Shown here piece after piece: positions 1 to 40,960 of a stretch of 40,960 nucleotides of DNA. Within the stretch, counting starts at the first letter, position 1, and each line of letters starts with the position of its first letter. A program made the position numbers and the translations under genes. The DNA is from Galbibacter kalidii (lineage in GTDB: Bacteria > Bacteroidota > Bacteroidia > Flavobacteriales > Flavobacteriaceae). The notes beneath the pieces were generated by a model. That model searched no databases and was not told where the DNA came from. It worked only from the letters and a program-made list of their open reading frames with translations. Where the stretch lies: positions 1-40,960 of the forward strand of contig NZ_JAPFGA010000026.1 in the NCBI RefSeq assembly GCF_026241135.1, written 5' to 3'.

Positions 1-40
1 TTCTTCATAAGTGTATAAAATTTAAAATTAATCAAAAAAA

Positions 41-67
41 ATCGAGGGTTGCAACCCTCGATTTTTT
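41..67. terminator. Bidirectional intrinsic terminator
   Basis: A perfect 11-bp inverted repeat (41-51 with 52-62) is flanked by an A-run on the left and a T-run on the right, so it can terminate transcription on both strands. It lies about 100 bp beyond the stop codon of the minus-strand AraC-type gene and probably ends that transcript, as well as one arriving from the left of the window. Confidence 0.85.
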
Positions 68-163
68 TAAACTTTACACACTTGGTGAGATACTACCTAC
101 AGGTTATTTTTAACAGATAGAGTTAAAATTTACAGACCCTCTGAAAAGTAACAACCTTTTAGG

Positions 164-1765
164 TTAAACTTTTCCATCTACGTTTTCTTTACGCAATTGG
201 TTGATAAAATATGATGGTGTCAAACCTGTTTCTTTTTTAAAGATAGCCGTGAACTTACTATGTGATGAAAAACCACATTCTGAAGATAAATAACTTATTT
301 TATAATTAAGATAGTTGAAATCATTCCGCATTTTTTTTATGATATAAAAAATACGCAACTGGTTGATATAATTATTAAAATCCTTCTTTTTATGTTCATT
401 AATTACCCAGGAAAGATATTTAGGGTTAATATTAAATTTTGCCGAAAGTTTAGTTAATGTAAATTCTGAATCAAGAAACTCATTTTGGTTTTCAAATTCT
501 TGTAACTTTTCAAGAATCATCATTTCCGTCTCTTCTTGCATTGGCCTATTATAAGAGCTATTACTCCCATGTATTCTTTCACTAATATCATTGATTTCAG
601 AAATCGAAAGCTTGCTGATTTCTTCTTGTCTTTCTAATTCTAATTTAGATATTATCTCTAGATATCGTTCACGATCCTTTCTTTGTTTTCTTTTTGTTAT
701 AAAAATAAAAACTAAGCTAACAAGCAATAGAACAACTATTCCTATAATAAGCTTATATAATTGAGAGAAACTTCTTTGTTGTTTTTTTAAAATTCTATTA
801 ACCTCTGCATTTGAGGCAACTTTTTCTGCCTTTATATTTCCTTTAATTTCATTTAGGTACTTCCTATTATATTCAATATAACCCTCTTGATTCCCTGTCT
901 CTTTATAATATCTGAATACATCTTTATAAACCAAAGACTTCAATGTCATATGGTCCATCGATTCTGCTATTAGAAGTGCTTTATCCAAAAACTGTTTTGC
1001 TTCTACATATTTTTTTTCTTCCAACAAGATCAATCCCTTCCCGCGATAAATCAGCCCAGTCCATTGAGAATTTTCTGCTCCTGCCTTATTTAGAAATTCG
1101 AGAGCTCTATTATAATGATATTTTGAAGAGTCATATACTTTCATCCCTAAAAAACTCCTCCCCAACATTTCCTCATTATTTCCTAAGAAGAAATTCATGG
1201 ACTTTTCATTTTGCATATTCCTAAACAGCTTGTTCACTTTCCTTAATAAACTAACTGACTCTAAATAATTTTCATCATTCATTGCATAATGTGCCATTTC
1301 TTGATATACCATTCCTAAATATTGGTCAGAAACACTTTTAATCCTTATATCTTTACTATTCTCTAACCCCTTTTGGAGATACTCCCTTCCTAAGTCTGTT
1401 AATCCTACAATTCTATATTGGGTAGATAAAAACCCATAAATTCTCGCTTTCCATTCAGCATTTGCCGAAGTATTGGCGATTTGTTCAGCTATTAATGCAT
1501 AGTCTATAGCTTTTTCACGCTTACTTTGCCTTTGGAGCAAATCTGCTAAAAGCATAAGTGATTTAATTTTATGGATTTCCGTTTTTGAAGTTCTGTATAA
1601 TGAGTCCGCAATTGTTTCGGCTTTACCCATATCAATCGAAGAAACTCTTACTGCGACATCATAAAACACACTGTCAAACTGTTTCTTGACCCGACTGCCA
1701 TTTTTTTGTGCATTTGATATTAATCCAATAAAGAAAATAAATGTAAATAATATGGAATATTTCAT
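164..1765 (-). CDS. TPR-containing AraC-type membrane transcriptional regulator
   Basis: Predicted 533-aa inner-membrane regulator. From the chosen start it has an N-terminal hydrophobic signal segment ending in SNAQ, a helical TPR-like periplasmic region (about residues 40-320), one transmembrane helix (about 338-357), a charged coiled-coil linker, and a C-terminal AraC-type double helix-turn-helix (about 430-527) with the typical CGFSSHSKFTAIFKK and TGLTPSYF elements. Proteins of this layout are common in Bacteroidetes and are thought to couple an envelope signal directly to DNA binding; the signal here is unknown. An upstream ATG at 1828 is in frame, but 1765 is preferred because it places the signal peptide at the N-terminus. 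It is divergent from the truncated response regulator at 2005. A strong terminator lies downstream. Confidence 0.85.
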   Translation of the reverse strand: MKYSILFTFIFFIGLISNAQKNGSRVKKQFDSVFYDVAVRVSSIDMGKAETIADSLYRTSKTEIHKIKSLMLLADLLQRQSKREKAIDYALIAEQIANTSANAEWKARIYGFLSTQYRIVGLTDLGREYLQKGLENSKDIRIKSVSDQYLGMVYQEMAHYAMNDENYLESVSLLRKVNKLFRNMQNEKSMNFFLGNNEEMLGRSFLGMKVYDSSKYHYNRALEFLNKAGAENSQWTGLIYRGKGLILLEEKKYVEAKQFLDKALLIAESMDHMTLKSLVYKDVFRYYKETGNQEGYIEYNRKYLNEIKGNIKAEKVASNAEVNRILKKQQRSFSQLYKLIIGIVVLLLVSLVFIFITKRKQRKDRERYLEIISKLELERQEEISKLSISEINDISERIHGSNSSYNRPMQEETEMMILEKLQEFENQNEFLDSEFTLTKLSAKFNINPKYLSWVINEHKKKDFNNYINQLRIFYIIKKMRNDFNYLNYKISYLSSECGFSSHSKFTAIFKKETGLTPSYFINQLRKENVDGKV

Positions 1766-1942
1766 GATAACTATCCCCAGAGGTATTTTGGTTGGTTTAT
1801 TCATTTGTTTAGACACAGAAAATTTCAAAAGGTCACATCTATTGTTATTTTGAAATTAAAAAAGAATCTAGGGATAAGCTTAAAAATATTTTTTGATTCC
1901 CACATAAATTTTGTTATCCACATATTTGCAGCTTAGAAACAA

Positions 1943-1974
1943 TTTGCAAGTTTTTAACAGAACTTGTACCTTGT
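1943..1974 (+). promoter_or_regulatory. Candidate Bacteroidetes-type promoter
   Basis: TTTG at 1943-1946 and TACCTTGT at 1967-1974 are 20 bp apart. This approximates the Bacteroidetes sigma-A consensus (TTTG, then TAnnTTTG), with one deviation in the -7 box. The site lies about 30 bp upstream of the ATG at 2005 and would drive the truncated response regulator, so the promoter may have outlived its gene. Confidence 0.4.
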
Positions 1975-2004
1975 TATACATATAAAAGAAACATACGATT
2001 TTCT

Positions 2005-2331
2005 ATGAAAGTTCATATAATTGATGATTGTTTAGATGACTTGAATAATCTAGAGTTGCTATTCAATAAGAATTTCCCTCAGGTTGATCAATTAGAAAAA
2101 TACTCCGATCCGTTTTCCTGTGTTGAAATCTTGAAGAAGGACCCTCCTCAACTATTAATCCTAGACATGGAAATGCCGGGAATGAGTGGCATTGAATTTA
2201 TTAGAAAACTTAATTTTATCAACTTCGAGGTTATTTTTTGTACATCACATGAAAAATATGCTATAGATGCATTTAAAAATCATGCCATAGGTTATCTTTT
2301 TAAACCATTTACAGAACAGGATTGTAAATAA
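2005..2331 (+). pseudogene. Truncated LytTR-type response regulator (receiver only)
   Basis: The frame encodes an almost complete CheY-like receiver. It has the acidic pair D7/D8, a phosphoacceptor D54 in LILDMEMPGMSG, the T/S position in FCTSH, and K100 in LFKPF. It stops eight codons after that lysine. Members of the LytTR class continue for about 130 more residues with a DNA-binding domain, which is missing. The last codons overlap the tail of an unrelated gene on the opposite strand (2309-2657), so a deletion or rearrangement appears to have joined two gene bodies. A stand-alone receiver is possible, but the family resemblance (FEVIFCTSHEKYAIDAF) and the abrupt junction favour a remnant. 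Confidence 0.7.
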
Positions 2332-2657
2332 CAACGTTATCGGGGGAATCATCAACTCCATGGACATCATTAGAATTAATAATTCTAAGCCATTTGTCAG
2401 TATTCCAATAATAGTATCTCGGGAGTAGATCCGTTGATGATGTAGTATTGTATATAAGCAGACTTTCTACATTACCGTTCATAATGGTAGTAGTGTCAGA
2501 TACACTTGTAAGTGCTACCCGTGGAATAAGAATTCCCTTATCAGATGCAACCACATCCAACTGAGATGAAGCGTCAGGCATTGGAGTTCCTATTCCGACT
2601 TGAGAATAGGAAAAAGCTGAAAAAAAACAAAAAAAACAAAAGTAAAAGTTTATTCAT
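2309..2657 (-). pseudogene. N-terminal remnant of a secreted surface protein, frameshifted
   Basis: The minus strand from the ATG at 2657 encodes MNKLLLLFFLFF and would continue as a signal peptide, then SYSQVGIGTP and the MPDASSQLDV... region typical of Bacteroidetes surface or tail-fibre-like proteins (VGIGT...P.ASS.LDV...KGILIPR). As written, the frame shifts by one base within two 8-nt A/T homopolymers (about 2620-2637). Removing one T from the coding strand restores an uninterrupted signal peptide and mature N-terminus. The C-terminal side is lost: the frame stops at 2309, where it runs into the convergent truncated response regulator. The original protein was probably several hundred residues long. 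No function can be assigned beyond a cell-surface or secreted location. Confidence 0.6.
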
Positions 2658-3136
2658 AGATACAAGAGTTGATTGTTAACTGAGAGTGCTTCTTAAAATT
2701 AACACATTATATTTCTTAGTATAACACTTCATTCATTTAAGGATTCAGTTCATTAGTTAAATGGCTTATTTATGAAGTGGTTCGGGATAGGGAGAGGTGT
2801 ATTGGAAAAGGTATCCGAGTCCCGGTGCAAATACTTATATAGGTTTGAAGTTCCTTGATACTATGGTTTTTGCGTTCTTTTCCCATTGAACTCGTTTAAA
2901 CTTTCTTGATTGAAGCGAAAAATAGATATTTTTGCCCCAGATGAAGGCTTTTTTGCGCTGCATAGCCAAACCATAATTCAATATATTGGTGTAGCATAAA
3001 AGAGGTGTAAGGAGATAATAGTATGCAACAAAGCGTTGCATTCCTTTCGGTTCCCAAATACACCGTAATACAGTTTGAATATACAAGCCCTACAATAAGT
3101 ATGAATGTTGTTAAGGACAGTTAATGGTATCCGTCC
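2658..3136. other. Gene-poor stretch, no recognisable feature
   Basis: About 480 bp with no open frame that resembles a known protein. An 83-codon minus-strand frame (2835-3086) has unconvincing composition and no recognisable domain. The stretch lies between two decayed genes and is best read as rearrangement debris. Confidence 0.5.
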
Positions 3137-3270
3137 ATGGGAAAAGTCATCAAACTAAAGTCAATTTATTCAAAGCTAAAAGAAAGAGTTTAATAAATTT
3201 CTTTCCCGAATCTGTATTTTGGGATGTTGACCTTAGTTCATTGGATGTAAAACTTGACAAAAATTCTCCT
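3137..3270 (+). pseudogene. Decayed DUF6922-like fragment
   Basis: An ATG at 3137 starts MGKVIKLKSIYSKLKERV and then stops. In the adjacent frame the sequence continues as LINFFPESVFWDVDLSSLD, which resembles the start of the short Bacteroidetes proteins grouped as DUF6922 (pattern FPE.LFWDVD...LD). A frameshift near 3190 separates the two pieces, and similarity ends after about 3270. It is interpreted as a broken gene fragment, with the family assignment by eye only. The long 211-codon frame beginning at 3124 includes this fragment but then runs antisense through the real membrane-protein gene. Confidence 0.3.
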
Positions 3271-3344
3271 GCTACCGCACTATTACATCATTTGGTTATA
3301 GCACTTTACGTTTTCCCAAGACAACTACAGCTTTTTTCTATTTG

Positions 3345-3393
3345 TGGCTTTGTGTTGCTCTTATTGTATAGGCTCGAGCGAACACTTGGCTCA
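3345..3393. repeat. Imperfect hairpin at the end of the minus-strand operon
   Basis: TGGCTTTGTGTTGCTC (3345-3360) pairs imperfectly with 3376-3393, with two unpaired bases and a short mismatch, around a ~15-nt loop. The outer arm overlaps the stop codon of the small membrane-protein gene (3391-3393). There is no T-run, so it is not a classical intrinsic terminator. Its extrahelical bases are reminiscent of recombination hairpins, but no integrase or core site was recognised. Confidence 0.4.
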
Positions 3394-3831
3394 CGTAAAG
3401 ACCTCAATCAAGAAAGAAAACAAGTCCGCTATATTCACTACAAAAAGAGCCAGGGAAGAAAAAAACAACATAGGAAAGAAAATGAAGCCCATAATGTTAC
3501 CTTCCATTCCACGAAAATACTCCCTAATGGTGAATGCTGTAATACCCCAAGCCACAAAACTGAGCCAATAATATTTGGGCTGGTACACCATCCATATATT
3601 AAAATCATCCACCGTAAAAAAACCAATAGCATAAGTAATACCCAATACCACAGCAGTATAAATGATGATATAAATAAAATAAGGCAGCTTTTTAAGCTTT
3701 GTTGTGTTCATTCCTGTTGGGACAAAGAACCTGTTACCGTGAAAACAAACAAAAAATAACAGTAAGCCGTAAGGGCATAATGCCACATTGAGAATGGCAA
3801 CAACCACCTGTTGATAATCTTCTGAAAACAT
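3391..3831 (-). CDS. Small multi-pass membrane protein, function unknown
   Basis: The 146-aa product has about four hydrophobic helices (residues roughly 7-28, 49-71, 85-102 and 113-140) and few charged residues. No family is recognised. It is the last gene of the eight-gene minus-strand operon and begins 25 bp after the stop of the 382-aa paralog, so co-transcription is likely. It is the only clearly membrane-embedded member of the operon; an anchor or a target-modifying role for the other, apparently cytoplasmic, products is conceivable but speculative. An imperfect hairpin overlaps its stop codon. Confidence 0.7.
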   Translation of the reverse strand: MFSEDYQQVVVAILNVALCPYGLLLFFVCFHGNRFFVPTGMNTTKLKKLPYFIYIIIYTAVVLGITYAIGFFTVDDFNIWMVYQPKYYWLSFVAWGITAFTIREYFRGMEGNIMGFIFFPMLFFSSLALFVVNIADLFSFLIEVFT

Positions 3832-3856
3832 AAGTCTTTTTCTTTAAACTTTTAAA

Positions 3857-5005
3857 CTAATTTTTATTTTTGACTATATAAGCCCTCATCTTTTCAATGT
3901 ATTCCTCATCGTTCCAAACATCGAGATCGCTGGCGTAAACCAAAAAATGGTCTGTCTTGTGGAATGACATTGAAAAATCCATGTGATAAAGTCGTTTACA
4001 AACCCTTAAATAGAGAGCTTCAACTTTGTCCATCCACCTATCAAACTCATCTTCACTTAGCTTCATCATATCCCGATTTTGCCGTACAAATACTTCCGCT
4101 TCTTCTATTTCCGGAGTGTAAAGATCTATTGGTAGGGTATCGTCTTCTGAATAATAATGCATGTCTGCCGCACCTATCATGTATTCCTCATCATACTCCG
4201 ACTCCAGTCCTATGGCAACAGCAGGCGGAAATGGTCCTTGCGAACCGTATTGTAACAGAATACAATATACTTTTTCGTTTATGCGGACTTTCTCCTGAAT
4301 CTGTTGGGTAATTTCTTCTACCATATTTTCCTCTAACTGAGCCAACACATTCGCTATGTTCTGTCCTTTTTTAGGCCTTTGGTAGATAATAATCTGTTTA
4401 TTACTACTTTTATTGGTCAGCACGATACTGTTTAAGGCAGCGCTATCTGGTGTGTATTCAAAATCAACAACAACGTTACCATCATTCGAATCAGAATAAG
4501 CAAAATAACCTTGAAGCAGCCCATCTTCGGATCGGTATTCTTTATTGAGCAAACCATGCTTTCTTACTTTTGTATAATGCTGTGGTATGTTTCCCTTTAA
4601 TTGTAAATAGTCTAAACGGATGGGTTCAATTTTTTTGGGACTAAAAAATACCGTAGCACTTTTGATGTAATCGTCGTGATATTCAAAAACTGTATCGTAA
4701 TATATGGTTTCTCCTAGATGCTCGCGTCTAAAATGGGTTTTTCGCTGTTCCATATCCACATTCACCCAATGGGTAAAAAGTGTGTCTTCTTCAGGATTGA
4801 GGTCTTCTTCGGAAGAAACCAGTAATGACGATTCGTCATCGATACATTCGTCCCAGTGTTCAAAATAGAAAGGCTCTATTTCATAAAGCGGATGTTTGGC
4901 AAGTATTTCAACCAAACCTTCCCTATTCAATGCAGAAGTTTTCATTGCTTCGAAATTCTGCACCAATTGATCAAATTCCTGTTCTATTTCTTCGTTGGTC
5001 GGCAT
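3857..5005 (-). CDS. Uncharacterised 382-aa protein, paralog B of a tandem pair
   Basis: Soluble, acidic protein without signal peptide or membrane helix. It is a paralog of the upstream gene (5099-6247) with identical length. The two share long conserved blocks: HPLYEIEPFYFEHW near residue 38, YYDTVFEYHDDY, QRPKKGQN, EENMVEEITQQIQEKVRI and GPFPPAVAIGLESEYDEE in the C-terminal half, then an E/D-rich region around DLYTPEIEEAEVFVRQ. The middle part (about residues 140-220) differs more. No family is recognised with confidence; the C-terminal half has the flavour of the small Imm/DUF proteins that accompany toxins, which is only an impression. It is the seventh gene of the operon, 93 bp after its paralog. 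Confidence 0.75.
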   Translation of the reverse strand: MPTNEEIEQEFDQLVQNFEAMKTSALNREGLVEILAKHPLYEIEPFYFEHWDECIDDESSLLVSSEEDLNPEEDTLFTHWVNVDMEQRKTHFRREHLGETIYYDTVFEYHDDYIKSATVFFSPKKIEPIRLDYLQLKGNIPQHYTKVRKHGLLNKEYRSEDGLLQGYFAYSDSNDGNVVVDFEYTPDSAALNSIVLTNKSSNKQIIIYQRPKKGQNIANVLAQLEENMVEEITQQIQEKVRINEKVYCILLQYGSQGPFPPAVAIGLESEYDEEYMIGAADMHYYSEDDTLPIDLYTPEIEEAEVFVRQNRDMMKLSEDEFDRWMDKVEALYLRVCKRLYHMDFSMSFHKTDHFLVYASDLDVWNDEEYIEKMRAYIVKNKN

Positions 5006-5098
5006 TTTTTATTTCTTAATCATTCATTAATAGGTTTTATAAAACTAAGAACCAAAATATTCAATCCCTACTTTCGTTCTCAACCCAGTGGATGTTCA

Positions 5099-6247
5099 TT
5101 ACCCCTTTTCAGCTGTATAAGCCCTCATTTCTGCAATGTATTCTTCTGCATTCCACGCATCAATATCGTTTGCATAAACGATAAAATGGTCTGTTTTGGT
5201 AAACGATTTTGAGAAATTCATGTGGAAAATCCGCTTGCAGACCCGTAGATAAAAAGCTTTCAGCTCTTCTTCCCAAGCTTCATATTCTTCTTCGCTCAGT
5301 TTCATCATATCCCTCTTTTGCCGTACAAATACTTCTGCCTCTTCTATTTCCGGGGTGTAAAGATCTAGGGGCAGGGTACCATCTTCTGAAAAATACCTCA
5401 GGTCTGCCGCACCCAACAAACACTCCTCATCATACTCCGACTCCAACCCTATGGCAACGGCAGGTGGGAATGGTCCTTGCACACAGTGTTGTAACAAAAC
5501 ACAATACACCTTTTCTTCTTCTATACGGACTTTCTCCTGAATCTGTTGGGTGATTTCTTCTACCAGATTTTCTTCTAATTGTGCCAACACATCTTCCATA
5601 TTTTGCCCTTTCTTCGGTCTTTGGGAAATAAGGCGTTCGGTATCATTTTTTGGATCAATCAGGACAATCCTGTTTAGACCGCTTCCATTTGGGTCATATT
5701 CAAATTTTACATCCTCTTTATAATCAACATCTTTCGACCCTGAATACATAAAATAACCTGCCAACTCTTGGTCTTCAACACGGTATTCTTTATGAACCGT
5801 TCCGCCTTCTACTGCTTCTATATAGTGATATGGCATCCCGTTTTTGTACTCCATATATGCCAATTTTATAGGTTTAATTTCTTCGGAACTAAAAAAAACA
5901 GTAGCACTTTTAACGTAATCGTCGTGATATTCAAAAACCGTATCGTAATATGTGGTTTTTCCTATATGCCAACGCCTAAAATGAATTTTACGATCACCTA
6001 CGTCTACCCAATGGGTGTAAAGATCGTCGGTTTTAGGGTTAAAATCATCTTCAGAAAAAACAACCAATACCTCCCCTTCTTCCATGTATTCGTTCCAATG
6101 TTCAAAATAGAAAGGCTCTATTTCATAAAGGGCATGTTTTGCCATCATTTTCACCAATCCCTCTTTGCTCAGCACAGCATCTTTCATCTTTTCAAAATTT
6201 TCGGGTAGTCGCTTGAATTCTTGTTCTAATGGTTCTATTGTCTTCAT
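5099..6247 (-). CDS. Uncharacterised 382-aa protein, paralog A of a tandem pair
   Basis: Sister of the gene at 3857-5005, with the same length and the same block order: HALYEIEPFYFEHWNEY, TTYYDTVFEYHDDYVKS, QRPKKGQNMEDVLAQLEEN, then GPFPPAVAIGLESEYDEE. It has no signal peptide and no membrane helix, so it is probably cytoplasmic. Its start codon overlaps the stop of the upstream TPR gene (ATGA at 6244-6247), a sign of translational coupling and of a shared complex or pathway with that TPR protein. DNA identity between the paralogs is highest in the 3' half (for example about 4,280-4,330 against 5,520-5,570), suggesting a fairly recent tandem duplication or ongoing gene conversion. The biochemical role is unknown. 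Confidence 0.75.
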   Translation of the reverse strand: MKTIEPLEQEFKRLPENFEKMKDAVLSKEGLVKMMAKHALYEIEPFYFEHWNEYMEEGEVLVVFSEDDFNPKTDDLYTHWVDVGDRKIHFRRWHIGKTTYYDTVFEYHDDYVKSATVFFSSEEIKPIKLAYMEYKNGMPYHYIEAVEGGTVHKEYRVEDQELAGYFMYSGSKDVDYKEDVKFEYDPNGSGLNRIVLIDPKNDTERLISQRPKKGQNMEDVLAQLEENLVEEITQQIQEKVRIEEEKVYCVLLQHCVQGPFPPAVAIGLESEYDEECLLGAADLRYFSEDGTLPLDLYTPEIEEAEVFVRQKRDMMKLSEEEYEAWEEELKAFYLRVCKRIFHMNFSKSFTKTDHFIVYANDIDAWNAEEYIAEMRAYTAEKG

Positions 6248-7671
6248 TTCTTTTTTATGGTTTCAATAAGTTTTGGTATTTCATTTTGAACATCCTTAAA
6301 ATCGGGGTCGCCTATAATCCCCATGAAATCATGTACATGATATTCGTTTGAAAAAATTTCGCCACAGTCCTGCAACACATCCAGACAAGCCTGTGTGCCA
6401 TCAAGCAACAAGATTGTTTTGGCAAGGCCATAATAGGGTTGTGTATAAAATTGCCGACCGAGTGTTATGCTCTTTTCAAAGTGTTGCCGGGCCTGCAACA
6501 AGGTTTCCCTATTCGAGAAAGTTTCAAATAGCTTTGCAAATTCATATAAAAAGTCACCATGTGTTAAGCTCAACTGAAAATCTTCAATATGAGCCTGTGC
6601 ATTTTCGAGTAGGGTGAACCCCTGATCGAAACAAGCTTTTGCACCCTTTCTTTTGCCTTTTTCCAATAGCCAAATGGCTTTTTCTTTCAAACATTTTGCA
6701 ATGTAATGGGGATAGGCCCAAGATTGATTATTTATTTGATGTGCTTGTAAATAATACCTTATAGCTTGGTCCAAAAATTCGGTGTTTTCATTCTTTTGGG
6801 CCGCATTATTAAAAAGATGTCCCAAAAACACAGAGAAATGTTCATCGGAAAAAGTTAAGTCTTTCAGATTTTCCAACAGTTTATTTATTTCGGTCCAAAC
6901 TTCAACATCAAAATCATCGTCAAAAACAACAGGATCAAGCTCCCTTTCTGCGCGCCAAGCGGCAATTCTCATAAGGGTGTCGACCCAATGGTAAGCTACA
7001 ATAGGATTGCCTTCGAGGTATGGCGTAAGTATGGACTTAAAACTTTGCAAAAATGGCGAGTGGTACAAGCGGCTTTCCCGATGCAGTAGCAGCTCGTAGC
7101 AAGTATTAAGGAAAACGGAAATCGCAATTCCTTTAAAACCAAAAAAAGTGGGTTGATCATCTGACGCTCTTTCCATCTTTATAGCTGAAACAAACAACGC
7201 TTGCACTTCGTTCATCGTCGAGGCAGGGTATTTTTCTTCAAAATGGCATTGTTTTAAAATACTCTCAGCTAAATGGACCAACAAATCACTATCTTTTGGA
7301 GTGACGTCCAATTGTGCCCGAAAGCATGTTCTGCTCTGCTCCATCAAATCCAACTTTTCCTTTTTGTCGGTATTCACCTCCGACAGCATATCATAGACAT
7401 GTCCCCGACAGTAATGATAGTTATCCATTTCAGGGTAGAGTTTTTTAGCTTTTTCCACCCAGTCTAGTAGTTCCCAAATACCTGCCTCCTCGTTATATTT
7501 CCCACACATATAATCGTATTGGCACTGTCCAAACATAGACAGATAGGCATCGGCCAGGGCTTCTTTTTCTTCAGCACTGCCCATAGACAGCAGCTCCTTG
7601 TTGAGCTTGTCTAAACCGGTTATATTTTCTTGTTTCAGGGCTTCGTCGATACGATTCTTTATATCGCTCAT
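6244..7671 (-). CDS. TPR-repeat protein, 475 aa
   Basis: All-helical protein made of tetratricopeptide-like units. Clear examples are the segment LLDWVEKAKKLYPEMDNYHYCRGHVYDML, given here only for its A/Y/L spacing (about residues 68-95), the unit with AIRYYLQAHQINNQSWAYPH (about 302-322), and the last units around ARQHFEKSITLGRQFYTQPY. There is no signal peptide. TPR proteins act as protein-protein scaffolds. Start-stop overlap with the following 382-aa gene indicates coupled translation and a likely physical partnership. It is a different protein from the larger TPR product of the same operon, with no obvious sequence similarity beyond the repeat type. Confidence 0.75.
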   Translation of the reverse strand: MSDIKNRIDEALKQENITGLDKLNKELLSMGSAEEKEALADAYLSMFGQCQYDYMCGKYNEEAGIWELLDWVEKAKKLYPEMDNYHYCRGHVYDMLSEVNTDKKEKLDLMEQSRTCFRAQLDVTPKDSDLLVHLAESILKQCHFEEKYPASTMNEVQALFVSAIKMERASDDQPTFFGFKGIAISVFLNTCYELLLHRESRLYHSPFLQSFKSILTPYLEGNPIVAYHWVDTLMRIAAWRAERELDPVVFDDDFDVEVWTEINKLLENLKDLTFSDEHFSVFLGHLFNNAAQKNENTEFLDQAIRYYLQAHQINNQSWAYPHYIAKCLKEKAIWLLEKGKRKGAKACFDQGFTLLENAQAHIEDFQLSLTHGDFLYEFAKLFETFSNRETLLQARQHFEKSITLGRQFYTQPYYGLAKTILLLDGTQACLDVLQDCGEIFSNEYHVHDFMGIIGDPDFKDVQNEIPKLIETIKKK

Positions 7672-7747
7672 ATTAGTTTTGTTTATTACAGGTTTTGATA
7701 TCGAAATGATTTAAACTTTTGGGTTTCCGATTATTATAAATTAGTTA

Positions 7748-9043
7748 TCAAGAATTGAAATAGTCTATCATTTCCATTGCCAATAGTACTCCGAATCCTC
7801 TCGGATGCCCCAATTTATTTTCTTCTATCAAGTGCTTCAGCAAATCCAGAATCTTTCTCTCTTCCTCCGATTTTGATGCCACTTTATGCCCATTAAAAAA
7901 AATATCCCTTGGACGCGTCAGGTCGGTAGGATAGTCATTATCATCTTCCATATCCGGCAGAAAATCAACTGTTATCTCTTCTCCTTGATGATTCACAAGC
8001 GTCAACACCAAACTACTGGGGTATGGGGGAACCCAATAGTGAAATTTTTTAATGTCTTTAAAGGCAGGTACTTCTATTTCGCTGAAATAAGCTATCATCT
8101 CTCTAGCCACTTTTACAGAATGTCCTTCCGGATGTCCTAATCGCTTTTTATCTATCAAGTGCTTCAGCAAATTCAGAATCTTTCTCTCTTCCTCCGATTT
8201 TAATTTCACTTTATGTTTATTAAAAAAAATGTCCCGCGGACGCATTAGGTCAATAGAATAGTCAGTATCATCATCCATATCCGGCACAAAATCAATATTG
8301 ATGTCTTCCTCTTGACGATTCACCAGCATTAACATCAAACTGCTGGGGTGTGGCGGCACCCAATGATTGATTTTCTTGAGGTCTTTGTATGCCGGGACTT
8401 CGATTTCGCTGAAATACATCATCATTTCTTTTGCCACTTCTATCAGTCCCGGAAATCGACCTTCCTTTTTTATCACGTGCTTCAATAAATCCAAAATCTT
8501 CCCCCCCTCTTCCGATTTTGGTGCCACTTTATGCCCATTAAAAAAAATATCTCTTGGGCTATAATAGTCAAGATCATCTTCCATTTCCGGCAGAAAATCA
8601 ATCTTTATCTCTTCTCCTTGACGATTCACCAGCGTCAACATCAAACTGGCGGGTTGTGGTGGCACCCAATAATTGATTTCCTTGAGGTCTTTGTATGCCG
8701 GGACTTCGATTTCGCTGAAATACATCATCATTTCTTTTGCCGCTTTTGCAGCACCTCCTTCTGGATGCCCTAATCTTTTTTCATCTATCAGGCGCTTCAG
8801 TAAATCCAGGATCTTTTTCTTTTCCTCCGGCCTTAATTCTACTTTTTGTTCATTCAACAAGATATTCTTTGGGCGCATCAGGTCGGTAGGATAGCCGTTA
8901 TCATCTTCTGTGTCCGGCAGAAAATCAATCGCTATCTTCTCTCCCTGGTGATTTACAAGTATCAATACCAAACTACTGGGTTGTGGTGGATCCCAAAAGT
9001 TAAGTTCCTTAATATCTTCATAAGTTGGTATTTCTATTTTCAT
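7748..9043 (-). CDS. Protein of four tandem ~105-aa repeats, function unknown
   Basis: The 431-aa product consists of four copies of one domain. Each copy begins with an IEVPAYKDLKEINYW-like strand, continues through WVPPQPSSLMLTLVNRQGE, IDFLPDMEDD, PRDIFFNGHKV and EEERKILDLLKHLI, and ends in ..GHPEG..AKEMMMYFSE. Repeat length is 306-330 nt. The two central copies share a 61-nt stretch without a mismatch (8375-8435 and 8681-8741). The start at 9043 (MKIEIPTY) is chosen because it opens the first repeat; the in-frame ATG at 9154 would add 37 residues translated from intergenic palindromes. No known family is recognised. There is no signal peptide. It is the fourth gene in the operon, 169 bp after the DUF1266 gene. 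Confidence 0.75.
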   Translation of the reverse strand: MKIEIPTYEDIKELNFWDPPQPSSLVLILVNHQGEKIAIDFLPDTEDDNGYPTDLMRPKNILLNEQKVELRPEEKKKILDLLKRLIDEKRLGHPEGGAAKAAKEMMMYFSEIEVPAYKDLKEINYWVPPQPASLMLTLVNRQGEEIKIDFLPEMEDDLDYYSPRDIFFNGHKVAPKSEEGGKILDLLKHVIKKEGRFPGLIEVAKEMMMYFSEIEVPAYKDLKKINHWVPPHPSSLMLMLVNRQEEDINIDFVPDMDDDTDYSIDLMRPRDIFFNKHKVKLKSEEERKILNLLKHLIDKKRLGHPEGHSVKVAREMIAYFSEIEVPAFKDIKKFHYWVPPYPSSLVLTLVNHQGEEITVDFLPDMEDDNDYPTDLTRPRDIFFNGHKVASKSEEERKILDLLKHLIEENKLGHPRGFGVLLAMEMIDYFNS

Positions 9044-9072
9044 ATGTTTAAAATTTTTTGAAATATCCAAAA

Positions 9073-9094
9073 TGTGCAAAAAATTTGTTGCACA
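9073..9094. repeat. Small hairpin upstream of the four-repeat gene
   Basis: TGTGCAA (9073-9079) and TTGCACA (9088-9094) form a perfect 7-bp stem with an 8-nt loop. It lies about 30 bp upstream of the start codon at 9043, within the operon's largest internal gap, next to two other palindromes. Confidence 0.45.
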
Positions 9095-9113
9095 CATGGA
9101 ACTGCTTCGCTCC

Positions 9114-9132
9114 AGCCTGCGGCAGGCAGGCT
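9114..9132. repeat. REP-like GC-rich palindrome
   Basis: AGCCTG (9114-9119) pairs with CAGGCT (9127-9132); an alternative register pairs GCCTGC with GCAGGC around a single base. This short GC-rich palindrome in AT-rich surroundings resembles interspersed intergenic repeats seen in many flavobacterial genomes. It sits inside the 9044-9212 gap of the operon. Confidence 0.5.
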
Positions 9133-9134
9133 CA

Positions 9135-9190
9135 CATGAATTTTTTTTAATCATACGTTTTTGCGTATTTTATGATTAATAAAATTCATG
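9135..9190. repeat. Long imperfect inverted repeat between operon genes
   Basis: CATGAATTTT...TAATCAT (9135-9154) and ATGATTAATAAAATTCATG (9172-9190) form a ~19-bp stem with one bulge around a loop of about 17 nt that itself contains ACG...CGT. It lies directly after the DUF1266 gene. It could stabilise the upstream transcript, act as an attenuator, or be part of a mobile REP-type element together with the neighbouring palindrome. Confidence 0.5.
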
Positions 9191-9212
9191 TTCGTTTCAT
9201 TTTATTTAAACT

Positions 9213-9881
9213 TTACAATTCTACCTCCCACGGCACATTTTTCCAGGGGGACTCATTATTGGTCATCAAAAACCGGTAATGCTTGATATACCTCCTAACA
9301 GTATCCGGTGTATAGCTACTACTTCTCCAATACTGCGCCCCTACCATATAGGAAAGTCCGAATTCTGCCCAGGACGAAAAAGCAGCTTTGATTTTCTTCC
9401 CATTTTCCTCCAACAATATCCAAGCTTCTTCTTCACTGATGTATTTCAAAAAGGCTGACTCACGAATCAACCATGAACAGCGACCATAATGCCAGGCCAT
9501 ATCACTATTTTTCAAGCTGAATCGGTAGTTCTGCACCATATCCATCACGTGGTGGTAATCACCAATAGTTTTTGATTGGACTGCTTGTTGTAGCTCGATG
9601 CCACTCAATACCTCCCATCCGTTTAAATCTTGTCCGAAGGTGACCCTTTCATGCAATAATTTGATGGCATCACTCAAATCTGCCAGATTCTTGATCTCCC
9701 AGTCACGGGAAAGCACCTGCTCTACGTTTTTCACCAGTTTTGGGCTTGTGAACTTCCCTTTTGGGAGTAAGGTATCATGGCGATCGGTGTTGAGTTGGGA
9801 CAGCATGGCAGAAGTTGCCAATAGCCATAGCTGTTTTTCATTTAATTGATCGGGGTTTTCGTATTTATGTGGATACATCAT
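9213..9881 (-). CDS. DUF1266 domain protein
   Basis: Predicted soluble protein of 222 aa. The C-terminal half shows the DUF1266 signature: MAWHYGRCSWLIRESAFLKY, then ISEEEAW, then FSSWAEFGLSYMVGAQYW. The family has no established biochemical role; in E. coli, DUF1266 genes (ybeR, ybeU) cluster with Sel1/TPR-like repeat genes, a combination that recurs here. The start at 9881 (MMYPHKYENP) is preferred over the longer frame from 10007, whose first 42 residues would overlap the upstream TPR gene; this start leaves an 11-bp gap. It is the third gene of the operon. Confidence 0.75.
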   Translation of the reverse strand: MMYPHKYENPDQLNEKQLWLLATSAMLSQLNTDRHDTLLPKGKFTSPKLVKNVEQVLSRDWEIKNLADLSDAIKLLHERVTFGQDLNGWEVLSGIELQQAVQSKTIGDYHHVMDMVQNYRFSLKNSDMAWHYGRCSWLIRESAFLKYISEEEAWILLEENGKKIKAAFSSWAEFGLSYMVGAQYWRSSSYTPDTVRRYIKHYRFLMTNNESPWKNVPWEVEL

Positions 9882-9892
9882 TTTTTTAATTT

Positions 9893-12472
9893 TTAAGAAT
9901 TGTGGCGAAGTTTTAAACCGGCCATAGCGACCAAATTGGGTGACTGACCGGGAAATTGTTCTCCTAAAGCCACACAACGCTCGAAATAAGGCTTTGCCTT
10001 GTCCCATTGATTGGTTTCCTTATAGGCATTTGCCGTCCAATATGCCATAAAAATATCGTCGGCATGCGGAAAGTCGTAAAGTGAAAAATATTGCAACCCG
10101 GCCGTAATCATTACTTGATGTTCTTTGGTCATCATGGCTTTTTGCACCAACTGTACATACACATGCCGCCAATGATCGGGATCTTCAGCCGATTTTTGTA
10201 TCAGAAAGCGGAGTTTCCCACTTAGCTCACTGTCTTTTGCCAATTGTTCCTTGACGCGACCCAAGAGTTCGATATTTTCGTCTATCTGCTCTTGCCCGGC
10301 ATCAGATTGTTCTAAATATTCAATGTTGGACTGGAGAAATGATTGGGCTTCATCAAACCGCAACGTAACCATCAGCAGTCGGCCTTTTAACAGGTCTGCA
10401 CCTCTCAGATTGTAGAAACCTGCCGCATACCATATCGCCATCAGTTCATTTACGTACAAAAGGCCTTTTTCATACAAAAGTGCATATTCACATAGTTTTG
10501 CAGCATGGAAAACCGCCCATTGGCCATCCTTGGACTCTTCAAAACCATTAGGTCTTTTGAAGGAATCAAACAATTCCAAGGCTTTCTCTATTTCTCCTTT
10601 AAAAGAAGTGGTTTGCATCCCTTCCTGCTCTTTTTGTCCCATAAACTTACTCAGGGAAGCCATAAACACGTATTGATCATGGGCGCTGGGCTGCGGGCGA
10701 ACAATCTGAACCATCCACTTAAAATTTTCATAAGCGTGAAGGTATTCCTCCATATTGAAATAGCTCTTGCCCATACAGTAGAAACCTGTCCTATCATATC
10801 TTCTTGCCTGCTGAAAAACACGACTGGCGGCTATGGATTTATCATATTGCTCTAGATGAAGGGCAGCCCTGGCTATTCCTTGATAAACATAAATATTACC
10901 ATTCAGATCTTTTGCTTTTTCGTAAAAAGACAGTGCCTTTTCATAATCTTCTTCCCCCATGTATGCCCCGGCCAAAGCATGTGAGGTATCATATATCTCT
11001 GGAAATTCCTCATAAAAATGAAGAAGTCTGTCTTTGTCATTTGCCAAATCGTCGTAAGTTGGATAAAGTTTCAACAGCCTATTTATCAGGAAATTCCGGA
11101 CTTTTGGAGTTCTTGCTTCATCCAATATCGACTGCACTTTATTGACTTTATCAATAAAATTCGAATCTTTATCTGTTATTGCTTCGGAAGTGGATTCAGC
11201 ATAGTTTTTCAATGCCCTGATATCTGGGTCGCTGTTGAGTTCATCCGGTACAGCTATCAAATCGTAGATTTCCATTTCCAACTGAAGAAGCATGCGTTCC
11301 ACATAAACCTCTTGCTTTCCTGCTACTATCGGCTGACTCAAAATACCGTCCAGGGACCGGGCGATAAAACTGGCATACTCCAGGTTCAATGGGTAAAGTT
11401 CTGATATATGTTTAAAAATGGTATATGCCGTTTTGTATTTCTCCAGTTTGAAATAGCATTTGCCGAGTAGAAAAAGTAATTTGTCCTGCTGCGGATGCTT
11501 TTTGAGCAACATAACCAAATCCTCCTTGGCTTCGTTGACAGGACGGGTTTCCAATCGAAAGGCAGCCTGCAAATACAACAAGTGTTCGTCGTCCGAAAAA
11601 AACCGTAAGGCTTCAGCCATTGCCTTGGGAAAGATTTCTTTGGGCTCCTCTACCCCTTGTAATATCGCGGCTTTATAAAGAATTTGCATCATTCGTTGCC
11701 ACGCTATCAGAGGCCTTTTTTCAAATGGTATATTGTTCAACACTTGCAAAGCTACCTGATCTTTCCCATCGCGTTGGAGTATGCTCGAATGCAAAATGGC
11801 GCCCATCAAATCGTCCAATTGCCTTGATGCATCTGAAATGGGTTGTAAAAAGTCATCTTTATCCTTCCCGGCATCAAGAAAACTTGCCAGTTGCTCTGAA
11901 GCATAGGTGTGAATGGGCAAGGTATCGATCAATAAATCTTGTTCAAAATTACCTCCGTTCATTATGCGTTCGATGAACACATATTTTTTTTCATTATTCC
12001 TCATTAATACCTTCCAGGCCGGTGACTGAAAGAGATGATCAAAAGGATAAGCCTTTTTCAAAAGAAAAAAAACATCGGATTTAAGGTAAGAGTGTTCCAT
12101 CAGAAATCCTGCAATAGGCATGCAATATTCCTCAGTCTTAATTGCTGAATTTTTCCTGTCGCTTTCAATCACAGACTGCCAATACCGGATATCAAAACGG
12201 GTATCCAATTTTTCATATATCTCCAAAAAACGTGCAATGAGTTGCTCCGGATCTAGAATTTTCTTTTCTTCAGGCAATTCAACAGTTTTCTTCAAGAGCG
12301 CGTGTAGCCCTTCCGACGGGTAATTTATCTCCTTATACACCTGTCTGTACCGGGAGAGGAGCTCTAAAAAACGATTGCTTTCATAATCAAAGTCCAGGTC
12401 TTTGATTTGTTCATGTAACTGTTGAAGTACTTCCGTTTGATTTATAATATTATTAAAATCGTATGTTTTCAA
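9893..12472 (-). CDS. Large TPR-repeat protein, 859 aa
   Basis: The helical protein has an N-terminal region of unknown type (about residues 1-300) followed by multiple TPR-like units. Clear ones include LLFLLGKCYFKLEKYKTAY (near 333), AGAYMGEEDYEKALSFYEKA (near 500), GMGKSYFNMEEYLHAYENF-like units near 570, and a C-terminal YWTANAYKETNQWDKAKPYF (near 820). There is no signal peptide or membrane helix. It is likely a scaffold for the other operon products. It is the second gene of the operon, 60 bp after the YD-repeat gene and 11 bp before the DUF1266 gene. Its size and unclassified N-terminus make it the most likely organising component. Confidence 0.75.
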   Translation of the reverse strand: MKTYDFNNIINQTEVLQQLHEQIKDLDFDYESNRFLELLSRYRQVYKEINYPSEGLHALLKKTVELPEEKKILDPEQLIARFLEIYEKLDTRFDIRYWQSVIESDRKNSAIKTEEYCMPIAGFLMEHSYLKSDVFFLLKKAYPFDHLFQSPAWKVLMRNNEKKYVFIERIMNGGNFEQDLLIDTLPIHTYASEQLASFLDAGKDKDDFLQPISDASRQLDDLMGAILHSSILQRDGKDQVALQVLNNIPFEKRPLIAWQRMMQILYKAAILQGVEEPKEIFPKAMAEALRFFSDDEHLLYLQAAFRLETRPVNEAKEDLVMLLKKHPQQDKLLFLLGKCYFKLEKYKTAYTIFKHISELYPLNLEYASFIARSLDGILSQPIVAGKQEVYVERMLLQLEMEIYDLIAVPDELNSDPDIRALKNYAESTSEAITDKDSNFIDKVNKVQSILDEARTPKVRNFLINRLLKLYPTYDDLANDKDRLLHFYEEFPEIYDTSHALAGAYMGEEDYEKALSFYEKAKDLNGNIYVYQGIARAALHLEQYDKSIAASRVFQQARRYDRTGFYCMGKSYFNMEEYLHAYENFKWMVQIVRPQPSAHDQYVFMASLSKFMGQKEQEGMQTTSFKGEIEKALELFDSFKRPNGFEESKDGQWAVFHAAKLCEYALLYEKGLLYVNELMAIWYAAGFYNLRGADLLKGRLLMVTLRFDEAQSFLQSNIEYLEQSDAGQEQIDENIELLGRVKEQLAKDSELSGKLRFLIQKSAEDPDHWRHVYVQLVQKAMMTKEHQVMITAGLQYFSLYDFPHADDIFMAYWTANAYKETNQWDKAKPYFERCVALGEQFPGQSPNLVAMAGLKLRHNS

Positions 12473-12532
12473 TCCCTTCTATAATTTATTTATAATCTCT
12501 ATATAAAACTTTCCAAATTACTTGAATCGACA

Positions 12533-13459
12533 TCACAATTGCTCAAAACGGAATAGCCATTTGGTATCATCGGTGAGTTGTTCATAATAAAGATATTGCT
12601 TCTTAATTTCTACACCATTGGTGTCTTTATAACTGATTTCATTTCCATAAGCGTCGTAATCAATCCATTTTTCATACCCATCATTGTCTTTATGATAGAC
12701 CATGAGGTTTTGGTTATTATATTCTTTCCATGTTTCAATCGCATCGCCTGCAGGTATTAATTTTTCTTCCCAGGCATCTTTAAATTCGGGAATTACATGG
12801 GACTTGAAATAAATTTGGTTTCCCTGATCGTCGTATTCGTAGATTTGTTCATAACCCGAAGAGTTTTTGACCTGTATCAATCTATCGGCCTGATCATAAT
12901 ACCTTGTTTCTATAAAATCTTTATTTGTCTTCGTAGTAACTAATCGTCCTTTTTCGTCATATTCGAACCACTCTTCCAGTCCGTTACTATCTTTGTGGTA
13001 TGTGTTTTTCCCATCATCATTGTATTCCCACCATTCTTCGAGGTTGATTAACTTATCTTTTAAATAAATCTGATTTCCCTGATCGTCATAACGAAATATT
13101 GTGGCGTTTTTACCATCTTTTAAGTATGAAAAATACAAGAGTTGCTCCTCACGGTTATATTCAAAATACTCTTCTTTTCCATTTGAATTTTTAAACATCT
13201 TTTTATGTCCATTTTCGTCATATTCCCACCATTCTTCAAAACCGCTGTTGTCTTTTATGGATAGGATCCTTCCCTCCGGAGTATACTCAAAAAGCCTTGT
13301 AAGACCATCACTCGTGACATGCCTGATAAGCATGTCATTTTCATAGACAAGCCATTGTTCCCTGCCGTTTGTGTTAACATAAATCTCTCTCCCGTTTTTA
13401 TTATATGCGATTAGGCGTTTGAAGTCGGATTCTTCATGTGTTTTTTGAAAAATTTTCAT
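12533..13459 (-). CDS. YD/RHS-like repeat protein without secretion signal
   Basis: The 308-aa product is built of about 20-residue beta repeats with the pattern ..G.E.WWEYDENG.. (examples: NSGFEEWWEYDENGHKKMF, SNGLEEWFEYDEKGRL, SSGYEQIYEYDDQGNQIYF). These resemble YD/RHS and MORN-variant repeats. Unlike RHS toxins, it lacks a signal peptide, an RHS core motif and a toxin tail, so it is more like the short cytoplasmic repeat proteins annotated as YwqK-type antitoxins or orphan immunity proteins. It is the first gene of the minus-strand operon, so the promoter should lie in 13460-13945. A binding or neutralising role is plausible but unproven. Confidence 0.7.
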   Translation of the reverse strand: MKIFQKTHEESDFKRLIAYNKNGREIYVNTNGREQWLVYENDMLIRHVTSDGLTRLFEYTPEGRILSIKDNSGFEEWWEYDENGHKKMFKNSNGKEEYFEYNREEQLLYFSYLKDGKNATIFRYDDQGNQIYLKDKLINLEEWWEYNDDGKNTYHKDSNGLEEWFEYDEKGRLVTTKTNKDFIETRYYDQADRLIQVKNSSGYEQIYEYDDQGNQIYFKSHVIPEFKDAWEEKLIPAGDAIETWKEYNNQNLMVYHKDNDGYEKWIDYDAYGNEISYKDTNGVEIKKQYLYYEQLTDDTKWLFRFEQL

Positions 13460-13945
13460 CTGTTGCTTTTTTATTGTTCCCTCATATCCGTTTAGATGTT
13501 CACCCTATAAACAAACCATTATTAATACACACAGCGAAAATAAGGAAAGACCGTAACACGTATGTACCATTCGCTTGAATGGTACCTCTTTTACGAGAAA
13601 AAATAATCTAACACCCCCTGCTTTCCGGTAGGCAGCCCCTCCAAGGGATGGAAACAGATTATCTCCCTTATAAAAGGACCATAGGGGATAACTCTTGGAT
13701 CTTAGAATACTTTTCTGGTGCTTAAGGGCTATAGGTCATCAACAGGTCGTTTTAAAAAGTTAAAAATAATAATAACCTGTAGTGCTTTTAGTTTCTATAT
13801 AATTTGATTCTGAATAATATTCTTGTGGAAACTTTTCCAATATACAGGGAAAATGACACCAATTTAAGCCCTAGCGGTAAAAAAGACAAACACTAGACCC
13901 CCGCTTTCCATCACAAGAAATAACATTATCGAGATCCCGGTCACT
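13460..13945. other. Intergenic region with operon control signals
   Basis: This ~486-bp gap contains no convincing gene. It must hold the promoter of the eight-gene operon and the 3' end of the SPOR-domain gene transcript. The only clear structure is a perfect palindrome at 13564-13585. No good match to the Bacteroidetes -33/-7 promoter was found by eye. Confidence 0.5.
13564..13585. promoter_or_regulatory. Perfect 9-bp inverted repeat, possible operator
   Basis: GTACCATTC (13564-13572) and GAATGGTAC (13577-13585) are perfect inverted copies separated by 4 bp. They lie about 105 bp upstream of the first operon gene (start 13459). No T-run follows on either strand, so an operator for a dimeric regulator fits better than a terminator. 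Confidence 0.35.
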
Positions 13946-15415
13946 TTATAAGTTCACTTTCATTATCCAAACATCTTTAAAGGCATTCTTTTCCCTTAAC
14001 GACACCAGGAATTCTTGTGTCTGGTACATAGTGTCCTTTCTGTTCAGATAAACATAGGTCCATCCATTATGCGGATTTATAAAAGACCCCGGCTGGTAGC
14101 CTTCTTTAACCAAATAACTTAACCATACCTCTGCATAGTACTTATCACTATACACATTCGTTATCAAGTAATATCCAGGTTCTATGCCCGGAATATCCGC
14201 AGACTGCCGTATTTTGACCTTTTGCATTGCAATGGAATGAACTTCGACCTTCTTCAATAGACTATCTACATCTGAAGGGAAAGAATCCATTTCTTTGACC
14301 AAATGCTTAGCATGCTCCACCGTGTCTATGGTTTCCGGATCTGTTTCGGGTATTTCGGTCCGGATTGCGGTAAAAAACAAAAATAATTTATCCCTTCTAC
14401 TTTTTAATACTAATGATATATCCTCTTTCTCTCCCAAAGATTCATCCTCATTAAAGATATATGTTGTAGCAAGATCAAAACCCATGGTGTTATGACTCTT
14501 GGGTGTTCTTTCTTTATAATGCCTCCCGTTAAATGTAATCGTGCTGTTAAAATAATTATCCTTGGGTCTGTTCTCTGATCCCAATACGTTCAGTGTTTTT
14601 GTTTTTCCGTAGCCAACACCAACCTTATCCGTCTTGATATTTTTATCTCCCTCTAATGCTGCCAATACCAGTTTTGCTTTTTTTTCACTTTGATTAGGGG
14701 TATAGAGGTTTCCCAAAGGTATCTTCTTCTGAGTAGCGTTTACAACTTCAAAACAACTATATGCATTTATTTCCTTAAGGGATTCCTCCGGGTGTTCATA
14801 AACCACAAAGAGCAACCACCCCGCTGAACTTCCTCCCAGCACATAGCCCTGGGTAGCAGTTACGTTGGCTATGGTATAATTTCCTTTATACGTTTTAGAT
14901 GAATTTATAATTTCAGTGACATCTGCATAACACAAATACGGTTTTCCCGGTTTGTCCGTCTGATTCATTAAAATCGTTCCGTTGATATTGATATAATTAC
15001 TCCCCGGCATTTTGAATTTTACCTTATCAAAGCCTTCTCCTCTCCCTTCTTTTTCTTTGTACACATACCTATTATTGTGTCTCCTCTTAACACCTATGCT
15101 ATATTCGTATATTCCTGTCCAAAACAATCCTGCATAAACAATTCTTCCACTGCCATTGGGTATGTTCAAAACAGCCGAGCTAGAGCTAAAAGTTGTGGGA
15201 TCATGATCTATATCAACATATTTTACCGGTACCACATCGTTTTTTTCATTACCGCTATACGGTTTTGTAGCGTATTTGCTTACAACATTATTTCCTATAA
15301 CCACAAAATCTCCGCGAACGATCATTTTTTTGTGCACTAGAAAATCCGGTACTTCCTGCGGAAGTACTTCAGCCATCATTAGCATAAAAAATATGGTAAA
15401 ATATCCTGATCTCAT
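13946..15415 (-). CDS. Adhesin N-terminal-like domain fused to a SPOR domain
   Basis: Predicted exported protein of about 489 aa. A signal segment (MRSGYFTIFFMLMMAEVLPQ) starts at 15415; the in-frame ATG at 15448 would precede it. Residues about 20-370 match the N-terminal part of giant flavobacterial adhesins secreted with PorP/SprF proteins: a VDID.D..TF.SSSA.L..P segment, then IVYAGLFWTG, YADVTEII and a GGSSAGWLLFVVYE motif. Residues about 413-489 form a SPOR-like domain (PGYYLITNVYS, GSFINPHNGWTYVYL, VWIMKVNL), which binds denuded peptidoglycan. It lacks a T9SS sorting domain. It begins 79 bp after the LytTR regulator stop and is probably co-transcribed. A periplasmic tether or sensor for the adhesin system is a reasonable guess. 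Confidence 0.7.
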   Translation of the reverse strand: MRSGYFTIFFMLMMAEVLPQEVPDFLVHKKMIVRGDFVVIGNNVVSKYATKPYSGNEKNDVVPVKYVDIDHDPTTFSSSSAVLNIPNGSGRIVYAGLFWTGIYEYSIGVKRRHNNRYVYKEKEGRGEGFDKVKFKMPGSNYININGTILMNQTDKPGKPYLCYADVTEIINSSKTYKGNYTIANVTATQGYVLGGSSAGWLLFVVYEHPEESLKEINAYSCFEVVNATQKKIPLGNLYTPNQSEKKAKLVLAALEGDKNIKTDKVGVGYGKTKTLNVLGSENRPKDNYFNSTITFNGRHYKERTPKSHNTMGFDLATTYIFNEDESLGEKEDISLVLKSRRDKLFLFFTAIRTEIPETDPETIDTVEHAKHLVKEMDSFPSDVDSLLKKVEVHSIAMQKVKIRQSADIPGIEPGYYLITNVYSDKYYAEVWLSYLVKEGYQPGSFINPHNGWTYVYLNRKDTMYQTQEFLVSLREKNAFKDVWIMKVNL

Positions 15416-15494
15416 ATAAAAAAGCAAATGCTTTATAACAGTTAACAACCCGAAAAAAAAATGCCCTGTGAGCCCTTTTTATATCTTCTAATTA

Positions 15495-16259
15495 TTATTT
15501 AACGTTTAAAAAACGAAACAACAGGTCTTGTCTTCTTTTAGCAATGGGAATTGATTTTCCGTTTACCATATAACAATAACAACCCGATTCTTTAGTGATT
15601 CTTACTATATGATTTAGATTTATTATATAACTATTGTGTACTCTATAAAAAAAGTTACTATCCAACATGGTTTCATACTCCCCCAGATTTTTTGAAGACA
15701 CCAGTTCCTGACCGTCAATTAGATAAAAAGTAGTATATCTTCCATCAGATTTACAATACACTATGTCTTCCATCTTTACAAAATCAATTTTGTTATTGGA
15801 TGGGATGACTATTTTTTGAAATGCTATATTTATATTATCAATAACATTGGACAACATATCCAATTGCCTTTTCTCTGTATACACATTCGCTCTGATTTCA
15901 CTAGTGGCTTTATTAACGGAAAGTATAAGATCCTCCAGCTGAATAGGTTTCAATATGTAATCTATGGCATTATACTGAAAAGATTTTATTGCAAAATTAT
16001 CAAAGGCCGTTACAAAGATTATTTTATAATTATACTCATCAATCTCGTCCAGAATATCAAAACCGGTTCCTTCGTTCATCATGATATCCATAAATAACAA
16101 TTCCGGTCTAAGTTTATTAATAAGCACTATACCTTCCTCTATCTCAGTGGATCTACCAACAACATTTACGGAATGTGGACAATATTTTTCTAAAAAGTGT
16201 TCAAGTATATCCAAACTTGCTTTTTCATCATCAATCACTATTGCTTTTACTTTTTCCAT
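15495..16259 (-). CDS. LytTR-family response regulator
   Basis: The 254-aa product has an N-terminal receiver with acidic pair D10/D11, phosphoacceptor D58 in LLFMDIMMNEGTGFDIL, T84 in IFVTAFD and K104 in YILKP. Its C-terminal LytTR DNA-binding domain (about residues 150-252) shows IVYCKSDGRYTTFYL, FFYRVHNSYIINLNHI and IPIAKRRQDLL. All phosphorylation residues are present. Partner kinases of LytTR regulators are usually LytS-like and encoded next door. Here the expected position, immediately upstream on the same strand, holds only a degraded 3' end of such a kinase gene, while an intact close relative ends at 33468. This regulator and that kinase are therefore the likely original pair. Confidence 0.9.
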   Translation of the reverse strand: MEKVKAIVIDDEKASLDILEHFLEKYCPHSVNVVGRSTEIEEGIVLINKLRPELLFMDIMMNEGTGFDILDEIDEYNYKIIFVTAFDNFAIKSFQYNAIDYILKPIQLEDLILSVNKATSEIRANVYTEKRQLDMLSNVIDNINIAFQKIVIPSNNKIDFVKMEDIVYCKSDGRYTTFYLIDGQELVSSKNLGEYETMLDSNFFYRVHNSYIINLNHIVRITKESGCYCYMVNGKSIPIAKRRQDLLFRFLNVK

Positions 16260-16313
16260 TTTTCGGGATTATTTGTGACTAAATTATTTTCTGTCTATAA
16301 AGTTTCTCTTTAA
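16257..16313. repeat. 57-bp direct repeat, left copy
   Basis: The copy starts at the start codon of the LytTR regulator and matches 33441-33497 without a mismatch, in the same orientation. It covers the space between regulator and kinase, plus the kinase stop codon and last codons. Beyond 16313 the similarity continues but is diverged, to about 16565. Confidence 0.9.
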
Positions 16314-16565
16314 CTTTAAGGGGATAGAAAGCACCACATTAGTACATGAGGGATCTTTTCCTTCTTTTAAATCATGTATTATTACCGATATTTTGCGTTA
16401 ATTATGCTGTACATGCTGATCCCTTAATTCATTATCAAAGTAGCCTGTGATCTATGGTTACGATTTCTTGATTTTCATCCGCCCTGAAGCGACTCTTCCA
16501 ATCCCATTATCAACAACGATCGCTATTAACCTCTGATCCTTCTTCATAAAGCAGTTACATCAATT
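16284..16565 (-). pseudogene. 3' remnant of a LytS-like sensor kinase gene
   Basis: Compared with 33468-33749, this stretch keeps the coding sequence for the last ~90 residues of the kinase, ending in ...NFIDRK and the stop at 16284, but is broken. It lacks four bases in a T-run near 16390 and two to three more near 16490, so the frame is disrupted. Several substitutions also alter codons. By eye, roughly four of five bases match outside the perfect 57-bp part. The rest of the kinase gene is absent; unrelated sequence begins at about 16566. It is best explained as one flank of a rearrangement or insertion, not as a functional gene. Confidence 0.85.
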
Positions 16566-16908
16566 TTAAACAAAAATTTGAATAGTACTTAATTTTTTAT
16601 AAAAAACAATTCTTACCAAATATTACATGGAAATGCATTTTTATACAACAAAAAGGTTAATTTATTTATTTCCAATTGTGATTCCATAACGAAAAGCCTA
16701 AATTACAAAGATTAAAATAATAAATAAGGGCTTTGGCATTTTTATGGCTCTCCTATGCTGTATAAAACACAGATTCTCAGCATATCGCTACTCGACAAAA
16801 TCCCTGTAATAGAGATACTTACGAAATACGATTGCAAAGATGTTAATAAACTAAAAAATAAACAATTGAAAATCAATGGGTTTTAAGTGCCCACTAATGA
16901 GACAAAGT
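16566..16908. other. Upstream region of the ECF sigma gene, left end of the inserted block
   Basis: About 340 AT-rich bases without a recognisable gene, between the kinase remnant and the sigma factor. It should contain the sigma gene promoter, but no convincing consensus was seen. It is also where the left boundary of the inserted block must lie; no integrase gene or terminal inverted repeat was found. Confidence 0.5.
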
Positions 16909-17460
16909 ATGAATTCAGACTTATATAAGTTGTCATTAAAGGACTATAAGAAATTATTCGTGGAGCTTTATAAACCCCTGTGTCTCTTTGCCGATAAGTA
17001 CGTTGAAAACCTCGAAGAATCAAAAGATATTGTCCAGGAAGTATTTCTTAAAATATGGAAAGACGAGATTGAATTTAAAAGTCGAGACAGTATCAAATCT
17101 TTCCTCTATACCTCTGTGAAAAATAAATGCCTAAACCATTTGAAAAGCAAACGCTATGTCACTACCAACCACATGGCAAACCACGAGATTGAAAAGCTTG
17201 TAAAAGAGTCCTTTTTCTTACGTGAGATAGTTATCGTGGAAACATCTACCATTATTGAAAAAGCAATTAATACGCTGCCTAATAAATGCAAGAAAATAAT
17301 TAGATTGAGTATTAAAAATCTTACAAATTCCCAAATCGCTGAAGAGCTGGGGATTTCGGTAAATACGGTTAAAACTCAAAAAAGAATAGCCTATAAACGG
17401 TTAAAACCACTATTAGGTAAATACTTCTCGTTATTATTAATCATAGATCTTCAGGGCTAA
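16909..17460 (+). CDS. ECF sigma factor (Bacteroidetes sigma-70 family, FecI-like)
   Basis: The ~183-aa protein has sigma region 2 (KLFVELYKPLCLFADKYV, ESKDIVQEVFLKIW, SIKSFLYTSVKNKCLNHL) and region 4 (INTLPNKCKKIIRLS, NSQIAEELGISVNTVKTQ, AYKRLKPLL). These are the hallmarks of the ECF sigma factors paired with FecR-type anti-sigma factors and SusC-like receptors in Bacteroidetes. The start at 16909 (MNSDLYKLS) is preferred by family alignment; an in-frame ATG at 16876 would add 11 residues. The next gene encodes the anti-sigma factor. The expected targets are the SusC/SusD and downstream genes, with activation by cargo binding to the outer-membrane receptor. Confidence 0.9.
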   Translation: MNSDLYKLSLKDYKKLFVELYKPLCLFADKYVENLEESKDIVQEVFLKIWKDEIEFKSRDSIKSFLYTSVKNKCLNHLKSKRYVTTNHMANHEIEKLVKESFFLREIVIVETSTIIEKAINTLPNKCKKIIRLSIKNLTNSQIAEELGISVNTVKTQKRIAYKRLKPLLGKYFSLLLIIDLQG

Positions 17461-17740
17461 AATATGGTTTGTCTGCGCATTAGAATGTTGAACTTTTATA
17501 CAAAAATATGGTTTCCGTAGTTCAGTTATTGTAATACAAGGGGCTCCATGGTCTTCTTTTGTCAAAGATCCTTTGCTTTTTTATAAATTTCTAAATAATT
17601 CTATGAATAGCTTACTTCATCCACAGCGTATAACCAATCCAGTTGGTTTTAAAATGGGATTAAGGTTCATAATTATTTTTTTTAATTTTTTTTAACCCAC
17701 CCCACCCTTTTTGTTGTCTTAGTAGTATAAGCTTCACATA

Positions 17741-18904
17741 ATGATATCAAGTTTTAAGAAAGCCATAACGTTGTCAAAACAGATTGCAGCTTCGCTGCTA
17801 AGAGATAAAAAACCTACACATTTAGAGGAGACGGATCTGTTCAGTGATGAGGATAAGCAATATATTCTGAAATATTTGACTAAAGAGGATCTGATAAAGC
17901 AACGACTCGCCCTGGGAGGACAAATAGATGAAAAAGCGGACAGGGAAAAGATTTTAAAGAAAATCAGTGCCCCTGTAAGGAAACTCGCAGTATGGCATTA
18001 TGCAGCAGCTGCGGTTCTATTCATAGGACTTGCAACTACTTATTTTTTCAAAGGTGAATTATTTCAAACACAACAAACACCTCCTGCAGTTGTGGATATT
18101 ATAGAAGCTGGCATTAATAAGGCTACCCTTACCCGCGAAGATGGAGAGGTGGTGACTTTGCAAGAAGGGACCGCCTATCAATCTAAAAATGTAATTAGCA
18201 ATGGAAACCAGATTGTATATAACACTTCAAAAAACAAAGAATTGGAGGTAGCATATGACTATCTTACTATTCCAAGGGGAGGACAGTTTTTTATACAATT
18301 GTCCGACAGCACTAAAGTATGGCTGAATTCCGAATCCCGGTTAAAATACCCGGTTGCTTTTCCCGAAGGGAAAACCCGGGAGGTGGAACTCGTTTACGGA
18401 GAGGCCTATTTTGAAGTATCACACAGCACCGAGCATGGGGGGGCTGATTTCAAAGTGTATTATAAAGGACAGGAAATACAGGTGTTAGGTACCGAGTTTA
18501 ATGTAAAGGCCTATAAGGACGATACCAATGCATATACCACCCTTGTTAAGGGTAGGGTAGCAGTAAGTTACCAGGGCAAAAAAGAAGTCCTCGCACCTGA
18601 ACAACAATCCAGTTTAAACCTGTCTACCGGTGAACTGACCGTAACGGAAGGCGATATAAACACTGCCGTGGCATGGAAACGCGGACTGTTCATGTTTAAG
18701 AGCAAATCTTTAAAAGAGATCATGAAGGTCCTGGAACGTTGGTATGATGTGGAAATCCTTATCCAAAACAGGGAATTGGAGGTTATTGAGTTTAAAGGAA
18801 CCCTTAGCCGTAACCAAAACCTGGAGGAAATATTAAACCTCTTTAAAAATGCCATGTATATAAACAGTTATCAGGTAAACAATAAAACCATTACTATAAA
18901 CTAA
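17741..18904 (+). CDS. FecR-type anti-sigma factor
   Basis: Single-pass inner-membrane protein of 387 aa. It has a cytoplasmic N-terminal sigma-binding region (1-80), a transmembrane helix (about 83-103), a periplasmic FecR domain (about 175-275; TIPRGGQFFIQLSDSTKVWLNS, YGEAYFEV, VLGTEFNVKAY, LVKGRV), and a C-terminal DUF4974 domain (about 310-387; FKSKSLKEIMKVLERWYDVE). It transmits the signal from the STN domain of the SusC-like receptor to the ECF sigma factor. It lies 280 bp after the sigma gene; the AT-rich gap ends in an oligo-T/CCCACCCC tract just before the start codon, so it may have its own promoter. Confidence 0.9.
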   Translation: MISSFKKAITLSKQIAASLLRDKKPTHLEETDLFSDEDKQYILKYLTKEDLIKQRLALGGQIDEKADREKILKKISAPVRKLAVWHYAAAAVLFIGLATTYFFKGELFQTQQTPPAVVDIIEAGINKATLTREDGEVVTLQEGTAYQSKNVISNGNQIVYNTSKNKELEVAYDYLTIPRGGQFFIQLSDSTKVWLNSESRLKYPVAFPEGKTREVELVYGEAYFEVSHSTEHGGADFKVYYKGQEIQVLGTEFNVKAYKDDTNAYTTLVKGRVAVSYQGKKEVLAPEQQSSLNLSTGELTVTEGDINTAVAWKRGLFMFKSKSLKEIMKVLERWYDVEILIQNRELEVIEFKGTLSRNQNLEEILNLFKNAMYINSYQVNNKTITIN

Positions 18905-19081
18905 CATAAACCTAATAATTACAAATATGAGCGAATAAAAAACAGAAGGGCTATCATCTGTAAAGCATAACAAGGTGGAGTCAACATAAAAAAGAGGGTA
19001 GAAATATCAACATCTCACCGCCGAAATTTCACCCCCTTGAATGATTAATTAATGTTAAACTAATCAATACAATACAAATTT

Positions 19082-22000
19082 ATGGAAATTAAATTTATGG
19101 ATGTCGGTTTCCTGTACGGAAAACGATTACTTATGATGCTTATGAAAACACTGGTGTTTTTAAGCTGTTTTATGGTGTTTAGTTTTACGCCTAAAAATGC
19201 GTTATCACAAAAAATCGAGATTGAGGATGATAGATGGGTAACAGTTGATGAAGTGTTCGATCTTGTTATGGATCAAACAGAGTATACTTTTGTATATCAG
19301 GTAGATTTATTTAAAAATTTTCCCAAAGTACACCTTAAAAAAGGGGCAATGAAAGTAGAAAAATTGCTGGGGGAAAGTTTACCTTCTAATAATTTCAACT
19401 ATAGAGTTACGGAAAACAAAACTATTGTCGTCTGGAGAAAAGATGGTAATAATGCAGACCAACAACTTCAGGTCTCCGGAAGTATCACCGATGAACAAGG
19501 TATACCTGTTACCGGTGCACATGTTTTCATACAAGGCACCATGAAGGGTACTGAAGCAGATTTTGATGGGAACTACTCTTTACTTGTGCCGAGTACAGAG
19601 AGCATATTAGTAGTAGGGTCACTTGGTTATAAAACACAAGAAATTGTGGTAGGCGATCGAAATAAGATTGACGTTGTTTTAATACGTGATGTTTCCGAAT
19701 TAGATGAAGTAGTAATAAGTACCGGTTACCAAAAGATAGAACCGGAGCAAAGTACAGGGAGTGTTTCTACCCTTACCCCCAGGGAATATGACAGTAGGAT
19801 AAATACAACCAACTTTTTACAAGGTATACAAAATAAAATACCCGGGCTGCTCATTAATAACGATGTTCAATTTGAAGGCAATAATCTTTTTCAGATCCGG
19901 GGTATTTCTACTATCAATGGAAATAGCAGCCCCTTGATTGTGGTGGATGGTTTTCCCACAGACCTTTCCTTAGACATGATAAACCCCAACGACATAGAGT
20001 CTGTTACTGTTTTAAAAGATGCTGCGGCCGCTGCTATTTACGGAGTTCGCTCTTCTAACGGGGTAATTATAATAGAACGTAAGAAAGCCAAGGCGGGTAA
20101 ACTGAGGGTGGATTTTCGTCAGGCAACCAGTATAACACCTAAGGAAAATTATGGTAGGTACCGCTGGGATAAGGATGGGGCTAACACCAATATTGATTAT
20201 TACAGGGGCCTTTATGAAGGTGCAACCTCTGCCGATGAATGGGGGTGGTTAACCGATATAAATAACGGCAGTTGGTATAATTACCAAGCCCCCAGAATTA
20301 TTGTGGCCCAACAAGCAGCCGGGGTTATCACACCTGAACAGGCAGAACAACAATTCAGTGAATTGGGTTCCTATAACAATGCCAAAGAATATGGTGAATT
20401 GTTCCAACGTACAGCGATAACCAATTTATATAACCTTGATATATCCGGAGGGAATGAGAATGTGTTGTATTATTTGAATGCCAATTTTATCGACACGAAG
20501 TCTAATTTTATTGAAAATGGCAACAAAAGTTTTCAGCTGTCAGGAAGGGGGACGTTTAATTTCTCAGACCGTTTTTCACTGGATTTGACCAACTTTTTCC
20601 AGCAAAGTATCAGTGAATCTTCTCCTTTTCCCGACATCAATAACATTTACCCTTACGAACGCTTCCATGACCAAGCGGGAAATCCATTGCCATTACATAA
20701 CGGTTCCAATGCCAACCCTTACTATAACCAGGCTTTGATGGACAGGGGGTTATTGGACAATATGTATTATCCTTTGGCAGATGTATATGCGATAAATGAT
20801 GACTCCAAGACATTAAACAACCGCATTACCGCCAATTTTAACTATCGATTGAGCAACGAATTAAATTTAAGGTTCGGCGGGGTGTATGAAACTTCCAGAA
20901 CAGACGTGGACTACTATGCCAAAGAAAACTCAACAGTAGCCCGTCAAATGATTAACCGCTATACAACCAATGGACCTAATGAATCATTAGTGTACAATGT
21001 GCCGATGGGAGGTTTTTTAAGACAACAAGCGCTCAAAACACAGGGTTATACACTTCGTGCCCAGTTAGACTGGAATAAAAAAATAAAAGAAGACCACGCC
21101 CTTACCGCTATTTTGGGTTCTGAGATCAGGACTATTGTTAATGAATCAAACACCGCTTCCTACTTTGGCTATAACGACCAGACTTTGACCCACCAAGGAG
21201 TAGATGTACGATCTTTGTTTGCTAACTTTAGTATTTCGCCCAATTACGCTTTTAGTAATCCTACTATCTTCTATAATGAGCTTTTCAATCAGCAATATGC
21301 AGAGGACAGGTATGTTTCGGCCTATGCCAATGCAGCCTACACCTATAAAGGCAGGTATTCTGTAACAGGGAGTATACGAATAGACCAGTCAAACTTGTTT
21401 GGTACGGACCCTAAATATCGTTACAAACCTTTATGGTCTGTGGGTTTAGCGTGGAACATCAATAAAGAAAGGTTTATGGAAGGTGCCGATTGGGTAAACG
21501 TTTTAAAGCTTCGTTCTGCCTATGGGTTTAACGGAAACGTTGCCAAAAACTCACTCCCACAAATCATTGCGGGAAATAGTAATTTTAATTTTGGTATGAC
21601 CAACTTTATCCCGAGTCTATACCTTGTTTCACCGGCAAATAGGGGGCTCCGTTGGGAACAAACCCATAACATTAACGTAGGGTTGGACTATGATCTCTTT
21701 AAGAATGTAAGGGGAAGCATTGATTATTACGTCAAAAAGAGCACCGACCTGCTGGCCACCACACGGGTTGACCCTACGCGGGGAGTAGCTACCGCTTTAA
21801 TCAATCAAGCTTCGGTTAGGAACAATGGTATCGAGTTTAAACTGAATGCCGATTGGATAACCAACCAACGATTTAACTGGAATACCGGTCTTGTTTTTTC
21901 TCATAATGACAGTAAGGTGTTGAGTGTATATAATATAGACAATGGAACTTCCAGGCAATATATAGATGCCAATGGCTATTCTAATTATTTAGAAGGATAT

Positions 22001-22609
22001 GAAGTAGGTGCTGTATTCAATTACCAATACGCCGGGGTTGACGAAAACGGGGCTCCGTTGATTTATGATAGTGAAGGCAATATCAAGCCTATTTTAGAAG
22101 ATCAGGAAAAGGGAGATGTTAAGTACGTAGGTTCTTCCATTCCTAAGATAAGTTTAGGATTGAGCAATAGGGTAGATATAGGCGATTTTTATGCCTATGC
22201 TATGGTAAACTATTTTGGAGGGTTTAAGTCCCGTGTACCGGTACCCACCCCCCTTGCCACCCGACCTATAGAAGGGGCTTCAGATTACTGGAAGCAACCC
22301 GGTGACGAGGCCGACCCCACTATATTGCCTGCCGTAGGTTATCGTTCGGGCTATGATGTATACCTTGGGGCTACAGATATGTACACGGTAAACGGAGCTT
22401 ATCTCACTTTGGCCGACCTAACCTGTGCTTACAGTTTAAGGAATCAGGGCATCGACAAAATGGGGCTTTCGGACCTGGAGCTTAGATTTCAGGCTTCTAA
22501 TATCTATACGGTAGGGTTTAATGATTATAATTTCAGCCCGGCCACGGGTAGTTTTGAAAAATCTTACTTAACACCTACCTACACCCTTGCAGTTACTGTT
22601 AGTTTCTAA
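19082..22609 (+). CDS. SusC/RagA-like TonB-dependent receptor with STN signalling domain
   Basis: The 1175-aa outer-membrane importer has a signal segment (about residues 20-42), an STN domain (about 45-115; TVDEVFDLVMDQTEYTFVYQ), a carboxypeptidase-regulatory-like domain (about 128-210; VSGSITDEQGIPVTGAHVF), a plug (about 222-335; ELDEVVISTGYQ, QIRGISTINGNSSPLIVVDG, IESVTVLKDAAAAAIYG), and a TonB barrel to the C-terminal aromatic end (AVTVSF). The STN domain fits regulation through the adjacent FecR/sigma pair. Length and domain order are normal for the family. The substrate is unknown; a secreted M16 peptidase encoded downstream points to peptides instead of glycans. SusD follows after 19 bp. 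Confidence 0.92.
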   Translation: MEIKFMDVGFLYGKRLLMMLMKTLVFLSCFMVFSFTPKNALSQKIEIEDDRWVTVDEVFDLVMDQTEYTFVYQVDLFKNFPKVHLKKGAMKVEKLLGESLPSNNFNYRVTENKTIVVWRKDGNNADQQLQVSGSITDEQGIPVTGAHVFIQGTMKGTEADFDGNYSLLVPSTESILVVGSLGYKTQEIVVGDRNKIDVVLIRDVSELDEVVISTGYQKIEPEQSTGSVSTLTPREYDSRINTTNFLQGIQNKIPGLLINNDVQFEGNNLFQIRGISTINGNSSPLIVVDGFPTDLSLDMINPNDIESVTVLKDAAAAAIYGVRSSNGVIIIERKKAKAGKLRVDFRQATSITPKENYGRYRWDKDGANTNIDYYRGLYEGATSADEWGWLTDINNGSWYNYQAPRIIVAQQAAGVITPEQAEQQFSELGSYNNAKEYGELFQRTAITNLYNLDISGGNENVLYYLNANFIDTKSNFIENGNKSFQLSGRGTFNFSDRFSLDLTNFFQQSISESSPFPDINNIYPYERFHDQAGNPLPLHNGSNANPYYNQALMDRGLLDNMYYPLADVYAINDDSKTLNNRITANFNYRLSNELNLRFGGVYETSRTDVDYYAKENSTVARQMINRYTTNGPNESLVYNVPMGGFLRQQALKTQGYTLRAQLDWNKKIKEDHALTAILGSEIRTIVNESNTASYFGYNDQTLTHQGVDVRSLFANFSISPNYAFSNPTIFYNELFNQQYAEDRYVSAYANAAYTYKGRYSVTGSIRIDQSNLFGTDPKYRYKPLWSVGLAWNINKERFMEGADWVNVLKLRSAYGFNGNVAKNSLPQIIAGNSNFNFGMTNFIPSLYLVSPANRGLRWEQTHNINVGLDYDLFKNVRGSIDYYVKKSTDLLATTRVDPTRGVATALINQASVRNNGIEFKLNADWITNQRFNWNTGLVFSHNDSKVLSVYNIDNGTSRQYIDANGYSNYLEGYEVGAVFNYQYAGVDENGAPLIYDSEGNIKPILEDQEKGDVKYVGSSIPKISLGLSNRVDIGDFYAYAMVNYFGGFKSRVPVPTPLATRPIEGASDYWKQPGDEADPTILPAVGYRSGYDVYLGATDMYTVNGAYLTLADLTCAYSLRNQGIDKMGLSDLELRFQASNIYTVGFNDYNFSPATGSFEKSYLTPTYTLAVTVSF

Positions 22610-22628
22610 GAACATTAAATTTTAAAAG

Positions 22629-24005
22629 ATGAAAAAATATATAGATAGACCATTTATATTCCTTTTGTTCCTGACTGTAACCTTGCAGTCTTGTGACGAT
22701 TATCTGGATGTTGACCCTAAGGGCGTGAGGCTTTTAGAAACCGTTGAGGATTACGATTTATGGATGAATAATTATTACGGCTTCTATCCCGATGAAATGA
22801 ATTTGTTGTCAGATTTTGCCGATAAGTTAGATGTGTCCGATCCACCTGTAGATATTAATAGCAGGGTTTACACCTGGCAATCCCAGTTTAATGAGGACGT
22901 TACCAGTGCCTCTACACCTATTTGGGAAGACCACTACGGGTTTATTTACCATGTTAATGCGGTAATTAAAGACGTGGAAAACGCAAGTGGAGGCACCGAA
23001 GAAGTAAAAAACAAACTCAAGGCCGAAGCCTTATTGGGCAGGGCCTTTGAATATTTGCACTTGGTTAATTTGTATGGCAAGGTATATAACCCTTCTACTG
23101 CAAACCAAGACTTGGCCGTTCCGTTTATGACCGGAGTAGATGTTACAGATGAAGTGCCCAATCGTAGCACTGTACAGGAAATATACAACCATATCATAGA
23201 AGACCTTACCGAAGCGCTTCCCAACTTGCCCGAAGACAATAGCGACAATCGTTTTCGAGCCTCTAAGGCGGCAGGATACAGCGTGCTGGCCAGGGCTTAC
23301 TTGTATATGGGAGAATACAGCATAGCTGCCGATAATGCGCAAATGGCCATAGATTACAGTCTTGATCCCATTATCAATTATGAAGAACTGATGGCTACCT
23401 CCACAGAGTTTCCTTCATTAGTACAAAGGTCCGGAACTATCTATGCCAAATATGGGGGGACAAATATCCAGTTTCCTACGCTCGAATTTTATAATTCGTT
23501 TGAGGAAAACGACCTGAGAAGGCAGATTTACTATACTCAACCCTGGGACCCTAACACCCCACCTGCCAGGGGGGAAATTATATTCGTCCCGTTTGGGGTA
23601 TCCATTTGGAACGCCTACCCTAACTGGGGTACTTCGGTCAGTGAAATGCATTTGATAATCGCTGAAGCTGCTGCCCGCGATAATGATTTGGTGACCGCCA
23701 ATGAACAACTGCATCAATTGCGCAAAAATCGCTTTACTACCGAAAATTACGTAAAGTTTGAATCATCAGACCAAGAAGAAGTATTGCAAAAAATATTGAC
23801 CGAGAGAACGTTTGAATTTGCATTTAATGGCTTGAGGTGGTATGATATGAAAAGGTTGGCAGCAGAAGGCAGGATGCCTGAAGTTACCCGACTGGGAGCG
23901 GAGGGGAGTACTATAGCCACTTTACCCCCGGATAGTGATAGGTATACCTTGCAAATACCTGTTCAGGTCATGAGCTTTAACCCTGATTGGGAACAAAATC
24001 CTTAA
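22629..24005 (+). CDS. SusD/RagB-family outer-membrane lipoprotein
   Basis: Lipoprotein of 458 aa with a lipobox ending in LQSC (Cys about 22) directly followed by DDYLDVDPKG, the classical N-terminus of SusD homologs. TPR-like helices (ALLGRAFEYLHLVNLYGK, AGYSVLARAYLYMGEY) and a C-terminal SusD domain (LTERTFEFAFNGLRWYDMKRL) are intact. It forms the lid over the SusC-like barrel and captures the substrate. There are no glycan-active enzymes nearby, so it is probably not a polysaccharide utilisation locus. A rho-independent terminator lies 27 bp downstream. Confidence 0.92.
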   Translation: MKKYIDRPFIFLLFLTVTLQSCDDYLDVDPKGVRLLETVEDYDLWMNNYYGFYPDEMNLLSDFADKLDVSDPPVDINSRVYTWQSQFNEDVTSASTPIWEDHYGFIYHVNAVIKDVENASGGTEEVKNKLKAEALLGRAFEYLHLVNLYGKVYNPSTANQDLAVPFMTGVDVTDEVPNRSTVQEIYNHIIEDLTEALPNLPEDNSDNRFRASKAAGYSVLARAYLYMGEYSIAADNAQMAIDYSLDPIINYEELMATSTEFPSLVQRSGTIYAKYGGTNIQFPTLEFYNSFEENDLRRQIYYTQPWDPNTPPARGEIIFVPFGVSIWNAYPNWGTSVSEMHLIIAEAAARDNDLVTANEQLHQLRKNRFTTENYVKFESSDQEEVLQKILTERTFEFAFNGLRWYDMKRLAAEGRMPEVTRLGAEGSTIATLPPDSDRYTLQIPVQVMSFNPDWEQNP

Positions 24006-24031
24006 AAGAACTCAATTTGATTTTTTGAAAG

Positions 24032-24067
24032 GAGCCTCCCGAAAGTTTTTGGGAGACTCATTTTTTA
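24032..24067 (+). terminator. Intrinsic terminator after SusD
   Basis: GAGCCTCCC (24032-24040) and GGGAGACTC (24051-24059) form a stem with one mismatch, followed by a six-T run. It probably ends the SusC/SusD transcript and separates it from the ABC/MutS genes. Confidence 0.8.
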
Positions 24068-24190
24068 ACCAAGAGGGTAGCCTGTGTCTATTCCGAGGGG
24101 AGCAACCTTAGTCAGGCTTATTGGAATTTTTTTCAAATGAGTTCAATTAGGTGTATTTCCTCAATAATTATTTATCAATAGTAAAAAAAC

Positions 24191-25117
24191 ATGAAAAATC
24201 CTTTAGTGAGCGTTGAGAACCTGTCCCACCGCTATAGTGCGCAATGGGCTGTTAAAGATTTGAATATAGAAATACCTGATAAAGGCATATATGGTTTGCT
24301 TGGTTCAAATGGAGCCGGTAAGTCTACCACCATGAATATTATGAGCGGTGTGCTAAAACAAACCCAAGGGAATGTCTATATCAAGGGAATTGATTTGTCT
24401 AAAAGGCCTATAGAGGCTAAAAAACAGATAGGGTTTCTGCCCCAACATCCTCCGTTATATACCGACACTACGGTAGAAGAATATTTAACCAACTGTGCCT
24501 ATTTACGAAGAATCGATACCAAAGAAGTCAAAGTAGCTGTTGAAAAGGTCATGGAAAAATGTTCCATTGCCCATTTTAAAAAGCGGTTAATCCGCAATTT
24601 GTCGGGGGGATATCAGCAACGGGTCGGGATTGCCCAGGCAATTATCCACAAACCGGCTTTTATCATACTGGATGAGCCTACCAATGGGCTGGATCCCAAC
24701 CAAATTTTAGAAATACGTAAGTTGATAAAGGAAATTGCCCAGGAACGTGCGGTTTTGTTTTCCTCTCATGTCCTTACGGAAGTACAAGCCATTTGCGACC
24801 ATATACTGATGATTAACAATGGGAAAATGGTTTTCTCTGGTAAAACCGAAGAATTTGATAATTACCTAATGCCCAATACCGTTTTTGTCCGTTTGCTCGG
24901 AATGCCTTCCGAAGAGGATATTAAGCAAAGTGTTGAAGGGGTTGAAAGGATAGAGAATTTGGATGGTTTCAATTATCGTTTGTCCTTTAAAAATCTGGAC
25001 GGTGCCATTGAGCGTATTGTTACGGCAAGCGTTAAAAACAATTGGAGGTTAGATGAGATTCGATCTGAGAAGAATTCACTAAACGACGTGTTCTCTGAAT
25101 TATCAAAAATTAAATAA
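24191..25117 (+). CDS. ABC transporter ATP-binding protein, GldA-like
   Basis: The 308-aa ATPase has Walker A GSNGAGKST (38-46), Q-loop region GFLPQ, signature LSGGYQQR (137-144), Walker B FIILDEPTNGLDP (157-169) and the switch histidine in SSHVL. The sequence is of the GldA/ABC-2 export type. GldA, GldF and GldG are needed for gliding in some flavobacteria, but this copy is linked to a fused permease and to MutS-like genes in an uptake cluster, so it is better regarded as a paralog with a different role. The next gene, 20 bp downstream, encodes its permease. Confidence 0.9.
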   Translation: MKNPLVSVENLSHRYSAQWAVKDLNIEIPDKGIYGLLGSNGAGKSTTMNIMSGVLKQTQGNVYIKGIDLSKRPIEAKKQIGFLPQHPPLYTDTTVEEYLTNCAYLRRIDTKEVKVAVEKVMEKCSIAHFKKRLIRNLSGGYQQRVGIAQAIIHKPAFIILDEPTNGLDPNQILEIRKLIKEIAQERAVLFSSHVLTEVQAICDHILMINNGKMVFSGKTEEFDNYLMPNTVFVRLLGMPSEEDIKQSVEGVERIENLDGFNYRLSFKNLDGAIERIVTASVKNNWRLDEIRSEKNSLNDVFSELSKIK

Positions 25118-25137
25118 TCACTAAATTTTTAAAATAG

Positions 25138-27474
25138 ATGAAAATAATATTTAAAATAGCGAGAATGGAACTTCAAAAGTTGTTCTTTTCTCCTATTGCA
25201 TGGTTAATCCTCATTCTTTTTTCCATTCAATCGGGTATTGTTTTGATGCAAACCCTAAGCATCTTTGTAAAAAATGCAGAATTAGGATACACTACCCAAA
25301 ATTTAACCTTTCAGATATTTTCAGGTCCCTATAATAGCTTTTTTAGTAAAGTCTTAAACCACTTGTATTTGTACATTCCCTTGCTTACCATGGGGCTGAT
25401 AAGCCGGGAATTTGGTTCAGGTTCCATAAAACTATTGTATTCTTCCCCCATTTCTAACCTGCAAATTGTGTTGGGGAAATTTGTTTCCATGATGGCCTTT
25501 GGTCTGGTTATGGTCATCATTCTATTTGCTGAAACCCTTCTAGGTTTCCCAGCGATCAAAGAATTTGATTTTCCCTTGATTTTGACAGGCCTTTTTGGGG
25601 CATACTTAGTTATCTGTACCTATGCTGCCATTGGCTTGTTTATGTCTTCCCTTACTTCGTATCAAATAGTTGCAGCCATTGGTACATTTGCCGGCTTATC
25701 ATTACTGTCGGCTGTTGGTGGTTTATGGCAAGACATCGCATTTGTACGGGACATTACCTATTGGTTATCCATTGAAGGAAGATCCGGAACCTTGATAAGG
25801 GGGTTAGTGGCCAGTGAGGATGTATTATATTTTATCTTAGTGTCGGCACTGTTCCTCTTGTTTACCCTCTTTAGGCTAAAAGCTATTAGGGAAAAAACCT
25901 CACGGCAAACTTCTTTTTTACGTTATGTCGGTGCTTTTATGATGGTGGCGCTAATAGGTTATGTAAGTGCCCTTCCGGGTATTAAGGGCTACTATGATGC
26001 TACCCGCACCAACCAGAATACGTTAACCCAAAACAGCCAAAAGGTGCTTTCTCAATTAAAAGGAAAAGTAAAGGTCACTACCTATGCCAATATCTTTGAC
26101 AGGTATTTTTTCTATGGATCGCCGAGTAACCAAAAAAGGGATATAAACAGATACGAACAGTACAGTCGGTTTTATCCCAATATGAAATTTGACTATAATT
26201 TTTATTACGAACTCCCTACAGACGAGAGTATGTTAAAGGACCATAATAAAAGGTTTGAGGGACTAACCGAAGAACAGGCTTTGAATAAAACCAGTAGCAT
26301 TTTTGACGTAAATCCTGATGTTTTTAAACGAGCTGAGGGTTTTGCAGAGGAGATTGACTTAAAAGCGGAATTATACAGTACGGTAACCACTATTACCAAT
26401 GAAGAAGGGGAAACGGTTTATTTACGTTTTTATGACGATATGAAGGTGATTCCAGATGAAGCCCAAATAACGGCAGCTTTTAAAAGATTAGTAACTACCT
26501 TACCGGAAGTAGGTTTTGTAAAAGGCCATGGAGAAAGGGATGTAAATGATTTTGGCTCCAGGGGTTATTATAGCCTGGCTAAAAAGAAACCCTTTCGATA
26601 TGCACTGGTAAACAACGGGTTCAATTTTACCGAATTTGAACTGTCTTCTCCTATCCCCAAAAACATCAATATTTTAGTCATTGCCGATGCCAAAAAGGCT
26701 TTTTCTGAAGAAGAGGTAAAAAACCTAAACGATTATATTGACCGGGGCGGTAATTTAATCGTAGCTGGAGACCTAAACCGGCAGGACAACATGAACCCGA
26801 TTGTTGAAAAACTGGGGGTTCAATTTATGCCGGGTCAGGTAGTAGAACATAACAAAGGCTATACGATGGATCTTATTACTGCTGCTGTTACTCCTGAAGG
26901 CAAGGAAATCTCCTATCAATTTGCGGAAATAGAAAAGAATGAAGCGGTGGTAAGTATGGAAGGTGCAGTAGGGATTTCGTATGAAGAAAAAGATGGGTTT
27001 AGTTATACCCCTGTGCTGGTATCGGATAAGGTAGGGACGTTAAGACCCCTTGATTCCGTAGGGTCTTGGAATGAGTTAAACCCCACTAACTTTATAGATG
27101 AAACACCTATTTACACCCCTTCCAAGGGTGATACATCGGGTCCACTAACAACAGCATTGGCCCTTAGGCGTAAAGTAGATGAAAAGGAGCAAAAGATTAT
27201 GATTTTGGGAGATGCCGACTGCCTTAGTAATGCGGAACTTTCTCAACAAAGAGCCTGGGTTAAAGGAATGAACTTTAATATGGCTACAGGAATATTCTTT
27301 TGGTTATCGGATAATGAAGTACCGATAGATGTACGCCGCCCGATTCCCTCGGATAATGAAATAAACCTTAAAAAAAGCAGCCTGACTTATTTAAATGTCC
27401 TGTATAAGGTGGTTCTTCCGGCCGTATTGGCATTGGTGTTTTTAATCGTATGGTTACGACGAAAGGGACGGTAA
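25138..27474 (+). CDS. Fused ABC permease (GldF-like) and GldG-like protein
   Basis: The 778-aa membrane protein has an ABC-2 permease part with about six helices (residues 1-250), another helix near 262-283, a large extracytoplasmic GldG-type domain (about 290-750; QNTLTQNSQKVLSQLKGKVKV, KGHGERDVNDFGSRGYYSLA, LVIADAKKAFSEEEVKNLNDY, GDLNRQDNMNPIV), and a C-terminal helix (about 752-772) ending in WLRRKGR. In gliding flavobacteria GldF and GldG are usually separate polypeptides; here they are one chain. Together with the preceding ATPase it forms a complete transporter. Substrate and direction are unknown. MutS-like genes follow 50 bp downstream. Confidence 0.85.
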   Translation: MKIIFKIARMELQKLFFSPIAWLILILFSIQSGIVLMQTLSIFVKNAELGYTTQNLTFQIFSGPYNSFFSKVLNHLYLYIPLLTMGLISREFGSGSIKLLYSSPISNLQIVLGKFVSMMAFGLVMVIILFAETLLGFPAIKEFDFPLILTGLFGAYLVICTYAAIGLFMSSLTSYQIVAAIGTFAGLSLLSAVGGLWQDIAFVRDITYWLSIEGRSGTLIRGLVASEDVLYFILVSALFLLFTLFRLKAIREKTSRQTSFLRYVGAFMMVALIGYVSALPGIKGYYDATRTNQNTLTQNSQKVLSQLKGKVKVTTYANIFDRYFFYGSPSNQKRDINRYEQYSRFYPNMKFDYNFYYELPTDESMLKDHNKRFEGLTEEQALNKTSSIFDVNPDVFKRAEGFAEEIDLKAELYSTVTTITNEEGETVYLRFYDDMKVIPDEAQITAAFKRLVTTLPEVGFVKGHGERDVNDFGSRGYYSLAKKKPFRYALVNNGFNFTEFELSSPIPKNINILVIADAKKAFSEEEVKNLNDYIDRGGNLIVAGDLNRQDNMNPIVEKLGVQFMPGQVVEHNKGYTMDLITAAVTPEGKEISYQFAEIEKNEAVVSMEGAVGISYEEKDGFSYTPVLVSDKVGTLRPLDSVGSWNELNPTNFIDETPIYTPSKGDTSGPLTTALALRRKVDEKEQKIMILGDADCLSNAELSQQRAWVKGMNFNMATGIFFWLSDNEVPIDVRRPIPSDNEINLKKSSLTYLNVLYKVVLPAVLALVFLIVWLRRKGR

Positions 27475-27524
27475 AAGTAGACTGTTCAGTAGCGATTTGT
27501 ATTATTTAATCCTATTCAAAGATT

Positions 27525-28850
27525 ATGACCTTTAAGATAGATTCACAAACCATTAATGATTTAAATATTATAGGAAGGCCCAAAAGCCAAGATGTGTATG
27601 GACTTTTCAATAATACCAGCACCAATGGAGGCGCAAAAATCCTCAAAGACATGTTTCTTCACCCTTGTTCCCGGGCAGAAGAGATTTCTTATCGGGTTAA
27701 TGTGATCCGTTATTTTAAGGAACAGGATTTTACGTTCCCTTTCACTACTGTGATTTTTGACACTATAGAATTCTATTTAAGTAATACTGATGAACGCACC
27801 CGGATTACTGGTGATGAGGATAAGCTAAAACATAAGTTCGACCGCATCATTGGAGCCAATGTTCAGTATGAACAATTTCAAAATGGAGTACTCAGTTGCA
27901 TAGCCTTGTTAAAAGAATTTAATTCTTTTATGTCAACTATAAAAGAGAGGAAAGCGGGGGACTGTTTTGTTCAGGACATGGAGGGCATATATGCTATCTT
28001 GGATAGGGTTGAGCTTTCTTTTATAAAAGACATGGATAAGATAGGCAAGTTGTCCCATGCTCAAACCGCTGAATACGACCAACTCTTTCGCTTTTCCCTT
28101 AAAAAAGAGCTGTTAAAACTACTGCATTACGCATACAGGATTGATGTGTTCATTGCGGTAGCACAGGTAGCCAAAGAGTTGGGATTTTCCTTTGCTAAAA
28201 TAGAAGAAACCGGCACCTGTATCGTTGAAATGAATGAGGTTTACCATCCCTTGGTACCTGATGCCGTTTCCAATGATATTAGTATAACAGAAAAGGACAA
28301 TATGGTCTTTTTGACCGGGGCCAATATGGCGGGTAAATCCACCTTTATGAAAACCTTTGGCATAGCCATGTATCTGGCACATATTGGTTTTCCTGTGCCG
28401 GCAAAAAGCATGCGCTTCATTATCCAGAACGGCATGTTTACCACCATTAACCTTGCCGATAACTTAAATATGGGCTTTAGTCATTTTTATACGGAAGTGA
28501 CCCGTGTTAAGAAGGTGGCGGAGAGCGTTAATAAAAACGACCGATTGATAGTGATATTCGATGAACTGTTCAGGGGAACCAACGTTAAAGATGCCCATGA
28601 AGCAACGGTCGCCGTGATGGATGCCTTTGCCGGCAACGGTAAATGTACCTTTATTATTTCAACCCACATTATTGAAGCGGGGGAAGATTTAAAAAAACTG
28701 CGTGACAATATCAAATTCCTCTATCTGCCAACCATTATGGAAGGAAACAATCCCCGATATACCTACACCGTTGCCGAAGGGATTACCAGTGATAGACACG
28801 GGATGTTGATTATTCAAAATGAAAATATTTTAGACATTTTAAAACCTTAA
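27525..28850 (+). CDS. Short MutS-family ATPase, first of a tandem pair
   Basis: The 441-aa protein corresponds to the core/lever and ATPase domains of MutS only. It starts at the core-domain motif TINDLNIIGRPKSQDVYGLF, continues through the helical lever, and ends in a full ATPase: Walker A TGANMAGKST (264-273), the NMGFSHFYTEV segment, Walker B LIVIFDELFRGT (341-352) and ISTHI (H381). The mismatch-binding domain I with its Phe-x-Glu motif and the connector domain are absent, so classical mismatch recognition is not expected. It has no Smr nuclease domain. Its stop codon lies 4 bp before the second MutS-like gene, suggesting translational coupling and a heterodimer. The role in an envelope transport cluster is unknown. 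Confidence 0.88.
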   Translation: MTFKIDSQTINDLNIIGRPKSQDVYGLFNNTSTNGGAKILKDMFLHPCSRAEEISYRVNVIRYFKEQDFTFPFTTVIFDTIEFYLSNTDERTRITGDEDKLKHKFDRIIGANVQYEQFQNGVLSCIALLKEFNSFMSTIKERKAGDCFVQDMEGIYAILDRVELSFIKDMDKIGKLSHAQTAEYDQLFRFSLKKELLKLLHYAYRIDVFIAVAQVAKELGFSFAKIEETGTCIVEMNEVYHPLVPDAVSNDISITEKDNMVFLTGANMAGKSTFMKTFGIAMYLAHIGFPVPAKSMRFIIQNGMFTTINLADNLNMGFSHFYTEVTRVKKVAESVNKNDRLIVIFDELFRGTNVKDAHEATVAVMDAFAGNGKCTFIISTHIIEAGEDLKKLRDNIKFLYLPTIMEGNNPRYTYTVAEGITSDRHGMLIIQNENILDILKP

Positions 28851-28854
28851 AAGC

Positions 28855-30183
28855 ATGGCGTTTGTAATCGACCAACAGACCCTGAACGATTTAAATATCC
28901 TAGGGCGATACAAGAGGGATTCTATATTCAGTTTTTTCAGCGGTACTATTACCGAAGGGGGAGATAGGCTTTTGGAAAAGATGTTTCAGCATCCATTTAC
29001 CAAGGTAGAGCAAATCAACAAAAGGAGTTCGATAATTTCTTTTTTTGAAAAAATAAGGGTTTCCCTGCCATTTGACACCCAGGAATTTGAAGTCTTTGAA
29101 AACTACCTTAACACCCCGGCACCAAGAAATCGGGTAACAGCAGGTTTTGCTATCATCCGGGGCAAGCTGTTAAACGTGATAGCCAATGATGAAGCGTATG
29201 TTCTGATAAGGGAAGACTTGGAGAAGACCATAGCAGTGCTTGTTAGATTAAAAAGGTTTCTTCAAAGCATTGATCAGCAAGCCGCTAATATACCTTACCG
29301 GGACGAGGTAAAGAGACTGTTGGGAATACTGAACAACAAGAAGTTTAAACCAGTTTGGGAATGTAAGGAAGTTCGTCACTTAGGCTTCAAGCAACTTTTA
29401 AAACTGGATTATATCCTTAGAGGCTTGTTTTATGACCAAATGGAAGATTTGTTACAAGGCGTTTATGCTATAGATGTTTATATAACGGTTTCCAATGTCG
29501 CCCGTAAAAACAAATATGCCTATGCAAAAGCCGTGGATAAAAGCGAAAAGTATATTGACATCAAAGGGGTGTATCATCCCGCTATTGCTAATGCTGTGGC
29601 TAACGATATATACATTGGAAAAGATAAAAATGTTTTCTTTTTAACCGGGGCCAACATGGCCGGAAAATCCACCCTTATGAAATCTGTTGGCGTAGCTGTA
29701 TACCTGGCACACATGGGATTTCCTATAGCGGGAAAGGAAATGACATTTTCCGTACATGATGGGATATACACCTCCATTAATGTCCCTGATAACATATCGA
29801 AAGGATACAGTCATTTTTATGCAGAAGTGTTAAGGGTAAAGCATATAGCCCAGGAAGTGGCTTCCAAGAAACAGTTGCTCGTTGTTTTTGACGAACTGTT
29901 TAAAGGGACCAATGTAAAAGATGCTTCAGAGGCTACCATATCCATAATAGATGCCTTTTCTAAAAATAAGGGAACTTTCATTGTCTCTACCCATATCATG
30001 GAAGCCGGGGAAGCACTTAGAAAGAACAACCACAGCTTGTTCTTCAAATACCTGCCAACAATAGTTGAAGGTAAAGTGCCTGCCTACACCTACCAACTGG
30101 AAAAAGGGATTACAAATGATAGACAAGGTATGATGATCATTAAAAATGAAAGGATATTAGAGATTATTAAAGGAAGTAGGTAG
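28855..30183 (+). CDS. Short MutS-family ATPase, second of a tandem pair
   Basis: The 442-aa paralog of the preceding product begins with the equivalent core motif (TLNDLNILGRYKRDSIFSFF) and keeps Walker A TGANMAGKSTLMK, the KGYSHFYAEVLR segment, Walker B LLVVFDELFKGT and VSTHIMEAGE. It too lacks the mismatch-recognition and connector domains. The two proteins differ clearly in the middle helical region but align from end to end, as expected of an old tandem duplication maintained as two subunits; MutS ATPases work as dimers with composite active sites. A strong terminator follows 57 bp after the stop codon. Confidence 0.88.
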   Translation: MAFVIDQQTLNDLNILGRYKRDSIFSFFSGTITEGGDRLLEKMFQHPFTKVEQINKRSSIISFFEKIRVSLPFDTQEFEVFENYLNTPAPRNRVTAGFAIIRGKLLNVIANDEAYVLIREDLEKTIAVLVRLKRFLQSIDQQAANIPYRDEVKRLLGILNNKKFKPVWECKEVRHLGFKQLLKLDYILRGLFYDQMEDLLQGVYAIDVYITVSNVARKNKYAYAKAVDKSEKYIDIKGVYHPAIANAVANDIYIGKDKNVFFLTGANMAGKSTLMKSVGVAVYLAHMGFPIAGKEMTFSVHDGIYTSINVPDNISKGYSHFYAEVLRVKHIAQEVASKKQLLVVFDELFKGTNVKDASEATISIIDAFSKNKGTFIVSTHIMEAGEALRKNNHSLFFKYLPTIVEGKVPAYTYQLEKGITNDRQGMMIIKNERILEIIKGSR

Positions 30184-30240
30184 ACCAAAAAACAAACTAT
30201 AAACCAAATCTTGTTTCTTTTTGAATTAGTTAGGGTTTTT

Positions 30241-30269
30241 GACCGCCCTGCAACGGGGCGGTCTTTTTT
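30241..30269 (+). terminator. Intrinsic terminator after the MutS-like pair
   Basis: GACCGCCC (30241-30248) and GGGCGGTC (30256-30263) are perfect inverted copies around a 7-nt loop, followed by six Ts. It closes the ABC/MutS transcript, so the M16 gene needs its own promoter or read-through. Confidence 0.9.
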
Positions 30270-30307
30270 AGACAGATGGATATAAATTACTAAAAACTAT
30301 AGATCAT

Positions 30308-33262
30308 ATGAGGTTAATATTTAATAATTACAAAAGGTTGGCAACAGTCTGTGCCATATTGTTTATTTCCGGCATGAGCCTTGCCCAGAACAAGGAATAC
30401 AAATGGAAGGAGGCTACTTCCAAAGGGTATACCTATAGGTACGTGACAAACGACCCGATGAATACCCGCTTTTATACGTTGGACAACGATCTGCAAGTTG
30501 CCCTTAGCGAAAACCACAGGGAGCCACGTATAGCGGTCAACATAGCTGTAAGGGCGGGAAGTAATACAGATCCGGAAGACCATACCGGGTTAGCGCACTA
30601 TTTGGAGCATATCTTGTTTAAGGGTACTGATCAGTTTAGTTCATTGGATTGGAAAAAGGAAAAGTCCTTGCTGGATAAAATAGAAATACTTTACGAAAAA
30701 TATAACTCCACTACCGATGAAGCCCAGCGCAAGGAAATCTACAAGGAAATAGATAAGGTTTCTCATGAGGCGTCCCAATATGCCATAGCGGGGGAGTACG
30801 ATAAACTGATGACTGATATCGGTTCACAGGGGACCAATGCACATACCTGGGTAGAGGAAACGGTGTATAAGGAAAACATCCCCTCCAACACCCTGGACAA
30901 GTTTCTGACCATACAGGCCGAGCGTTTCAGGAATCCGGTGGTCAGGCTGTTCCATACCGAACTGGAAGCAGTATATGAAGAAAAGAACAGATCGCTGGAT
31001 AATGACGGACAAAAAATGAATGAGGTGATGAACGATGCTTTGTTCCCAACACATAATTATGGGCAACAAACTACTATTGGAACTATAGAACACCTTAAAA
31101 ACCCATCAATCACTGCCATTAAAGAATATTACAATAAATACTATGTCCCCAACAATATGGCAGTGATTATGGTAGGTGACTTTGATACCGATGAGCTAAT
31201 TGCGAAAATTGACAAGCATTTTTCATATATGCAGTCAAAACCGGTCGAGACCTACAATCCGGTTCCCGAAAAGCCTATTACATCCCCAATGGTTAGGGAA
31301 GTATATGGCCCTAATGCGGAAAATGTACGGATAGCCTGGCGCACCCCTGCAGCTTATACCAAAGAAGCCATGATATTGAACTTTATTACCTCTGTGTTGA
31401 GCAACGGAAAAGCAGGGTTGTTGGACATTAATATCAATCAAAAACAGAAAATGCAGGGAGCATACAATCATCTGTTGCAGTACAAGGATTATGGGGTTTT
31501 TATGCTGGGGGGTTCCCCAAAAGCAGATCAGACCTTAGACGATGTAAAGAACATCCTGTTGGAAGAAATGGAAAAATTAAAGCAAGGGGAGTTTGATGAA
31601 GATTTATTAACGGCTATTATCGCCAATTATAAATTGGGCGAGCAAGAGGCCTTAAAATCCAACAACAGCAGGTTAGGGGCTTTATTGAATATATTCATCA
31701 AAAGCAATAACAGTGAATGGGACAAGGATGTGGCATGGTTGGATGATTTGTCCAAACTTACTAAAGACGATATAGTATCGGTAGCCAACAAGTATTTTAC
31801 GGTCAACAACCTCACTATTTATAAAAGGCAGGGAGAGGATAAAAACATGGTAAAGGTGGACAAACCGGCCATTACCCCTGTAGAGACCAATGCAGGAAAG
31901 GAATCGGCTTTTGTCAGCAAAATCAAAAACACGGAAGTAAGAGCCATACAGCCGCAATGGGTGGATTTTGACAAAGATCTTACCAAAGACAGGTTCCAAA
32001 ACACCGAACTGCTTTACATACAGAATAAAGAAAGCGATCTGTTTACCATGCAATATCGTTTTGACATGGGAAGTTATAACAACAAATACCTGCCCATAGC
32101 CCTTGCCTACCTTAATTATTTGTCAACCGGCACATACACTTCAGAAGCACTGAATAAAAAACTCTATTCACTAGCCAGCGGTTATACGGTAAATGCTTCA
32201 GGTGAAGTGACTAATGTAACCTTTACAGGCCTGCAGGAGAACTTTAACGAAATAACCAAGCTGTTTGAGCATGTCATATACAACTGTAAGCCCAATGAAG
32301 AAGCCCTGGAACAGTTAAAAGGCAGGATATTAAAGGGTAGGGCGGATAGTAAACTGAACAAACAGAATATCTTAAGGGGTTTGGTGAACTATGGTGTGTA
32401 TGGTGCCAAAAATCCGTTTAACGATGTCATCCCAAATGAGGAGATAGAAGCCCTGACTTCCAATCAGCTTATATCGATTTTGCACAATCTGTTGAATTAC
32501 AAACACTCAGTGGTATATTTCGGGCCAAAACCCCTAAAAGAGTTGAAGAAAGAACTGGCATCCATCCATAAAATGCCGAAAAAGTTTACAGCCTATCCTG
32601 AAAAGGTGAGGTACACCTATGAAGTACAGGACAAAAACCGTGTGCTGTTTGCAGATTACGATATGGTACAAAGCGAGATACAATGGGTAAGGAACATAGA
32701 GGATTACACCCCAGGCCAAGAAGCGGTAATTACTGTTTTTAATGAATATTTTGGTGGGGGGATGGGCTCTATAGTATTCCAAACCATTCGGGAGTCCAAA
32801 GCCTTGGCTTATGCGACTTATGCCAATTATTCAATCCCTTCCAAAAAAGAGCAAAAATTTAACATGTTTGCCTACGTAGGAAGTCAGGCAGATAAAATGT
32901 TGGAAGCGGTGGACGGTATGAACGAGCTCTTAAATATGCTTCCGTTAAACGAAAAAGCTTTTGAGAACTCCAAGGAATCCATAAAAAAATCCATACAAAC
33001 CCAGCGCATCACAGAAAGTAATCCAATTTACCTTTATCTGGGAGCAAAAGACAAGGGAATAGATTACGACATACGCAAAGAGGTGTATGAGGCCATGGAT
33101 AGGATTGCTTTTGAAGATATAAACACCTTCCACAACAGTAAAATATCCCAAAAACCCTTTACCTACTGTATCATAGGTTCAGAAGAGGTCATCAGCGATG
33201 ACGACCTTAAGAAAATAGGTGAACTCAAAAAGTTCAGTCTGGAAGATATTTTTGGGTATTGA
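30308..33262 (+). CDS. Secreted M16 (pitrilysin-type) zinc metallopeptidase
   Basis: Exported peptidase of 984 aa with a signal peptide (ILFISGMSLAQ, cleavage near residue 27). The inverted zinc motif HYLEH is at 97-101, and the downstream acidic ligand region ELEAVYEE is at about 218-225. A second M16-type half (about residues 580-950; the R/Y-rich element around IRESKALAYATYANYS near 840) completes the full-length two-repeat architecture of about 950-1000 aa. M16 enzymes form a clamshell that degrades peptides, not folded proteins. Linked to a SusC/SusD importer, it suggests breakdown of imported or attacking peptides in the periplasm. It is flanked by terminators on both sides. Confidence 0.92.
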   Translation: MRLIFNNYKRLATVCAILFISGMSLAQNKEYKWKEATSKGYTYRYVTNDPMNTRFYTLDNDLQVALSENHREPRIAVNIAVRAGSNTDPEDHTGLAHYLEHILFKGTDQFSSLDWKKEKSLLDKIEILYEKYNSTTDEAQRKEIYKEIDKVSHEASQYAIAGEYDKLMTDIGSQGTNAHTWVEETVYKENIPSNTLDKFLTIQAERFRNPVVRLFHTELEAVYEEKNRSLDNDGQKMNEVMNDALFPTHNYGQQTTIGTIEHLKNPSITAIKEYYNKYYVPNNMAVIMVGDFDTDELIAKIDKHFSYMQSKPVETYNPVPEKPITSPMVREVYGPNAENVRIAWRTPAAYTKEAMILNFITSVLSNGKAGLLDININQKQKMQGAYNHLLQYKDYGVFMLGGSPKADQTLDDVKNILLEEMEKLKQGEFDEDLLTAIIANYKLGEQEALKSNNSRLGALLNIFIKSNNSEWDKDVAWLDDLSKLTKDDIVSVANKYFTVNNLTIYKRQGEDKNMVKVDKPAITPVETNAGKESAFVSKIKNTEVRAIQPQWVDFDKDLTKDRFQNTELLYIQNKESDLFTMQYRFDMGSYNNKYLPIALAYLNYLSTGTYTSEALNKKLYSLASGYTVNASGEVTNVTFTGLQENFNEITKLFEHVIYNCKPNEEALEQLKGRILKGRADSKLNKQNILRGLVNYGVYGAKNPFNDVIPNEEIEALTSNQLISILHNLLNYKHSVVYFGPKPLKELKKELASIHKMPKKFTAYPEKVRYTYEVQDKNRVLFADYDMVQSEIQWVRNIEDYTPGQEAVITVFNEYFGGGMGSIVFQTIRESKALAYATYANYSIPSKKEQKFNMFAYVGSQADKMLEAVDGMNELLNMLPLNEKAFENSKESIKKSIQTQRITESNPIYLYLGAKDKGIDYDIRKEVYEAMDRIAFEDINTFHNSKISQKPFTYCIIGSEEVISDDDLKKIGELKKFSLEDIFGY

Positions 33263-33312
33263 GGCTCGAAATAAATATATCCCAAAAAGAGTATATAAAC
33301 TAAAATACCAAA

Positions 33313-33347
33313 GGGTCAGATTTTCACCTAAAGTCTGCCCCTTTTTT
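33313..33347 (+). terminator. Intrinsic terminator after the M16 peptidase gene
   Basis: GGGTCAGA (33313-33320) pairs with TCTGCCCC (33334-33341) with one mismatch, followed by a six-T run. It terminates the plus-strand module just before the junction with the minus-strand kinase gene. Confidence 0.75.
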
Positions 33348-33440
33348 AATAGGTTGCAGAGAACTGATTTAAAATATCGCCGTAGTTCCTTATGGGCATA
33401 CTACCTAAAAAATTATCCGGCTTTTTGTTCCAAATCCTTT

Positions 33441-33497
33441 CATTTTTCGGGATTATTTGTGACTAAATTATTTTCTGTCTATAAAGTTTCTCTTTAA
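33441..33497. repeat. 57-bp direct repeat, right copy
   Basis: Identical to 16257-16313 and in the same orientation. Here the repeat contains the stop codon and last codons of the intact sensor kinase, plus the spacer that once led to a regulator start codon; the regulator itself is missing on this side. Similarity with the left copy continues in diverged form to about 33749. Confidence 0.9.
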
Positions 33498-36400
33498 TTT
33501 TAAAGGGATAGAAAGTACCACTTTAGTACCTAAGGGATCTTTGCCTTCTTTTAAATCATGTGTTGTTACCGATATTTTTTTTCCGTTAATTATGTTGTAC
33601 ATGCTGATCCGTTCATTCATAATCAAAGTAGCCCGTGATTTATGGTTACGTCTTCTTGATTTTTTCATTCGCTCTGAAGCGGCTCTTCCAATCCCATTAT
33701 CAATAACAGTCACTATTAGTTTCTGGTCTTTTTTCACAAAACTTACCCTTAATTCCCGATTTTCCTTTTTAGGAGCTAATCCATGTAAAATGGCATTTTC
33801 AACTATGGGCTGAAAAAGCATGCTGGGAATCCTTATCTTTCCTATATCTAGCTCTGAACTTACATCGAAAAAAACCGTAAGATCTCCTCTGAGTTTTAGT
33901 TTCTCAAAATCAATATAAGCTTTTAAATAGTTGATCTCTTCCTTCAGGGAAATAGTGTCCATATCTCCCATTTCCATGGTAAGCCGTACCAAATTTGAAA
34001 ATGCACCAAAAAACTTGTTTGCTTCGAATTCTGATTTTAAAAACAAAACACTTTGTAAACTGTTAACCGCATTAAAAATAAAATGCGGGTTCATAAGGGC
34101 CCTGAACGTTTTGGCTTCCAAATAAGTAATGCGTGTCTTATGCTCTATTTGAACTTTTAAATGTTCCTTCTTCCTATGCAACCAAAACAACATTCCTGCC
34201 AATATTGCTATGGTAAAAGAAAATATAAACCATATCTTTTTATAAAAAACTTCCTCGACGTGTATCGTATACGCAAGTGTATTGGTAGTTTGCCCTGTAC
34301 TTGAAAAACCCCTTACTTCGAGGGTATAATTGTCCGGAGACAGTCCCCTGAGTTGAACCGTATTATAATTCCCTAGGCTAATCCAATCGTTATCGGTTTC
34401 CTTAATCCTGTATTGATATACGTTTTTTTCCGTATTGAATATATCATTAATAGCAAAGCTCAAAGCCAGATGGTTGTTATTATATGGAATTTTAAAGGTT
34501 GAAATATCCCCAAGCCCATAGAGATTCAATATATCCTCCCCATCGCGTTTTGAAAACATTTTATAGCTGGTCAAGTACAGCTTGTTTTGCCTGTTATTTC
34601 CAAAAAAATCATTCGGATCAAATCGAACCAATCCGTTTAATCCCCCAAAATAAAAATGATGGTCACTTGACTCAAAAACCGATCTTGTATTAAACTCATT
34701 ATGGGGAATCCCATTCTCAACATAAAAACCTTGAATTGTATCGCTCTTTTTGTTTAACCTGACCAAACCGTCAAAAGTCCCAAACCACAAATAATCCCCA
34801 CTTTCCAATATTCCGGTAATATTCCCATTTTTTAACTGATCCTGTTCCCTATAGGCAACGGTTTGCAATGTTTTGGGGTTTATCCTTTGCAAGCCTTTTT
34901 CGGTCCCTATCCAGATATTTTTCTTATCATCTTCATAGAAACACCGTATCGTATTATCGATCAGCGATAAAGACTCGGTATCTGTATCGAAATGATCGAC
35001 TTCATCAGTATGCAAATTCTTTCTATAAAGCCCCAAATGAGTCCCCATCCCTAACCAGAGGTACTTTTTATCCCTGTCAATGTGGATTTCAAAAATATGT
35101 TTTCCCGTAATATCAAAACGATCATTAAGCTTTGCTGCATTTCTAAATCGGGATGTGTTTATATCAAATTCAATTAACCCGAAATTCCCCCCTAAGAGCA
35201 GTTTATTGCTTTCTATAGTTTCTTCTATATCAAAAACTGTAGGATTGGGCACCAGCAGATTCTCAGGAATAGCAATCTCAACAAAGGTCTGGGTTTTTAA
35301 ATTCAATTTATAAAGCGAAGAGAAAAAACCATAGGCCCACAAAACATCATCACTTTCTTTATAAAAATTGTAGAGTAAATCTACTGGGAGTGGTGTCCCG
35401 TTTAAGGCTTCATTCTCAAAATCAATTTTGACAAAATCATCTTCCCTGCCTTCCTGTTTATAAAATCCATCATTGGTAAAAATATAAAGCTCTCCTTGTC
35501 CAGTTTCCATCAATCCCCTACAACTGATGGGTATTTCCGGGTTTTCGTCACTCTCCCCTCCGGTTATAGATTCTTTATATAAAAACTTGGTAAACTTGGC
35601 ATCCTTATAATGTACTTTATATATCCCATCTGTATGTACCCATAAATACCCTCCGGGACTTATAGTAAAATTTGTTATCTTGTTATTAAATGTAATTTCC
35701 TTTTCTTCCTTCAAATGAATCTTCCCCAAAACATTCCTAAACACATATGTTTTCACAAAATTCATTTCCGAAGTAACCAGGTCTACATCCCCATTGGACG
35801 GATGTCCGTCTTCATGTCTATACAACAAACTTTGTCCTTTAAGGGGCACCTCAATGATTTGTCGGTTTATCTCAGGTAAATACATATAACAATACGGCTC
35901 CCCTTCATAATAATAATACCCTGTACTGTCCCTATCAAAAAACGCTCCGTTATACGACAACAGGGTCTCTTTTCCATTTAATCCGGATTCCGCTTCTTTG
36001 TAATCAACTAAGGTACTTTCACCATTGGCAAACACCATCCATTTACTGCCCCTTTTTAGGATCAAAGAGCCGTCTTCCAGAATTTCTTCAATGATAATTT
36101 TCTCGCTCCGACCATTTATCTTCGAATCGTTTTTCTTGTCTATGCTATATCGTTTTTTTAACCCTTCGCTGTAGTGATATATTAAATTTGTATTGGTTCC
36201 AACCCACATATCCCCATGTTGTCCCTCTTTTAACGAGACAAATGCTATATCCTTTTCTGTATTTGAATCGGTTTTAATTAACCAAAAAGAATTTCCAGAA
36301 GTCAAATTTTGGAAATACACCCCTTCAGAAGTAGCTACCCATAAATTCCCGGCTGTTGACTTAACAATATCATGAACAAAAAAAACGTCCCTGTTATCCC

Positions 36401-36653
36401 CGAGTTTTAATGGGTAAAACAAACTCTCACTTCCCATATATTTAACAACCCCGTTAAAGGTGGAATACCACAAAAACCCATCGCCATCAATAAATAGTTT
36501 TTTCTTCAGGGTGCTGCTATACCCATTGTTGTTTACCGGAATAGGTTTTATTTCAATATTCTGCGAAATACTCTCTCGAATCGGAAAGAAAAAGCAAAAT
36601 AAAGTTAGAAGCAGTGTCAGTCGCCCGCATTTATAGAAGTCAGATGCCTTCAT
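33468..36653 (-). CDS. Propeller-type sensor histidine kinase (LytS-like)
   Basis: The 1061-aa membrane sensor kinase has a signal peptide, then a long periplasmic region with two-component-regulator propeller repeats (about residues 45-735; recurring WVATSEGVY-, LWVHTDGIY-, IWIGTEKGLQRI-like blades), a Y_Y_Y domain (about 745-810), one transmembrane helix (about 815-835), and a LytS/YehU-type kinase: phospho-acceptor H857 in MNPHFIFN, ATP-binding ENAILHG near 952 and DNGIG near 985. No receiver or AraC domain is fused, so it needs a separate regulator. The intact LytTR regulator at 15495-16259, now 17 kb away, carries the matching kinase 3' end just upstream and is the best partner candidate. 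Confidence 0.9.
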   Translation of the reverse strand: MKASDFYKCGRLTLLLTLFCFFFPIRESISQNIEIKPIPVNNNGYSSTLKKKLFIDGDGFLWYSTFNGVVKYMGSESLFYPLKLGDNRDVFFVHDIVKSTAGNLWVATSEGVYFQNLTSGNSFWLIKTDSNTEKDIAFVSLKEGQHGDMWVGTNTNLIYHYSEGLKKRYSIDKKNDSKINGRSEKIIIEEILEDGSLILKRGSKWMVFANGESTLVDYKEAESGLNGKETLLSYNGAFFDRDSTGYYYYEGEPYCYMYLPEINRQIIEVPLKGQSLLYRHEDGHPSNGDVDLVTSEMNFVKTYVFRNVLGKIHLKEEKEITFNNKITNFTISPGGYLWVHTDGIYKVHYKDAKFTKFLYKESITGGESDENPEIPISCRGLMETGQGELYIFTNDGFYKQEGREDDFVKIDFENEALNGTPLPVDLLYNFYKESDDVLWAYGFFSSLYKLNLKTQTFVEIAIPENLLVPNPTVFDIEETIESNKLLLGGNFGLIEFDINTSRFRNAAKLNDRFDITGKHIFEIHIDRDKKYLWLGMGTHLGLYRKNLHTDEVDHFDTDTESLSLIDNTIRCFYEDDKKNIWIGTEKGLQRINPKTLQTVAYREQDQLKNGNITGILESGDYLWFGTFDGLVRLNKKSDTIQGFYVENGIPHNEFNTRSVFESSDHHFYFGGLNGLVRFDPNDFFGNNRQNKLYLTSYKMFSKRDGEDILNLYGLGDISTFKIPYNNNHLALSFAINDIFNTEKNVYQYRIKETDNDWISLGNYNTVQLRGLSPDNYTLEVRGFSSTGQTTNTLAYTIHVEEVFYKKIWFIFSFTIAILAGMLFWLHRKKEHLKVQIEHKTRITYLEAKTFRALMNPHFIFNAVNSLQSVLFLKSEFEANKFFGAFSNLVRLTMEMGDMDTISLKEEINYLKAYIDFEKLKLRGDLTVFFDVSSELDIGKIRIPSMLFQPIVENAILHGLAPKKENRELRVSFVKKDQKLIVTVIDNGIGRAASERMKKSRRRNHKSRATLIMNERISMYNIINGKKISVTTHDLKEGKDPLGTKVVLSIPLKLKRNFIDRK

Positions 36654-36801
36654 ATCTTCCCATTATTATTTATCGGTGAGTTTTCATCACATAATCCAAA
36701 CCCAAAATTGGATGTTGGACTTTATCCCTATAGTCCTTTAAAAGGCATTATATGAAAATATCAATTTCATTACTATCCCGCAAACAATTTTAAACAAATC
36801 A

Positions 36802-37167
36802 CTACTTGTTAATTATGATATACGATTTATTTACTACATCAAAATAATTCTTAAAATCCCAAAGAATTTCAAATTTATGTTTGGTCAAGTCAACCGGGAT
36901 CACTCCATCTATATGCTTTGCTTTGTTATAAACTTCTCTTTCGAAAGAGCAAAGCAACAGCGGTAATTTCTTATCGTATACCTTAAAAAGGTCTATCAAT
37001 TCAACACATGAATAAACGACATATATAATCATACTATATTCCTCAAAGACATAATCCCTATCAAAGTTTTTGTTTACTACAAAAACATATTCATCTGAGA
37101 ATTCAGCGCTCAACAGCCTGGAAAAACAACCTTTTGAATCATATATCAATACTTTACTTAATTCCAT
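36802..37167 (-). CDS. Degenerate receiver-like protein, 121 aa
   Basis: Small soluble protein with the strand/helix pattern of a CheY-like receiver: first strand KVLIYDSKG, third strand MIIYVVYS, fourth strand LPLLLCSF and a final IPVDLTKHK region. The residues needed for phosphorylation are missing: the acidic pair is reduced to DS and the strand-3 aspartate is replaced by a hydrophobic/Tyr-Ser stretch. It is a paralog of the 161-aa product at 37603-38088, sharing the IYDS.G.FS.LL..EFS..YVF, CSFE..Y and VDLT.H blocks. It is encoded just upstream of the sensor kinase and is probably a phosphorylation-independent partner or signalling adaptor of the T9SS/adhesin locus. It has no recognised family name. 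Confidence 0.65.
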   Translation of the reverse strand: MELSKVLIYDSKGCFSRLLSAEFSDEYVFVVNKNFDRDYVFEEYSMIIYVVYSCVELIDLFKVYDKKLPLLLCSFEREVYNKAKHIDGVIPVDLTKHKFEILWDFKNYFDVVNKSYIIINK

Positions 37168-37264
37168 AATATCCCATCCTATTTCAATACATACAAAAAC
37201 ATAAATTCCCTTCTTTATCTATCAGTTAGCCATCATATTGTCCCTCTGTTCAACTTCAATTCCA

Positions 37265-37445
37265 CTATATTACATAAGAGTCAAAAGTGGCTGTATTCGG
37301 GATTTTACCCGAATCTATCATATTTCTTCTTTTGTCCCACCATCCGTCCCGCAATAAGACTTTTTTAATATTGAACTTTGCATTTAGCTCTTCTGCAGTC
37401 AAAACTATATGTTCCCTGACCGGGGGACATAATTGGTCACCTGAT
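37265..37445 (-). pseudogene. Possible gene fragment without start codon
   Basis: Between the two receiver-like genes the minus strand is open for about 59 codons with protein-like content (GDQLCPPVREHIVLTAEEL, then FNIKKVLLRDGWWDKRRN, then GKIPNTATFDSYVI and a stop at 37265). A stop precedes it in frame and there is no ATG, so it may be the C-terminal remnant of a lost gene. The family was not recognised. The rest of the 37168-37602 gap shows nothing else. Confidence 0.3.
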
Positions 37446-37602
37446 AGCTATGTGTCAGATCAGCATATGTTCATTGACTATTGATGCCTTTATTGATCCT
37501 AAAATGTGGACTAATTAGTAAAATTCGATTGATATGTTTTTCATTCTACATTCAAATTGCGGTCAATACTTGTCCTTCCACCCCCCTTTACATTTTCAAG
37601 CA

Positions 37603-38088
37603 TTACATTTTAAGCCCATCAGTTTTTTCAATTGACATTATATTAAAATACCATTCAAGTTCTTTAAGCACTTCAAGCCTATGCCTTGTAAGATCAACAG
37701 TAATCAGCCCATGGATGTTTTTTGTTTCTTTATAAATCCTTTTCTCAAAGGAACAAAGAAAAATGGGGAAACTTCTTTCATAAATTTTTAAGAAATCCAG
37801 AAGATCCCCATTTGAATAAACAACAAACACAACCAGTGTGTAATCTTCAGACTCTTCTTTAAACTTTTCAAAAGTATTGTTAGTGTAAACCTCAAAAACA
37901 TATTTTTCAGAAAATTCCTGTGTTAACAAGTTGGAAAAACGCCCCTGACTATCATAAATCAATGCTTTATTGAATTTTCTTGTCTCTTCTTCCTCATCAA
38001 CTTTTATTTCAATTTCCTCATCTTTTAACTTTTTTATATCCGTCAGTACCTGCAACCATATTTTTTTTAAAATCTCTTTCAAATCCAC
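37603..38088 (-). CDS. Degenerate receiver-like protein, 161 aa
   Basis: Longer paralog of the 121-aa product. It has a basic/acidic N-terminal helix (about residues 1-40) followed by a receiver-like fold: KALIYDSQGRFSNLL (41-55), YTLVVFVVYSNGDLLDFLK (83-101), FPIFLCSFEKR (107-117) and HGLITVDLTRHRLEVLKEL. As in its relative, no aspartate occupies the end of strand 3, so phosphorylation is unlikely. It is encoded between the OmpA/PorP genes and the sensor kinase, all on one strand. It may be a pseudo-receiver that binds the kinase or the T9SS-associated envelope proteins from the cytoplasm; this is inferred from fold pattern and position only. Confidence 0.65.
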   Translation of the reverse strand: MDLKEILKKIWLQVLTDIKKLKDEEIEIKVDEEEETRKFNKALIYDSQGRFSNLLTQEFSEKYVFEVYTNNTFEKFKEESEDYTLVVFVVYSNGDLLDFLKIYERSFPIFLCSFEKRIYKETKNIHGLITVDLTRHRLEVLKELEWYFNIMSIEKTDGLKM

Positions 38089-38163
38089 ATCTTTTTAAAA
38101 AGCTTTTACACCTATTGCCGAACATCATCCGGCTATCATTTGTTCAACAATCTGAAAACTTTT

Positions 38164-39822
38164 TTATTCCTCTGTACTTTTTCTTATAACTTCAGGGTTT
38201 TTAACAACAAACTCTGTCCGCCTGTTTAGCTGATGTTCTGCTTCAGAACACCGGACGCCGTTCCCGCAGCTGTTTACCAAATGGGTTTCTCCATATCCGC
38301 TGCCACTTATACGGGAAGAGCTAATTCCACGTTCGATCAACCAATTTTTTGTTGATGTTGCACGTCTTTCGGATAATTTCATATTGTAACCGTCATTCGC
38401 CCTACTATCAGTATGGGCAGCTACTTCTATTTCTATTTCCGGATACTTTTTCATAATCCGTATTACTTTTTCCAATTCAACAGCAGCATCCGGCCTGATA
38501 TCGGATTTATCAAGGTTAAAATAGATCGGGTTCAGGTTGTCCACCATCAGGTAATCCCCATAACCCCTTACAAAATCTTCTGGTTTGAGCGACAATTCCA
38601 GATTCAGACTTGCAAGATTTACGCCTCCGGGCACACGGGTATTCAGATTTTTGAAGGTATCACTGTCATCATGGTAATTCTGTTTCGATGCCACTACCCT
38701 AAATGTTTCATCACCACAAGGCAGCCTTAAGGCATACTTTGCAAAATCATTCGCCCGGGTTGACTCTATCATATTCCCGCTCCCGTCATATACAGTCACC
38801 AGGGCTCCGGGTAACAAGGCTCCCGTTCCTTCTTCCCTAACGATCCCATCAAATACATTCACACATGCTGCTTCCATGTTAATATTATCTTTAAAGCCAT
38901 CGTAAAACTCAAAATAATAGATGTCATCGACATTCCTTCTGTGTCTGTCTGAAGAAAAATACCCCCAGTCTTCTCCGGGTTTCATAACAATACAAAAGTC
39001 ATCATCAGCACTATTTACGGGCTCCCCCACATTTGTTACCAATCCAACAGCCTGATCGCCTTCCAATTTAGACACATAGATATCCAGACCTCCTTTGCCA
39101 TCAGAAAAGCCTTCAGAAGAGAAATACAAAAAGTTATCTTCGTCTACAAAAGGAAACATCTCTCTTTTAGGTGTATTGACTTCCGGCCCCAGGTTTTTAG
39201 GCTGTCCGTATGTCCCGTCTTCTTTGATGTTCACAACAAAAATGTCAGTTTCCCCATAAGTACCCGGCATATCGGATGTAAAATACAATTTGTCCTCTGC
39301 AATGTTCAATGCAGGATGTCCTGTTTGGTAATCATCACTATTAAAGGGCATAGGTTCTATGTCCACCCACTCCCCGTTTTGACCTACCCTTGCCTTGTAC
39401 ATTTGAATCAAATTATACCCCGTAGAGTCCTTGTGGTACTTATTGCGCAAGTAATTGTTTCTTGAGAAATACACTGTTGAAGAGTCTCTTGTAAAAACAG
39501 CGTTGGATTCATGATATTTTGTATTGATAAACCTTCCCCCGAATTTCTTCACATTCTGTATATCTTTGTCTGGGGCTATTTCCCCGATATAAAGATCCAG
39601 ATACGGCTGTCCGTTCCCTCTCCATATTTTTGTCCTGTCTCCCTTCCATTTACGTGAAGAAGCAAACACTACTGCATTGTTGCCTTTAAATGACACTCCA
39701 AAATCCGACTGTCTTGAATTTACCGACAATTTTTTAATTGTGTGCTCCTCTTGCTCTTGCGCAATTAAAGGATGGCACATCAAAATAAATAAGAGGAAAA
39801 CAATAATACCTTTTCTTTCCAT
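38164..39822 (-). CDS. OmpA-family protein with PD40 propeller repeats
   Basis: The 552-aa exported protein begins with a signal peptide (IIVFLLFILMCHPLIAQ). It has PD40/WD40-like beta-propeller repeats (about residues 35-310; FASSRKWKG, VYFSRNNYLR, LYFTSDMPGTYGETDIFVV, YFSSEGFSDGKGGLDIYV), a carboxypeptidase-regulatory-like domain (about 320-400; VFDGIVREEGTGALLPGA), and a C-terminal OmpA peptidoglycan-binding domain (about 431-540; FNLDKSDIRPDAA, AHTDSRANDGYN, LSERRATSTKNWL). The same domain order minus TPRs occurs in PorE-like proteins that link T9SS machinery to the cell wall. It lies 29 bp from the PorP/SprF gene and is probably its operon partner. Confidence 0.9.
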   Translation of the reverse strand: MERKGIIVFLLFILMCHPLIAQEQEEHTIKKLSVNSRQSDFGVSFKGNNAVVFASSRKWKGDRTKIWRGNGQPYLDLYIGEIAPDKDIQNVKKFGGRFINTKYHESNAVFTRDSSTVYFSRNNYLRNKYHKDSTGYNLIQMYKARVGQNGEWVDIEPMPFNSDDYQTGHPALNIAEDKLYFTSDMPGTYGETDIFVVNIKEDGTYGQPKNLGPEVNTPKREMFPFVDEDNFLYFSSEGFSDGKGGLDIYVSKLEGDQAVGLVTNVGEPVNSADDDFCIVMKPGEDWGYFSSDRHRRNVDDIYYFEFYDGFKDNINMEAACVNVFDGIVREEGTGALLPGALVTVYDGSGNMIESTRANDFAKYALRLPCGDETFRVVASKQNYHDDSDTFKNLNTRVPGGVNLASLNLELSLKPEDFVRGYGDYLMVDNLNPIYFNLDKSDIRPDAAVELEKVIRIMKKYPEIEIEVAAHTDSRANDGYNMKLSERRATSTKNWLIERGISSSRISGSGYGETHLVNSCGNGVRCSEAEHQLNRRTEFVVKNPEVIRKSTEE

Positions 39823-39851
39823 TTTATCTTTATTTTAAGTTGATTTATAAA

Positions 39852-40772
39852 TTAGAAGAATCGCGGACTCTTGATCCTCGATCTGTTAAACGTGTAGGAA
39901 AGCATGACCTCATGAGATCCCGCGTTATAATTTCCTATACCCGACAAGGTGTGATCATAGGCATATCCAATCCTGAAATCAGGGGTGACATTAAAGCCAA
40001 CCACACTACTAAGGGAATCTTCAAACCTGAAGGATACCCCTACTTCAAATTTCTGGTTTATCCATAAATTTGCCGACAGGTCAACAGAGACTGGGGCACC
40101 AATAGCAGCCTTGACCATTGTTGAAGGCTTAAACTGTAAATGATCTGAAAGGTCGAACACAAATCCTGAAGTCAAAAAAAGGTGACTGATTTCAGCGGCT
40201 GTTGACACTGCTTCCCCGGATTTCTCCAAGTGCCTTGTCTCCAACATATTGGGAATTGCGAAGCCCAAATAAAACTTATTGGTAAAATAAAAAGCTCCCG
40301 CTCCAAAGTTCGGTGATAATGTATGAACCGGTTCATTCAACGGATCCGACTCCTCATTGGGATTCAATAGTTCCACATCCAAAAAGGTTATTCCCCCCTT
40401 TAGTCCCAATGCAAGCCTTGAGCTTTCCGACAGTTTCAATGTATAGGAAAAGTCCGCATATATATTATTTTCAAGTACAGGACCAATCTCATCATGGATC
40501 ACAGAAAGCCCTAACCCCACATTCCTCCCCACAGGTGAACTAAGGGAAAACGTAGCTGTTTGCGGAGCCCCTTCAACACCCACCCATTGCGACCGGGCCA
40601 AAAGACTTACGTTCAATGCTTCTTTAGTAGCAATATAAGCAGGGTTGATAATTCCCATATTATAGGTATATTGAGTATAATGGGGATCCTGCTGTCCATA
40701 CAAACTATTGTGCTTATATATAAGCATTAACAATAGCAGTAAAACTATTCTTTTGTAATTATCTCTTATCAT
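39852..40772 (-). CDS. PorP/SprF-family outer-membrane protein (T9SS-associated)
   Basis: The 306-aa protein has a signal peptide (IVLLLLLMLIYKHNSLYGQ) followed by the family hallmark QDPHYTQYTYNMGIINPAY, then an amphipathic beta-barrel (SPVGRNVGLGLSVIHDEIG, ALGLKGGITFLDVELLNP, GAGAFYFTNKFYLGFAIPNM, the C-terminal GYAYDHTLSGIGNYNAGSHE). PorP/SprF proteins sit in the outer membrane and pair with specific T9SS type B substrates, usually the large gene immediately upstream; here that gene's end is at 40842, 69 bp away. The family interacts with OmpA/PorE-like proteins such as the next gene product. Confidence 0.93.
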   Translation of the reverse strand: MIRDNYKRIVLLLLLMLIYKHNSLYGQQDPHYTQYTYNMGIINPAYIATKEALNVSLLARSQWVGVEGAPQTATFSLSSPVGRNVGLGLSVIHDEIGPVLENNIYADFSYTLKLSESSRLALGLKGGITFLDVELLNPNEESDPLNEPVHTLSPNFGAGAFYFTNKFYLGFAIPNMLETRHLEKSGEAVSTAAEISHLFLTSGFVFDLSDHLQFKPSTMVKAAIGAPVSVDLSANLWINQKFEVGVSFRFEDSLSSVVGFNVTPDFRIGYAYDHTLSGIGNYNAGSHEVMLSYTFNRSRIKSPRFF

Positions 40773-40841
40773 CTTTACTTCGTGTTAGTTAAAAGACCTA
40801 GACCGTATTGATAGCCCTGATCGATTCAAATTATTTAACAT

Positions 40842-40960
40842 TTATTTCCTCAGGTAGACCCATCCCGTCTTGGGGGCCTTGGTGCCGTCCCTGTCGTAGC
40901 GCACCACGTAATAGTAGGTCCCGGTGGGCAACAGCTCCCCGTCCCGGTAGTTCATCCGCC
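40842..40960 (-). CDS. C-terminus of a T9SS type B-sorted secreted protein (partial)
   Basis: Only the last 39 codons are in the window. The translated end ([20 protein letters not shown], then TGWVYLRK and a stop) matches the end of the gliding-motility-associated/type B C-terminal sorting domain, whose typical form is DG..LPSGTYYYV...G....GW.YL.R. Such proteins are large adhesins exported by T9SS and matched to the adjacent PorP/SprF. The segment is strikingly GC-rich: 65 of the last 100 bases are G or C by hand count, against about 37% in a nearby PorP line. The gene continues beyond the right edge. Confidence 0.8.

Follow-up and report, generated by a model that had tools for sequence, protein, structure and literature searches.

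A SusCD-type transport locus lying between a sensor kinase gene and its LytTR regulator gene in Galbibacter kalidii, with a repeated kinase gene end and insertion sequence relics at its edges

In Bacteroidota, accessory SusCD-type loci are acquired and rearranged in association with insertion sequences (ISs). Genomic islands integrate into the 3′ ends of genes, whereas a Campbell-type insertion by a single homologous crossover would leave the homologous segment as a direct repeat on both sides of the incoming DNA. The locus of Galbibacter kalidii described here resembles the first of these systems in having a foreign-looking transport locus, dead IS elements at its edges and further copies of related ISs in the same genome, but it also has a duplicated gene end of 300 bp, which is unusual for plain IS insertion. 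Like the islands of gene 3′ ends, it has a gene 3′ end directly repeated at both edges; in contrast to them, it revealed no integrase among the scanned open reading frames (ORFs), its repeat has diverged in a pseudogene-like manner, and the core of the repeat was not found in the other genomes searched. A direct repeat is also what a Campbell-type insertion would give, but the two copies here now match at 87%.

The repeated kinase end and the probable interrupted operon

The analysed window is a stretch of 40,960 nucleotides (contig NZ_JAPFGA010000026.1, positions 1 to 40,960). It contains a sensor kinase, a LytTR response regulator and two copies of the kinase gene end, as well as two further members of the putative ancestral operon:

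15495-16259, minus strand: LytTR response regulator, separated from its kinase (Pfam Response_reg and LytTR)
16254-16565, minus strand: degenerate second copy of the kinase gene's 3′ end, 87.1% identical to 33438-33740, with indels and a stop (16565 from a loose extension)
33438-33740, minus strand: undamaged repeat copy, covering the kinase 3′ end and about 30 bp past it (self-BLAST and alignment)
33468-36653, minus strand: intact sensor kinase of 1061 aa with a Reg_prop propeller, Y_Y_Y and LytS-type His_kinase domains (Pfam)
38164-39822, minus strand: OmpA-family protein, putative ancestral operon (domain scan; synteny in locus L084)
39852-40772, minus strand: PorP/SprF-like protein, putative ancestral operon (domain scan; synteny in locus L084)

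An earlier note on this DNA had described a same-orientation repeat at 16257-16565 and 33441-33749 with 57 identical bp, and both self-BLAST of the window and alignment showed this repeat to be real. Positions 33438-33740 match 16254-16550 in the same orientation with 87.1% identity over 303 columns (E 4e-102), which makes the by-eye estimate of about 80% slightly low, and a looser alignment carries the repeat to 33754 and 16565. A search of the 4.66-Mb draft genome found no further copy. The right copy is indeed the end of an intact kinase gene, and the left copy, which contains frameshifting indels in the alignment and an in-frame stop, is a broken kinase 3′ end located upstream of the regulator gene, as had been proposed.

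The identical core of 57 bp has no mismatches across 33441-33497. Read in the kinase sense, it comprises the final 30 nt of the kinase gene (stop included) and the next 27 bp, terminating with a copy of the regulator's ATG; in the left copy, this identical portion doubles as the upstream region of the regulator. Under even decay, given 35 mismatches in 280 aligned coding columns, the chance of 57 clean bases is about 0.0005 (hand arithmetic), and it is therefore likely that constraint or recent conversion has acted on the core. A search with a Bacteroidota-type promoter motif found no such pattern upstream of the regulator or of the ECF sigma factor gene of the block.

Eleven loci with kinase or regulator relatives were compared, and kinase and regulator genes are adjacent on one strand in three of them (L084, L087 and L159), all from distant relatives. 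In L084, which belongs to another genus of the same family, one strand encodes, in this order, a long repeat protein, PorP, OmpA, the kinase and the regulator, with a kinase-regulator gap of 129 bp, and in L087 and L159 (the latter by tblastn only) the regulator directly follows the kinase on one strand. The two genes are convergent in L088, which has a weak regulator match and two kinases side by side, and divergent in L154, where the kinase match is partial. No regulator was detected in L085 and L086, and no kinase in L155-L158 at the threshold used. These data support the claim that a 17-kb block probably interrupts a kinase-regulator operon, whose ancestral order would have been PorP, OmpA, sensor kinase and LytTR regulator as in L084. 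The search for an empty site proposed earlier was successful in part: the adjacent pair exists in the three distant loci, but none was found in a close relative, the best kinase matches being 33-39% identical.

Those matches come from four genomes besides G. kalidii, the only ones with kinase relatives at E ≤ 1e-130 among 397 genomes of the family. At E ≤ 1e-80, the kinase is absent from the six other genus members examined, and the genome of G. kalidii has no other copy of it. The regulator-plus-repeat DNA was found in one of seven genus genomes, that of G. kalidii itself. A scan of genome contigs with the regulator gave four distant loci (best identity 37%). Since kinase relatives are few in the family and absent from these six genus members, both genes appear to be accessory within the genus.

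A pair of small proteins, related to each other and unmatched in Pfam (36802-37167 and 37603-38088; 71% DNA identity over 84 bp), is encoded between the OmpA and kinase genes, and the corresponding gap in L084 is only 260 bp. The window ends in an abrupt GC-rich stretch (40836-40960), whose translation, judged by eye, is a type-B T9SS-like C-terminal domain similar to that closing the long protein that precedes PorP in L084. Near an RHS-repeat gene, the window also has tandem duplicated genes (3857-6247, 72% alike in DNA) and another gene that contains internal repeats (7748-9154). Neither the latter nor one of the duplicated genes (3857-5005) has a Pfam match; as a guess, both regions possibly form an RHS-associated immunity-type array.

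Gene content and recurrence of the block

The block between the two kinase ends encodes nine long ORFs:

16897-17460, plus strand: ECF sigma factor (Pfam sigma70 r2/r4)
17741-18904, plus strand: FecR-type anti-sigma factor (Pfam)
19082-22609, plus strand: SusC/RagA TonB-linked outer membrane protein (profile scans)
22629-24005, plus strand: SusD-like lipoprotein (Pfam)
24191-25117, plus strand: GldA-like ABC ATPase, under the GldA cut-off (profile scans)
25138-27474, plus strand: ABC-2 permease fused to a GldG-like auxiliary domain (profile scans)
27525-28850, plus strand: first short MutS-like ATPase, MutS domains III and V matched (profile scans)
28855-30183, plus strand: second short MutS-like ATPase, MutS domains III and V matched (profile scans)
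30308-33262, plus strand: M16 peptidase, unseen with the cassette in ten loci of another family (Pfam; locus comparison)

The Pfam scan agrees with the ECF sigma/SusCD/ABC/MutS/M16 content read from the sequence earlier. The ECF gene probably starts at 16897 or 16909 rather than at 16876, because the annotated first codons are IS sequence. By gene content, the block is a SusCD-type transport locus, in which SusC adjoins SusD and is accompanied by ECF/FecR genes with predicted control functions. The cassette shared with other genomes spans 17741-30183, so that a pair of MutS-like proteins is encoded within an envelope transport locus. Scans of the window for tRNA genes and Rfam families gave nothing.

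The order FecR, SusC, SusD, ABC ATPase, permease, MutS, MutS, as in the window, was found in seven of ten loci that were fetched from the best MutS-like matches in nine genomes of another family of the class. Among the other three, L140 has no detectable SusD, L137 has neither SusD nor FecR within the DNA retrieved, and L139 has the MutS pair only. An ECF gene was detected in one of the ten loci and the M16 gene in none, and an eighth locus with the cassette order (L103) came from the permease search. At E ≤ 1e-80, MutS-like proteins are present in 30 of 201 genomes of this family, 13 of which have two or more matches. The permease was detected (E ≤ 1e-60) in at least seven of 395 class genomes, including G. 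kalidii, one genome of the same family and five of the other family; this count is a lower bound, as two candidates were scored per genome. Seven permease loci were fetched, revealing MutS genes in two (from the same genome) and a weak M16 match in one, and plasmids gave two weak partial permease matches. Eight M16 loci were fetched from other places, one of them in G. kalidii; at the chosen threshold none of the eight matched MutS or ABC, and two gave a weak SusC match.

A genus-wide DNA search with the whole block found no second copy; apart from the two IS ends, all matches were to genes and were short or weak. A search in the genus of genome G124 matched G124 only. A full-text literature search returned nothing combining SusC, SusD and MutS with M16/GldG or FecR, and nothing on this arrangement appeared in the literature listings and the opening parts of abstracts. 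With seven of the nine block genes recurring in the same order in another family, acquisition is likely, and the block is for the most part a recurring cassette, with the M16 gene added here or lost elsewhere.

Insertion sequence relics at the block edges

Both edges of the block contain IS relics, which are absent from the earlier account and surfaced in the genus-wide DNA search; the left one is separated from the kinase fragment by about 200 bp of filler:

16566-16768, no strand assigned: AT-rich filler (GC of 16566-16875, 0.255)
16769-16899, plus strand: relic of an IS4-type element, consisting of its 3′ end with the right terminus (DNA matched at 87% by copies from two other species of the genus)
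33273-33402, minus strand: relic of an IS256-type element, 3′ end and terminus (DNA matches; lower edge approximate)

The left relic shows an 86% match over transposase residues 365-401. Its full-length relatives in the other two species have an intact ORF (L062) and a split ORF (L063), each with 9-bp flanking duplications read by eye, and the intact IS4-type copy carries DUF4372 and DDE_Tnp_1 domains. The 9 bp adjoining the IS4 terminus of the relic occur once in the window, and no target-site duplication was found there. The right relic matches same-genome repeats and an intact element (PF00872) of a further species of the genus at 73-77% over DNA positions 33278-33399; against transposase residues 375-395 it is 62% identical (E 0.001) with an internal stop. 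This relic has eight related matches elsewhere in the G. kalidii genome, all of them at contig ends. Both termini point to the block and the truncated interiors to the kinase copies.

The filler has no other match in the G. kalidii genome. As a leftover of the kinase or its flanks it is unrecognisable, since the similarity of 16551-16768 to these sequences is not above that of 30 shuffles. At the left end of the contig, positions 1-99 resemble an IS terminus and contain a 34-bp palindrome (35-68), and a similar end (80%) opens contig C47 of the same genome.

Some 10 bp separate the termini from the outermost genes of the block (the right edge being approximate), a position expected if the two IS copies had carried the block in the manner of a composite transposon. 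However, the transposases belong to different families, one IS4-type and one IS256-type, rather than to two related IS ends, and a 300-bp duplication of the target would not result from movement of this kind. The positions are equally well explained if operon edges tolerate IS insertion, and we regard composite-transposon-like movement as very unlikely.

A site-specific integrating element with its attachment site in the kinase 3′ end would also bracket the block with gene ends, the left copy being the displaced one. The earlier note had raised an attachment-site duplication because the gene end is diverged beyond a perfect core, while remarking that no integrase was visible. The remark holds for the ORFs covered: scans against Pfam, NCBIfam and PHROGs, which took in all nine long ORFs of the block (Pfam), detected no integrase or recombinase. 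The attachment-site reading is not borne out. The core belongs to the kinase 3′ end and has no comparable copy in 397 family genomes, 12 others of which gave matches of only about 20-55 bp with E values of 2.5e-5 or weaker; two candidates were scored in each genome. The cassette loci fetched from other genomes have no kinase match. Moreover, both edges are taken up by IS relics, and the decay pattern of the left copy fits neutrality (see below). With neither a recombinase nor shared cores detected, this explanation is disfavoured, and we consider it highly improbable.

Decay of the left copy and origin of the arrangement

The two copies of the kinase end differ by 35 mismatches in 280 aligned coding columns, with third positions as the largest class (17 of 35). 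Two of these mismatches, both in third positions, lie in gapped codons, which were dropped from the codon test, leaving 33 differences in 91 ungapped codons, 15 of them on third positions. In simulations, a left copy evolving neutrally, with the right one constrained at omega 0.1, gave 9-19 third-position differences, a range that includes the observed 15, whereas two copies constrained at omega 0.1 gave 18-28, above the observed number, and two copies at omega 0.2 gave 15-25, with the observed number at the edge. The left copy also lacks residues kept in all four aligned homologous kinases, among them Glu-Arg within the MNER stretch and the GT(K/R) glycine. This copy has decayed mostly as a pseudogene, possibly after a phase of functional divergence.

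The predominance of third-position differences and the overlap with the omega 0.2 range would be compatible with recombination between two diverged kinase-regulator loci, in which the left end came from a paralogue or foreign allele, the right kinase from another locus and the block from between them; the two adjoining kinases of L088 offer a parallel. Against it stand the stop, the frameshifts and the loss of conserved residues, which show a period without function, as well as the 57 identical bases and the absence from the genome of another copy of the kinase end or of the kinase itself (E ≤ 1e-80). A redundant gene end fits the decay of the left copy better than two long-functional paralogues do, with a mixed history also compatible, and we consider an origin from two loci unlikely.

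We favour as probable that a foreign locus interrupted the operon between kinase and regulator by recombination, whether IS-associated, homology-based or illegitimate, in which the end of the kinase gene was duplicated; decay then followed. The probably foreign ECF-sigma/FecR/SusCD/ABC/MutS/M16 locus would have entered between the two genes, and the same event would have left the final ~300 bp of the kinase gene duplicated beside the regulator. Entry or rearrangement was probably not site-specific and took place by recombination tied to the IS4-type and IS256-type elements, which are now truncated; two different IS families do not alone account for the 300-bp duplication. One possible route is a partial duplication of the kinase-regulator pair with subsequent replacement of its middle, another the single-crossover insertion of DNA bearing a kinase end. 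Afterwards, the left kinase end and the ISs would have decayed, the former being redundant DNA except for the 57 bp before the regulator, which may persist as the carrier of its ribosome binding site or promoter. Of this account, the repeat, the IS relics, the pseudogene-like decay and the adjacency of the two genes in some distant relatives are observed, and we infer the order of events, the type of crossover and the reason for the conservation of the 57 bp.

In a more specific version, the block travelled as an IS-bracketed circle with a captured piece of the kinase 3′ end, and its entry by a single crossover rebuilt an intact kinase gene and left the displaced end upstream of the regulator. 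We consider this quite unlikely; if true, it would represent an integrase-free capture of accessory loci through gene-end homology. Under the favoured explanation of a foreign locus interrupting the operon, the arrangement looks like a clear case of ordinary genome rearrangement rather than a new mobile element.

Thus, the G. kalidii locus illustrates the splicing of probably foreign transport genes into a sensor operon with both partner genes still open. Given strains of this species, the scar formed by the decaying gene end and the IS relics could allow the event to be reconstructed. The locus also raises the question of whether the kinase and the regulator still act together though their genes are 17 kb apart.
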